From positions 37,400,333 through 37,464,332 of the forward strand of contig OX419756.1 of assembly GCA_948567375.1 (NCBI GenBank): DNA of 64,000 bases, written 5' to 3'. The notes under the pieces are model-generated. The model made no database searches. It saw only the letters and a program-made list of their open reading frames with translations, and was not told the DNA's origin. The stretch is from Lunularia cruciata. Its lineage: Eukaryota; Streptophyta; Marchantiopsida; Lunulariales; Lunulariaceae. Of this stretch, positions 1 to 64,000 are shown in pieces (positions within the stretch are counted from its first letter, which is position 1; every line of letters starts with the position of its first letter). The translations under genes were made by a program, and so were the position numbers.

Positions 1-231
1 GTGTATGCCTGCAAGAAATTTCATCACCACCTACTGGGATACAAGTTTGTCTACTATGTTGACCATTATGCATTGCAACATTTGGTCAAGAAGGCAGATT
101 TGTCCGGGCAAATTGCACGATGTATCTTGTTGTTACAAGAATTCACATATATTGTACAAGTAAGGAAGGGAGCTTTGCATTCAAATACGGACTTCCTGTC
201 CAGGTTAGAAACTCAAGACCAGGAATGGTAG
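1..231 (+). pseudogene. Ty3/gypsy RNase H, C-terminal part (element G1)
   Basis: C-terminal half of the RNase H domain of a Ty3/gypsy Pol polyprotein, which removes the RNA template during reverse transcription. The frame is already open at the window edge. The motif YYVDHYALQHLV matches the family's DHxAL segment, and the run ending NTDFLSRL matches the typical 'ADxLSR' end of the domain. A TAG at 229-231 closes the frame, but homology resumes just after it, so this is decay rather than a real terminus. It belongs to the same element as the integrase pieces downstream and the LTR at 1604. The family call is secure; the subfamily is not. Confidence 0.85.
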
Positions 232-644
232 ATTGACAATTGGTTCCCTGATGAAGAGTTATATCAATTAATAACAATGCAAAGTATGAGGTATGTAACT
301 AAATATCATTATCTGCATACTCTCCACTGTCTTGAAGGGCTGGACCCTGAGCAGAGGGCAGTCTTTCTCAAGAAAATGGGGCCGTATTAGCTTAAACACA
401 ACATTTTATTCAAGATGTGCAAAGATGAAGTACTTTGGTGATGCTTGGAGTCATACAAAGTTGAGGGCATAATTGAGTCTTTACACTCCGAAGCATCAAG
501 GGGACACTATGCTTTGAAGAATACTATAAAGAAGATTCTTTCTTCAAGGTATTGGTGGCCTATAATGTACAAAGACACGCTCATATTTGAAGCTGTGATG
601 CTTGTCTAAGAACGGGAAAACTGACGGCTACTTCCTAGTGGCCT
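232..644 (+). pseudogene. Integrase zinc-binding (H2C2) remnant of G1
   Basis: Spacer plus HHCC-type zinc-binding N-terminus of the integrase, broken by several stops and at least one frameshift. Recognisable pieces are a His-rich stretch (SLHSEASRGHYALKN) followed by a YWWP segment near 550-565, then a CDxC-like pair near 595-605 in a shifted frame. In Ty3/gypsy integrases this domain folds around zinc and helps bind the viral-DNA ends. No continuous protein can be made from it. Neighbouring RNase H and integrase core support the call. Confidence 0.7.
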
Positions 645-1199
645 TTGAGACCAATTTTACCCTTGGCACCATTTGAGAAATGGGGAATTGATTTTGTGGG
701 ACCAATACAACCAATAACCCGAGTCATGAGGAAATGCTACATTTTGGTTTGCACTGACTATGCTACCAAGATGATCAAAGCTGAAGCAACTTGTAGAGAT
801 GATGCAAGAATAGTGGCGGATTTTTTCTTTTGAAACATCATCTCCCAATATGGATGTCCTCTAGAATTAGTTAGTGAAAAAGGAACACATTTCTTGAACT
901 CTGTGATAGAGGCGTTAACAAAATACTTTCAGATTAAACATCAAAAGATGACTCCTTATAACTCAAAAGCAAATGGCTTAACGGAAAAGGTTAACGGGTT
1001 ACTTTGCAAAATTCTGAATAAGGTGACAGCCAATTATGCTTATGACTGGGATACAAAATTACCAGCCGCATTGTGGGCATATAAAATGACAGAAAAGATC
1101 ACAACCAAGCAAACTCTATACTTCTTGACAAATGGCTTGCACCCCATACTACTTGTTGAATTTGAAGTCCCAACATATCGGATTCTTTGTGAAGAATGA
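645..1199 (+). pseudogene. Integrase catalytic core of G1, with a changed catalytic residue
   Basis: rve-type integrase core, the DDE recombinase that inserts the cDNA into the genome. The first catalytic Asp lies in GIDFVGPI. The third acidic residue lies in NGLTEKVN. The second site, normally SDxGxxF, reads SEKGTHF: codon 876-878 is GAA, so Asp has become Glu. A TGA at 831-833 interrupts the domain, and homology continues immediately past it. Length and motif spacing are otherwise normal. Inactive as it stands. Confidence 0.88.
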
Positions 1200-1202
1200 T
1201 AG

Positions 1203-1499
1203 TTGGAGGAAGAAAGTCAAGAGCTTCAAATCCATCAATTGATGTGGTTAGAAGAGAAAAGAGATGATGCAATGCAAACCATGAAAGAAGTACAAGAACA
1301 AAGGAAAGTCAGGCACGATAAGTACATCAAGCTTGTGACTGTTTGCAAAGGAGATTTGGTTTTTTTATGCAACAATCACCGCATATTTTTTCCAAGCAAA
1401 CAACATTTGAGATGGATGAGGTCTTATTGCATTCTTCATCTTTATGACAATGGGTCCATTCAACTTGCAGACTTGGAAGTGCAACCATTTGCCACTTGA
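1203..1499 (+). pseudogene. Integrase C-terminal region of G1
   Basis: C-terminal tail of the same Pol. It begins with a charged helical segment (EEKRDDAMQTMKEVQEQRK) of the kind that follows the core in plant gypsy integrases, then a VCKGDLVFL strand matching the 'KxGDxVxL' start of the SH3-like DNA-binding domain. No clear chromodomain is visible. The frame ends at TGA 1497-1499, about 90 bp before the polypurine tract, so this is close to the natural end of pol. Confidence 0.7.
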
Positions 1500-1590
1500 G
1501 TGAACGGGTGGAGAGTTTGGAGATATTGGACCATAGACTCGGAAGTCTCTAAGACACCCAAGGTCTATATTCATGAGGATGCTCACATTT

Positions 1591-1601
1591 GAGGGAGGGG
1601 G
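1591..1601 (+). other. Polypurine tract of G1
   Basis: The run GAGGGAGGGGG ends two bases before a TG that opens the GL long terminal repeat. A polypurine tract directly upstream of the 3' LTR primes plus-strand DNA synthesis in LTR retrotransposons. Its position, just after the integrase tail and just before TGTGGTACCC, is the key evidence that the GL unit is an LTR. Confidence 0.8.
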
Positions 1602-1989
1602 TATGTGGTACCCAAATTTTTGTTTTTTTTCTTATTTCTAAAGAAGAAGTGTACAAAAAAAGTCGAATGGCACCTATATGGCAATTGAAGGCAAAGAAAA
1701 GTGTCCTTGGGATGTAACCTGAGGTAAATTGACTTTGTGTCAAAAGGCAAGGTACTTGGAATTGCCATGGCAACATGTAACCCAAAGTTAGGAGACTTCA
1801 TCTTAGGGGTGCCAACCCAAGGCGAGGACAATATTATAACTTTCCTTTGGGGCGAGACGTTCAAGAAGGTACCATTCACAAAAATGGCGGTCATACACAG
1901 GAGAGACACTTGACATTGACAAGAGCATGCAGGAGGTGTGATTTCTTGGTAGAAACTCAAAGTGAAGAAAGATGGAGGAGGCACGTCAC

Positions 1990-1996
1990 TATAAAA
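1990..1996 (+). promoter_or_regulatory. TATA box of the GL-1 internal ORF
   Basis: TATAAAA starting 27 nt before the ATG at 2017. The same box at the same 27-nt distance recurs in GL-5, GL-8, GL-12 and GL-14, and as GATAAAA in GL-10. Conservation of both motif and spacing supports a real promoter. The very short leader it implies is odd. Confidence 0.6.
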
Positions 1997-2016
1997 TTCA
2001 GGCTAAAGACAAAGCA

Positions 2017-2340
2017 ATGACAAGTTATTTTCCATTGCCATTAAGAAGTCGCCTTGCAGGAGATCATGGAAAGGGATGTATAGTCCCAAATGTGCTTGTG
2101 TGTCACGAGGAAGTCGAGAGAGTTAATCCAGGAATCAATAGGGAGAATAGTCCCCAACCCAAAGTGGAAGAGAGAAACATGGGAGGTGGGAAGAAGAACT
2201 ATGAATTTGTAGTGAGAAATCATTTGGAGGTAAGTGTGATTGTGAGAATTGAGGTACTGAGCAGGCTTTGGATCACATTCTTGGCATGGAACTTGAATGT
2301 TAGTTTTATAGGTTTCATGACTAAGACCATCAAAGAGTAA
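2017..2340 (+). pseudogene. GL-1 LTR-borne ORF, N-terminal part
   Basis: First third of the conserved domain of the GL protein. It starts MTSYFPLPLRSRLAGD, equivalent to MSSNFPLPLRSHLAGD in other copies, and holds the MGGGKKN and RIEVLSRLWITFLAWN segments typical of the family. TAA at 2338-2340 ends the frame. About 50 bp later the gene is split by the GL-2 insertion, and its homology resumes exactly at 6125. I do not recognise the protein in any named family. A capsid/gag-like role is possible but unproven. Confidence 0.65.
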
Positions 2341-2983
2341 GTGTCTCGATGGCTCTGAAGAAGAAGTGAAGAGAGGAAATCTGGCTTGATGGATAGCGGT
2401 GGTACCCACATTTTTTTTGTTTTTCTATGGTTAGTAGTGTTTAAGAGACGAAGTAAGCACTAAAAGTTGAATTTTGGACAAAGAATGGACGGAAGTTACT
2501 TCAAAGGAAATCCAAAGAAGATGACATCGGATCCGATGATGGAGGTACTCGGAAAAGGAGTACGTCGGAAAGAGTCCAAAGATCACCGTCTTCGGGTTGG
2601 AAGACATAGGAAAGACAAAGACCGTTTAACAACCTCTATATGTGGCAAGAAAGTACATTTCAAGAAACAGCGAGGGCAGAAGAAGCATGTCTTGATAGTG
2701 ACCAAGAGTGCATGCAAAAGAGAGAAATTCACAAACAAAATCGACTGAAGAATGACTATGATTCAATAAAATTGCAATATAAAACATAAAATATAAAATT
2801 GCAACTGCACAGGGGGAAGTTGAATACTCTGAGTAAATTTCCAATTCCTTTGAGTAGTTGTTTGCAGTAATGCGTGTTTGGAAGCCCATCAAGAGTGAGA
2901 TTTTCTTGAACTCTAAGGGACTTAGAGTGTCTCGTCCAAGAGAGGGTCTTATTTTCCAACATCGTAGAAAGAGAGAACAAATC

Positions 2984-5318
2984 ATGGCAAAGAAGGTGGC
3001 CAACGCACTGGCGGTGAGAGGTTTTGCAATTTGAAGGGTAGATGTAGTGGCTAGAATTGAAGTCTTGATTAGACTTTGTATTATGTTTTTAGCATGGAAT
3101 TGGAATTTCAGTTTCTTGGGAGTGATGGTAGAGATTGCTGCTAGTAATTGTGAGGAGGGTCCCAAGGTGGAAGGGAAGAGAGGCAATCCGGCTCAATGGA
3201 CTGAGTCGGATTGGAAGTTGGTATTGGGAAGAGAAGCAAGAGAACCAAGAGGGATCACCTTCTATCGGAAGTGTGATGCTGCAGAGGAGACAGCGGAAAT
3301 CCAAAATTTGTTCTTTGCTCCGAGAACCACAAATGGCTACAAGGTGGAGTCCTATCGGGACCCAATTCAAAGAAGTATTGTGGGGGCGATGATGGCCATG
3401 TTCAAGCTAGAACAAACTACCTACGTGAACATGCAGCAGGCTGTCTTCTTCCATCAAATGTTTGCAGGAGTTCCAGTTAATTGGGCAAAGTGCTTTCATC
3501 ACCAAACAAGGCAGATGGTGGTGAATTGGAAAATGGGCTTGCCACCACATTATTTTGCACCGTTTGCAGCCCACTTCTACTTTGGGCTGAACTTACTATC
3601 CAAAGATGAGCGTCATCGTATGGTGTCACACATGCATCCCGATTTGTGAGGAGAAGCAGACGATGAGGAGCGCCAGTATATGCGGCATCTTTGAGCAAAT
3701 GATGAGTACTTCGCAAGGATGGGACAGTGGAAAGTTGAAGAAATTACCAGTCCAAAGGCAAAGAAACGTGGCAAACCCGAAGAAGCCAAGTCGCTTCCCA
3801 TGCAAAGAAAGACTCGGTGGCTTGTGTTGAAGATGGCAAAGATCATAAAAGAGGCATCATCGGGATTGGAGTCTCGCAAGGAGATTGAGTCGCAAGAAGA
3901 GGACTCGGAAGAAGAGGAGCTCACATTGAAAAGTGAGGAGTCGTGGAGCGAAAGTGATGGAGAACCAAAGGTCCAGCAATCGGCAACAGTGAGTGAGGCT
4001 TGTCAAATGATGGTATTAAATAAGTCAAGAGTAGAAGAGGAAGCAGAGAATCCCGCGGGGCCGAGTTCAAGAGGCCAAGACAAAGAAAGTGCGGACACGA
4101 TGAAGATACAAAGATCGCGACTCCGGATGAAGCAGCCAATGACAAAGGAGAAGAATCCAAACAAAGAGGGCAATGACAAGGAAGAGCACTTCAGCGGGAT
4201 ATCCTACATGACAAAGGTGGTAACCCCATTGCTGGAATTGCTGAAGGAGCATCAAAGAGTAATTCCCCAAGATCGCAATAAGGGGATGAACAAATTGCAG
4301 ATGATGAAGTATCAGGTGAGTGAAGTGAAGGAGCTGTAGGAACAACAAGTCCAAAGAAATGCGGAAGTGGAAGAACTTTGGAGGGAGGAATGCTTGGTGA
4401 AGAAAACGCTAACCCTACTACAAGGAAGCTGCGCAAAAAAGGAGAAGGAATTGCAAAGGCAAGCTGGAGAATTGAAGGAACAAACAATGTGGCTCAATAA
4501 GATGAAGGAAAATGTGAGTGATGTGCGCATCGAGAATGTTCATTTGAAGGCAATGAACATCGTAATGGAGTAGGAGTTGGATAGCTTGAAAAATAGTGCA
4601 GCAGCGAAGGGTCAAGCATGGCAGGGAGTAAGCAGCCAGGCAAGAGGAAGAAGAACGATTACAAGAGCTAGTTAGAAGTGCTGAGTTACAGAGTACACAG
4701 TATGCAGAGGAGAAGAAAATGCTTGCTGCGGAGTACGAAGACAAGCTGAAGATGTATCGTGAAGAACTGAAGGTAGAGCACTCTTGAGGATATGAGTCGA
4801 AATCAGTAGGAGAAATTGCGGGGAAGCTGAGAGCCATCTTAAGCACGGAGGCTGAAGGGAGATTGGAGGAAGCCTGCCTACACAAGTTGAAGTTGCTTGT
4901 GCAGGAAACTTGGAAGAGAAAAGCCAAAGATGTGGATATGAACACGTTGCTGATTCGCTTGAGAGAGCGTGTAGATAGGAAAATGTTAGATGTAGAGAAC
5001 AATGTTAGTCTTAGACTGGATTTAGTCAATTCAGAATTACAGAAGATTTGGAATAGTGTGATAGTGGAGAAGAGACTCGATGTTGCAGAAGTAGGAATAC
5101 AAGTATCATCGGACTTGAGGATTGACACATTAGAGAAGAGTGGGTCAGGAGATAAGAGTGTAGATGGATTACCCATGAGCTCAATTGTAGATTGTTGTGT
5201 AGAAGTAGTAGAAGTAGTCAAGGACTTGGCGGAATTTGCCATACCCGACGAAGGAGAAGTAGTAGGAAGATCATTGTGTTTGGAAGCCGATGATGAGGTA
5301 GATATCGGATCGAGATAA
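2984..5318 (+). pseudogene. GL-2 LTR-borne ORF (B-type coiled-coil protein)
   Basis: Frame from ATG 2984 (MAKKVANALAVRGFAI) through the conserved domain (AVFFHQMFAG, PHYFAPFAAHFYFGL, RMVSHMHPDL), a Lys/Glu/Ser-rich linker, and Glu/Lys/Leu heptad-like coiled-coil sequence. Stops at 3035 (TGA, where A copies have Trp), 3647 (TGA), 4337 (TAG) and 4571 (TAG) are all in one frame. A frameshift follows before the last open stretch 4863-5318, which ends DEVDIGSR and then TAA. About 780 codons originally. Unknown function; non-functional here. Confidence 0.65.
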
Positions 5319-5437
5319 GTGTTGATTTTGAGATAGGAAGAGGCAGATATGAAGAGATAGATTGTCACTTGGGATTTGAAGGTAGGAAGAGATGTTAGGA
5401 AGCAGTGCTAGGTAGGCAAGTCTGCCGTTTGCTTCAG

Positions 5438-5446
5438 TATTTAAAG
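5438..5446 (+). promoter_or_regulatory. TATTTAAAG box of GL-2
   Basis: TATTTAAAG just past the ORF end and 674 nt before the LTR end. The same box sits at a near-constant distance from the end in GL-1, GL-6, GL-7, GL-9 and GL-10. It is the best candidate for the U3 promoter that would start the retroelement RNA, which would make R plus U5 about 640 nt. Confidence 0.5.
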
Positions 5447-6124
5447 TGAAGCATTTGTAGTACGATGTTATTCAGTATTCATATTTTTGAAGATAGATAA
5501 AGTGAAGTGTTGTTCTTAGTGCTCGTCGTTTATGCTTAATTCCAATTGTCAATATCATGTTTATGTTTGTGAGTGTGTGGAGAATTCCAAAGAGCAAGTT
5601 AGTGTGTTTGTGGATGTTGGAATCTACAGCCTTGATCTTCATTCTGTGTGTTTGATCCTGAGTGAAGTGCATCGGAGCAATGCCTTGACAGGTCTAAGAG
5701 GAATTGTAGTGTTGTTAGTATTCTGCATTTGTGAGTGCAGCACAAAGTTGATGTGAAGCAATTTAGATCGAGGAAGTTGTGCCTTTAGTGGAGGGGTGGA
5801 ACACAATTCTGAGGCAAAATCAGTCTTTGTAGTGAAGTGCCATCTTCGGGAGAATCTGAATCATCACAATCAAGAGTTGTTTGGACAGAATTTGCTATGC
5901 TATGATTATGTGTGTGTGTATTTGTGACAAGTTGTCAAGAATGTGAGCTTGTTACTCTCTTCTAGGTGTAGTTTCTACCTGAGAGATTAAGGAAGCCATC
6001 AAGAAGAACTGCAATTGTGACTTTTGACTTTGTATTTGACCAATTCTGGATAGTATCTCTGCGGGAACGAACTTTACTGACCTGATTACCGCAAAAGTGA
6101 TATTTGCCAGGTTGTCACAATAGC

Positions 6125-7871
6125 GTCGGATTGGAGATTAGTACTTGGGAGAGAAGCAGGCACAAAGCATGGTACCATGTTCTTGGGGAAGGGAGAAGTA
6201 GCTAAAGAAACCCAAGAAGTGAGAGACGCTTTCTCTTTGAAGCACACAAAGAATGGCTAACAAAGTGGAGAGCTATAAGGATCCTGTCAAGAGGGGGATT
6301 GTGAGTGCCCTAATGGCAATCTTGAAGACAGAGAGAACGACTTATGTGATGAAGCACCAAGAGGTGTCCTTCCATAAGATGTTTGCAAGAGAGCCAATTA
6401 ATTGGGCTAAGTGTCTTCATTAGAGGACAAGATAGATGGTGTGGAATTTGCAAGACAAGTTGCCACCACATTACATTGTGCCATTTGCAGACCACTTTTA
6501 TTTGGGGCTGAACTTGCTCAATGTGGCAGAGAGACACAAGATGGTGTCCCATTTCCACCCTGACTTGCGAAGAAATGTTGATACGGAGGAGCAGCAGTAC
6601 ATCTTGCAAATCAAGAGTAGCGATGGGTACTACAAGCAAGCAGGGCAGAGTTTGCAATTAAAGGAGAGTACTCTGAAGTTGAAGAAGAGGAGTTGACATG
6701 GAGAAGAAGAAGAAGTAGAGAAAGCACAACTTGGGAAAGCTAGAAAGGTGAACTTGAGGAGAGAACTGGTGGTAATTGCATCGTTAGACAAAGAGTCGGA
6801 AGGGGAGGCTGAGTGCAAGTCTGAAGACTGGGAGAAGGAGGAAGAACTTAAGTTCACACTTCAGAGTGGGGACACAAGTAGTGCCAATGATGATGGAATA
6901 GAGATGTAGTCAGTATCCAAAGAGGAGGAAGCCAATATGGAGACGGAGGAGAAAGGTAACTTGAAATTGGAAGACGAAGTGCTAGAGTAGGAAGAAAAGA
7001 GAGTTACAATTCAGAGAAAGTCTGTTCCAGACGTAGGGCAAAGCATGAAGTAGGGTCGAGTAATGTAAGAGAAGTGGAGTGTGGAAGTGCAAGGAGCAAA
7101 GCATCCATTCCTATAAGGCAATTGTGGCTAAGAAGGCAAGTGTCAAGTGAAGAAGAGGCAAAGAAGAAGATAAGTCCGCAAGCCAAGGTAACTCCAAGTG
7201 AAGGAGTCAAGTATTTGAGGGAGATTGTGTGCCCGTTGTTAGTGAAGTTAGAGCACAAGAAGAAGGACATGCAATTGAAGTGTCCAAAGGTGAAGATTGT
7301 ATTGCAAGTATTAGCTCAACTGGAAGAAGAGAACTTGGAATTGAAGAAGAATATAGCCCGGGGTGAGGAAGAAAGAGAAGTGCTACGAGTAGATGCCATA
7401 TTGCATAATCAAGTAATTGAGAACTTGAAGAGAGAAGTGGGGAGTAGAGAGAAAACCATAGAGCAGAATGACATAGCAAGGGAAAGACAAGTAGCTGAGT
7501 ATGAAATTTTGAAACAATAGTTTGTTGATTCGAGATAAGAGATTACCCAAGCTATGGCAAGGGTAGTAGACAAGGAGCAAGAGCTCAATAGAGTGATGGA
7601 GAGTGTAGAAGAGAAGAAGCAGCTTTGGCAAAGAGAGTTGAAAATGAGATATAGGGAGGAAGAGAGATTAAGAGAGTTACTTTGCAATCTAGAGGAGAAG
7701 ATTGTGCAAAAGGAGAAGGAGAAGGAGACAATGAAAGCCGAGTTTGAAGCAGAATTGGCAATGTATAGAGAAGATTGGCTTGCAGATCTAGAACGGGAGA
7801 GAGAGATGAGGTTGGAGCCATTGAAGGAGATAGTAGTAAAGATGAATGTGATGCTAAGTACAAAGGCCAAT
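6125..7871 (+). pseudogene. GL-1 LTR-borne ORF, central part
   Basis: Continuation of the GL-1 protein after GL-2. It covers the rest of the conserved domain (YVMKHQ, EPINWAKC, PPHYIVPFADHFYLGLNLL, MVSHFHPDLRR, EEQQYILQI), then the acidic/basic linker, an Arg/Lys-rich basic patch, and the coiled coil (open stretches 6436-6696, 7074-7520 and 7554-7871). An extra A near 6259 breaks a GYKVESY motif into a stop and shifts the frame; several further stops follow. Split again by GL-3 at 7872. Unknown function. Confidence 0.65.
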
Positions 7872-9735
7872 TGTGACAACCCGGCAAATATCGCTTTTGT
7901 GGTAATCGGGTAAATAAAGTTTGTTCCCGCAAAGATACGATTCAGAATTGGTCAAATACAAAGTCAAATAGAAACATGTAGCTCTTCTTGGTTGTGTCTT
8001 TAGTCTCTCAGGTAGAAACTACACCTAGAAGAGAGTAAAAAGCTTACAATCTTGACAACTCATCATGAATACATACACACATAATCACAACATAGCAAAT
8101 TCTGTCCAAACAAATCTTGATTGTGATGATTCAGATTCTCCCAAATACGGCACTTCACTGCAAAGAACGACTTTGCCTTAGAATTGTGTTCTACTCCTCC
8201 ACTGAAGGCACAACTTCCTCGATCAAAATTGCCTTACATCAACTTTGTGTTGCACTCACAAATGCAAAATACCACCAACACTACAATTCCTCTCAGATCT
8301 GTTAAGGCATTGCTCCAATGTACTTCACTTAGGATCAAACACACAAAATGAAGATCAAGGCTGCAGAATCCAACATCCACAGACACACTGACTTGCACTT
8401 TGAAATTCTCTACACACTCACAAACACAGAATTGACTTCCTCTTTCATTTTTCTTAGCAACATTGCCTGCTCCTTCAATTCCTCAACTTGCTTCTGCAGT
8501 TCCTTCCCTCTTGACTCACAACTTTCTTGCAACATCTTGAAAGTCTTCTTCTTCAAGACTGCATCCATCCGAAGTTCTTCAATTTCCTCATTTCTTTGGA
8601 CTTCTCGCTCCTACAACCCCTTCACTTCACTCGGCAGATACTTCACCACCTGCAACTCATTTGTCACCTTTCTATGATCTTGGGGAATTACCCTCTATTG
8701 CTCCTTTAACAATTCCAACAATGGGATGACAACCTTTGTTAGATATTGTATCCCACCAAAGTTCTCTTGGTCTTTGTCCCCGTCTTTGTACCTCGCCTCT
8801 TCCATCGGCTCCTTTTGCCGAAATTGCAATCTTCGTATCTTTAGAGACACTACTTCTGAGCTTTCTTCTTCCTTACCAATTGAACTTGGCCCCGCAGGGT
8901 ACTCCTTCCATTTTTCTGGTCCCTTCTCTTCCACCACCAGGGCTACGCAATGATTTGTTGTTCCGAGTACTCTGTCAATCATCTCATGACAAGCTTTACT
9001 TACTCCAAGCACTTGCTGAACCTTAGGTACCCCCTCACTCTCACTTCTAGACTCCTCACTTTGTAAAGTGAGTTCATCTTCTTCTGATTTCTCTCCTTGC
9101 GACTCTATCTCCCCTTCAGACTCAGATTCCAATGATGCTTCTCTCACCATCTTCTTACTCTGCAGAACCAATCTTTGGGTCTTCCTTTGAATTGGAGGCG
9201 ACTTTGCTTCTTTGGGTTTACTACGCTTCTTCTTCTTTGGACTTGTGACTTCTTCCATCTTCCATATGTCCTAACATGCATTACTGCAGGATGACTACTC
9301 AGAGGAATTGGAAATTTACTTGACATATTCAACTTGTCCCTACGCAATCACAATTTTATATTACCCCAAATTGCAGTCATCCTTCAGTCAATTTCAAAGT
9401 CAACTTCCGCTCTTTTGTGTGTTGCTGTCCTGTCACTATCAAGACATGCTTCTTCTACCTCTTCCGTTTCTTGAAGTGTACTTTCTTGCCACGTACCAAG
9501 GTTGTTAGACGGTCTTTATATCACCTTTGCTTCTCGATCCAAAGACAATGCTCTTTGGACTTCTTCCATTGTACCCCTCTTTTGAGTACCTCTATCATCG
9601 GATCTGATCTTGACTTCTTCAGATTTCCTCCAAAGTCACTTCCGTCCATTCTTTCTTTTGCAATTCAGCTTTTTGTGTTTACTTCTTCCCTCAAATGCTA
9701 ATAAACAGAAAGAAACAAAAAATGTGGGCACCACA
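7872..9735 (-). mobile_element. GL-3: internally deleted giant LTR (B subfamily), nested in GL-1
   Basis: Reads TGTGGTGCCCACA to GGGTTGTCACA on the minus strand. The flanks CCAAT (7867-7871) and CCAAC (9736-9740) are a 5-bp duplication with one change. Host GL-1 sequence resumes exactly after it. At 1864 bp it is half the normal length. Two stretches are missing: the conserved N-terminal domain of the ORF, and everything from the late coiled coil through the TATTTAAAG box (junction near 8430). The 5' end closely matches GL-2. Confidence 0.82.
8431..9326 (-). pseudogene. GL-3 LTR-borne ORF, internally deleted
   Basis: Minus-strand frame beginning MSSKFPIPLSSHPAV at ATG 9326. After about 15 codons it jumps straight to the Lys-rich linker (EEVTSPKKKKRSKPKE), skipping the conserved globular domain. 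It then follows a Ser/Glu-rich acidic region and the VVIPLLELLKEQ helix that opens the coiled coil. The longest open stretch is 8695-9258 (187 codons). It runs into U5 sequence at about 8430, so it has no natural C-terminus. Confidence 0.6.
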
Positions 9736-9740
9736 CCAAC

Positions 9741-10140
9741 GTATGAATTGAAGAGACAAGGCTACACAAGTTGAAGTTGTTGGTATAGGTGATGTGGAGG
9801 AGAATTGCAAAGGATAAAGACTCAAATGCTTTACTTATTAGTCTCAAAACTCATTTAGATAGGAAGATATTGGAAGTGGAAGACAATAACTCAATTTGAT
9901 AAGACTTAGTGAAATTATAAATAGATAAACTTTGGAAGGATGTAAGAGCAAAGCCCGAAGTAGATGACATAGGAGTACAAATATCTTCAGAGTTACCATT
10001 GGAGATATTAGAGAAGAGTAGGTCGGGAGATAAGGAGTTAGATAGATTACCTGCAAGCGGAATTGTAGATTTGGAAGAAGTAGTAGAATTGGTAGAGGAA
10101 TTAGGAGTTATGAAACCCAAGACAGAGTAGTAGTGAGTGA
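9741..10140 (+). pseudogene. GL-1 LTR-borne ORF, C-terminal part
   Basis: Last piece of the GL-1 protein, resuming right after the GL-3 target duplication. It contains the segment that in other copies reads LHELKLLVQETRR, the DRKILEVEDN helix, and an acidic tail with ILEKSRSGDKELDRLP. Several stops are present (for example near 9787 and 9898). It stops about 175 bp before the TATTTAAAG box. Confidence 0.55.
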
Positions 10141-10314
10141 GGTTACCTCGGGATTGGGATTGAAAGGCAAGGAAGAAGTAGACATTGGATTGGAGTAGTA
10201 ACAATCTGAGATCTAAAGAGGTAGATATGAAGAGGTGCATTGTCATTTTGGATCTGTAGGTTAAAAGAGTTGTTAGGAGAGAGTATAGTTGTTAGTTACT
10301 GTCATTTGCTTCAC

Positions 10315-10323
10315 TATTTAAAG
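10315..10323 (+). promoter_or_regulatory. TATTTAAAG box of GL-1
   Basis: TATTTAAAG 687 nt before the GL-1 end, at the conserved position between the ORF end and the R/U5-like tail. Candidate core promoter of the retrotransposon transcript. Confidence 0.5.
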
Positions 10324-11009
10324 GTGGCATTTGCAGTCATATGTTATTAAGTGCTCATTATTCCTGAGAATAGATAAAGCAAAGTGTTGTGAAGCAATGC
10401 TTGTCATTTGAGCTTAATTTCGAGTGTTAACTTTGTGTGTGTTTGTGAGTGTGTGGAGAAATTCAATCAGTATGTTTGTTGGATGCAAATTGCAAATCAG
10501 TGTGTTTGTTGGATGTTGGATTCCATAACCTTGATCTTCATTCTATGTGTTTGATCCTAATTGAAGTGCAATCAAAGCAATACCTTGACAGATCGGAGAG
10601 GAATTGTAGTGTTGGTAGTAGTTTGCATTTGTGAGTGCAGTGCAGAGTTGATATGAAGCAATTTTGATCAAGGAAGTTGTGCCTTCAGTGGAGGGGTGGA
10701 ACACAATTCTGAGTCAAAGTCATCTTTAGTGAAGTGCCATTTTTGGGAGAGCCTGAATCATCACAATCAAGATTGTTTGGAAAGATTTGATGGAGTTGTG
10801 ATTAAGGAGTGTTAATTCGTGACAAGACTGCAAATCAATGCTTGTTACTCTCTTCTGGGTGTGGTTTCTACCTGAGAGACTAAAGATGCAACCAAGAAGA
10901 ACTAAATTTTTACATTGCTTCATATTTGACCAATTCTAAATTGTATCTTTGCAGGAACAAACTTTACTTACTTGATTACCGCAAAAGTGATATTTGCCGG
11001 GTTGTCACA

Positions 11010-11334
11010 ATTTGATCCTAAGTGAAGTGCAATTGGAGCAATGCCTTGATAGATCTGAGAGGAATTGTAGTGTTGGTAGTATTTTGCATTTGTGAGTGTA
11101 TTGTAGGGTTGATGCAAAGCAATTTGGATCAAGGAAGTTGTACCTTCAGTGGAAGGGTAGAACACAATTCTGAGGCAAAGGTGCTTTGTAGTGAAGTAGT
11201 CATCTTTGGAAGGATCTGAATCATCAAAATCAAAACTTTTTTAGACAAAAGTTGATGGAGTTATGATCAATGAGTGTTAATTTGTGACATGACAACGAGT
11301 CAGTGCTTGTTACTCTCCTTTTGGTGTGGTTTCT
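11010..11334 (+). mobile_element. GL-4: fragment of an older giant LTR (R/U5 region)
   Basis: About 325 bp matching the GL tail, from the segment after GTGTATTTG to GTGTGGTTTCT, cut on the left by the G1 insertion (GL-1 end) and on the right by GL-5. The natural next bases in other copies, ACCTGAGAGA, are absent from the right side of GL-5, so the rest of this copy was lost or rearranged. Confidence 0.75.
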
Positions 11335-11720
11335 TGTGGTGCCCACATTTTTTGTTTTTTTCAAAATAAAGGAGAAGAAGTGTATAGAGAAGTCGGATTG
11401 CGCCTGTATGGCCAAAGAAGGCGAAGAAAATTGGCTTTGGGATGAAACCCAAAGTAAAGTGCCTTCGGGTCATAAGGCGAAGTACTCGAAAATGCCCTGT
11501 CAGCATACAATACGAAGTAAATTGTCTTTGGATCGGGGGGAGCTCAACCCAAGGCAAAGACAGTCTAACAACCTTTCATCGGGGCAAGAAATTCAAGAAG
11601 GAGCCATTTCAAAACTAGCGGCTCATACGCGCGAAGGTTGATTGATAGTGACAGGTGCATGCCGGAGGTGTGATTTCTCGGTAGAAACTTGAAGCGACGG
11701 AAGATGAAGAAGTGCAACTC

Positions 11721-11729
11721 TATAAAAAT
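11721..11729 (+). promoter_or_regulatory. TATA box of the GL-5 ORF
   Basis: TATAAAAAT starting 27 nt before ATG 11748, the fixed spacing of the family. A start site at the usual 25-35 bp would fall at or next to this ATG, so translation may instead use the next ATG (11886, MGGAKKN). Confidence 0.6.
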
Positions 11730-11747
11730 TGAAACTGCAACGACAAA

Positions 11748-13467
11748 ATGTCGAGCAATTTTCCTTTGCCATTGAGGAGTCATCTTGCAGGTGATCGGGG
11801 AAAGGGAAATAAAGTTGTACTTGGGTTAGTGCGCAAGGGAGAAGTCACGAGAGAGAAATCGAGAGACAATAAGAAAGCATAAGAGATGGGAGGAGCAAAG
11901 AAAAACTCTGAATTCATAGTGAGAAATCATGCAATTTGGAGATTAGATGTAGTAGCAAGGATCGAAGTCTTGAGCCAACTTCGGATCACCTTTTTGGCAT
12001 GGAACTGGAACGTAAGTTTTCTAGGATTCATGACAGAAATCATCGAGGGTAAGTGTCTCGATGGTCCCAAGGAAGAAGGGAAGAGAGGAAATCCGGCTCG
12101 CTAGACAGAGTCGGATTGGAGACTCGTACTCGGGAAGGAGGTGGGTTTGGAGCAGGGAGCCACGTTCTTGGGGAAAGGAGAGATAGCCCAAGAAACACAA
12201 GAGGTGAGAGATGCCTTCTCGTCGAAGAGAACGAAGAATGGGTACAAAGTTGAGAGCTACAAAGACCCTATGAAGAGAGGAATTGTGAGTGCACTAATGG
12301 CCATCCTGAAGCCGGAGAGAACCACTTATGTGATGAAACACCAAGCGGTGTTCTTTCACAAGCTATTTGCAGGAGAACCAATCAATTGGGCAAGGTGTTT
12401 TCACGAGAGAACAAGGCAGATGGTGTGGAATCTGTGGGATAAGTTGCCTCCACACTACATCGTACCATTTGCAGCACATTTCTACCTTGGGTTGAATTTG
12501 CTCAATTTGGCGGAGCGCAATAGAATGGTGTCTCATTTCCATCCTGACTTGAGAAGAGAAGTCAACGTGGAGGAGCAGCAATACATTCTCCAAATCCGGA
12601 GCACGGATGACTACTACGCAAAGACAAGGAAAAACGTGGAGGTCGTGGTAAGTACTCCGACGAAGAAGAGAACTCGGCACACAGAAGCCAAAGAAAACAA
12701 GAAACCTCGTAAGATGCAGAAAAATAACCCGAGGCGAGGGATGGTGGTGATTGAGTCAGAAGATGAAGACTCAGAAGGCAAAGCCAAGCTCAAGACGGAG
12801 CACTCGGAATGTGAGGAGGAACTTGAGCTGACACTGCAGAGCGGAGATACTAGCAGTGACAGTGAAGACGGTGGAGAAATGACCTCGGCACCAGCGGCTG
12901 AAGAATACAAAGAAGAAGTGCAAGCAGAAGTAGAAGCCGAAGACAATGCGGCGCTAGAAGACAAAGTACCGGTGCTCAAGGAGAAGAAGATCACAGTACA
13001 GCGAGGAGTTCGCTCGAGACGTAAGGTGAAGTGTGAGGTGGGGCCGAGTAAAGTGAAGGAAGAGGCAAAAGACAGCACGAGTAGTGAGGCATCAATTCCG
13101 ATACGAAGACTTCAGCGAAGAAGGCGCTTATCAGGAGAACATGAGGAGAAACAAGAAATTACTCCGTGGGAGGAAGAAGTTGCCAGTGAGGGAGTAGAGT
13201 ACCTGCAAGAGGTAGTATGCCCGCTGTTGGTGAAGTTGGAGAAAAAGAAGAAGGAGATGCAGTCGACTTGTCCAGAAGTAAAGACTGTATTGCAGGTGGT
13301 AGCAAGATTAGAAGATGAGAACTCAGAGTTGAAGAGGAGTATAACTTGAGGTGAGACAGAGAGAGAAGTACTGCGAGCAGAAGCATTAGAGAGAAGTCAG
13401 GTAATTGAAGACCTGAAGAGAGAAGTGAGCTATCAAGAGGATCTTGCAAGGAAGAGTGGCAGTCGCA
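11748..13467 (+). pseudogene. GL-5 LTR-borne ORF, best-preserved N-terminal two thirds
   Basis: One frame from MSSNFPLPLRSHLAGD to the deletion junction, interrupted only by TAA near 11880, TAG at 12102-12104 (Trp in other copies) and TGA at 13347-13349 (an Arg CGA elsewhere). Order: short N-terminal arm; conserved domain to about codon 280 (WRLDVVARIEVLSQL, MKHQAVFFHKLFAGEPINWA, PPHYIVPFAAHFYLGL); acidic Ser/Glu linker; basic patch RRLQRRRRL; then a coiled coil (LVKLEKKKKEMQ). The 402-codon open stretch 12141-13349 is the longest in the family here. The protein matches no family I can name with confidence. The basic patch would suit nuclear entry or nucleic-acid binding (inference). Confidence 0.7.
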
Positions 13468-14124
13468 GGAAATTGTTGTTCAATGCTCATTATTTCTGAG
13501 AATAGATAAAGCAAAGTGCTATGAAGCAGTGCTCGTCGCTTGAGCTTGATTTCGAGTATCAACTTTGCAATTGTGTTTGGGAGTGTTTGGAGAAATTCAA
13601 AGTGCAAGTCAGAGTGCTTGTTGGATGTTGGATTCCGTAGCCTTGATCTTCATTTTGTGTGTTTGATCCTGAGTGAAGTGCAATTGAAGCAATGCCTTGA
13701 CAGATCTGAGAGGAATTGTAGTGTTGGTAGTATTCTGCATTTGTGAGTGTAGTGTGAAGTTGATGTGAAGCAATTTTGATTGAGGAAGTTGTGCCTTCAA
13801 TGGAGGGGTGGAACACGGTTCTGAGGCAAAGTCGTTTTGCAGTGAAGTGCCATTTTCGGGAGAGCTTGAATCATCACAATCAAGATTGTTTGGAAAGAAT
13901 TGAAGGATTTGTGATTATGGAGTGTTAATTTGTGACAAGACTGCGAGTCAGTGCTTGTTACTCTCTTCTGGGTGTGGTTTCTACCTGAGAGATTAAAGAT
14001 GCAACCAAGAAGAACTACATTGTTACTGTTTGCTTCGTATTTGGACATTTCTGACTCGTATCTTTACGGGAACAAACTTTACTTACCCGATTACTGCAAA
14101 AGTGATATTTTCCGGGTTGTCACA

Positions 14125-16072
14125 ATAGAGTACTTGTCACGAGTATTTTTCCTTTGCTAGTACAATTACAAAAGAAGAGAGACAATTGAAGCAAGATCAC
14201 TCAAGAATGAAGGATGAATTTGCAGTATATTAGTGTTGAAAATCTGGAGTTGAGAAGGACGTTGAGTCAGAGAGAGTGTGAGTTGGTAGAGCTTTGGACT
14301 GACATAGAGCTAAAGAGAAAGGAGATTGAGAGTCTAACAAAAGACATTGTAAAGAGAGGCAAAGCCATGGCAAAGCAAGAAGAAGATTGGAAGGAGCAAT
14401 TAGTGAAGTCTGAAGCCTTGCATGCAGAAGTGCATAATACATGCATAGAAGTGATACATCTGAAGACAATGACTGCTATTATGGGTCAAAAGTTGGAAAG
14501 TTTGAAGGCCAATGCAATAGAGAAAGATTGGTCTTGGCAACAAGAGTTGGCTAAGCGCAATAGAGAAGAAGAATGAATGCATGGGTTGGTCAAAGGAATG
14601 GAAGAAGAACTTAAGCAAAGTGAAGGAGAAAAGAAGCACTAAAGGCCAAGTTGGAAGATGAGGTGAAGATGTATCGTGAAGAGCTATTAGCAGAGAGAGA
14701 GAAGTTGCATACGCCAAGAAGAGAGGCAAGCAAAGATATTGTTGTAAGAATGAAGGCAATGTTAGGAATGATGGTTGAAGTTCAATTGGAGGAAGCAAGA
14801 CTGGACAAATTGAAGTTGTTAGTGCATGAAACAAGGAAGAAGAAAACAAACGACATTCAATTGAGAAAGCAAACGACATTCAATTGAGCAAGTTGTTGAT
14901 TCACTTGAGAGATTGAGTAGATAGGAAGATATTAGAAGCAAAAGTCAATGTGTGTCTTAGGTTGGACTTAGTACATTCAGAATTGGAGAGACTTTGTAGA
15001 TCTATGAAGTTAGAAACAAAGTCCAAAGTGGCTGAAGTAGGAGTGCAGGTATCTTTAGGTGAGTTCCTTGAGATATTAGAGAAGAGTGGGTCAAGAGATA
15101 ACAATTTAGATAAGTTACCTACCAATGCAATTGTAGTTCAAAGTAAAGAAGTAGTAGAAATAGCAAAGGAATTAGTAGAATTAGATAGACCCAAAGAAGG
15201 AGCAATACTTGAAGGATTGTCTAGTTTGGAAGCCAAAGTCAAAGTAGACATCGGATTGGATTAGAATAATTTAGGGATAGGAAGAGGCAAATATGAAGAG
15301 GTGGATTGTCATTTCGGATTTGTAGGTTGGTTAAGTTGTTAAGAATCAGTTTAGGAAGTTAGATAGTTGTCAAGAGCTCTGCCTATTTAAACAAGGCCTT
15401 TGGAATAAAATGTTGTTTAGTATTCCAAATTTCTAAAGAAAGATAAAGCAAAGTGTTGGTCTTAGTGCTCGTTGCTTGAGCTTAATTCCAAGTCTCAATT
15501 TTGTGTGTGTGCTTGTGAGTGTTGAGAGAAATTTGAAGTGCAAGTCAATGTGCTTGGTAGATATTGGATTCCACAACCTTGATCTTCATTTTTTGTATTT
15601 GATCCAATTGTCCAATTGTGAAGTGCAATTGGAGCAATACCTTCACAGATCTGAGAGGAATTGCAGTGTTGGTATTATTTTGCATTTGTAAGTGCAGTGT
15701 AGGGTTGATGAAAAGCTATTTTTATCATGGAAGTTGTGCCTTTAGTGGAGGGATGGAACAAAATTTTGGGGCGAAGGTGCTTTGTAGTGAAATAGCCATC
15801 TTCAAAAGGATTTGAATCATCACAATCAAGATTTGTTTGGAGAGAATTTGATGGAGTCATGATAAGTGAGTGTTAATTCGTGACAAGACAGCGAGTTAGT
15901 GGTTGTTACTCTCTTTTGGGTGTGGTTTCTACCTGAGAGATTAAAGACACAACCAAGAAGAACGACTTGTTATCATTTGTCTTCTTATTTGAACATTTTT
16001 GATTTGTATCTTTATAGGAACAAACTTTATTTGCTTGATTACCACAAAAGTGATACTTGTTGGGTTGTCATA
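14125..16072 (+). mobile_element. GL-6: 5'-truncated giant LTR (C-like subfamily)
   Basis: Starts in mid coiled coil and runs to GGGTTGTCATA, a one-base variant of the family end. A TATTTAAAC box at 15384 lies 681 nt before the end. The next base begins the reading frame of a gypsy RNase H (G2a), so this LTR was inserted into G2a. Its coiled-coil sequence differs from the A copies and resembles GL-7. Confidence 0.75.
14150..15264 (+). pseudogene. GL-6 LTR-borne ORF, C-terminal coiled-coil part
   Basis: Almost entirely Glu/Lys/Leu-rich coiled coil, with open stretches 14214-14576, 14651-14887 and 14950-15264, and a tail ending VDIGLD before TAG. Stops at 14574 and 14641 and a short repeat near 14860-14885 (ACGACATTCAATTGAG occurs twice) disrupt it. 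The C-terminal acidic tail with VGVQVS matches the tails of other GL proteins, which anchors the identification. Confidence 0.6.
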
Positions 16073-16302
16073 GCACATTTCTAATGTTACCTATTTGGTA
16101 ACCCCTTTACTCTCATTATTGATCATCAGCCATTAAAGTGGTTAATGGAGTCCAACAAGCTTTTAGGGAGGGAGGCTTTCATGATGGGCTCTGATTTTAT
16201 AGGAGTATGATTTCATGGTTATTCATAGACCTGGAGTGGTGAACCAAGATGCAGATGGGTTGAGTAGAAACTTATGTCCCAACCAGCAGGATCAGACTAG
16301 AG
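16073..16302 (+). pseudogene. Gypsy G2a RNase H fragment
   Basis: RNase H of a Ty3/gypsy Pol: GNPFTLIIDHQPLKWLMES and QDADGLSRNLCP are standard motifs. One stop and a frameshift are present. It starts at the GL-6 boundary and stops abruptly at 16302 after ACTAGAG. In the second copy of this element (G2b, minus strand near 50118-50160) the same bases continue into CATGGTGAGA. Here that continuation is found on the opposite strand at 30434, which places an inversion breakpoint at 16302. Confidence 0.8.
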
Positions 16303-16329
16303 CACCTCTTCATATTTGCCTCTTCAAAT

Positions 16330-17458
16330 CTCAAATCTGTAACCGTCCCAATCCGATTTCTACTTTGACTTTGGCATTCAGTCCCAACGATCCCTCTATA
16401 ATTTCACCATCCTTTGTTCTATCTAATCCTACTTCTAACTCTTCTATTTCTATAATTTCTTCACAACAACCTACAATTGAGATCTAAGTTAATCGTTCTA
16501 ACTCTTTATCTCTTGACCCACTCCTCTCAAAGGTTTCAGAGAACAACTCCGAAGACACGTGTATCCCTACTTCTACAACATCGGGTCTTTGTACTTCTTG
16601 TACCTCACTACAAAGTTTAGCTAACTCCGTTCTAACAAGATCTAGTCTAAGACACAGATTTTTTCCTACCTCTAACATCTTCCTATCAACACAATCTCAC
16701 AGACAAATAAATAGATTATTCAACTCCGTGTCCTTTTGCCTTTCTCTTACGCATCTCTTGCACTAATAACTTCAGCTCTCGCAATCTTGCCCCTTCAAGT
16801 TTACCTTCAACTTCCATGCTCAGCATGGCTTCATTGACAACTCATCAGCTTCTCCTACAACCATAAGCTTCTCCTTCTTCCTTTCTTCCTCCAATTCACT
16901 CCGATACATCTAGAGCTCGTCTTCAAATTCAGCCTTCAATGCCTCCTTCTCCTTTTGATTCATAAAGATTTGCTCCTCTACCTCCCTCACCAATCCTCGC
17001 AACCAATCTTCTTCTCTACTGTGCTCCACTAACTCTTGTTGCCAAGCTTGATCTTTCTCCACTACTTTCTTCTTGAGACTCTCCGACTCTTGCTCCATCA
17101 CCACGGTAATTGCTTTTGAGTGAATTAACTCTACATGCGCATCTACAATTTCTACTTTCAACACTGCAACCAACGTAGTCATCTCCTTTGCCTCCTCATG
17201 ACTCTTGGCTAACTCCTCCCTTGTCACCTCAAAGTGCATACTCCAAAGAACCTCCTCAACCCAAAGTTCTTTGACTTCCATCTCCACACTCGTCAATTTA
17301 CTTTGCAACAACAAAGTTTCCGCACTCCAAGTCTTCACTTCTACCAATTCATCCGGCACCTTGAGATTTGCAATAACCATCTCCATCTTCTTCTACTATA
17401 GCAATGTCAACAGCGGATAAACTACTTTAGACAAATAGTCCACTCCTTTGCACCTTGC
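16330..17458 (-). pseudogene. GL-7 LTR-borne ORF, C-terminal part
   Basis: Minus-strand coiled coil with a 158-codon open stretch (16910-17386) rich in Glu, Lys, Leu and Val, followed by the tail segment 16484-16678 (LCLRLDLVRTELAKL, VGIHVSSEL, RSGSRDKELERLT). This matches the order and motifs of the C-terminus in GL-8 and GL-10. The N-terminal half lies on the other side of the GL-8 insertion. Confidence 0.6.
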
Positions 17459-18241
17459 ATCATTGTGACAACCCGACAAATATCACTTTTGCGGTAATCA
17501 GGTAAGTAAAGTTTGTTCCCGTAGAGATACAAGTCAAAAATTTCTAAATACAAAGCAAAGTAACAATTTTAGTTCTTCTTTAGTCTCTCAGGTAGAAACC
17601 ACACCCAGAAGAGAGTAACAAGCACTGATTTGCAGTCTTGTCACAAATGAACACTCCTTAATCGCAACTCCAACAAATCTTTCTAAACAATCTTGATTGT
17701 GATGATTCAGGCTCTCCCAAAAATAGCACTTCACTACAAAATGACTTTGCCTCAGAATTGTGTTCCACCCCTCCACTGAAGGCACAACTTCCTTGATCAA
17801 AATTGTTTCACATTAACTTTGCATTGCACTCACAAATGCAAAATACTACCAACACTACAATTCCTCTCAGATCTGTCAAGGCATTGCTTTGATTGCACTT
17901 CACTCAGGATCAAACACACAGAATGAAGATCAAGGCTGTGGAATCCAACATCCAACAAGCACATTGACTTGCACTTTAAATTTCTTCACACACTCACAAA
18001 CACAAGTACAACGTTGATACTTGGAATCAAGCTCAAGCGACGAGCATTGCTTCACAGCACTTTGCTTTATCTATTCTTAGAATTATGAGCACTGAACAAC
18101 ATTTCTCTTTGAATGCCACTCTTAAGTAGTGAAGCAATCGATAGTTCTAACAACTATACCGTTCTACAACAACTTTTCTAACCTGTAGATCAGAAATGAC
18201 AATGCACCCCTTCATATCTGCCTCTTCAAATCTCAAAACTG

Positions 18242-20806
18242 TTACTTATCCAATCCAATGTCTACTTTGTCATTGGCTTTCAAACCCAAACCTGAAGTAC
18301 GTTTACTTCCTACTACTCTGTCCACGGGTTTCATATCTTCTACTTCTTCTACCAGATCCAGCAATTCTCTTTCTTGATCTGAAATTGCATTAGTGGGTAA
18401 TCTATCTAACTCCTTATCTCCCGACCCTTTCTTCTCTAATGTCTCCACCGGTAATTCCAAAGACATTTGCACTCCTATGTTATCTACTTCAGGTTTTGCT
18501 CTAACATCTTTCCAAAGTTTTTCTATCTCTATTTTCACTAAGTTTAATCTAATCAAAATGTTGTCTTCTACCTCTAAGATCTTCATATCTACACGAGTTC
18601 TGAGACTAATTAACAAGGCATTCAAATCGGTGTCCTTTGCCTATCTTTGCCTCATCTCTTGCACCAACAACTTCAACTTGTGTGGCCTCGTCTCTTCAAT
18701 CCAAATGCTGGCCTCTGTACTTAACATTGCATTCATCCGGAAGACTATCTCCTTCAAAGGCTCCAATCTCATCTTCCGCTCTCGTTCTCGATCCACAAGC
18801 CAGTCCTCCCTGTACATTGCCAATTCTACTTCAAACTCAACTTTCACCGTCTCCTTCTCCTTCTCCTTCTGTACAACTCTCTCCTCCTGATTACGAAGTA
18901 ACTCTTGTCATCTTTCTTCTTCTCTTTATTGTGCTGCCAGCTCTTGTTGCCAAAGTTGCTTCTTCTCCTCGACACTCTCCATCACCCTATTGAGCTCCTG
19001 ATCCTTTGCAGCTACTCTCACCATAGCATGGATAACCTCTACTCTTGAATCAGCAAATTGCTGCTTCAAGATTTAGTACTTGTCTCTCCCTTGCTATGTC
19101 ACTCTTCTTCACAAGATCCTCTTGATAATGCACTTCTCTCTTCAGGTCTTCAATTAACTGACTTCTCACTACTACCTCCGCTCGTAGTACTTCCCTTTCT
19201 TCCTCACCTCGGGTTATACTCTTCTTCAACTCCGAGTTTTCTTCTTCTAATCTTGCCAACACCTGCAATACAATCTTTACCTCTGGACAAGTTGACTGCA
19301 TCTCCTTCTTCCTGTACTCCAACTTCACCAACAGAGGACACACCACCTCCCGCAAGTACTCGACTCCATCACTCGGGGTTACTTCTTCTTCCGCGGCCAC
19401 TTCTCTTCTTACTTCTTGTTCACCCAATACTCGCCTTCTCCTCTGCAGTCTTTGTATCGGAATGGACGCCTTGCTTCCCAAGCTTTCATGTGCTTCTTCC
19501 TTCACCGTACTCAGACCTGCATCATACTTTGCCTTATGTCTCAAGCAAACTCCTCTCTGCACTGCAATCTTCTTCTCTTTGGGCTCAGTTACTTCGTCTT
19601 CCAACTGTGTGTTGTCCTCGGCTTCAATTTCTGCCTGCACTTCTTCTTCTTTTGCAATAGTTGGTGCCGATGTCATTTCTCCTCCTTCATTGCTATTGCT
19701 ACTCGTATCTCCACTCTGTAGTGTTAGCTCGGGTTCCTCCTCGTGTTCCGAGTCTTCGGTCTTGAGCTTGGCATCACCTTCCAAGTCTTCATCCTCTGAC
19801 TCGATCACCACCATACCTTGCCTCGGGTTGCCTCTCCTGGTCTTCCGGGGTTTCTTCATGTCTTCGGCTTTGCCTTGCTGACTTCTCTTCTTCAAATTTG
19901 GAGTACTCACTTTGATTTCCACGTTCTTCCCTGTCTTTGTATAGTAGTCATTGGTGCTCTTGATTTGCAAAATGTACTGCTGCTCCTCAACATTGACCTC
20001 CTTTCTCAGATCAGGATGGAAGTGTGACACCATCCGAGTTTGCTCCACCGAGTTTAGCAAATTCAACCCAAGGTAGAAATGTGTTGCAAACTGCACGATG
20101 TAGTGTGGACGTGATTTATCCCGCAAATTCCACACCATTTGTCTCGTTCTCCCATGGAAACAGCTTGCCCAATTGATTGGTTCTCCTCCAAAAAACTTGT
20201 GAAAGAACACCGCTTGGTGTTTCATCACATACGTGGTTCTCTCCGGCTTCAGGATGGCCTCAGTGCACTCAAAATTCCTCTCTTCACAGGGTCTTTGTAG
20301 CTCTTGACTTTATACCCATTCTTCATCCGCTTTGACAAGATTGCATCTCTCACTTCTTAGGTTTCTTGAGCTATCTCTCCCTTCCACAAGAACGTGGCCC
20401 CCCGCTCCGAGCCTGCTTCCTTCCCGAGTACTAGTCTCCAATCCGACTCTGTCCAGCAAGCCGGATTTCCTCTCTTCCCTTCTTCCTTGGGTCCATCAAG
20501 ACACTTGCTCTTGATGATTTCTGTCATGAAACCTGGAAAGCTTACTTTCCAGTTCCATGCCAAAAAAGTGATCCAAAGTCGGCTCAAGACTTCAATCCTA
20601 GCGATCACATCTAACCTCCAAATTGCGTGATTTCTCACTGCAAATTCAGAGTTCTTTCCTCCTCCCATCTCTTCTGCCTTCTCACTATCTCTTGATTTCA
20701 CTCTTGCGACTTCTCCCTTACACACTAACGCGTTTCCAACTCTATTTCCCTTCACACAATCACCTGCAAGATGACTTCTCAACGGCAAAGGAAAATTACT
20801 TGACAT
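18242..20806 (-). pseudogene. GL-8 LTR-borne ORF, near full length
   Basis: From ATG 20806 (MSSNFPLPLRSHLAGD) to the stop after VDIGLDK at 18242, about 855 codons. Conserved domain: MGGGKNSEF, WRLDVIARIEVLSRLW, NPACWTESDWRLVLGKE, MMKHQAVFFHKFFGGEPINWA, HYIVQFATHFYLGL, MVSHFHPDLRKE. Then an acidic linker, a basic patch (RLQRRRRVLGE), coiled coil, and a tail with LEKKGSGDKELDRLP. The 392-codon stretch 19050-20228 is open; frameshifts near 20230 and 19050 and some stops separate the pieces. No named domain recognised. No zinc knuckle, protease or RT motif, so it is not a complete Gag-Pol. Confidence 0.72.
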
Positions 20807-20824
20807 TTCGTCGTTGCAAGTTTG

Positions 20825-20833
20825 ATTTTTATA
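20825..20833 (-). promoter_or_regulatory. TATA box of the GL-8 ORF
   Basis: TATAAAAAT on the minus strand, 27 nt before ATG 20806, as in the other A copies. Confidence 0.6.
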
Positions 20834-21225
20834 GAGTTGCGCTTTCTTTGTCTTTCTTCACTTTGAGTTACTACCGAGAAATCACACCTCCTGCATGCAC
20901 CTATCACTATCAATCAACCTTTGCATGTATGGGCCACCGGTTTTTGAACGGTCCCTTCTTGAATTTCTTGCCCCGACAAAAAGTTGTTAGATTGTCTTCG
21001 CCTTGGGTTGAGCTCCCCCCGATACAAAGACACCTAACTTCGGGTTGTTTGCTGACAGGGCATTTCCGAGTACTTCACCTTATGACCCAAAGTCACTTTA
21101 CTTTGGGTTTCATCCCGAAGACTCTTTTCTTTACCTTCTTCTACCATACATGCGCAATCCGACTTCTCTATACACTTCTTCTTCTTTATTTTGAAAAAAA
21201 CAAAAAATGTGGGCACCACAATCAT

Positions 21226-22629
21226 CAGCTCGGCTTTTGGGTTCCGACCACTCTACTTCTTGAACCTTGACCCAAAGTCGCAATCTTTGTACCTTCAAAG
21301 TTTCTTCCTTTAAACTTTCTCCACCTTCTAGAGTAACTTTATAGGGCCCTACTTCAGATGCAAGAATTTCATTCTTACACTTGGCAGTCCAGGGTTGTGC
21401 CAAGACTTGCTCTCCCTTCTTCCCCTCACTTCCTCGTTCAAGCATGGAAATTTTCGGACTCAGCTTTCCTGCCTTGATCATCGGCTGTCGTGATTGCTAA
21501 ACCTCTACTTGCCTTTGCTTTCACTGCTTGATTCTTCACTCCGTAGTGTGAACTCCTCTTCTTCTCCCGACATTCCTTCCTTTGATCCAATTTCTCCTTC
21601 CGACTCGTCTTTTGCTTCTGGCGTGGCTTCCTTCGTCTTCACTACCACCGCCGTTGGGTTCAGCTTTGGAACTTTCTAGGGCTGGACTATTGCAACACAA
21701 TTCTCACACTTGGCTCTCTTTCTAGCCCTAGAAAGGTCAATTGCTATGATTTTCTCCTTCCCACTCTTCTTGTAATACTCATCCCCATCTTGCACTCTCT
21801 CCATATAATATCACTCATCTATATTTGCCTCCTTTTGCAAATCCGGGTGAAAGTGCGAGCGCATTTTATTTTGTTCTTCCAAAGTCAGCAAGTTGAACCG
21901 AAAATAAAAATGCGCTGCGAAGGGCACAAAATAATATGGTGGCATATCCATTCTCCATTGTGAAATCATCTGCTCCACTCTTTGATGTAGACATTTCACC
22001 CAATCTACTACCTCCCCCGCAAACATTTGGTGAAAGAACACCGCCTATTGCATAGTAACAAAGGTGGTTTGCTCTGGCTTGAACATTGCCATCATTGCGC
22101 TAACTATCCCTCTCTGCTCAATGTCTCTATAACTGTCCACCTTGTACCCATTCTTAGTGTGAGGTTGATTGAATGGCTTCCTCACTTTGGTAGTCTCTTC
22201 TGAAGCATCACACTTCCAATAGAAGGTGGTACCTCCTACCTCTCTTGCTTCTCTTTCCAAAAATACTCTCTAATCCGCCTTTGTCCATCAAGCAGGATTC
22301 CCTCTCTTCCTCTTGTGCTTTGGTCCATCCTTGCAATTACTTGCTGCAATTTCTACCATGAAAATTGGAAAATTGAAGTTCCAATTCCAGGCTAGGAACG
22401 TGATACAAAGTGTTGTCAAGACTTTGATCCGTGCTATCACTTCTTATCTACAAATTGAAAGCCCACTCACCACACTCTGCTAACTCACTTTTGGGGTCAT
22501 CGTGTGCTTCCTCATCTTCTTCTTGTGGAAGATCGTTCCCAAGATCCTAACCCACTCCTCTTCCTGCTGATTTGCAATTTGCATTACTTTGGGTCGACTT
22601 TGAATAGGGACTAGGTAGCAACTGGACAT
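21226..22629 (-). pseudogene. GL-7 LTR-borne ORF, N-terminal part (C type)
   Basis: Minus strand from ATG 22629 (MSSCYLVPIQSRP) with a TATA box (22656-22663) about 34 nt upstream. The conserved domain is recognisable: KNGYKVDSYRD, MAMFKPEQTTFV, AVFFHQMFAG, PPYYFVPFAAHFYF, KMRSHFHPDLQKE. It is divergent from A and closer to B. Stops (for example near 22049) and frameshifts are present. It continues into a linker with LRLWVKVQEVEWSE before GL-8 interrupts it. Confidence 0.6.
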
Positions 22630-22814
22630 TGCTCCACTAACTCGCACAACTTGTAATTTTATAGTCCTTCCACAATCAATCATTCTTTAGTTGCTCCTTC
22701 TCTCTAGTCTCCGATTTGGTGAAATTGTTTCCTGTCACTATCAAGAAGTTCTTGATCTCGAGGTCATTACTTTCTTCCCACATACTTTCTTGATTGGGCC
22801 AACTCCAAAGAAGT

Positions 22815-23110
22815 TTGTTCCAAGTTCTTTGGATCAGATCACACCGCTGTTGCGGGGATTGGTTGGTCTTGGGAGTGTGCCATGCACATGGCTGCTTGCG
22901 CTCAGAACTGCTAGGCTTGTCAACTGTTCAAAGCCCTTTGTAATCAGACGCTCTCTCTACTTGCCCGGCTGGCAGTCCTTCTTGCTAGAGCAGCTTGCTA
23001 CCAATCTTTCTAAATGTAGGCTCAGGGTTAATGGCTTCTTGGATTGGCTTCATTGGCGCAATCGTATTCTTCAAGCTTCATTGCCAATGTTAAAGTTCTG
23101 TCCATGTTAA
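22815..23110 (+). other. GC-richer unidentified block
   Basis: Noticeably richer in G and C than everything around it, and open in a plus-strand frame (22691-23110, 139 codons). It lies inside GL-7 between the LTR start and its TATA region, where other GL copies have nothing. No retroelement motif is visible. It could be a captured host fragment or part of another mobile element. Function unknown. Confidence 0.3.
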
Positions 23111-24180
23111 GTTGTGTTCAATGGGCTGTGATGTAATTCCTCTAACAAATCACAGTCTATGGCTAGGTTCAGACAATCATGATCAGGTCAGTGACAGGTC
23201 TTGGAGATGTGGCTCCACTAAGACTGAGAGCTCCAAGACTGGAGTCCTCTCATTTATACTATTCACAGACTAAGGATTCACATTCATCAAGGAAGTATAT
23301 ATTTATCGTAATCCCAAGCCTTGCAGTTATAAATTTTTGAGGAAAACCTAAGCAGCTTCAAACAATACAATGACCGACTAAAATCTTAAACGGCAAAGCA
23401 TGTACACAAAGGAGGAGAACTAAGCAAGTTTACATCCTAACCCTTACAATTCTTAGCCCTCCGTTCTATCGTGGCTCTGTTTGGAATTTTCTCCAAGTCT
23501 GTTCTCTAGTCGATAGGTTCTCATTCCACTTCTCCCTTATTCTTGTCCCAAAAACTAATCACTTCCTTCTCTATCACTTCCTTCTTTGGCATTTCCTGAA
23601 ACTCTTTGTTATGTCATTCTCCTGAAAAAAAACCTGCTCACACCTTTCTTGAAAACAAGTCACTTCCTGCCCTTCTTGAAAGCTCTCACATTCTTGTCTC
23701 AAAACTCCACATGGGAAATGCTTTCTAGCTCTGCTCTTCTCTCAAAATCGCGGCAATCCCTAAATCTCCTACTCATTCTTCACAACCTTCAGATCTCTAG
23801 CAAGGCATAACTTCTCTCAAGATCCTTCTCTAAAGCACACACTCTTCAGTCCTCACTTTCAGTTTCCTTCCCCTCTGTCCAAGCATGCCTCTTCTCCTTC
23901 GGGAAAATCTCCCTTATCTTCATTTTCACGTCCAAACTCCTCTTCAAGCCAGACACTGTCCTTTGATGTTTCTCCTATCACCTCGCTCTATCTTACTCAT
24001 GCTCAGGCCAGACCTCTCAACCCTTTGCCGAGAATTCTCCTTGACCCTTTTCTTCCTATCGCAAGCCACATCCTCCTCCCTTGAATGTACTATCTCTTCA
24101 GCCCAAACCCCTTCTTGACGCCCTATACACTGCTCTGATCTGCTTAATCCCTTTGAAGAATTCCCTGCAGACCCTTTGAT
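23111..24180. other. Unclassified part of the GL-7 insert
   Basis: Low-complexity, pyrimidine-rich on the plus strand from about 23450 on. Open frames are short and look like composition effects. No terminal repeats, gene motifs or RNA genes are seen. Confidence 0.3.
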
Positions 24181-25790
24181 AATTCCCTCTCTCTATCTAT
24201 CAACCCTTCTTCTTCAAATCATCCCTATCTTGTCACCACAATCCTTTTCTCAAAGCATCTCTGTCCTATCACCAAAGTCCTTTTCTCAAAGCATCTCTTT
24301 CTTGTCACCAAAATCCTCTCTCAGCCTCTATTTCTCCCGAAACTCCTTCTGTCCACCCATCAACTCCTGGAAAACATTGTTGCTTCAAAAAAGTACTCTT
24401 TGTAACTTCTCGAAATCCCACTATCAGCCCTCTATTTCTCTCAATACTCCTACAAACTTCTCCTTCAAAATTTTCTCTGTCATTTCCCGAAAGAACCCAA
24501 TTGTCAGCCCTTTGTTTCTCTCAAAACTCCTGCAAACTTCTCCTTTGAAAAACTCTCTATCATTTCCCAAAAACCCTACTGTCAACCCTTCATCTTTCTC
24601 TTGAAACTCCTTCAAAAAACTCTTTGTCATTTCCCAAAAACCCTACTGTCAGCCCTTCATTTTTCTCTCAAAACTCCTGCAAACTTCTACTTCTAAAAAC
24701 TCTCCATCATTTCCCAAAAGCCCTATTGTCAGCCCTTCATCTTTCTCTTGAAACTCCTTCTGTCCACCCATCAACTCCTGGAAAACATTGCTGCCTCAAA
24801 AACCCTCTTGTCACTTCTTGAAATCCCATTGCCAGCCCTCTGTTTCTCCCAAAACTCCTACAAAATTCTCCTTCAAAAATTCCTCTATCATTTCCCAAAA
24901 AAGAACCCTACTGTCAGCCCTCTGTTTCTCTTGAAACTCCTGCAAACTTCTCCTTCAAAAATTCCTTTGTCATTTCCCAAATGAACCCTACTGTCAGCCC
25001 TCTGTTCTCTCAAAACTCTTGCAAACTTCTCCTTCAAAAAACTCCTCTGTCCTTTCTCAAAAGCTCTATTGTCAGCCTTTCATCTTTCTCTCAAAAATCC
25101 TACAAACTTCTCCTTCAAAAAACTCTCTATCATTTCCCAAAAGCCCTACTGTCAGCCCTTCATCTTTCTCTCGAAACTCCTTCTGTCCACCCATCAACTC
25201 CTGGAAAACATTGCTGCCTCAAAAAACCTCTTACCACCTCCTGAAATCCAACTGTCAGCCCTCTATTTCTCCCCAAAAATCATGCAACTTCTCCTTCAAA
25301 AACTCCCCTGTCCTTTCCCGAAAACCCTCCTGTCAGCACTTCATCTTTCTCTCAAACTCCTGCAAACTTCTCCTTCAAAAAACTCTCTATCATTTCCAAA
25401 AAGCCCTATTGTCAGCCCTTTGTCTTTCTCTCAAAACTCCTTCTATCCACCCATCAACTCCTGGAAAACATTGCTGCCTCTAAAAACCTCTTGTCACTTC
25501 CCAAAATCCCGCTGTCAGCCCTCTATTTCTCTCGAAACTCCTGCAAACTTCTCCTTCAAAAATTCCTCTATCATTTCTTGAAAGCCCTACTGTCAGCCCT
25601 TCATCTTTCTCTTGAAACTCTTTCTGTCCACCCATCAACTCCTGGAAAACATTGCTGCCTTGAAAAACCTCTTGTCACCTCCCGAAATCCCACTATCAGC
25701 CCTCTGTTTCTCCCAAAACTCCTGCAAACTTCTCCTTCCAAAATTCTTGAGACCCTCCAATACCCTAGTAATACTCCAACAGTTAAGTGA
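24181..25790. repeat. Minisatellite, about 80- and 105-bp units in higher-order array
   Basis: The words GTCAGCCC and AAACTTCTCCTTCAAAA recur every 76-82 bp or about 105 bp. The longer spacing carries an extra block, CCACCCATCAACTCCTGG, seen at about 24353, 24766, 25190, 25450 and 25632. At least 14 units are visible. The first 130 bp has a shorter repeat based on CTTTTCTCAAAGCATCTCT. Overlapping open frames of up to 170 codons run through it because the sequence is repetitive and stop-poor; they are not credible genes. Confidence 0.8.
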
Positions 25791-25970
25791 CAAGCCAAAT
25801 ACACTGAGCTTATGTAACATTAAAAAATATCCACCACTCAAGTTCCTCCCTTCCTTAACACAAGAGAAAGTGCTTGAGCTTATAGGAACACCAAGCAACT
25901 ACCGGTTTCACCATAACATAAATCCTTGAGTTCATTAACATGAAAACTCACACCAAATGGCACCAATACT
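25791..25970. other. Junction between minisatellite and GL-7 5' end
   Basis: About 180 bp that match neither the repeat nor the first 220 bp of GL-7 (25975-26196). No feature recognised. Confidence 0.3.
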
Positions 25971-26196
25971 ACGTGTAGATTATTTTCCCGATGACACCGC
26001 CCAATATGAAGTCTTTCCTTTTTCTTCTTTGTCTTTGTGTCTCCTTCAATCTTGACCCAAGGTCTACTTTGAGCTTTACTCCAAACCCGCATTTTTTCTT
26101 ATTTCTTCCTATGTTAGCACTCTTTAGGCTCTATCCACATACTTCTTCTTCAAATTTTCCTAAAACTATCCAAAACAAAAAAATTTGGGTACCACA

Positions 26197-26276
26197 ACTC
26201 TTCCTACTTGCAGATCCAAAATGAAAATGCACCTCTTCATATTTGCTTCTTCAACTCTACCATCACCAAAATGTAC
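26197..26276 (-). mobile_element. GL-9, first piece: LTR fragment hosting GL-7
   Basis: Minus strand: GAAGAAGCAAATATGAAGAGG... GGATCTGCAAGTAGGAAGAGT, the region between ORF end and TATTTAAAG box in other GL copies. It stops at the GL-7 start. The matching remainder, beginning AGAGTTGTTAGG, is on the plus strand at 31174. The two pieces overlap by AGAGT and join as GL-2 does at that place. Confidence 0.7.
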
Positions 26277-26452
26277 CAATGATGTCTCACAATCAACGGT
26301 AAAGGTCAAACAAAGTCCAAACTCCAATGGTAACCCAATTCCATGATACGTAATGGGTGTAATTGTGGCATAAGAGCATTAAATGATGCTCTAGCTTGGT
26401 CACAAACCACACATCTCACATTAAACCTGTTGTACACGGGTTTGAACACTAT
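26277..26452 (-). pseudogene. Gypsy G2a integrase fragment
   Basis: Minus-strand remnant with CVVCDQARASFNALMPQLHP and GYHWSLDF: the last Cys pair of the HHCC zinc finger and the first catalytic Asp region of a Ty3/gypsy integrase. The paralogous stretch in G2b lies at about 49880-50040. Cut by GL-10 on one side and GL-9 on the other. Confidence 0.75.
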
Positions 26453-26862
26453 TGTGGTACCCACATTTTTGTTTTTTTTTCTTATTTTTGAAGAAGAAGT
26501 GTACAAAAGAAGTTGAATTGCACCTGTACGGCAGAAGAAGGCAAAGAAAGGTGTCCTTGAGGTGTAACCCAAGGTAAAGTGACCTTATGTTAGGAGGCGA
26601 GGTACTCGGAATTGCCCTATCAACATGCAACCCGAAGTAAGGAGACTTTGGGGGTGCTCAACCCAAGGCAAGAACAATGTAACAACTTTCCTTCAAGGCA
26701 AGTCATTCAAGAAGGTACCATTCACAAAAATAGCGGTCATAAGCATGAAGGATAATTGACAATGATAGGAGCATGCAGGAGGTGTGATTTCTTGGTAAAA
26801 ACTCAAAGTGAAGAAAGATGGAGGAAGTGCATCACGATAAAATTTGGGCAAAAGACAAAGAA

Positions 26863-29420
26863 ATGACAAACAATTTCTCATCACCGTTAAGGAGTCATCC
26901 TATAGGAGATCATGGGAAGGGTGTGTCAAGAGGAAGTTGAGAGAGTTAATCCGGGAATCAGTAGGAAGAATAGCCCCCAACCAAGAGTGGACAAGAGAAA
27001 TATGGGAGGTGGGAAGAAGAACTCCAAATTCACAATGAGAAATCATGCAATTTGGAGGTTAGATGTGATTGCAAGAATTGAGGTCCTAAGCAGGCTTTGG
27101 ATCACATTCTTGGCATGGAACTTGAATGTTAGTTTTCTAGGTTTCATGATTGAGATCATCGAGAGTAAGTGTCTTGATGGCCTTGAGGAAGAAGGGAAGA
27201 GAGGAAATCCAGCTTGATGGATAGAGTGGGATTGGAGATTAGTACTCGGGAGAGAAGCAAGCGCAAAGCATGGTGCCATGTTCTTGGGGAAGGGAGAAGT
27301 AGCCAAAGAAACCCAAAAAGTGAGAGATGCCTTCTCTTCTATGCACACAAAGAATGGCTACAAAGTGGAGAGCTATAAGGATACTATCAAGAGGAGGATT
27401 GTGAGTGCTCTAATGGTGATCTTGAAGCTGCAAAGAACAGCCTATGTGATGAAGCACCAAGTGGTGTTCTTCCATAAGATGTTTGTAGGAGAGCCAATTA
27501 ATTGGGTGAAGTGTTTCCATCAAAGGACTCAACAAATGATGTGGAATTTGCAAGACAAGTTGCCTCCACATTACATTGTGTCATTTGCAGCCCACTTCTA
27601 TCTAGGGTTGAACTTGCTCAATGCAGCGGAGAGACACAAGATGGTGTCCCACTTCCACCCCGACTTAAGAAGAGATGATGCGGAGGAGCAGCAATACATC
27701 CTGCAAATCAGGAGTAGCAATGAGTACTACGACCAGAGTGGGCAGAGTGTGCAATTGAAGGTGAGCACTCCAAAGTCAAAGAAGAGAAGTTGACAAGGAG
27801 AAGTAGAAGAAGTAGAGAAGGCACAACCTTGGAAGGCTAGAAAGGTGAACCCAAGGAGAGAACTGGTAGTAATCGAGTCGTCAGACAAAGAGTTGGAAGG
27901 GGAGGCTAAGTGCAAGTCTGAAGACTCAGAGAAGGAGGAAGTACCCAAGTTTATGCTTCAGAGTGGGGACACGAGTAGTGCCAATGATGATAGAGTAGAG
28001 ATGTAGTCTGTACCCAACAAGGAGGAAGCCAAGATGGAGATAGAGGAGAAAGGTAACTCAAAACTGGAAGATGAAGTTCAAGAGCAAGAGGAAAAGAGAG
28101 TTACAATTCAGAGGAAGTCTGTTCTAAATGTAAGGTGAAGTATGAAGCAGGGCCGAGTAAGGTAAGAGAAGTGGAGAGTGGAAGTTCAGGGAGCAAAGAA
28201 TCCATTTCTATAAGGCGATTGCGGCTAAGAAGGCAATTATCAAGTGAAGAGGAGGCAAAGAAGGAGATAAGTCTGCAAGCCAAGGTAACTCCAAGTGAAG
28301 GAGTAGAATATCTGAGGGAGATTGTGTGCCTGTTGTTAATGAAGTTAGAGCACAAGAAGAAGGAGATGTAGTTGATGTGTCCAAAGGTGAAGAATATATT
28401 GCAGGTGTTAACTCAATTGGAAGAGGAGAACTCAGAATTGAAGGAAAGTATAATCCAAGGTGAGGAGAAAAGGAAGTGCTACGAGTAGCTGCCATAGTGT
28501 AGAATCAAGTAATTGAGAACTTGAAGAGAGAAGTGAGGAGAGAAGAGAGAACCATAAAGCAGAATGACATAGTAAGGGAAAGATAGGTAGCTGAGTATGA
28601 AATCTTGAAATAGCAATTTGTTGATTCGAGATTAGAAATTATCCATGCTATGGCAAGAGTAGCAAAGAAGGAGCAAGAGGTTGATAGAGTGATGGAGAGT
28701 GTAGAAGAGAAAAAGAAACTTTGGCAAAGAGAGTTGACAATGAGATATAGGGAGGGAGAAATATTAAGAGAGTTACTTTGCAATCTAGAGGAGAAGATTG
28801 TACAAAAGGAGAAGGAGAAGGAGACAATGAAAGCCAAGTTTGAAGCGGAATTGGCAATGTATAGAGACGATTGGCTTGCAAATCAAGAATAGGAGAGAAG
28901 AACAAGACTAGAGCCATTGAAGGAGATGGTAATGAAGATGAACATGATGCTGAGTATAGAAACCAGCGTGCAAATTGAAGAGACAAGACTGCATGAGTTG
29001 AAGTTGTTGGTGTAGGAGACGAGGAGGAGAAATGCAAAGGATAAAGACTTGAATGCTTTACTTATCAGTCTCAAAACTTGTGTAGATAGGAAGATATTGG
29101 AAGTGGAAGACAATATAACAATTAGATTAGACTTAGTGAAATTAGAGATAGATAAACTTTGGAAGGATGTAAGAGCAAAACCCAAAGTAGATGACATAGG
29201 AGTACAAATATCTTTAGAGTTACCATCGGACATATTAGAGAAGAGTGGGTCGGGAGATAGAGATTTAGAAGGATTACCTATGATGAGAATTGTAGATCAG
29301 GAAGGAGAAATGTTAGAATTGGTAGAGGAATTAGGAGTTGTGAAACCCAAGGATAGAATAGTGAGTGAAGTGACTTTGGGATTGAAAGCCAAGGAAGAGG
29401 TTGACATCGGATCAGAGTAG
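26863..29420 (+). pseudogene. GL-10 LTR-borne ORF
   Basis: ATG 26863 (MTNNFSSPLRSHP) lies 27 nt after a GATAAAA remnant of the TATA box. Conserved domain 27001-27700 (MGGGKKNSKFTMRN, WRLDVIARIEVLSRLW, MKHQVVFFHKMFVGEPINWV, PPHYIVSFAAHFYLGL). Linker and basic patch follow (ISIRRLRLRRQL), then coiled coil (28650-28892) and the acidic tail ending EEVDIGSE before TAG 29418. Many stops and frameshifts. About 850 codons of alignment, matching GL-8 along its length. Confidence 0.68.
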
Positions 29421-29538
29421 TATAAGATTGAGATAAGAAGAGGTAGATATGAAGAGGTGGATGGTCATTTTGGATCTGCAGGTTAGAGGAGTTGTTATAG
29501 AACGGTATAGTTGTTAGTAATTGCTGAAATGCTCTACC

Positions 29539-29547
29539 TATTTAAAG
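29539..29547 (+). promoter_or_regulatory. TATTTAAAG box of GL-10
   Basis: Located 670 nt before the LTR end and about 120 nt after the ORF stop; candidate core promoter of the retroelement transcript. Confidence 0.5.
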
Positions 29548-30216
29548 GTGGCATTTGCAGTCAAATGTTGCTCGGTGCTCATAATTTCTGAGAATAGATA
29601 AAGCAAAGTGTTGTGAAGTTGTGCTCGTCATTTGAGCTTAATTCCAAGTATAAATCTTGTGTCTGTGATTGTGAGTGTGTGGAGAATTCTGAAGTGCAAA
29701 CCAGAGTGTTTGTTAGATGTTGGATTCTGCAGCCTTGATCTTGATTTTGTGTGTTTGATCCTAAGTGAAGTGCAATTTGAGCAATGCCTTGACAGATCTA
29801 AGAGGAATTGTCATGTTGGTAGTATTGTGCATTTGTGAGTGCAACATGAAGTTGATGTGAATCAATTTTGATTGAGGAAGTTGTGCCTTCAATGGAGGGG
29901 TGGAACACAATTTTGAGGCAAAGTCATTTTGTAGTGAAGTGCTATTTTTGGGAGAGCCTGAATCATCACAATCAAGATTCTTTAGAAAGATTATATGGAG
30001 TTGTGATTAAGAAGTGCTAATTTGTGATGACACTACAAGTCAGTGCTTGTTACTCTCTTCTGGGTGTGGTTTCTACGTGAGAGACTAAAGATGCAACCAA
30101 GAAGAACTACATTGTTATTGTTTACTTTGTATTTGGACATTTCTAACTAGTATCTCTACGGGAATGAACTTTACTTACCTGATTACCGCAAAAGTGATAT
30201 TTGCCGGGTTGTCACA

Positions 30217-30434
30217 ATTGTGTCACTGGCAATACCAATCCAAAGATAGTCCTTCACTAAGATATCATCATGAATGTCTTGTTGAACTATGCCACTATCT
30301 CCACTCTCTAGATCTATAACCACAATAACTCCTCTTGCATGCATTGTGAGAGATACCACCAAAGCCTCAAAAAATATACAAAGAAAGGTAGATGCGTGCC
30401 AACCTAGCACTAGCTCCTCATCTATCTCACCATG
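30217..30434 (-). pseudogene. Gypsy G2a RNase H-to-integrase linker fragment
   Basis: Minus-strand open frame containing HGEIDEELVLGWHAST and QQDIHDDILVKDYLW. In this gypsy lineage, as I recall it, the RNase H end (SRN...) is followed by a segment with HG-D..E..PGWHA, so this is the continuation of 16073-16302. G2b confirms the order: ACTAGAG is followed within 8 bases by CATGGTGAGA on one strand. Here the two halves are 14 kb apart and inverted. Confidence 0.65.
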
Positions 30435-31173
30435 GGATCTACAAGTAGGAAAAGTTGTTGTAGAACGGTATACTTGTTAGTAATTGTCATTTGCTTCACT
30501 ATTTAAAGGTGGCATTTGTAGTCTTATGTTGTTCAGTATTCATATTTTTGAAGATAGATAAAGCAAAGTGCTGATTTTAGTGCTCTTTGCTTGAGCTTAA
30601 TTCCGAGTATCAACTCAGTGTCTATGTTTGTGAGTGTTGGGAGAATTTTGAAGTGCAATTTAGTGTGTTTGTTGGATGTTCGATTCCGTAGCCTTGATCT
30701 TTACTCTATATGTTTGATCCTGAGTGAAGTGAAATCAAAGCAATGCCTTGACAGATCTGAGAGGAATTGTAGTGTTGGTAATATTTTGCATTTGTGAGTG
30801 CAGCGAAAAGTTGATGTGAAGCAATTTTGATTGAGGAAGTTGTGCCTTCAATGGAGGGGTGGAACACAATTCTGAGGTGAAGTGTTTTTCAATGAAGTGC
30901 CATCTTTGGGAGAATCTGAATTATCACAATCAAGATTTGTTTGGACAAAAAATTTTATGTTCTATTTATGGTGTGTGTATTTGTGACAAGATTGTGAATT
31001 AGTGTTTGTTACTCTCTTCTGGGTGTGGTTTCTACCTGAGAGACTAAAGACGCAACCAAGAATAACTTAATTGTTACTTTACTTTGTATTTGACCAATTT
31101 TGAATTGTATCTCTATGGGAACGAACTTTACTTACCCAATTACCGCAAAAGTAATATTTGCTGAGTTGTCACA
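30435..31173 (+). mobile_element. GL-7, tail piece (promoter-R-U5), separated by inversion
   Basis: Begins GGATCTACAAGTAGG, the point where GL-7 breaks off at 16303 give or take about 12 lost bases, and ends GAGTTGTCACA. TATTTAAAG at 30500 is 666 nt before the end. The next five bases, AGAGT, equal the target duplication on the far side of the GL-7 start. Most simply it is the missing end of GL-7. Confidence 0.65.
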
Positions 31174-31898
31174 AGAGTTGTTAGGAACCGGTATTTTTGT
31201 TAGTAATTGTCAAGTGCTCTATTATTTAAAGGAGGAATTTGTAGTATGTTGTTGTTAGTATTCATTATTTCTGAGAATAGATAAAGCAAAGTGCTAATTT
31301 TAGTGCTCGTCACTTGAGCTTGATTTTGAGTATGAACGTTGTGTGTGTGTTGTGAGTGTGTGGAGAATTATAAAGTGCAAGTCAGTGTGCTTGTTGGATG
31401 TTGGATTCCATAGCCTTGATCTTCATTTTGTGTATTTGATCTTGAGTGAAGTGCAATCGGAGCAATGCCTTGATAGATCTGAAAGGAATTGTAATGTTGG
31501 TAGTATTTTGCATTTGTGAGTGTAGTGTAGTGTTGATGTGAAAAAATTTTGATCAAGGAAGTTGTGCCTTTAGTGGAGGGGTGGAACACAATTTTGAGGC
31601 AAAGTCATTTTGTAGTGAAGTGTCATTTTCAAGAGACTCTGAATCATCACACTCAAGATTGTTTGGAAAGATTTGAGGAAGTTGTGATTATGGGTGACAA
31701 ATTGTTGTGACAAGACTGTAAGTCAATGCTTGTTACTCTCTTTTGGGTGTGGTTTCTATTCAAGGACTAAAGAAGGACTTAAGAAGAACCACATTGGTGA
31801 TAGCTACTTTGTATTTGACCAATTCTGAATTGTATCTCTATGGGAATGAAATTTACTTACCTAATTACCACAAAAGTGATATTTGCCAGGTCGTCACA
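31174..31898 (+). mobile_element. GL-9, tail piece: host of GL-7
   Basis: Starts AGAGTTGTTAGGAACC, directly continuing the fragment at 26197-26276 on the other strand. TATTTAAAG at 31223 is 668 nt before the end CAGGTCGTCACA. Gypsy G2a sequence follows at once (TATATCTACA), at the place where G2b reads CTATGTATATCTAC, so this LTR was inserted in the G2a integrase tail. Confidence 0.7.
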
Positions 31899-32518
31899 TA
31901 TATCTACACCAGACAGCACCAACAACACTTGATGTTTCTACACGCCACATTATTTTAAGAGTCCATGAGGTTTTGCTATCTGGAGTCCTTGTATTGGAAG
32001 GACATGATGATGTTTTTTGGAAGGATCATGTGTGCAATTATGCGCCATGCCACCTCCCAAGCATTGATGTACTATAGATCCAAACTTGGCACTTGTAGGC
32101 TTGCGGTGTATGTTATATGGCTTGGTGGAATTGCTTTGATGTTAGTGTGTGATAGTTGTTTGAGAGGATAGCGTATGGCATGTATGACTCCTTCTCTCAC
32201 GGTGGTTCCTCAAGGACAGTGGTCATGTCCTAGATGTACTTGACCTATAGCTAATTCATCCTTTATATGGTATAGATTGTAGATAAGCGACTAACAATGG
32301 GGCTTGATAGCACCTAGCCTCTTGATCTTTTCCCCACCATAAGATATACCCTATGTTTGGAGTAGATGGCTATCTAGAGTTAGAGGGACCTAATTGCCAA
32401 CTAGGAGGATGAATGTAGGACTTTAGAGTTCATGTATGACTTATGTGTAAGTTGTGCTTCTATAGTGTATGATGTTGATAGCAATGAATGTTGTATAGCA
32501 ATGTGTATATGCGCTACA
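31899..32518 (+). pseudogene. Gypsy G2a integrase tail with PHD-type zinc finger
   Basis: End of G2a pol. After an SH3-like start (YIYTRQ) and a stretch ending CAPCHLPSIDV, it encodes the second half of a PHD finger: VCDSCLRG, a stop where the Trp should be, MAC, then GQWSCPRCT (about 32130-32250). The first Cys pair reads CMLY in another frame. The region after 32250 is non-coding and matches G2b at 48723-48890, 44809-44935 and beyond. PHD fingers usually read histone H3 tails, so this may have served target choice (inference). Confidence 0.6.
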
Positions 32519-32952
32519 GAGTAACTCAAGTGAATAGGCTAAAAGTCAAATAAAGTCTAAAGTCTAAAGAAATGTCCATACTTGTGTGATCTTATCCTAA
32601 GCATGTGGTATTACCCAACCACTAAGTCAAGGATTCCTTTACATGGGCTTACCTTGGACTATAGAAGAATCCAAAACAAAAAGGCTTGTGGGTCCAAGAG
32701 TTCTCAAGTCTTTCCTCAAAGCTAAACACCTAGGAATAATACCAAGTGAATACACTAGAATCCAAAATAGTGGTGCTCATCTTTTCCACTTCCTCTATAG
32801 TAAAGTCCCCTCTATCTTAACTATGACTAACTTTAGCTAATCATGACTGATGTAGGACTATCCTTTATCTCTATATAAATAATATCTCTCAAGTACTTAA
32901 AATATTAAACTAAATATCACAATAGCACATACATGCAAAAATAGGTGTTACA
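32519..32952 (-). repeat. Truncated G3-family LTR
   Basis: Minus strand, starting TGTAACACCTATTTTTGCATG and following the G3 LTR for about 430 of its 692 bp before breaking off at a G2a junction. It abuts an integrase fragment of the same family in the opposite orientation. Confidence 0.75.
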
Positions 32953-33680
32953 GTCCATGCTATCACATTTCTCTATCACACATAAAGTAACTAAATCCTA
33001 TAAGCCAAACTCCAATGGCTTGGCAAAGAGAACCAATCAAACCTTATGCATGATATTGGCCAAAGATGCAAGAATGGAGGGTCTAAACATCATTGAGACA
33101 AGAGGATTCATGCGGTTTTGTGGGAGTATAGGACATTTAGGATGACCATGAAGACTTTCACCAGATGATTCTCCATTCTATTTGGTATATGGAATTGAAT
33201 CTATCTTACCTATTCACTTTGATAGGACAACCATGAAGACTTTCACCAGATATTCTCCATTCTATTTGGTATATGAAATTGAATCTATCTTACCTATTCA
33301 CTTTGATCTTCCTACCTTCCAAAGCATTCATAAAAGATTTAAGGAAGTCAAGGAAAGATCAACTCATGGAACTAGAGGAGGCAAGAGTAGTTGCTATGGT
33401 TTGAGTAGGACAAGCCCAAAGGAAACAAAAGGAGAGCTATGAAAAGAGGCAAGGCAAGAAGGTGGATCTCTTCAAAGGAGGTGATTGAGTGATGTTGTTT
33501 GATTTTATTTTGTTCAAGAGAATGCAAAAGAAGTTTTTGCTTAAGTACTTTGGTCCTTTCATCATGGAGAAGTTGTGGGGCAATTACACCTATGATCTCA
33601 AGGAGTTGGGAGAAAGACACTTTGATAGGATTAACCATGATAAGTTGAAGATGTATGATAGAAGGTAGAGAGACCTTCAC
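32953..33680 (+). pseudogene. G3-family integrase, C-terminal fragment
   Basis: Begins in the integrase core at SHFSITHKVTKSYKPNSNGL, just before the third catalytic residue region, which reads AKRTNQTL: the Glu of the AERTNQ motif in the intact copy is Lys here. The C-terminal SH3-like part (LLKYFGPFIMEKLWGNYTYD) is present. An 85-bp tandem duplication at about 33145-33313 repeats SPFYLVYxIESILPIHFD. It leads into its own 3' LTR. Confidence 0.75.
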
Positions 33681-33715
33681 TCCAAGGATGAAGTGAAATT
33701 TTAGTCCATGGGTAA

Positions 33716-34380
33716 TGTAACACCCTTTTGTGCATAAGTGTGCAATTGTGATATTTAGTTTGATATTATAAGTACTTGAGAAATATTATTTATATAGAGA
33801 TAAAATATGGTTATCATTTTTCATGATTAGCTAAAGTTAGTCATAGTTAATATAGAAGGGACCTTACTTTAGAGGAGGTGGAAAAGATGAGCACCACTAT
33901 TTTGGATTCTAGTGCATTGCCTTGGTATTATTCCCAGGTGTTTGGCTCTAAGGAAAGAGTTGAGAACTCTTGGACCCACCAGCCTTTTTGCTTCAAATTC
34001 TTCTATAGTCCAAGGAAAGCCCATGTGAAGGAATCCTTGACTTAGTGGTTGGGTCAAGATAAAACCACATGCTTAGGAGAATATTTCCGTGATAATGGAT
34101 ATTCCTTTAGACTTTAGACTTTATTTGACTTTTAGCCTAATCACTTGAGTTACTCTAATAAATTAGTAACTTTGGTGTCTAAATATTTCATAAGTATATA
34201 AACTAGGAGTGAGGAGGTACTCATCATCCTTTCATTTGCGAGTTCTCTAGTGAGCAATGGTTTGAGTCTTGGAGTGTTAGCCTTGGAAAAGTATGATGAA
34301 TTTGGGGTTCTTTGCCTTCTAAGTCCATGGTGCACTACCATAATAGCCATCAAAGTAAGTGAGAGATAGGTTGGCTCACA
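33716..34380 (+). repeat. G3-family 3' LTR
   Basis: TGTAACACCCTTTTGTG to GGTTGGCTCACA, directly after the integrase tail and the sequence TCCATGGGTAA. Clearly diverged from the LTRs of the intact G3 copy. It marks the end of an older G3 element whose 5' part is gone. Confidence 0.8.
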
Positions 34381-35361
34381 TGACAAGAAAAGAAGACGTA
34401 GTTAAGTAGACCATGACTTCAATATCAGTTCAAACTGAAGATGTGACAGTAGTAGGAGAATATGTAAATGTTGTGGGCGGATTCAAAGTGCAAGAGGCAC
34501 TTGAGGGTAATTTGGGTGTAGAAGCTGAAGTAGAAGCAGACATTAGATTGGATTATAACAGTTTTGAGATTTGACGAGGTAGATATGATGAAGTCGAGTG
34601 ACACTTTGGATCTACACGTTTGAAGAGTAGTGATGGAAGTGGTTTAGGCAATTAGATAACTATAATTGCTCTGCCTAATAAAGGAACCATTTGCAATGTT
34701 GTATTTTATTTAGTCAATTTAGTATTATATTTTTGAAATTGAGTAAAGAAAAGTGTCATAACTTAATGCTTGTTGTTTTAGCTTAATTTTGAGTATCAAT
34801 CATATGTGTGTGTGTTTGTGAGTGTTTGGAGAAGTTCACATTGCAGTCCAAGTGTGTTAGATGTTGGATTCTGTAACTCTAGTATTTTCATTGTGTGTTT
34901 GATCTTGAGTGAATCGCAATCAAGGCTATGCTTCGAAAATTTGTGAAGAATCATAGTGTTGGTAGTATTTTGCAGCTATGATCACAATGCTAGATTGATG
35001 CAAAGCAACTTTGATTGAGAAAGTTGTGCCTTCAACGGAGGGGTGGAACATAATTCCAAAGCAAAGTCATTTCATGGTAAAGTAGCCTTCTTTGGGAGAA
35101 TTGAATCATCACAATCAATATCAATCTGGAAAGGATTTGAAGAATTTTGATTATCGGTGTTATTAATTTGTGACAAGTTTGTGCAATGAGCATTGGTTAC
35201 TCTCTTTTGGGTGTGGTTTTTACCCAAAATATTAAAGATGCAATCAAGAAGAACTGATTGGTGATTTTTACTTTGTATTTGATGATTTTTGACTAGTATC
35301 TTTGTGAGAATGAACATTACTTACTGATTATTGCAAAAGTAAACCTTGTTGGGTTGTCACA
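34381..35361 (+). mobile_element. GL-11: 5'-truncated giant LTR
   Basis: Contains the last codons of the GL ORF (an acidic Glu/Val-rich stretch near 34460-34550), the promoter-R-U5 tail, and the end TTGGGTTGTCACA. The usual TATTTAAAG is degraded (CCTAATAAAGG). It is strongly diverged. The bases after the end, GATGG, lead into G2b sequence. Confidence 0.65.
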
Positions 35362-35497
35362 GATGGCACATTTGATGGTGCAAATGGTGCAAGTGACAAT
35401 GGGTTGCACCATGTGATCAATAGCCCTAAGATGAAATTGGACTACCAATAAATAGCCCATGAGTATCTACCAAAATATGAATACAAACACTACCACT
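35362..35497 (-). mobile_element. G2b, outermost 3' fragment
   Basis: Non-coding DNA interrupted at 35498 by the G4 solo LTR. It continues at 44809 with the duplicated CCACT, so it is part of the same minus-strand G2b element. No ORF. Confidence 0.5.
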
Positions 35498-36001
35498 TGT
35501 AATACCAATAGTTAGATATATTATCTAGAGGTGAAAATTGACTTGGTAACATCTAGAAGAATGTGAGGTATGATGGGCTAGGTAGATCAGATAGAGGTGT
35601 CATAGAAAGAGCACTTCTACTAATAGAGTAGGAGTTGAAAATAACCTGAAAATGTAATACCAATAGCTAAACATATGATCTAAAGGTGAAAATTGGATTG
35701 GTAACATTTGGGAAGATGCTCTAGATAATGAACTAAGTAGATCAAATAGAGGTATCATCAAGAGATTACTTCTACTAATAGAGCAAGAGCTAAGAATAGC
35801 TTGAAAACTTCAAAGGCCTAAATGGATAAATTAGGCCTCAAAAATCTGTAGATACAACTCCCTCCCAACAAATGAAAGGCTAGTCTTCCTTCCTTAGGTT
35901 TGTCTCATTGATAGCTTTCCAATGGTACCTCATCCATGTGATTTGGGGATTCATATAAGAAGATTCCCAAAAGATTCCCTTTGGTCAAAGATGGTTTGAC
36001 C

Positions 36002-36693
36002 TGTAACACCCATTTGTGCATGTGTGTGGTATTGTGATATTTAGCTTGGTATAACAAGTATTTACGAGATATTATTTATATAGAGATAAAGGATGGTTCT
36101 ATATTAGTCATGGTTAGCTAAAGTTAGTCATAGTTAAGATAGAGGGGACTTTACTTTAGAGGAAGTAGAAAAGATGAGCACCACTATTTTGGATTTTAGT
36201 GTATTGACTTGGTATTATTCCTAGGTGTTTGGCTTTGAGGAAAGAGTTGAGAACTCTTGGGCCTACAAGCCTTTTTGTTTTGGGTTCTTCTTTAGTCCAA
36301 AGATAGCCCATGTGAAGGAATCCTTGACTTAGTGGTTGGGTCAAGATAAGACCACATGCTAAGTGGAATATGCCCATGTGAATGGATATTCCTTTCTACT
36401 TTTTGACTTTACTTGACTTTTAGTCTAGTAACTTGAGTTTCTACGGTAATTAGTAACTTTGGTATGTAACTATTTCACAAGTATATAAACAAGGGGTGAG
36501 GAGGTACTCATCATCCTTTCATTTGCAACTATCTCTCTCTCATTGAGTTCTCTAGTGAGCAATGTCTTGAGTCTTGGAGTGTTAGCCTTGGAGGAGTATG
36601 ATGGAGTTTGGGTTCCTTGCCTTCTTAGTCCATGGTGCGCTACCATAATAGCCATCAAAGGTTCATCTTGAGTGAGAGACAGGCCGGCTCACA
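36002..36693 (+). repeat. G3-1 5' LTR
   Basis: TGTAACACCCATTTGTGC to CCGGCTCACA. A TATATAAAC box (about 36482-36490) lies about 205 bp before the end and fits a core promoter. The bases after it (TTTTTGGTTGTATTGCC) include a TGG that could start a primer-binding site, but it is not the common initiator-Met type. Confidence 0.85.
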
Positions 36694-37549
36694 TTTTTGG
36701 TTGTATTGCCGGGACCTCTCTAAAAGGCAAGATAATATTCCGCATTCAATTCTACATTAGGCAGAAGGAGGCTATGAGAGCTCACTTGGAGAGAATATTA
36801 GCAGAGGAGAGGGCTGAAGTTATGTTAGAGAACCAAGATCCATTTGTATACCCTGTAGTTCATTATGATGTCTTTGAGGTGATTTTGTACATCTTGTACA
36901 CATGAGAGGAATTGGAGAGATTGTGTGAGGTGGATTGCAGATTTTGGGGATTAAGGTGATTTTGGGCAAAATCTCAAGTTTGAGATCTGGACTTGAAATT
37001 TCTACACATGATAGCTTGGATTATCTTTCAGTTAGCACACTTGAAATTATTGTGAGAGCTACTATGCGCACTGGGCTAGAATTTTTGAAAGTTGATAGGG
37101 TAAAGTGCTCCCGCAACTGCATGCTCTCTGGAAATAGTACAGAGTCTGCCATTTCTTCAATTTTCAGTGAATTATCCTAAAAATTTCCAAGAACATTTAG
37201 TGCATTGTATTTCACCTGCTGCCACAAAAATTAGAGAAAGATAGTTCTTGCGCAGGGAGTTATGAGTTTTTGAAGTGAGGGGGGTGGTTTCCAGACCAAA
37301 TCTGAAATGTGTGTTGAATAGAAATGTGTCTAGGCCAAATCGCTCAATGAAAAGATCTGAAATTTTGCAAGGAGGGACGCCCTAGAGTGGTTATCAAGTG
37401 TGCACAATTTCAGAGAACTGTGACATACAAGTTGGGAGATTTGAGTGACATTGTGAGGAAGGGTCAATTCTGCAAAGTGGAGATCTCATGAATGAGGAGT
37501 TTGAGATCAACAAAAAGCATGTTTGAGTGTTTAGATTTGTCTTGGGAAT
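36694..37549 (+). other. G3-1 leader region
   Basis: Untranslated or decayed leader between the LTR and the first ORF. A short frame (to 36905) with KEAMRAHLERILAEERAEVM is also found in the second G3 copy (minus strand near 61290-61380), so the stretch is ancestral. No domain recognised. Confidence 0.5.
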
Positions 37550-38023
37550 ATGGAGGGTCATCAAGAGTGGAAATTGAGATTATGCAAGGTTCCCCAAGGG
37601 TTTGAGGTGATTTTAGGGGTGGATTTGAGGAAAAGAGAGTTTACAATAGAATTTGAAGAGAGAGTTGAGAGGATCCAAAAACCTACACCACTTGGAGGAA
37701 AGAGTAAGTCTAAATGCTTTCTATGTGGAGAGAAGGGACATAAGGCAAGTTCATGTCCATTGACCTTTAAGAGCAAGAGATTGAGGAAAAGGAGAGGCTT
37801 ACTTGACTTGGGTTTGCATGTTGTACCTTTTTCACCAAGATTGGGAGGGAGAAGATCTAAGACCAAGGAGTTGTGTGAGGTTTGTGGAGTTGAAGGACTC
37901 CCAAAAGGACATGAGTGTAGTGGAGTAAAATCAATTTTGGAGACTTTGGTGAAGGATCTTGGAGAGAGTCTTAGTACAGCTACAGAAATACTACCACCTT
38001 CATCAGCTAGTTCTCAAGATTAG
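37550..38023 (+). CDS. G3-1 zinc-knuckle ORF upstream of gag
   Basis: 157 codons, intact. Residues about 51-68 hold a CCHC zinc knuckle, CFLCGEKGHKASSC, with standard C-x2-C-x4-H-x4-C spacing. A second Cys/His cluster, CEVCGVEGLPKGHEC, follows about 40 residues later. Between them is a basic stretch (KSKRLRKRRG). Such knuckles bind nucleic acid. Gag has its own knuckle further on, so this is an additional protein or a split nucleocapsid-like unit. A decayed copy precedes gag in G3-2 (minus, 60066-60640), so it is a family trait and not an accident. ATG 37550 is the first in frame. Confidence 0.65.
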   Translation: MEGHQEWKLRLCKVPQGFEVILGVDLRKREFTIEFEERVERIQKPTPLGGKSKSKCFLCGEKGHKASSCPLTFKSKRLRKRRGLLDLGLHVVPFSPRLGGRRSKTKELCEVCGVEGLPKGHECSGVKSILETLVKDLGESLSTATEILPPSSASSQD

Positions 38024-38255
38024 TGATGGAGATAATCTTTCAACTTATGGATAAACTATCCATGAGAGTTAGATTAATATGCACTCTAGGATTTGATGTT
38101 GCTATAGAAATCTTGGAGGAACCTGAACCTTTTATGTTCCCTAGAGTGGATTATTCTCAGATGGTGTTAGTCATGTATATAATCTATTAGTAATAGAGTG
38201 AGATAAAAGAAAAGAGAAAAAAAATTGAGAGAAAGAAAGATAGTGAGAGGTTAAG

Positions 38256-39896
38256 ATGGGGAAACTTCTAGTTTTCTTTGGCAAGGATGGAGAAGATGTG
38301 GAGGTCTTTGTGAGAGACTTCAAGAGAGCTTGCATAGGAAAAAATGAGAGGAAGGAGAATGAATGGGCCTCATTATTACCAGATTTCTTTGAGGATGTAG
38401 CACTTATATGGTATGAGTCAGAATACCAAAAGAGAGAGAGGAGAGATGGAGAAGAGGAGTCTTGGGAGACTTTGACCTCAGCACTCATTAAGAACTTTCT
38501 TCTTGATGAGAGTAATGAGAGATTGATAAGTGAGGTTACATTTCTCAAGCAAGGAGAAGGAGAGAAAGTGAGGGTCTATGTGGAAAGAGTGGAAAAGTTA
38601 GAGTCTAGATTTTGCATAGTGTTGAGGAAGGGTGGGGATGATGTGGAGACTACAATGATTGGCATAGGAGCCATGCTTATCAAGAATTTTGTGGGAGGGT
38701 TGAGACCACAAATTAGAAGCAAGGTGAGATATGAGAAACCTTCTTCCAAGGTTGAAGCTATCAAGATTGCAATTCGTATGGAGGAGAGTTTGGAAGGGGA
38801 TGAGAGTGATTTGGTGGTGAAGGAGGTTGTGCATCCTCCTCAAGGCTACAAGTATGGTGGAACTTCTGATACTTTGGTGACAAGGGTTGCACCACAAGTA
38901 GTAGTTGCTCCAATTCTTGCACCTCCACCAAAGGATCCACTTCAAACCATCACAAAACAACTTGTGGATCTCAAGATCAATGTGGTGCAACTATGGGAGA
39001 AGAGAGAGGTGGATCAGAATGTAGGGAGAGGGCCTAGGAGTTATGGAAACTATCCATATAGAGTAGTTCAACCAGCCAACAATTTCAATGATAGAAATTG
39101 TTTTGGTTGTGGAGGAAGAGGCCATATCCAAAGGAATTGCCCAAATTCCACTTACCATGGAGGAAGGGGTTATGAGGGAGCCAATAGAGGGAAAGAGGGT
39201 GGTAGTGAAACCCAAGTGGCTCCTAATCCAAACAAAGGTAAGGAGATAGCATCCATAGATGTGGTGGAGAGCAAGTATGAGAAGGGAGAGTGCTCAAACT
39301 CCAAGAGTCTTAATTTGGAGCTTTTGGCACAAGAGAAGAAGAGAGCTCGTTTTGCAGAGAATGTTCACTCTTCTCAAGGATTTACTCCAAGCAAAGATAC
39401 TCCTATGTCTACTAGGAGCACTTGTATCTCAACACCATCAACAACAAAGACTCTAAGGAAGAAGTTGGGGATGGAGGACTTCTTGATCTCAAAGCAACAA
39501 TGGAACTACAATGTGTTGGAGGATGTTGGTAGTCACAAGGCTAACATCACAATGGGCCAGTTGATCGCTTTGAACCCTACCTTGAGAAAGGAGCTTAGAG
39601 GTGGTTTGAGTTCTACAAGGAGCAAGAAGAAGAAGAAGGCAAAAGTTCCAGTATCAATGGGGGTGGTGGATGCCAAGCCAGCACCATGGGAGGCTTGTGA
39701 ATATGCTTCCAAGATTGATGTGAGAGTGAATGGTCACAACATCAAGGATGCATTGGTTGATGGAGGATCAGCAGTAAATGCCATGTCAGAAAGGTTGATG
39801 AAGAAGTTGGGTATGATACCTAACTTCAAGACCTTCAACATTTGTGGTGAGCATGGCAAACAAGCAACAAGTTTGACCAGTAGGGGTGATAGATAA
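38256..39896 (+). CDS. G3-1 Gag with start of protease
   Basis: 546-codon frame. N-terminal half is the plant Retrotrans_gag capsid domain (WASLLPDFFEDVALIWYESE, WETLTSALIKNF, VRVYVERVEKLESRF). A CCHC knuckle, CFGCGGRGHIQRNC, lies at about residue 282. The protease follows at about residue 490-510 with active site ALVDGGSAVNAM, where Asp-Gly-Gly-Ser replaces the commoner DTGS. The frame breaks near 39890; homology goes on in another frame. Gag forms the virus-like particle and the protease cuts the polyprotein. Confidence 0.9.
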   Translation: MGKLLVFFGKDGEDVEVFVRDFKRACIGKNERKENEWASLLPDFFEDVALIWYESEYQKRERRDGEEESWETLTSALIKNFLLDESNERLISEVTFLKQGEGEKVRVYVERVEKLESRFCIVLRKGGDDVETTMIGIGAMLIKNFVGGLRPQIRSKVRYEKPSSKVEAIKIAIRMEESLEGDESDLVVKEVVHPPQGYKYGGTSDTLVTRVAPQVVVAPILAPPPKDPLQTITKQLVDLKINVVQLWEKREVDQNVGRGPRSYGNYPYRVVQPANNFNDRNCFGCGGRGHIQRNCPNSTYHGGRGYEGANRGKEGGSETQVAPNPNKGKEIASIDVVESKYEKGECSNSKSLNLELLAQEKKRARFAENVHSSQGFTPSKDTPMSTRSTCISTPSTTKTLRKKLGMEDFLISKQQWNYNVLEDVGSHKANITMGQLIALNPTLRKELRGGLSSTRSKKKKKAKVPVSMGVVDAKPAPWEACEYASKIDVRVNGHNIKDALVDGGSAVNAMSERLMKKLGMIPNFKTFNICGEHGKQATSLTSRGDR

Positions 39897-40266
39897 AGTG
39901 GTAGTTTCAGTTATGGGAGTTCAAAATCTCATGACTTTCCAAGTCTTGAAGGATTCAAGCTATGACTTACTTCTTGGGAGGCCATGGTTGAGAGCAGCAC
40001 GCACAACTGATCGATGGCACAAAGGGTACTTGAGGATTGGGCCATCAAACCATAGAGTCACAGTTTCTATGACTAACACTATCAACACTTCACATTCAGA
40101 TACACCATCTTCTGATTATTGGGAATCAAATTCTGAAGAAGGAGCTTCAGGTGTGGACACACAAGCATGGAAGAGGAGACTTCCACGGAGGAGGATGAAT
40201 CTGAATCTGATTCAGATGTGTATCCTTTGTGTGCTCTGGATTTTGCACCTAAGCCAAAGGTTTTGA
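39886..40266 (+). pseudogene. G3-1 protease C-terminal part, frameshifted
   Basis: Carries the second half of the aspartic protease: VVSVMGVQNLMTFQVL then YDLLLGRPWL, the strand that normally ends 'ILGRPWL'. It is out of frame with gag by one position and the frame is lost again before RT begins at about 40167. Whether the first shift was once a programmed one cannot be judged from one copy. Confidence 0.75.
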
Positions 40267-41858
40267 AGGACCCAAAAAAATCACCATTGACCCTTGAGGA
40301 GGTAGAGAGAAGGTTATCTACCCTCAAGTATGGCCCAAATGTTACCAAGGAGGAGAAGGTGAGATTTGAGGAGATTTTCCGCAAGTTCATCCATGTGTTT
40401 ACTTTTATTTACAAGGATTTGAAGGAAGTCACCTTGGAGGAGCACAAGATAGAGGTGGAGTCACATGCAAGACCAATCCGCCAAAAACAACGTCGTATTA
40501 GCCCACCAATATCTTTGGTTGTGAAGGAGGAGATTGATAAGCTCAAGGAGGCTAGATTTATCTTTGAGGTAGAGAATTCAGAATGGGTGTCTCCAATTGT
40601 CATTGTCAAGAAAAAGAATGGCAAGCTTTGGGTATGTGTGGATTACAAGAAGCTCAATGCTGTTACCAAGAAGGACTACTACCCATTGCCATTCATTGAT
40701 GAGATCTTGGAGGATGTTGCAAGTCATGAGAGGTACAGTTTTGGAGATGGTTAAAGTGGATATAACCAAATCAAGATTGCACCAGAGCATCAACAACTCA
40801 CCACATTCACCACACCTTGGGGAACTTACGCTTTCAAGGTCATGCCTTTTGGGCTTTGCAATGCTCCAGCCACATTCCAACGGTTCATGAACAAGGTATT
40901 TGAACCTTTCATTGGGAAATTTGTGAGAGACTTCATTGATGACTTTTTTGTCTATGGAAGCAAGGAGGAGCACTTTGAGCACCTAATCAAAGTCTTGCAA
41001 CGCTTGGATGAGGCAAATGCATCACTCAACCAAGAGAAGTGCATTTTTGGATGTGAAGAAGGTCTACTTTTGGGGCACATCATCTCCAAGGATGGAATTG
41101 TAGTTGATCCTAAGAAGGTGAGGAAAATCTTAGACCTTCCATTCCCTTCAAGCTTGACAAAGTTATGCCAATTCTTGGGGATGGTTGGATACTATAGGAG
41201 GTTCATCTTCTCATTTTTCAACAAGGCTTATGCATTGACCATCTACATGAAGAAGAGTGTAGATTACATGGTGATTTTGGAGGACAAGGAGGCTCTCAAA
41301 GCTTTTGAGGAGCTCAAGCAATCCCTTGTTGTAGCTCCAATTCTTGCTAAACCTGATTGGAGTAAGCCTTTCATCCTCTACACCGATGCTTCTAATGTAG
41401 CTATAGGATGCACTCTTAGTCAATTAGACCAAGATGGGCATGATCATCCAATAGCTTATGCTAGTAGGCAGATGGTTCCAACAGAGAAGAATTACTCTGT
41501 CACGGAGAGAGAAGGGTTGGCAGTGATCTTTGGTCTCAAGAAGTTTAGACACTAGTTGATTGGAGGGAAAGCCACCATTGTCATGGATCACAAGGCTTTG
41601 AAGTACATCTTAAACAAGCCTAATGTTGAAGGGAGACTAGCAAGGTGGATGATACTCTTGTCTGAGTATGACTACACCATTGAGGATAGGTCAGGAAAAA
41701 AACATGCAAATGTTGATTTGTTATCTAGAGCCTGTGATCATGATAGAGATGAGCTAGTGGATGATTCCTTCTCGGATGAGGAGCTCATGACAATCTCAGT
41801 CACTCAAGAGGTTCCAATGGAGTACAAGGAGATTGTGGATTTTGGTGACAAAAGGTAA
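40167..41858 (+). pseudogene. G3-1 reverse transcriptase and RNase H
   Basis: One frame with TAA at 40752 (inside GDG-x-SGYNQI) and TAG at 41553 (after KKFRH). RT motifs: EWVSPIVIVKKKNGKLWVC, MPFGLCNAPATFQRFMN, and catalytic FIDDFFVY, where the usual Tyr-x-Asp-Asp is Phe-Ile-Asp-Asp. RNase H: FILYTDASNVAIG (first Asp), DHKALKYIL, HANVDLLSR. It copies the element RNA into DNA. The two stops make this copy defective. Confidence 0.9.
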
Positions 41859-43086
41859 CTATCCAGAAGGGATGCATGCTAGGGAGAGGAAGGCCCTTGC
41901 AGCAAGATCTAGACCTTACACAATGGTGGAGGATATTCTTTTTCACCAAGGAGCAGATGGTCTACTTCGAAGAGCAGTGGGTAAGGAAGAGTCTATCCTA
42001 CCCATAAAGGAGTTTCATGAAGGTTTAGTATATGGAGGACACTTTGCAGGAAAGGTGACTGCTTTCAAGATTCTAGATGCAGGTTACCATTGGAGAGGGA
42101 TTTTCAAGGATTGTCTTGATTATTGCAAAACTTGTCATGTTTGTCAAGCTTTTGCTAGAAAGTCTACATCCACTCCACCACTTAGATCAATTCTATCGAT
42201 AGGACCTTTTGAGAAGTGGGGAATTGATTTTGTAGGTCTTCTCAATAGAACCCCAAAGAACAATCGGTACATTGTGGTAGTTACTGATTACCTTACCAAG
42301 TGGGTTGAGGCTAGACCATTGAGGGACAAGAATGAAGATGAAGTGGGTAGATTTCTTTATGAACGCATTATCACTAGGTTTGGATGCCCTTTGGAGTTGG
42401 TTTCTGATAGAGGAGGAGAGTTTACAGGAAGCATTACTACAACCTATAAGCATTTATCTATCACATATAGAGTTACTACATCCTATAAGCCAAATTCCAA
42501 TGGCTTGGCAGAGAGAACCAATCAGACCTTGTGCATGATGTTGGCCAAAGATGCAGAAATGGAGGGGGCTAAACATCATTGGGACAAGAGGATTCATGCA
42601 GTTTTGTGGGAGTATATGACAACCATGAAGACTTCCACCGGATATTCTTCATTTCAATTGGTGTATGGTATTGAGTCTACCTTACCTATTCACTTTGATC
42701 TTCCTACCTTCCAAAGCATTCATAGGAGACTGAAGAAAGCACAAGGAGGTGATGCATAGAAGTCAAGGAAGGATCAACTCATGGAGTTATAAGAGGCAAG
42801 AGCAGTTGCTATGGTTTGAGTGGAGCAAGCCCAAAGGAAACAAAAGGAGAGCTATGACAAGAGGCAAGGCAAGAAGAAGGTGGAGCCTTTCAAAGAAGGT
42901 GATTGGGTAATGTTATTTGATTCCATTCGATTCAAGAGAGTGCAAAAGAAGTTTTTGCCTAAGTACTTTGGACCTTTCATAGTAGAGAAGGTGTGGGGCA
43001 ATTATACCTATGATCTCAAGGAGTTAGGAGGAAGACACTTTGATAGGATTAACCATGATAAGTTGAAGATGTACCATAAAAGGTAG
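41833..43086 (+). pseudogene. G3-1 integrase
   Basis: HHCC zinc finger (EFHEGLVYGGHF then CKTCHVC), then a complete DDE core: GIDFVGL, SDRGGEF and NGLAERTN all intact. The frame stops at TAG 42757, but the same frame reopens from about 42820 with the C-terminal DNA-binding part (KEGDWVMLFD, KYFGPFIVEKVWGNY, the GPY/F-like module). It starts in a different frame from RNase H (shift near 41850). No chromodomain is visible. Confidence 0.88.
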
Positions 43087-43087
43087 A

Positions 43088-43825
43088 TGTAATACTCCAA
43101 GGACAAGAGAAGAGAGAAAACACAGATTGCACACTCAAACATCCGATGTCCCAAGGGAGCACCTTCTCTTTATTATATAGACAAAGAGGATCTCCTCCAA
43201 GGAAGCTCCACCATAGGATTAGGGACACAGATAGGTGACATGTCAGCAAGCTCCACCCTTGGATTACTTACTTGGATGGGTGACCTGTCTGGTCTAGGTC
43301 CTATCTGGTTGGTCAAACAAGCTTTGATCAGAGGGAATCTTTTAGGGAATCTTCCTGTAAGAATCTCAGAATCACATGAGTAAGGTACCGTTGGAAAGCT
43401 CTCGACAAGAAAAACCAGGGGGGAGGGAAGGCCAGCCTTCTCTCTGATGGAGGGGAATCTGCACATTTTCGAGGCCTAATTCATCCATTTAGGCCTCCGA
43501 AATTGCCTTCAAAGATTTCAGGCATATTTTGGTTCCTACTCTATTAGTAGAAGTCCCCTTTTTGTGATACCTCTTTCTGATCTGTTTAGTCCATCATGTG
43601 TAACATCCTTCCAGATGTTACCAAACCAATTCTCACCTTTAAATCATATGTCTAGCTATTGGTTCTAAGGTTCTCAAGTCTATTTCGGTTTCTGCCCTAT
43701 TAGTAAAAGTACTCTTTTGGTGATACTTCTATCTGATCTATTTTGACCATCATGTATAACATCATTCTAGATGTTACCAAACCGAATTTCACATCTAGAT
43801 CATATGGCTAACCCTTGGTATTACA
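43088..43825 (-). mobile_element. G4-2: solo LTR nested in G3-1
   Basis: 738 bp between perfect GTAGA duplications (43083-43087 and 43826-43830), lying between integrase stop and 3' LTR. Minus strand reads TGTAATACCAAGGG... CTTGGAGTATTACA, so the ends are also imperfect inverted repeats. A TATATAATAAAG box (rc of 43161-43175) suits a promoter. The comparable G3 fragment at 33660-33715 lacks this insertion, confirming the empty site. Confidence 0.85.
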
Positions 43826-43877
43826 GTAGAGAGGCCTTCACTTTGAGGACAAAGTGAAAACTTAGTCCGGGGGTAAA

Positions 43878-44569
43878 TGTAACACCCATTTGTGCATGTG
43901 TGTGGTATTGTGATATTTAGCTTGGTATTACAAGTACTTAAGAGATGTTATTTATATAGAGATAAAGGATGGTTCTATATTAGTCATGGTTAGCTAAAGT
44001 TAGTCATAGTTAAGATAGAGGGGACTTTACTTTAGAGGAAGTAGAAAAGATGAGCACCACTATTTTGGATTTTAGTGTATTGACTTGGTATTATTCCTAG
44101 GTGTTTGGCTTTGAGGAAAGAGTTGAGAACTCTTGGGCCCGCAAGCCTTTTTGTTTTGGATTCTTCTTTAGTCCAAGGATAGCCCATGTGAAGAAATCCT
44201 TGACTTAGTGGTTGGGTCAAGATAAGACCACATGCTAAGTGGAATATGCCCATGTGAATGGATATTCCTTTCTACTTTTTGACTTTACTTGACTTTTAGT
44301 CTAGTAACTTGAGTTACTACGGTAATTAGTAACGTTGGTACGTAACTATTTCACAAGTATATAAACAAGGGGTGAGGAGGTACTCATCATTCTTTCATTT
44401 GCAACTATCTCTCTCTCATTGAGTTCTCTAGTGAGCAATGTCTTGAGTCTTGGAGTGTTAGCCTTGGAGGAGTATGATGGAGTTTGGGTTCCTTGCCTTC
44501 TTAATCCATGATGCGCTACCATAATAGCCATCAGAGGTTCATTTTGAGTGAGAGACAGGCCGGCTCATA
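43878..44569 (+). repeat. G3-1 3' LTR
   Basis: Same length as the 5' LTR, ends CCGGCTCATA. Preceded by CCGGGGGTAAA, a short purine-rich run that may serve as the polypurine tract. Differences from the 5' LTR are scattered single bases. Confidence 0.9.
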
Positions 44570-44808
44570 GACCAATCAGATTGGATCAGAACCAACATGT
44601 CACTCATGCATGCAACTAATTTAAGGATGGAGCTCATTGACATGTCACCAATCCGCGTATTTGATCCAAAGGAGGAGCTTCCTTTAGGAGAGTCTTGTTT
44701 GAAATAACACAATCAAGGTGCTCCTTTGGGGCATTGGAGGATTGAATGTAAAGCTTGTGTTTCTTCTCTTGTGTTTCTCTCAAGGTTTCTTAGCCTCAAA
44801 AGATTACA

Positions 44809-44940
44809 CCACTCCATCATCTAAGCAAAGTAGCCTTGATGCTACAAATGTCATTATAATTGTCATGTGTTTATGCATCATTACACAACATACATTGTTG
44901 TCAACATCATACATTATAGAAGCACGATTCACACATAAGT
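44809..44940 (-). mobile_element. G2b, middle 3' fragment
   Basis: Non-coding G2b sequence between the G4 target CCACT and the GL-12 target TAAGT. It matches the plus strand of G2a just after 32439 (CTTCTATAGTGTATGATGTTGA and on), which fixes its identity and orientation. Confidence 0.7.
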
Positions 44941-45736
44941 TGTGACAACCCGGCAAATATCAATTATGCGGTAATCAAGTAAGTAAAGTTTGTTCCCGTA
45001 GAGATACGAGTCAGAAATTTTCAAATTCAAAGTCAAACAGTAACAATATAGTTCTTCTTGGTTGCATCTTTAATCTCTTAGGTAAAAACCACACCCAGAA
45101 GAGAGTAACAAGCACTGATTCGCAGTCTTGTCACAAATTAACATTCCTTAATCACAACTCCATCAAATCTTTCCAAACAATCTTGATTGTGATGATTCAG
45201 GCTCTCCCAAAAATGGCACTTCACTGCAAAATGACTTCACCTCAGAATTGTGTTCCACCCTTCCACTGAAGGCACAAATTCCTTGATCAAAATTGCTTCA
45301 CATCAACTTTGCATTGCACTTACAAATGCAAAATACTACCAACACTACAATTCCTCTCAGATCTGTCAAGGCATTGTTTCAATTGCACTCCACTCAAGAT
45401 CAAACACACAAAATGAAGATCAAGGCTGCAGAATCCAACATCCACAGACACACTGACTTGCACTTCAAAATTCTCCACACACTCACAAACAAAAACACAA
45501 AGTTGATACTTAGAATCAAGCTTAAGCGACGAGCACTACTTCATAGCACTTTGCTTTATCTTTTCTCAGAAATTATGAGCACTGAACAACATCTAACTGC
45601 AAATGCTACTCTTAAATAGTGAAGCAATCGACAATTATCTTCCTAATGCACTTCTTCCTAACAACTTTACAAACATGCAGATCTGAAATGACAATGCACC
45701 TCTTCATAGCTGCCTATTCAAATCTCCCATCGGTTA

Positions 45737-48302
45737 CTAATCTGATCCAATGTCTACTTCTTCTTCAGCTTTCAAACCCAAACCCAAAGTAATTTTACTT
45801 CCTAATATTCTGTCCTCGGGTTTCACATCTCCTACATCTACCAGATCTAGCAATTCTTTTTCTTGATCTGAAATTCCACTAGTGGGTAATCTATCTAACT
45901 CTTTATCTCCCGACCCACTCTTCTCTAATGTCTCCACTGGTAACTCCGAAGACATTTGCACTCCTACTTCATCAACTTTGGGTTTGGCTCTAACGTCTTT
46001 CTGAAGTTTGTTTATCTCTAATTTCACTAAGTTTAGTCTAATTGCAATATTATCTTCTACCTCTAGTATTTTGCTATCTACACGAGTCCTAAGACTAATC
46101 AACAGCGCATTCAAATCTGTGTCCTTTGATTGTCTCCTCCTTGTCTCCTGCACCAACAACTTCAACTCGTGCAGCCTCATCTCTTCAATCCAAATGTTGG
46201 CCTCTGTACTTAACATCGCGTTCATTTAGAGGATAATCTCCTTCAATGGCTCCAATCTCATCTTCCTTTCACACTCCCAATCTGCAAGCCAATCCTCTCT
46301 ATACATCGCCAATTCCACTTCGAACTCACTGTTTCTTTCTCCTTCTCCTTCTGCTCAATCTTCTCCTCTTGATTACAAAGTAACTCTTGTAATCTCTCTT
46401 CTTCCTCATATCATAATGCCAACTCCCTTTGCCAAAGTTGCTTCTTCTCTTCTACACTCTCCATCACTCTATCAAGCTCTTGTTCCTTCGTTGCTATCCT
46501 TGCCATAGCATGGATAAGTTCTAATCTTGAATCAACAAACTGTTGCTTCAAGATTTCATACTTTGCTACTTCTCTTTCCCTTGCTATGTCACTCTTCTTA
46601 ACAAGTTTCTCTTGATACATCAATTCTCTCTTCAAGTCTTCAATTACTTGACCCTGCACTACTGCCTCCCCTTGCAGTACTTCTCTTTCTTCCTCACCTT
46701 GGGTTATAATCTTCTTCAACCCCGAGTTCTCTTCTTCTAATCTCGATAACACCTGCAAGACAATCTTCACTTCTGGACATGTCGACTGCATCTCCTTCTT
46801 CATGTGCTCCAATTTCACCAACAATGGACACACAATCTCCCACAGGTACTCCACTCCATTGCTCGCAACTACTTCCTCCTGCATAGCAATCTCCTTCCTT
46901 ACTTCTTATTCACCCAATACTCGCCTTTTTCTCTGCAGTCTTTGTATTAGAATTGACGCCTCACTCCCTGAGCTTTCATTCACTTCTTCCTTTGCCTTAC
47001 TCGGACCCACTTCACACTTTGCCTTGCGTCTTGAACAAACTCCTCTCCAGATCGCAGACTTCTTCTCCTCGGCCTCAGGTATCTTGTCCTCCAACTTCTC
47101 ATTATCTTCTGGCTCAAGCTCCACCCAAACTTCTTCTTCTTCTACCGCAGCGGCTGGTACCGACATCATCTCTCCACCTTCATCATTGTCGCTACTCGTA
47201 TCTTCACTTTGCAGCGTAGCTCCAGTTCTTCCTTGCATTCCGAGTCTTTGGACTTGCACTTGGCTTTGCCTTCTGAGTCTTTGTCTTCTGACGCGATCAC
47301 CACCATGCCTCTCCTCGGATTTCCTCTCCTAGTCTTCCGAGGTCTTGTCTTGTCTTCGGCTTCTCCCTGCCAACTCTGCTTCTTCAACTTCAGAGTACTT
47401 GCTTCTATCTCTATGCTCTTCCCCATCTTCGCGTAGTACTCATCCGTGCTCCGGATTTGAAGAATGTACTATTGCTCTTCTACATCGAATTCTCTTCTCA
47501 AGTCGGGATGGAAGTGAGACACCATTTGATTTTGCTCCGCCAAGTTGAGCAAATTCAACCCAAGGTAAAAGTGTGCTGCAAACTGCACGATGTAATGTGG
47601 AGGCGGCTTAACTCGCAAATTCCACACCATTTGTCTCATTCTTCCATGGAAGCACCTTGGCCAATTGATTGGTTCTCCTGCAAACAGCTCATGGAAGAAC
47701 ACCGCTTGGTGTTTCATCACATAAGTCATTCTCTCCGGCTTCAAGATCACCATGAGAGCACTCACAATCTCTCTCTTCACATGATCCTTGTAACTCTCAA
47801 CCTTATACCCATTCTTTGTTCTCTTTGAAGAGAAAGCATCTTTCACTTCTTGAGTCTCTTTTGCTACTTCTCCCTTACCCAAGAATATGGCACCTTGCTC
47901 CGCGCCTGCTTCTCTCTTGAGCACTAATCTCCAATCCAACTCTGTCCAGCAAGCCGGATTTCCTCTCTTCTCCTCTTCCTCAGGGCCGTCAAGACACTTG
48001 CTCTCGATTATCTTGGTCATGAAGCCTGGAAAACTGACATTCCAATTCCATGCCAACAAAGTAATCCAAAGTCGGCTCAAGACTTTGATTCTTGCGATCA
48101 CGTCTAGTCTCCGAATCACATGATTCCTCACTGTGAATTTGGAGTTCTTTTTTCCTCCTCCCATCTCTCATGCTTTCTCAATGTCTCTCGGTTTCACTCT
48201 CTGGACTTCTCCACTACACACTAGCGTGTCTTCAACTCTTTTTCCCTTCCCACGATCACTTGCAGGACGACTTCTCAACGGCAAAGGAAATTTGCTCGAC
48301 AT
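45737..48302 (-). pseudogene. GL-12 LTR-borne ORF, near full length
   Basis: ATG 48302 to the stop after EEVDIGSD. The 231-codon stretch 47469-48164 holds the conserved domain (MGGGKKNSKF, MKHQAVFFHELFAGEPINWP, HYIVQFAAHFYLGL, MVSHFHPDLRRE). It ends in a TAG where other copies have Gln (EEQ-Q-YILQI). Linker, basic patch (RLQRKRRVLGE), coiled coil (46411-46884) and tail (45737-46225, LEKSGSGDKELDRLP) follow in order with a few shifts. Same architecture as GL-8. Confidence 0.7.
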
Positions 48303-48320
48303 TGCTTTGTCATGAGCCTG

Positions 48321-48329
48321 ATTTTTATA
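48321..48329 (-). promoter_or_regulatory. TATA box of the GL-12 ORF
   Basis: TATAAAAAT on the minus strand, 27 nt before ATG 48302. Confidence 0.6.
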
Positions 48330-48889
48330 GAGTCGCACTTTCTTTGTCTCTCTTTGATTCGAGTTTCTACCAAGAAATCACACCTCTTGCATGCGCCTGT
48401 CATTGTCAATCGTACTTCACGCGTATGGACTGCCGGTTTTGAACGGTCCCTTCTTGAATTTCTCACCTTGACGAAAGGTTGTTAGACTGTCTTTGCCTTG
48501 GGTTGAGCTTCCCTTGATATGAAGATTCCTTACTTTGGGTTGTATGCTGACAGGGCATTTCCGAGTACTTTGCCTTATGACCCAAAGTCACTTTACTTTG
48601 GGTTTTATCCCAAAGACTCTTTTCTTTGCCTTCTTTGGCCATACAGGAGCAATCCGACTTCTCTATACACTTCTTCTTCTTTATTTTGAAAAAAAACAAA
48701 AAAATGTGGGCACCACATAAGTCATACATGAACTCTAAAGTGCCACAAGCACCCTCTAACTCTAGATAGCCATCTACTCCAAGTATGTGATATCCCTATG
48801 GTGGGCAAAGATCAAGAGGTTGGGTGCTATTGGGGCCCATCATTAGTTGCATGTCTATGATCTATAAAACATAAAGGTGAACTTGCTAT

Positions 48890-49290
48890 AAATCAAGTAC
48901 ATTTGGGACATAACCACTATCCTTGAGGAAAAACTATGAGAAGAAGAGTCAAACATGCCTTATGACATCCTCTCAAATAGCTTTTACACACTACCATAGT
49001 AGTAGCTTCACAAGAAGAGCCGCATAACATACACCACAAGCCTGCATGTATAAGTGCCAAGCTTGGGTCCATATTACCATCAATGTTTGGGAGGTGGCAT
49101 GGTGCACAATTTGGGCACATGATCCTTACAACCAACACCATCATGTCTTTCCAACACAAGGACTCCAAAAGGCAAAACCTTGTGCACTCTTAAGATAGTG
49201 TGGCCTTTATTAACATCAAGTGTCATTGGTGTTGTCTGTTGTAGATATACATAGTCACCTAGATGAAATCAATACATCAAGAGTCTATAA
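48890..49290 (-). pseudogene. G2b integrase tail with PHD-type zinc finger
   Basis: After GDYVYLQQ and a stretch ending CAPCHLPNIDG, the frame encodes CMLCGSSCEATTMVVC, then KSY where a Cys is expected, GCHKAC, and, past a stop, WLCPKCT. This fits the C4HC3 PHD pattern with one Cys lost. G2a keeps that Cys (VCDSC) and has lost others, so the common ancestor had a complete finger. PHD fingers read histone H3; a role in choosing integration sites is inference, by analogy to chromodomains. Confidence 0.65.
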
Positions 49291-49540
49291 CCTCTTCTTC
49301 AAATAGTAGCATAGTGTAAGGTATCCCTATATTGAGCAATAGCCAAGTTCTCAAAGGCTATTGGCATCACTCTCCAAAACATCTCTACCCATTGAGAACA
49401 TGCACTCACCATACATTTGGATCATCCAAGTTCAAAACTACAATAGCATCTTGACAAATGGCATAAGGTAAATCTAGATGTCCATAAAGTTAAAATTAAG
49501 GAGAGAAGGATGGTAAGGAAGCTTGCTGGCTGAACTGATA

Positions 49541-50110
49541 GCCCATGGCAAACCAAGGTAATTGGAGATTCCAATCTCCCAAGTGGCCTCTTTGCAAACC
49601 ATACTTATGCAATTCTCTCTTCACCATCTAAACCACTCTCTTTGCTAAGCTATCTACCTCATGGTGATCTTGGGAGGTAATACAATGATCAATCAAGGCC
49701 TTGTCACAAAAGACATGAAACTCCCTCAAGAACTTTGTACCTTGATCAATCAAAACTTTGGATGGTGCACCAAAATGATTGGAACCCAATCTAGGAACAA
49801 GCAAGCTGTCCCTTCATTGGACCTGTAAAAAAGTGCCACCAACTGAATCCAATTGGAGAAGAATTCCACCCCAACCAAAACATTCCAATGATGTCTCATA
49901 ATCAATGGTAAAGATCCCAGAAGGTCCAAACTCCAACAGTAACCCAATCCCATGATAGGTAATGGGTGTTATTGTGGCCTAGGAGCATTAAATGATTCTC
50001 TTACTTGGTCACAAACCATACATTTGGTAACAACTATTGTACATCAGTCTACACATTGCACCAAGAATAATGACTCTAGAGTAAGCTTTATGTATGATTT
50101 ACTCTAAAAT
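49541..50110 (-). pseudogene. G2b integrase zinc finger and core
   Basis: GLGYCWSLDLLGSLPL holds the first catalytic Asp region; SNWIQLVALFYRSNEGTACLFLDWV follows as in the family. Near 49690 a CDKALIDHxITSQDHHE segment precedes the third acidic site, where LAKRVV replaces LAERVV. The zinc-finger Cys region (MYGL..VCDQ equivalents) near 49990-50050 is frameshifted. Non-functional. Confidence 0.75.
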
Positions 50111-50129
50111 GTCCCATCTCCTAATTTGT

Positions 50130-50600
50130 CTCACCATGCCAACATGCTCTAGTATGATCTACTAGTTGGGACATGGATTTCTACTCAACTCATTTTCAGA
50201 ATGGTTCACCACTCCAAGTATGTGAATAACCGTGAAAGCATACTCTTGTAAAATTAGAACCCATTGTGCAAGCTTCCTTGAAAGCTTGTTGGACTCCATC
50301 AACCACTTCAATGATTGATGATCAATGATGAGAATGAAGGAGTTACCAAATAATTAACATTGGAAATGTGCAACTGCCCATACTATTGCCAAGCATTCTC
50401 CCTCGTATGAACTATACCTTGCCTCTATTGAATTGTTGGAGTGACTAGCATAAGACACCATAAACTCCCTCTCCTCATCATCGTGTTGGGTGAGCATTGC
50501 TTTAAACTCCAACGTACTCCAATCAATATGAACTTGGTCATCCTTTAATTGGTCTCCTAAGAATAAAGGCAGATGTCAACCTCTCCTTGAGCTCTATAAA
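50130..50600 (-). pseudogene. G2b RNase H
   Basis: Minus-strand pieces VSYASHSNNSIEARYSSYEG, FILIIDHQSLKWLMESNKL and NELSRNPCPN match the RNase H of G2a at 16073 closely. Just past the end, near 50118-50160, the sequence ACTAGAGCATGTTGGCATGG is the intact form of the junction that is broken by inversion in G2a. Confidence 0.8.
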
Positions 50601-51640
50601 AGCTCTCTCTTGCTCATCTTCCCAACACCACTCATGTGTAAGCTTGGTCATCTTTTTCAAGGCCTTGGCAATGGCACTAAATCCTCTAATATATCAGCTA
50701 TAGAAGTTTTCCAACCCAAGGAATGCTCACACTCTACTCACATCTATAGGCCAAGGAATACATGAAATAGCCTCCACCTTGGTTTGTTGAACACCATTTC
50801 CCCCAAGGTAGATAGTGTGACCCAAAAACTCAACTTGCTCATGGAAGAATCTACACTTTCCAAGATGTAATTTGAGTCCATGAGATCTCAATCTCTCAAA
50901 CACCTCCAAAAAATGTCTCTCATGCTCCTCCACAATAGTGTTATAGACCAAATTGTCATCAATATAACATTGAGCAAAATCCAATCCTACTAGAATCATG
51001 TCCATGACCCGTTGAAACTCAGCAAGAGCATTCTTTAACCCAAATAGTAAAAACCTCCATTGATATAATACATTCTTGTTATGAGGATCAACAGCCCAAA
51101 ATGCTATCCTGGACTTATCCTTCTCCTTGATCAACAACTAACGATATATTGCTCAAAGATCCAAAGTACTAAAGACCTTTGCATGCCCAATCATATCAAA
51201 GATCTCCTCCCATGTAGGCATGGCATACCAATCAGCCCTAGTCTATATGTTGATAGGATGGTAATCTCCACACATCTGCCTTTCTATGTAGTTTCCATGT
51301 GTATTTTCTTGGTTGGCATCACTATACTCTCCATGTGAAATCTCCACCAAACTAGCCTCAAAAAGATCTCTACTCTAGCTCTAGATCAATGCTCTCTCCA
51401 TATCACTACATCTATAATGACATTAAAAAATTGGGGTATCATTAGTAAACTCAAACCAAAGACCATGTCGTTTTAGAGCACCCAAATCCTTCATACTAAA
51501 GACAAAACAACTCGTGTAGCTCCTCAAGAACCTCCAAACTCTTCGTCTTTCCCCTCTTGTAAGCTTGGGTCTAAGATCTTGCACCCTAGTATCCTCTATA
51601 ATTGATGTAGGAGTGGAAGACATATTGATTGGCTACTACA
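50601..51640 (-). pseudogene. G2b reverse transcriptase
   Basis: Upstream segment LTRGERRRVWRFLRSY (51423-51623), then motifs FWAVDPHNKNVLYQWRFL, FGLKNALAEFQRVMD and the catalytic CYIDDNLVY (near 50945-50975), SHGLKLHLGKCRFF and VEFLGHTIY. The 50727-51137 stretch is open for 136 codons. Stops and a gap (51140-51420, with MCGDY-like remnants) break it elsewhere. Confidence 0.85.
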
Positions 51641-52850
51641 TTAGACCTTTGGGAGCAATAATGTTATGCTCCAAAACTAGAGTTCCCAACCTCAATGAGG
51701 AAAACTCCCTTTGCTCTGGCTTCAAGCTCCATATGTCCTCTAGTTGCATCCCAAGTAGAATAAGGGTGTAACCAAGAAGACTATGCTCACCTAGATGGAC
51801 ATGAAGAAGCCCACTCTCACTAGTAGCCATAAGCTGTGTCCCAAGCATTCCTTGCCCACTTGGTCCATCATCCCTACCATGTGCTTGAATTATCTTGATA
51901 GGCACAACGCTCACAAGTATCCGAGTGTTGATGCCTAACAAGCACATCCTACACTTGTTTGCCAAGCCAAGGCTCACAACCTAGGTCAAATAGCTCAAGT
52001 CCATAGCCTGACCTAGCACTTGATGCTTGGATGCCCTTGACACTGCTATAATAGTGGTATGGAAACCCATTGCTTGCTCCTTCTCATTGGCATTAATCTC
52101 CGTTAACTACTATAATTATGAGTCCCAAACAAGTCCAAGGCCTCCTTTTCAACAAGCATCAGAGTGTGGGTAAAGGAGCTCTAGGTTCACCACTGCCATA
52201 GGTGACCTATCAGCCACTACCACCATCTGAAATTGGTGCTCAACATCCACAATATCATCAATAGTAAGGTGGTCTAGTTGCTAAATCCTATCATAAGCTC
52301 ACTGTAGAACCTCTCTAGGTAAGAGGTTCATCCACCAAAGACAAAGATGATGAGCCCATGATCCCACTCTAGCTACAGCCAACAACACGACAAGTCCCAT
52401 CCAAGAATGGACTTGATGTGTCCTCATGATCACTTGGGTATGAGAATGAACCATCAAAGGGATGTTGTTTAAAATATAAGCTGGAGAAACAAATTGATGA
52501 ACCTAGAGATGCCATAGTGTACAATACATCTCCCAAAGCATACTAGATAGGGGATCTTAGAGACCCCAACCTTGGCCAGCATGGGAATGTCCTTAACATG
52601 ACCATCCAAAAATCACCAAATGAATAGGACCATGTCTCTCCAACTCTTGTGCCCCCAACAAGTAAATGTCTATGAGTAGGGTCTCTTGGTAACTCCTAAC
52701 TACTAACTACTAACATTAGTAGTAACTCAAGATACCAATAGGCCAAGTGTGCCACATGATGTAGAGAAACTCACATAACAATATCATCTCTCTCCATATA
52801 CAAGTACCTTTGTACTCATATACTTGCATGTAATACCGCAACTAGTCCAA
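51641..52850 (-). pseudogene. G2b protease/linker region, poorly resolved
   Basis: Lies between gag and RT, where the protease belongs. A 113-codon minus frame (51636-51977, MSLGLANKCRMCLLGINTR) resembles the strand after the protease active site, but I cannot point to a DSG/DTG triplet with confidence. Otherwise stop-ridden. Confidence 0.4.
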
Positions 52851-55420
52851 TATTAATCCCACCAAACAACTACAGATAGACATACTCCATCTACTAGATA
52901 CTGCAAAGCAATGAGTGTGGTATCCAAAGGTGACAAGATAATTGACTCTAGAGGCTCATCCTCACCTTGGTCTCTTGGTGGTACAAAGACTCCACTCCAA
53001 GCTTGTTGCACCAATTGATCTACATGCCTTTGCAATGCCTCCTCAGAACTCCACAATAGAACATCCAAGGTGGATGGAATGATCCCACTTGTACTCCAAA
53101 TCCAAGTGATATCCTCTAGTATTGGAGTATCCTTTGCATATGCATTCTCCTCCAATAAGTCACTAGACCAAGTAATGGAACCATTGAAAGCTGAAACTGA
53201 CGCCATGGTCCTTGATTGTAGTGAGCCAAGACTACCACTACTAAAGTGTATTGGTTAGCAACATACACATCCTTCACCTAACTGCCAACCTGATCTATAG
53301 TATGTTGTCTCCTCTCAATAGTCAATATGATGCTATACCCATGGGGTATAGCATTGCTCCACCAACTAGCACATCATATAACTCTATTGTTGTTGCAATG
53401 AATGGCATGCAATCACTACAGAGCTATCAATCAGATGATTGAGCTGAATGTGGACAATGAGCTCTCCACATGTGATGTATTATGTAGAGCCACTCCTAGA
53501 GATGTTTGGATCTGAAATGGACCTCCAAGACCAGAAGAATCTGACTTGTCTACTAGCCTCTCCTCTTTGTGGGTCCAACTCCATTGATGCTCCTTTAGGC
53601 TCTAGAGCATGTATTGCACTCCTAGTCACTATGGCAAATGCATCTACCTATGCTGCTCTGCACATAAAGTCCAAGACATCTCTATCACTAGCATAAAGAG
53701 GTGGAAGTCTCAACAACCAAATTTGATCTCCTCTGAGCTATGGCCATGCTAGCCAATCTCAACTCCAACTACTCAATCCGAGTAGCCATGATTGTATCAA
53801 AATTAAGTGCAAGTACTGCACCCCTACCAAGTGTGGATCCTCTACCATCCCCTTTGCCATCTGCCATAGCAGCCATTTCACTTTGCAATTCCGGGTGAAG
53901 TCAAAGCATTGGTCACTAATGTGACCAAATTTATGGTAATTGTCACATTGTCTCTATGTTGGCTATGATGCACCAAATGTATCATATCTGCTGCCTCAAG
54001 TGCATTTTCTCTTGTGGTGAGGTCCACCACAAGTCCAACAACCACCATTGCCACCACCTGAAAATGAAGGTAAGGGTCTAGCTACACTAGGTCCTCCACT
54101 TGTTGCATAAGATCTGGGTTATTCACTCTATCCTCAAAAGCCTACATGGTGTGGTGCACTCTACTATACTCTAGAAGTAGTAATAGCTTTGGATGAGGTC
54201 TCCCCATCAAATCCAGATGTCACCACTTTCTCCTATACCATGTTGAGCTCAATGCACTCAACCAAACTAAAGACCACTACCAAAGTAGGTGAAGTAGCAC
54301 GTAACAATATAGCATCACATACTTTATATTACAACTCCTTGTCCAAGATCCCATAGCAAAATTGGAATGCTTGGGCCTTGGTTACTCTTGAGGGAAATTG
54401 ATCAACCATCTCATGCAAGTGTATGCCTTGCTTAGGCTCTCACTAGCCTTCTACTAGAACTCTTGCAAGCTCCTTAGCTTATTAGTCCACACTTCCTAGT
54501 AGTTTTGCCTCAAGCACTGGAAGAACTCCACTATGGGGAAAAATCTTTGTACTACACCACCTCTTGTAGCGGTACCTCCACTCATAGTAGCACCATCTCC
54601 AACTTGTGCACTTCCACTAGATCCACTAATGCTACTAGAGCTAAAACTTGTGGGTACTGCCAATCTACTCCTAGCAATCAAGCTTGAAGTGATGGAGATG
54701 TAGTTTAAAGACCAATATTGTCTTCATAGCTTGATCTCCTCCAATTGAGCTCTCTTGAACTCAAGATAATCATCCATTTGATGGACCTTTTAAATACTAA
54801 GACAACCTTTTCCATGCCATGAAGCTTGTGAAAAAAGTTGATTTCTGCATATACTACTGATCACACCAACTATCAAACTCTTGGATAAAATCATCCAACT
54901 CAATGGTACCCACAATACTAGAGTAGCACCTAGGGCCTTCGAAAGCCTTAAAAATCTCATTCTTATCCCACAACAAGTGTGTGAACATACTAGGTGCACT
55001 CTCAACTAAATCAAATCATGTATCAAACTCCAACTCAAAGTCAATCTCTTCTCTCATTGGAACCTAAGATATAGGTTGATATTGAGTGCCACTTAGTGTA
55101 AATCCACTATGTACTATAGTGCTATCTCCTTTGGAATCCCCAAAGAATTCCATCATGACAATGTAACTCAAACCACAACCATAACTACCACAAGTACCCC
55201 ACCAAGGACCACCACCAAGTGCGATCACCAACTAAACACTACCCATTAATGTAGCTCTAATTGCAACAACTACATTGAGGGAAAGGATGACTTGTAACCT
55301 ACCATCACAACACACACTCTCACAATCTGTAGGTCATCACTTCTTGCCTCACTCAAGAGAAACATATGTAGGCTAATAGGTCATCACCATAACCTCACTA
55401 TTAGAGCACACCAAGGCACC
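52851..55420 (-). pseudogene. G2b gag region
   Basis: Minus strand. Capsid-like pieces lie near 54790-55010 (LLWDKNEIFKAFEGP, LDDFIQEFDSWC) and again near 54380-54480. A degenerate zinc knuckle near 53895-53960 reads CDNYHKFGHISDQC, with Tyr for the second Cys. The 117-codon frame 52853-53206 (SAFNGSITWSSDLLEEN) is downstream of it and unassigned. No continuous frame remains. Confidence 0.55.
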
Positions 55421-55987
55421 AATGCTCTAAAGTCAAAGCAGTCCACACAAACATTATGCACAAATAGAAAACAAAGAATGGAGGGATTCCAATCACAAGA
55501 AGTCTATAAAAAATCCTCCATCTCATAAATTAAAATCAGATTGAACCTGCTACCATTTGGCATTTTATATAATAGGAGTGGCTACCTGCTTCCTAAGCTA
55601 CCAAGATCAGCAAGAATGGGATCAAATTACCTTTCCTAGCCAAAGCTACATGTGTATAGGTATTCGTGGAATAATTGCTAGGATAACAAGTGAAGGTGGA
55701 CTAGGCTAGAAGGGTGGGCAGATTTTGCCAGACAATGATCTACAAATCTAACGTGACTCCTCTACCAAATTTGATGTACTCCAAATTTGACAAACCCTCT
55801 CCAAATCTGGCCAAGCTTCATCCAACTTGAGCCAAATCTAGGGCAACCAAATGAGGCTTTCTTCATGCCAATTCTCCACATCTGGTGAACACTCTCCAAA
55901 TCAAGCCAAGCTTCACCCAACCCAAGCCAAATCTAGGGTAGTTTGGATGATCTCCAAATCTAGGCAACCTCCACCAAATATGTCACA
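55421..55987 (-). repeat. Probable G2b 5' LTR and primer-binding site
   Basis: On the minus strand TGACTTTAGAGCATTGG (rc of 55421-55437) resembles an initiator-Met primer site (TGGTATCAGAGC) with several changes. Upstream of it in element terms lie about 550 bp with a TATATAAAATGCC box (near 55560-55575), two 45-bp direct repeats 92 bp apart (CCAAGCTTCA... AGCCAAATCTAGGG, 55810 and 55902), and a start TGTGACATATTTGG at 55987. No second copy is available to confirm the LTR. Confidence 0.4.
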
Positions 55988-56365
55988 AATCTGCATTGGA
56001 ATCAGTAGGAGAAGTTGCATGGAAGTTGAGAGCAATCTTAAGCACGAAAGCTGAAGGGAGATTGGAAGAAGCCCGTCTACATGAGTTGAAGTTACTTGTG
56101 CAGAACACTCGGAAGAGAAAAGCCAAAGATGTGGATATGAACACATTGCTGATCCGATTGAGGGAGCGTGTAGACCGGAAGATGTTAGAAGTAGAAGACA
56201 ATGCTAGTCTCAAATTAGATTTAGTCAAATCGGAGTTAGAGAAAATTAGGAAAAGTGTGATAGCGGAGAGGAAGTCCGATGTTGCAGAAGTAGGAATTCA
56301 GGTGTCATCGGACTTGTTATTTGACACATTAGAAGATGTCATAGGAATTCAGGTGTCATCGGACT
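55988..56365 (+). mobile_element. GL-13: B-type giant-LTR fragment with coiled-coil ORF piece
   Basis: Plus strand, closely matching GL-2 at 4798-5125: ESVGEVAWKLRAILSTKAEG, RKMLEVEDNASLKLDLVKSE, AEVGIQVSSDL. The ORF is open for 135 codons. A 23-bp word (GGAATTCAGGTGTCATCGGACTT) occurs twice, 43 bp apart, the second copy exactly at the junction with GL-14. Confidence 0.7.
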
Positions 56366-56852
56366 TCGTCCGCTTTGACAAGAATGCATCTCTCACCTCT
56401 TGAGTTTCTTGAGCTATCTCTCGCTTCCCCAAGAACGTGGCCTCTTGCTCCGAGCCTGCTTCCTTCTCGAGTATGAGTCTCCAATCCGACTCTGTCCAGC
56501 AAGCCGGATTTCCTCTCTTCCCTTCTTCCTTGGGTCCATCAAGACACTTGCTCTTGATGGTTTCTGTCATGAAACTTGGAAAGCTCACATTCCAGTTCCA
56601 TGCCAAGAAAGTGATCCAAAGTCGGCTCAAGACTTCAATCCTAGCAATCACATCTAACCTCCAAATCGCATGATTTCTCACTGCAAATTCAGAGTTCTTC
56701 TTTCCTCCTCCCATCTCTTCTGCCTTCTCACTATCTCTTGATTTCACTCTTGCGACTTCTCCCTTACACATTGATGCGATTCCAACTCTATTTCCCTTCC
56801 CATAATCACTTGCAAGATGACTTCTCAACGGTGAAGGAAAATTACTTGACAT
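56366..56852 (-). pseudogene. GL-14 LTR-borne ORF, N-terminal fragment
   Basis: The N-terminal 160 codons have no stop or frameshift: MGGGKKNSEFAVRN, WRLDVIARIEVLSRLW, NPACWTESDWRLILEKE, and on to EVRDAFLSKRTK. This is the most intact N-terminus of the family and confirms that the MSSNF arm is read in the same frame as the conserved domain. It is truncated at the GL-13 junction. Confidence 0.7.
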
Positions 56853-57265
56853 TTTGCCATTGTGAGTTCAATTTTTATAGAGTTGCACTTTCTTTGTCTT
56901 TCTTCACTTCAAGTTTCTATCAAGAAATCACACCTCTTGCATGCACCTGTCACTGTCAATCAGCCTTTGCGCGTATGGGCCGCCGGTTTTTGAACGGTCC
57001 CTTCTTGAATTTCTCGCCCCGACGAAAGGTTGTTAGACTGTCCTCGCCTTGGGTTGAGCTCCCCCAATACGAAGACACTTTACTTCGGGTTGTATGCTGA
57101 CAGGGCATTTCCGAGTACTTTGCCTTATGACCCAAAGTCACTTTACTTTGGGTTTCATCCCAAAGACTCTTTTCTTTGCCTTCTTCGGCCATACAGGCGC
57201 AATCCGACTTCTCTATACACTTCTTCTTCTTTATTTTGAAAAAAACAGAAAATGTGGGCACCACA
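56366..57265 (-). mobile_element. GL-14: 5' end of a giant LTR (A subfamily)
   Basis: First 900 bp of a GL LTR: TGTGGTGCCCACA at 57265, TATAAAAAT at 56871-56879, ATG 27 nt later at 56852, and an uninterrupted N-terminal ORF (MSSNFPSPLRSHLASD to about 160 codons). It is fused head-to-head with GL-13, so the remainder was lost. Right flank GAATC; no partner. Confidence 0.8.
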
Positions 57266-57430
57266 GAATCAAGGTGCAAGAAACTATCCTCTAGGAGTAT
57301 CCATCTATCCTCTCTTTAAAATATCTCCAATCTATCAATTGCACTATGTTTTCTCCCTTTGAAATTACTCAATCTTAGTAGCCCGTGTTCCTCTAAGAAG
57401 GGTGATCCACTCCCTTGGATGTAGACACTT
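57266..57430 (-). other. Start of G4-3 internal region
   Basis: Follows the primer-binding site at 57431-57442 on the minus strand, so it would be leader sequence of an autonomous G4 element. Too short and decayed to show a gene. Ends at the GL-14 boundary. Confidence 0.4.
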
Positions 57431-57442
57431 GCTCTGATATCA
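57431..57442 (-). other. Primer-binding site of G4-3
   Basis: Minus strand TGATATCAGAGC followed by AAG: one change from the initiator-Met tRNA site TGGTATCAGAGC used by many plant LTR elements. It sits at the end of a G4-like LTR, so G4 is an LTR retrotransposon family and not an inverted-repeat transposon. Confidence 0.65.
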
Positions 57443-57689
57443 TTATATTTTTTCAAAAACAAGAGAACTCCCAAGAGAAATACAAGAGAAAAACAAGGCT
57501 TTTCATCCCTCAATACTTTGATGCTCCAAAGGAGCACCTTGTCTATATTATATAGTAAAGAGGATCCACTCAAAGGGAGCTCTATCCTTGGATGAGATAT
57601 ATGGATTGGTGACATGTCAACAAGCTCACCCTTAGATTAGTTGCATGGATTTGTGATATGTCGATTCTTGTCCTATGTGGTTGGTTCAT
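57443..57689 (-). repeat. G4-3 LTR fragment
   Basis: Matches the promoter-proximal part of G4-2 (43095-43330): TGCTCC..GGAGCACC words, a TATATAATATAG box, GGTGACATGTCA and a CCAACCACATAGGAC stretch. The 5' half is missing; it joins the RT of G3-2 at about 57690. Confidence 0.7.
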
Positions 57690-58620
57690 CAAATTTTCTT
57701 ATGAAAAGTTCAAATACCTTGTTCATGAACCATTGAAATATGGTTAGAGCATTACAAAGCCCAAAAGGCATGACCTTGAAAGCATAAGTTCCCCAAGATG
57801 TGGTGAGTTTTTGATGCTCTAGTACAATCTTGATTTGGTTGTAGCCACTATAACCATCTCCAAAACTATACTTCTTATGACCCACAACCCCCTCCAAGAT
57901 CTCATCAATGAATGGCAAGAAGTAGTAGTCCTTCTTAGTAACCACATTAAGCTTCTTATAATCAACACATACACAAAACTTGCCATTCTTCTTCTTCTTC
58001 ACAATCACAATCAGAAACACCCATTTTGAATCCTCCACCTCAAAAAAAATTCCTTGAGCTTATCAATCTCCTCCTTCACATCCAAAGTTGGTGGCGGGCT
58101 AATGCAATGTTGCTTTTGTTCACTACTCTTGCATGTGACTCCACTTTTATATGGTGTTCCTACAAGGTGACTTCCTTGAGATCCTTCTAATTAAAACCAA
58201 ACACATAGATAAACTTGTGAAAAATCTCCTCAAATCTTACTTTTTACTCCTTGGTAACATTTAGACCATACTTGAAGGTCAAAATTCTTCTCTCTATCTC
58301 CTCTAGTGTCAATGGTGATTTATCAAGGTCCCTCAAAACCTCTAGCTTAAAAACAAAGTCCATAACACACAAGGGGTGCACATCTGAATCAGATTCAAAG
58401 TCATTTTCCTCCATGCCCTTGTCCTTCACACCCACCAGTCAAACTTGTTGCTTGTTTGCCGTGCTCACTATAAATGTTGAAGGTCTAAAGAGCATCATAC
58501 ACAACTACTTCATCAACTTCTTTGATATGGCATGCACCATAGATCCTCCATCAATAAGTGCATCCTTGATGTTGTGACCATTTACTCACATATCAATCTT
58601 GGAGGCAAATTCACAAGCCT
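57690..58620 (-). pseudogene. G3-2 protease and N-terminal reverse transcriptase
   Basis: Protease active site DALIDGGSMV near 58530-58560, equal to ALVDGGSAV of G3-1. RT: KWVFLIVIVKKKKNGKFCV, YKKLNVVTKKDYY, MPFGLCNALTIFQWFMNKVF. Here the GDG-YSGYNQI position is an intact Tyr codon, so the TAA at 40752 in G3-1 is private to that copy. Catalytic FIDD is beyond the truncation. Confidence 0.8.
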
Positions 58621-60035
58621 CCTATAGTATTGGTTTTGCATCCACCACTCCCATTGATACCAGAGCCTTTGCTTTCTTCTCTCTCTTGCTCCTTGTAAAA
58701 TTCAAACCACCACTAAGCTCCTTTCTCAAGGTAGGATTTAAAGCAATCAATTTTCCTATAGTGAGATTGGCCTTGTGACTACCAACATCCTCCAACACAT
58801 TGTAGTTCCATTGTTGTTTTGAGATCAAGAAATCATCCATCTCCAACTTCTTCCTTGGAGTCTTTGTTGATGGTGCAAAAGTAGTAGTGCAAGTATTCCC
58901 TATGGACATTGGACTATCTTTGCTAGAAATGAATTCTTGCAAGGACTGAATATCATCTTCAAAATGAGCTCTCTTCTTTTCTTGTGCCAAAAGTTCCAAA
59001 TTAAGACCTTTGGAGTATAAACATTCTCCTTTCTTATACTTGCTCTCCACCATATATATGGATGCTATCTCATTACCTCATTTTTCATAGAAGGTACTTG
59101 GGCTTCAACACCTCCCTCCTTCTCTCTATTTGCACCCTTGTAACCTCCTTCCTCAAAGGTATGTGGAATTTTGGTAATTCCTATGGATGTGATCTCTACC
59201 TCCACAACAAAAACAATTTTTATCATTGAAATTGATAGTTGGTTGACCACACTAAACTCCTAGCCCTCTCCCAACATTTTGGTCTACCTCTTTCTTCTCT
59301 CATAATTATACTACATTGATCTTGAGATCTACAAGTTCCTCTGTGATAGTTTGAAGGAGATCTTTTGGCAAAGATGCAAGAACAAGAGCAACTACTACTT
59401 GTGGTGCCACCCTTGATACGGAAGGATCATAAACCCCACCATACTTCTAGACTTGTGGAGGATGCACAACCTCCTTCACTACCAAATCCCTCTCACCTCC
59501 TTCCAAACTCTCCTCCATACAAACTACAATCTTGATAGCTTCTACCTTGGAAGAAAATTTCTCATATCTCTCCTTGCTTTGAATTTATGGTTTCAATCCA
59601 CAAAATTCTTGGTGAGCATGGCTCCTATCCCAATCATGGTAGTTTTTACATCATCCACATTATGGGGAACCTAGTCTCCAACTTTTCCACTCTTACTGCA
59701 TAGACTCTCACTTTCTCTCCATCTCCTTGTTTGATGAAGGTAACCTCACTCATCAATCTCTATAACTTTCATTTGGAAGAAAGTTCTCATTGAGTGTTGT
59801 AGTCAAACTCTCCCAAGTTTTCTCTTGCTCAACTCTCCTCTCTCTCTCTCTTTTGGTATTTTGACACATACCATGTAAGAGCTGCATCTTCAAAGAAATC
59901 TGGTAGTAGTGAGGCCCACTCATTCTTCCTACTCTCATGGTTTCTAGTGCAAGCCCTCTTGAAGTCACTCATAAAAGCCTCCACATCCTCTCCATTCTTG
60001 CCAAAGAAAACCAGACATTTCTCCATCTTAGTCTT
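58621..60035 (-). pseudogene. G3-2 gag
   Basis: MEKCLVFFGKNGEDVEAFMS at the start, then NEWASLLPDFFEDAALTWYVS, frameshifts, a knuckle CFCCGGRDHIHRNY (last Cys now Tyr, near 59185-59230), and the 143-codon stretch 58622-59053 with LISKQQWNYNVLEDVGSHKAN. Parallel to G3-1 along the whole length, with several breaks. Confidence 0.8.
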
Positions 60036-60065
60036 TCATTTCCTTTCTCTTCTCTCACCCTATAA

Positions 60066-60640
60066 CTAATAAAGTATATACATGATTGGCACCATTTGAG
60101 AGTAGTCCATTCTTGGTAGAATAAAAGGTTCAGGTTGCTCCATGATTTTTGTGGCATGATCACATCCAAAGGTGCAAATTAAGAAAACTCTCATGGATAT
60201 TTTATCCATCAACTGAAAGATTATCTCCATCATTAATCTTGAGAACTTTCTAATGAAGGTGGTAGTTTCTCTATAGAGGTACTTTGACTCTCCAAGATCC
60301 TTCACCAAGCTCTCTAACAATATAACTATTGCTTTACACCCATGGCTCTTTGGAAGTCATTCCATTCAGCAAACCTCATAACTCCTTGGTCCTAAATCTC
60401 CGTCCTCCCAATCTTGGTGAAGAAGGTCCAACATGCAATCCCAAGTCAAGTAAGCCTCTTGCACTTAAGACTTAATAAACCTGAATGTGCCTTGTATCCC
60501 TTCTCTCCACATAAGAAGCACTAAGAATCACTCTTTCCTCCAAATGGAGAAGCTCATTGAATCCTCAAAACACTCTTTTAAAATTTCTCTAAACTCTCCT
60601 TTCTTCAAATCAGCTACTACTATCACTTAAACCACTTGAT
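60066..60640 (-). pseudogene. G3-2 remnant of the upstream zinc-knuckle ORF
   Basis: The segment CFLCGEKGYKAHSG (near 60500-60545) is the decayed knuckle: the metal-binding His has become Tyr and the last Cys Gly. The C-terminal piece LESLVKDLGES matches LETLVKDLGES of G3-1. It shows that the extra ORF was present in the family ancestor. Confidence 0.65.
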
Positions 60641-61381
60641 GAACCTAACATAACCTTAATTTCTACTCATGATTGCACTCCATGAGTCAAAACACTAAAA
60701 AATGGCTTTGGTCAAACCTATAGTCTTCATTCATGAGAACTTACCTCTCATAAAATGACCCCTCCTCACAATGTCAACCATTTCTCCCACATTATACCTC
60801 TTTGGCTTAGGCATCTCTCTATTCAACACACATATGTTAGATTTGATCTCAAAACCAACCCCCTTACTTTAAAAACTCATTACTTCCTGCACAAGAATGA
60901 TCTCTCCTTAATTCTTGGGCCAGAAGAAAGGATATTATGCACTTATTTTTTGGAAAGTTTCAAAACAATCCAATCTAAAATGAAGAAATGGAAAACTCTA
61001 AACATAATTTCAAAGAGTGTGTAGTTTGTGGGAACAATTTACTCTATCACCTTCCAAAAATTCTAGTGCAATGTGTGTAGGAGCCCTTAAAATAACTTCT
61101 AGTGTCCCAACTGAAAGATAATCTAAGCTATCCTCTACAGAAATTTTAATTCTAGATCTCAAACTTGAGATTTTGACCCAAAAATCACCATAATCTCCAA
61201 AAATCTACAATCCACTTCACACAATCTCTCCAAATCCTCTCATGTGTGTAGTATGTACAATATCACTTCAAACACATCATAATGATCTATATGTTATATA
61301 AATTCTCTAACAAGTTCTCTAATATAAGTTAAGCCTTCTCTTCCCTTAATGTTCTCTCCAAGTGAGCTCTCATAGCTTCTT
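60641..61381 (-). other. G3-2 leader region
   Basis: Aligns with 36760-37540 of G3-1 in reverse (for example GCTATGAGAGCTCACTTGGAG). No intact ORF. Confidence 0.6.
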
Positions 61382-61803
61382 TGTAACAATATGGAGTTTA
61401 GCGACAAAGTTAGTAGGGCAAAGTAGCACATAAGACAAATTAGCCTAGAATATTCCAGAAGTATCTAGGAAACTTCTTGCAAAGCTTCTTGGCTAGCTTA
61501 GCTTGCACTCCAGATAGGTAGCTTCTAGATGGAAGCTTCTAGAAGCTTCCAACTAACTTAGCTTGCATGCCAAGTAAGCAGCTCCTAGAAAGAAGCTTCT
61601 TGAGAAGCTTCCAAATTAACTTGGTTTGCACTCCAAGAAAGCAACTCAAAGAAGCTTCTTGAGAAGCTTCTCAAGGGCCTTGTATGATCCTTATAAGTAC
61701 AAGAATCAAAGCTCATGCTAGGCATTTGGAGTTTTCCCACGTTCAAGCGTCCTAATGTGAGTTTCCATTCTCCTATTTCTCTCTTCAGTCTCGGTCTTTT
61801 ACG
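61382..61803 (+). repeat. G5 5' LTR
   Basis: About 422 bp from TGTAACAATATGGAG, where G3-2 homology stops, to CTTTTACG, directly before a primer-binding site. The expected terminal CA reads CG. TTATAAGTA (61691) is the likely TATA box, about 110 bp before the end. The three tandem modules annotated separately lie upstream of the box. Only one LTR is in the window, so the left edge is inferred. Confidence 0.7.
61498..61670 (+). promoter_or_regulatory. Three tandem ~60-bp modules with heat-shock-element-like repeats
   Basis: Modules start at 61498, 61558 and about 61618 with TTAGCTTGCACTCCA-like words. Each ends in alternating GAA/TTC units. 61532-61549 reads GAAGCTTCTAGAAGCTTC, four perfect 5-bp heat-shock units in a row. 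61588-61611 and 61651-61670 contain GAAGCTTC twice with a 4-bp gap. The cluster ends 20 bp before the TATA box, a position that would suit heat-shock-factor control. Confidence 0.6.
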
Positions 61804-61816
61804 TTAGTATTAGAGC
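61804..61816 (+). other. G5 primer-binding site
   Basis: TTAGTATTAGAGC, two transitions away from TTGGTATCAGAGC, the initiator-Met tRNA site that follows the 5' LTR in many plant gypsy elements. Confidence 0.7.
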
Positions 61817-62905
61817 AAGAATGGGATGGATGCAATTTATGGACCACCAAATCCACTTCCACCAAACCATTGGGATTTTCATGTCCAAGTACTACCCAAG
61901 CATCATTTCACACAATTCATCACCTCACGCTTTGGACAAGATTTTCTAAATATGATCACTATATTTGAGGAACCCTTGGTGCTTCCGGTTGTAACTTATA
62001 GATAATGGTGGACATGTTGCTTCTATGTTTTAATAAATTAGATAGATTTGGGGTGGCATGATAGAGTAGCAACCATGGCGGCAATGCCCGAGGTTATCCT
62101 TGCTATGCAGCAACAAATTGAGCACCTTACTTGATTTTTGGATGAACAAGATCTTTGACAACAAGAGCACGTAGAGAGGGCCCTAGTTTGAGAAGGAAAA
62201 GATTGAATCCAATTCCCTAAACCCAAGGTATTTGAAGGCAAGAATCTCCCTAGTGTAGTGGAGAATTTTGTGTTTGATTTTGAATGTTATTTTGAAGCTA
62301 CCAATCTGCAAGATGAGCAAAAATAGATTCTCTTGGCTTCTAGCCAATTGGATGGAGTAGCAAAGCTATGGTGGAGATTCTGAGAGGAGTGAGCTAAATT
62401 AAAAATTGTTGCACCAATCTTGATGTGAGAAGAATTCAAGAGTGCAATAGTTAGTTGGTTCCAAGCTATAAATGTCACATGAGCTGCACGGGATAGGTTG
62501 GTAGAGTTGAAATAGATTGGCTTTCTAAGAAGTTACATCACACAATTCTAGAACACCATCATGCAAATTCCAGATATACTAGAAGGTGAAGCTTTGGATC
62601 AATCTGTGAGGGACTTGAAGTCAAGAACCAAATAAGAGGTAACCATGCAAGAGCCACAACACTTGGAAGAAGCCATGCGGTTGGCCAAATGTTTTGATTT
62701 CTTGGTTGCAACAACTTGGTCTCGACCTCCATAAAACCTACCAGTACACTACACACAGGTGGAGGAGCAAGCTCTAATAGAGATCGATGCCATTCATCAA
62801 AGACCACTTGGCACTACAAATAGAGAGAAACTGCAACAAAATGGTGGTTGTTTTTATTGTCACCAATTGGGACATTGCATCGCTGAATGTCCACTCAGGA
62901 ATGAG
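61817..62905 (+). pseudogene. G5 gag
   Basis: Starts about MDAIYGPPNPLPP, then the Retrotrans_gag core: KVFEGKNLPSVVENFVFDFE, ATNLQDEQ, LLASSQLDGVAKLWWRF, and later LDQSVRDLKSRT and LEEAMRLAKCFD. A CCHC knuckle, CFYCHQLGHCIAEC (62849-62890), is intact. At least ten in-frame stops, mostly TAG/TGA at Gln, Arg or Trp positions. It forms the particle shell in active relatives. Confidence 0.8.
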
Positions 62906-63000
62906 TGACCTCGATAAGTTGCCCAGATGGAGTTTGTAAAGCAAAAAAATCAAGGAAACAAGGAATCCCGTTAGGAGATTTTGAGCCACCTATTGGAAGC

Positions 63001-63330
63001 TTGATTAGTTCCAATGGGATTGAAGGCTTGATTTATGCAAGTTTGCCTCACTTGCCTTACAATTTTGGTTGATTTTGGAAGTTCAAATAAAAGCATGTCT
63101 ATTCAAGTAGCAAAGGAATTGGGTATTCCTATCAAGCCAATAACTGGAAGTAGATTGATGATGGTGGATGGTAGAAAGGTTATGCATTATGTACCTCGCA
63201 TCCTGTTACCTTCAAGATTGGGAAGGAGTATTTGGAGTGTATGAAGTTTGTAGTGGCACCTCTACACTATGATATCATTCTAGGACCACCTTGGCTTGAA
63301 CACCATAAGGTTAAATTTGATTGGACCTGA
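63001..63330 (+). pseudogene. G5 protease
   Basis: LVDFGSSNKSMSIQVAKELGI carries the active-site region (DFGS for the usual DSGS/DTGS); YDIILGPPWLEHHKVKFDW is the end of the domain, in a shifted frame. The frame break lies near 63230. Defective. Confidence 0.75.
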
Positions 63331-63420
63331 CAACAAATTCAAGTACAATACCAAGGTAGGAATTTCCAATTAGATTGTTTGGTACCTCTAAGTAAGGCAC
63401 CTAAGAATAGTCAGTCCCAT

Positions 63421-63600
63421 GATGGGAAGTTTGTCAAGAAGGTAGCAATAAAGCAAGCCTTGAAGGGAGATGAGCCCCAAGATGGGAAGTTTTCCAGGAA
63501 GGCAACCATGGAGCAAGCTTTGAAGAGAGATGAGTCCCTAGATGGAAAGTTTGTTAATGAAGCAGCCATTGAGCAAGCTTTAGAGGAAGATAAGTCTGTA
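63421..63600 (+). repeat. Three exact-length 60-bp tandem repeats in the G5 protease-RT linker
   Basis: Units 63421-63480, 63481-63540 and 63541-63600 each begin GATGGGAAGTTT or a one-base variant. They are in frame and encode 20-residue units of the pattern DGKF..KA.x.QALK.DE.. . The linker frame 63379-63642 is open. The repeat has no known domain. Confidence 0.8.
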
Positions 63601-63642
63601 TTTGCCGTGTGGATCAAGCTGATTGCAAAAAGGATAATCTGA

Positions 63643-64000
63643 GGAAAGCCAAGAGCCTCAAGCAATGGTTGATCAGATAGTTTAGGAGTTTGCAGATGTG
63701 TTTCTGGATCATCTGCCAAAGGGATTACCCTCCAATCAGGGCATGCCCTTCAAGATCAAGTTATTGCCAAGGAGTACTCCAATGAGTAGACCAATCTATT
63801 GACTCTCACCAAAGGAGTTGGGAGGAGTTGCAAACAACACTTATGGAGTTGTTGGAGAAGGACTCCATATAACATAGTACCTCTCCTTGGGGAGCACTAA
63901 TACTATTTGTTCCAAAGAAGGATGGAGGACATGTTTTTGTATTGATAACCGTGGGCTCAATAAGCAAATAGTGAAGAATGCATATGGCTTACCTCAGATT
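63643..64000 (+). pseudogene. G5 reverse transcriptase, N-terminal part
   Basis: EFADVFLDHLPKGLPSNQG, then a stop, LSPKELGG, and near the window edge FVPKKDGG-like and DNRGLNKQIVKNAYGLPQI, the start of the RT fingers. Frameshifts near 63830 and 63890. It runs off the right end; catalytic residues are outside. Confidence 0.8.

What the first reader, a model, noticed from the sequence alone, without database searches (positions are those of the whole stretch)
1604..57265. A retrotransposon family whose LTRs are ~3.75 kb and encode their own ~850-codon coiled-coil protein
Seen: a unit TGTGGTRCCC...GGGTTGTCACA occurs about 14 times. One copy starts directly after a gypsy integrase and polypurine tract. 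Four carry 5-bp target duplications and no pol genes. One has a paralogous empty site. The ends are not direct repeats of one another, so the unit is one LTR and not a small element with two LTRs. All long copies share the same reading frame architecture: conserved globular domain, acidic/basic linker, coiled coil. Known: LTRs rarely code for proteins; the superantigen gene in a mouse retrovirus LTR is the textbook exception. Inference: this is a largely undescribed plant element type in which a protein gene is duplicated in both LTRs and survives as a solo-LTR gene family.
Basis: partly seen in the sequence, partly recalled or inferred. Interest (0 to 1): 0.9.

Follow-up and report, generated by a model that had tools for sequence, protein, structure and literature searches.

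The report
Protein gene inside retrotransposon LTRs
In a plant genome that looks like a liverwort's, a very abundant jumping-gene family carries a conserved protein gene inside the repeats at its two ends, so that a full copy holds the gene twice and leftover single repeats keep one.

Summary
The ~3.76-kb unit is the LTR of a Ty3/gypsy element. The copy at 1604 has a matching truncated 5' LTR, PBS and gag-pol upstream. A complete element 82 kb past the window has both LTRs and matching 5-bp TSDs. Genome-wide there are 2,023 LTR-PBS and 1,791 PPT-LTR junctions (reversed-pattern controls 2 and 1); on one contig they pair at a sharp ~6.17-kb spacing.

Wholly inside the LTR lies one frame, 811 aa in an open copy, with a TATA box ~165 bp before its ATG and a second one after its stop. 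Between elements dN/dS is 0.12-0.30; the two LTRs of single elements give 0.39-0.62, within neutral simulations.

So transposing lineages kept a gene in their LTRs. The protein has no recognised relative; its function is inferred only. Closest known parallel: sag in the U3 of MMTV.

The parts
1..1499 (+). 3' part of pol of the element whose 3' LTR is unit A: RNase H (1-231), integrase (639-1199), integrase C-terminal part (1203-1499); broken by stops and frameshifts
   Evidence: Pfam RT_RNaseH 3e-8 (above its cut-off); rve 0.0017 on 639-833 (below its cut-off), no integrase match on 834-1199, which however matches integrase pieces of the five other pols counted at 70-86%; the rest of pol, gag, PBS and the truncated 5' LTR lie just upstream of the window
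1591..1603 (+). polypurine tract GAGGGAGGGGGTA
   Evidence: PPT+LTR-start pattern has 1,791 sites genome-wide, control 1
1604..11009 (+). LTR A, 3' LTR of that element, in three pieces (1604-2396, 6122-7869, 9735-11009) split by the nested units B and C
1990..1996 (+). TATA-1 (TATAAAA) of LTR A, before the LTR gene
   Evidence: present in 19 of 22 other LTRs at this place
2179..2396 (+). start of the LTR gene in A (ATG 2179-2181, MGGGKK...); the rest lies beyond nested unit B
   Evidence: constraint starts at this ATG
2398..6119 (+). solo LTR B (divergent subfamily) inserted in A, TSD ATAGC; carries the same gene (about 2981-5312, broken)
7872..9735 (-). short solo LTR C (1.86 kb, internal deletion) inserted in A, TSD CCAAT/CCAAC
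11335..14124 (+). LTR D with internal deletion; gene from ATG 11886, an open stretch of 414 codons at 12105-13346
17464..21220 (-). solo LTR G, TSD ATCAT; LTR gene 20668 down to 18248, broken
26453..30216 (+). LTR I, no TSD; LTR gene 27002-29417, broken
44941..48717 (-). solo LTR K, TSD TAAGT; LTR gene 48164 down to 45740, broken
48323..48329 (-). TATA-1 of LTR K (LTR position 389)
45612..45618 (-). TATA-2 (TATTTAA) of LTR K, 678 bp before the LTR end, after the gene
56364..57265 (-). LTR 5' fragment with TATA-1 and the first ~115 codons of the gene

Best explanation
A family of Ty3/gypsy retrotransposons carries a complete extra protein gene in the U3 part of its LTR. Shown: a ~3.76-kb LTR, ~6.17 kb between the LTRs of typical copies, the usual PBS, PPT and 5-bp TSD, a ~810-codon frame wholly inside the LTR, purifying selection on it between elements, and a TATA box on each side of it. 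Inferred: TATA-1 (position ~388) drives the LTR gene, and TATA-2 (~3,100) drives the genomic RNA from a short R-U5. On the genomic RNA the gene then lies once, after pol and the PPT, at the place where other elements carry an env-like ORF; reverse transcription copies U3 to both ends, so each new insertion has two promoter-bearing copies, and a solo LTR keeps one until it decays. The protein (N-terminal domain, basic/acidic linker, long coiled coil, no clear membrane segment) is most likely an oligomeric accessory factor of retrotransposition that acts in the nucleus, on chromatin or silencing or on the pre-integration complex. That last step is a guess of about 0.4.
For: Element anatomy upstream of A: 5' LTR end, PBS, gag, PR, RT, RNase H, integrase, PPT (gag and RNase H above Pfam's cut-offs, PR and RT pieces below them). 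Complete element E4: LTRs 93% identical in BLAST, next best unit of the region 88%, TSD GTGGA on both sides. Of six pols with an integrase match of 70% identity or more in a 284-kb region, five have a unit starting 107-110 bp after that match. The INT-PPT-LTR junction is spanned by each of the 40 candidates scored (the window's own among them) of 4,258. LTR-PBS 2,023 against control 2; PPT-LTR 1,791 against 1. On C1, 27 of 100 LTR-PBS sites pair, 15 of them at 6.10-6.20 kb, controls 3 and 3. Single LTRs: 7 of the 10 examined with perfect 5-bp TSD. Selection: between-unit dN/dS 0.13-0.30 and 0.12-0.27, integrase of the same elements 0.18-0.50; five LTR pairs 0.39-0.62; neutral simulations with transition bias 0.38-0.96. 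Gene start: 0.57 before the second ATG, 0.11 after it. TATA-1 19 of 22, TATA-2 17 of 22 LTRs, shuffled expectation 0.02 and 0.05 per LTR. Coiled coil: 0 of 200 shuffles reach the heptad score of residues 441-685. Open copies exist: one LTR of a dated pair is open for 811 codons; 6 of 65 scored matches, the query locus among them, have no stop in 685 codons, two of them with frames of 824 and 862 codons.
Against: No RNA, small-RNA or protein data, so promoters, transcripts and translation are inferred from sequence. Most scored copies are broken (83 of 101). TATA-1 is missing as an exact box in I and both E1 LTRs; TATA-2 was not found in 5 of 22, two of which (E1) were compared as incomplete LTRs; the 22 include LTR pairs, so they are not independent. 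NG86 estimates are affected by the strong transition bias and by saturation (dS > 1 in many pairs), and one non-coding control frame reached 0.36. Two single LTRs (I, D) lack a TSD. No homolog, no Pfam or PDB match above chance and no usable fold, so function rests on composition alone.
Confidence: 0.88

Rival explanations
1. The unit is a separate small element (a DNA transposon or non-autonomous element) that happened to insert behind a gypsy integrase.
For: The termini look like imperfect inverted repeats (TGTGGTRCCC and TGTGACAACCC), and many copies stand alone with a TSD.
Against: Same 107-110-bp spacing after integrase in 5 of 6 pols; 1,791 PPT-LTR and 2,023 LTR-PBS junctions; pairs at 6.17 kb; LTR pairs with shared TSDs (E4, P1, P4).
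Confidence: 0.01
2. The frame is a fossil: a gene fragment or old env-like ORF swept into the LTR that has since drifted, its openness being chance or recent amplification of one source.
For: Most scored copies have stops; LTR pairs evolve within the neutral range.
Against: Between-element dN/dS 0.12-0.30 at dS up to >1, across subfamilies whose proteins are only 32-43% identical to the query; constraint similar to that on integrase and starting sharply at an ATG; open copies exist.
Confidence: 0.03
3. Transcription of the genomic RNA starts at TATA-1, so the gene is the first ORF of the genomic RNA and lies in R-U5, not in U3.
For: TATA-1 is the closer match to a TATA box and is present in 19 of 22 LTRs; other elements have an ORF upstream of gag (Retrosat2 ORF0, passages of PMC3485330).
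Against: TATA-2 sits after the gene at a conserved distance (676-694 bp) from the LTR end in 17 of 22, which gives an ordinary short R-U5; the last ~550 bp are the best conserved stretch between subfamilies.
Confidence: 0.2
4. The protein gene has been taken over by the host, and solo LTRs are maintained as a domesticated gene family.
For: Solo LTRs carry promoter and gene together; some copies are open over the full length.
Against: LTR-pair dN/dS of 0.39-0.62 lies in the neutral range; the long copies in the window are all broken. A single domesticated copy among thousands would not have been seen.
Confidence: 0.04

Closest known systems
sag of mouse mammary tumour virus and related mammalian proviruses (passages of PMC4667437 seen)
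   Same: A protein gene in the U3 of the LTR, hence present twice per provirus; sag promoters include one inside U3; most old sag genes found there lie in solo LTRs; that paper says LTRs are ordinarily non-coding.
   Different: Betaretrovirus of mammals with env; only the majority of sag lies in U3; no sequence relation found here. Here: a plant gypsy element, an 811-codon frame wholly inside the LTR, flanked by two TATA boxes.
Additional ORFs between pol and 3' LTR of plant LTR retrotransposons (aORF-3S, env-like; antisense aORF of Grande, RIRE2, Retand); abstract and passages of PMC7264820 seen
   Same: An extra sense ORF after pol on the genomic RNA, conserved in many copies, of unknown function.
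   Different: Those lie in the internal region before the PPT and exist once per element; here the PPT comes first and the ORF is inside the LTR. The passages seen mention no ORF inside an LTR.
Athila/Calypso/Diaspora lineage (passages of PMC1142308 seen)
   Same: Diaspora: no env-like gene, long LTR (2,524 bp), PBS for tRNA-Asp starting 5 bp after the LTR, 873 bp between LTR and gag start; here a similar PBS-like sequence starts within ~7 bp of the LTR end and the gag matches begin ~875-895 bp after it in two elements.
   Different: Diaspora's paper reports no other lengthy ORF. Membership was not tested by an RT tree.
Rice Retrosat2 with ORF0 (passages of PMC3485330 seen)
   Same: Gypsy element with LTRs over 3.2 kb and an extra ORF.
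   Different: ORF0 lies upstream of gag-pol and is described separately from the LTR; here the ORF is in both LTRs.
Cassandra, Helenus and Ajax (start of the abstract of PMC10886601 seen in the listing)
   Same: LTRs that carry a gene-like unit.
   Different: Those are small-RNA-gene-like sequences, not a protein gene, and the elements are non-autonomous.

Membership tests
LTR retrotransposon, Ty3/gypsy | two direct LTRs of one element with TG..CA ends | tested here: met
   E4, P1, P3, P4 pairs. E4's 3' LTR has its 5' LTR as best match; E1's LTRs match each other best by identity only (86% over 1,856 bp; longer matches at 79-81% score higher) and its TSD was not tested
LTR retrotransposon, Ty3/gypsy | 5-bp target-site duplication | tested here: met
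   E4 GTGGA, P1 GGTGG, P4 TGTAC; P3 CTCCA only with 2 extra bases at the 3' end; 7 of 10 single LTRs
LTR retrotransposon, Ty3/gypsy | PBS after the 5' LTR and PPT before the 3' LTR | tested here: met
   the primer tRNA itself was not identified
LTR retrotransposon, Ty3/gypsy | gag, protease, RT, RNase H, integrase in this order | tested here: met
   Pfam matches, some below cut-off on short pieces, and tblastn order in several copies
Athila/Calypso lineage | RT phylogeny within the lineage | not tested
   no reference RT set at hand
Athila/Calypso lineage | PBS complementary to tRNA-Asp, ~5 bp after the LTR | tested here: inconclusive
   the spacing resembles the description; the search for the tRNA gene did not complete
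Athila/Calypso lineage | env-like ORF between pol and 3' LTR | tested here: not met
   only 107-110 bp between the integrase match and the LTR in 5 of 6 pols; Diaspora also lacks it
MMTV-like U3 gene (works like) | protein gene inside U3, duplicated in both LTRs | tested here: met
   frame at LTR ~550-2990 in both LTRs of E4, P1, P3, P4, broken in most of them; that this stretch is U3 is inferred from TATA-2
MMTV-like U3 gene (works like) | own promoter for the U3 gene, transcripts seen | not testable with these tools
   TATA-1 only
MMTV-like superantigen | superantigen protein family | tested here: not met
   no Pfam, PDB or protein-database match of the pieces searched

The most novel reading that the evidence does not exclude
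This is the first plant element type whose LTR is itself a complete gene cassette: promoter, an 811-aa selected protein and a second promoter for the genome, all inside the repeat. It probably arose when the polypurine tract came to lie in front of an env-position ORF, so that reverse transcription began to duplicate the gene at every insertion. With first-look counts of 25,000-30,000 candidates it may be among the most numerous protein-coding sequences of its genome, and it may supply its product in trans from solo LTRs while they are still open.
Probability: 0.55. Interest if true: 0.9.

Novelty: new variant of a known kind. Interest (0 to 1): 0.8.

Why it matters
LTRs are treated as regulatory, ordinarily non-coding ends. 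Here a conserved gene sits wholly in the LTR of a very abundant plant gypsy family and was held by selection similar to that on integrase. That changes what a solo LTR can be (a promoter-bearing gene rather than a dead switch), gives a second, independent case beside MMTV sag of a gene placed in U3, and provides a case in which the role of extra retrotransposon proteins can be tested. Annotation that masks LTRs as non-coding would miss such genes.

Tried and rejected
Pfam scans of LTR-protein pieces: nothing above a cut-off, also at E up to 10. PDB sequences: no match for one piece. Two searches of 5.8 billion proteins with LTR-protein pieces: none at E <= 0.001; the first reached only proteins of about 228-725 residues by the tool's length rule, the second scored only the 8,000 candidates sharing most words, so a relative could have been missed. 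A control with the integrase of another gypsy element of the window found 259 proteins (120 listed), best from Riccia sorocarpa, with Marchantia, Riccia fluitans, Calypogeia and Adiantum further down, so land-plant proteins are in that database.

AlphaFold model of the N-terminal domain from seven window sequences: mean pLDDT 38.6, not usable; no fold search was made. A stop codon shared by three of four fetched copies near the end of the coiled coil (L024, L025, L027; in L026 two codons further on) looked like a possible recoding site; the same codon is CGA or CAA in several other copies and TGA in those, so deamination is the simpler reading. An env-like reading was dropped: highest 19-residue hydropathy 1.38 in the L026 pieces, and no room for an ORF between integrase and LTR. 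One of four fetched LTR pairs (P2) was left out of the pair statistics because its 3' LTR is interrupted by a divergent unit. In the 284-kb region two weaker integrase matches (55-62% and 25% identity) were not counted among the six pols. Codons with stops were dropped before every dN/dS count.

The organism is inferred, not known: best integrase hits are liverworts. PMC9985172 (abstract and passages) says Lunularia cruciata has an enlarged genome from Ty3/Gypsy bursts; that this genome is Lunularia is a guess.

Literature: searches. Papers looked into by abstract or passages only: PMC7264820, PMC3485330, PMC9985172, PMC4667437, PMC1142308, and four whose wording matched the search, PMC7319988, PMC12037069, PMC4016481, PMC11117352, none of which describes a protein gene inside an LTR as distinct from the element's own polyprotein in the passages shown. 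The other listed papers were seen as title and start of abstract only. No paper on a protein gene inside the LTR of a plant retrotransposon turned up in this way; most subscription papers and all preprints are not held.
Full report
WHAT WAS CHECKED. The window is G000:C2:37400333-37464332 of a 566-Mb genome in 74 contigs. The start motif TGTGGTRCCC has 9,567 exact sites in that genome, against 1,816 for the pattern read backwards. Inside the window the start and end motifs exceed every one of 100 shuffles. Self-comparison gives about 16 units or pieces; four long ones are uninterrupted and a fifth (A) is split by two later insertions.

IT IS AN LTR. (1) A starts at 1604 directly after integrase and the purine tract GAGGGAGGGGGTA. 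I fetched the 20 kb upstream: a 5'-truncated LTR of the same family (L001:2405-3506) ends 8.0 kb before A's start and is followed by a PBS-like sequence TTTTGGTGCTGTTGCCGGGGA, then gag (PF03732, 7e-6), protease (7e-4, below Pfam's cut-off), RT (3e-5, below cut-off), RNase H (1e-19) and integrase. (2) I then read 284 kb around the window, extended by 10 kb. Six integrase matches of 70% identity or more lie in it; in five the unit starts 107-110 bp after the match, in the sixth no unit is adjacent. (3) Element E4, 82 kb past the window's end, is complete: its LTRs (3,813 and 3,791 bp) are 93% identical in BLAST, the next best unit of the region is 88%, and the TSD GTGGA stands on both sides. E1 has a probable older pair (86% over 1,856 bp, TSD not tested). 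(4) Genome-wide, with up to 2 mismatches: LTR end plus PBS start 2,023 sites, control 2; PPT plus LTR start 1,791 sites, control 1. From the exact sites listed on C1 up to 62.25 Mb, 27 of 100 LTR-PBS sites have a PPT-LTR site within 15 kb on the same strand in the right order, 15 of them at 6,100-6,200 bp; wrong order gives 3, opposite strand 3. (5) The INT-PPT-LTR stretch of the window, used as a 601-base query, is spanned from base 11 or earlier to base 593 or later by each of the 40 candidates scored (one is the window itself) of 4,258, with a 41st partial match. (6) Of four fetched LTR pairs, P1 (96.2%, TSD GGTGG) and P4 (94.9%, TSD TGTAC) are clean; P3 (97.6%) has CTCCA before the 5' LTR and again 2 nt past the usual 3' end; P2's 3' LTR is interrupted. 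Of ten single LTRs examined, seven have a perfect 5-bp TSD, C has 4 of 5, I and D have none, as expected of solo LTRs left by LTR-LTR recombination.

THE GENE IN IT. In the best open copy the frame runs from ATG at LTR position 555 to the stop at 2988-2990 of a 3,783-bp LTR, 811 aa. Between units G, K, M, D and I the N-terminal domain shows dN/dS 0.09-0.17 in frame and 0.55-3.1 in the other frames. Over 14 LTRs, pairs other than three close ones give 0.13-0.30 (one not computable); the LTR pairs of E4 and E1 give 0.48 and 0.52, and the close pair E2_3-M 0.55. Three further LTR pairs give 0.39, 0.46 and 0.62, while between those elements it is 0.12-0.27. Transitions are several times commoner than transversions in LTR pairs (172 to 31 in E4), as expected of methylated, deaminating DNA. 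Neutral simulations with a transition bias of 4-12 give 0.38-0.91 as the central 95% (without bias 0.69-1.48) and 0.38-0.96 as the full range at higher divergence. So single copies drift after insertion while the transposing lineages were under strong constraint. Integrase of the same elements gives 0.18-0.50, so the LTR gene was kept about as strictly as an enzyme of the element.

WHERE IT STARTS AND HOW IT MAY BE EXPRESSED. A first ATG at ~412-417 looked like the start, but the stretch from it to the next conserved ATG (MGGGKK, ~550) shows 0.57, little better than other frames (0.66, 0.72), and from MGGGKK on it is 0.11 (other frames 0.87, 1.36). A non-coding control just upstream gave 0.36-0.91 by frame, which shows the noise on such short stretches. 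The first ATG was present in 11 of 12 copies compared, the second in all 12. A TATAAAA box lies at position 379-395 in 19 of 22 LTRs (0.02 expected per shuffled LTR). A transcript starting ~30 bp after it would begin near 418, just past the first ATG and ~130 nt before the constrained one. A second box, TATTTAA, lies 676-694 bp before the LTR end in 17 of 22 (0.05 expected), just after the gene's stop. I read this as two promoters: one for the LTR gene, one for the genomic RNA with a short R-U5. The start sites and the U3 label are inferred.

THE PROTEIN. N-terminal domain, a linker that is basic and then strongly acidic, and a long coiled coil (residues 441-685 of the L026 piece: no shuffle of 200 reaches its heptad score; the N-terminal part and the last 176 residues do not differ from shuffles). 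The best 19-residue hydropathy is 1.38, so a membrane segment, and with it an Env role, is unlikely. The family includes subfamilies whose protein is only 32-43% identical to the query in the same order of parts. No relative was found in Pfam, PDB or 5.8 billion proteins, although that database holds liverwort proteins. The AlphaFold model was not usable. My guess is an oligomeric nuclear accessory of retrotransposition (about 0.4); anti-silencing is one form of it.

STATE OF THE COPIES. A 414-codon piece used as query has 25,562 first-look candidates; of 101 scored, 18 (the window's own among them) have no stop. A 685-codon piece: 30,112 candidates, 65 scored, 6 without stop (one is the query locus), two of these with frames of 824 and 862 codons. 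First-look candidates are unscored and can count one copy more than once. Open copies thus exist; most scored ones are broken, often by C-to-T changes such as CGA to TGA in the one stretch compared.

COMPARISON. MMTV sag is the one close parallel: most of it lies in U3, sag genes are mostly found in solo LTRs, and LTRs are called ordinarily non-coding (passages of PMC4667437). Recalled, not looked up: lentiviral nef and foamy-virus accessory genes also run into U3. Plant elements often have additional ORFs between pol and 3' LTR (PMC7264820), but before the PPT. Diaspora of soybean shares the PBS spacing, the long leader and the lack of env, but its paper reports no other lengthy ORF (PMC1142308). 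The listings, and passages of four papers with matching words, show no protein gene inside a plant LTR.

VERDICT. New variant of a known kind.

Noticed in passing
window 36765-42759 (+) and 57690-61382 (-): A second gypsy family: gag frame open over 546 codons (38256-39896) and an open 308-codon integrase (41833-42759); its integrase is closest to liverwort proteins (Riccia sorocarpa, 56% identity). More copies lie in the neighbourhood, at least two of them inside elements of the LTR-gene family (E1, E4).
   Followed up: partly
window 24205-25746; a similar reading at C2 about 37389130-37390920 (L002/L001): Tandem arrays of ~80-bp units in higher-order periods up to ~423 bp; a recurring reading (KLLCHFPK...) is seen in the upstream stretch next to another LTR; the two were not aligned to each other.
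   Followed up: no
window 30436-31174, 31175-31898, 11011-11334: Pieces holding only the 3' ~740 bp (or an inner 324 bp) of the LTR, two of them head to tail with no spacer; they may be recombination products or a short-LTR derivative without the gene.
   Followed up: no
window 7872-9735: Solo LTR C is only 1.86 kb but has both ends and a near-perfect TSD, so shortened LTRs with most of the gene lost exist; whether they were mobile in that state is open.
   Followed up: no
L024-L027, LTR-gene coiled coil near WLAD: Stops cluster at one codon (CGA or CAA in several other copies, TGA here) in three of four fetched copies with long open frames, the fourth two codons on; shared subfamily mutation or repeated deamination.
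   Followed up: partly
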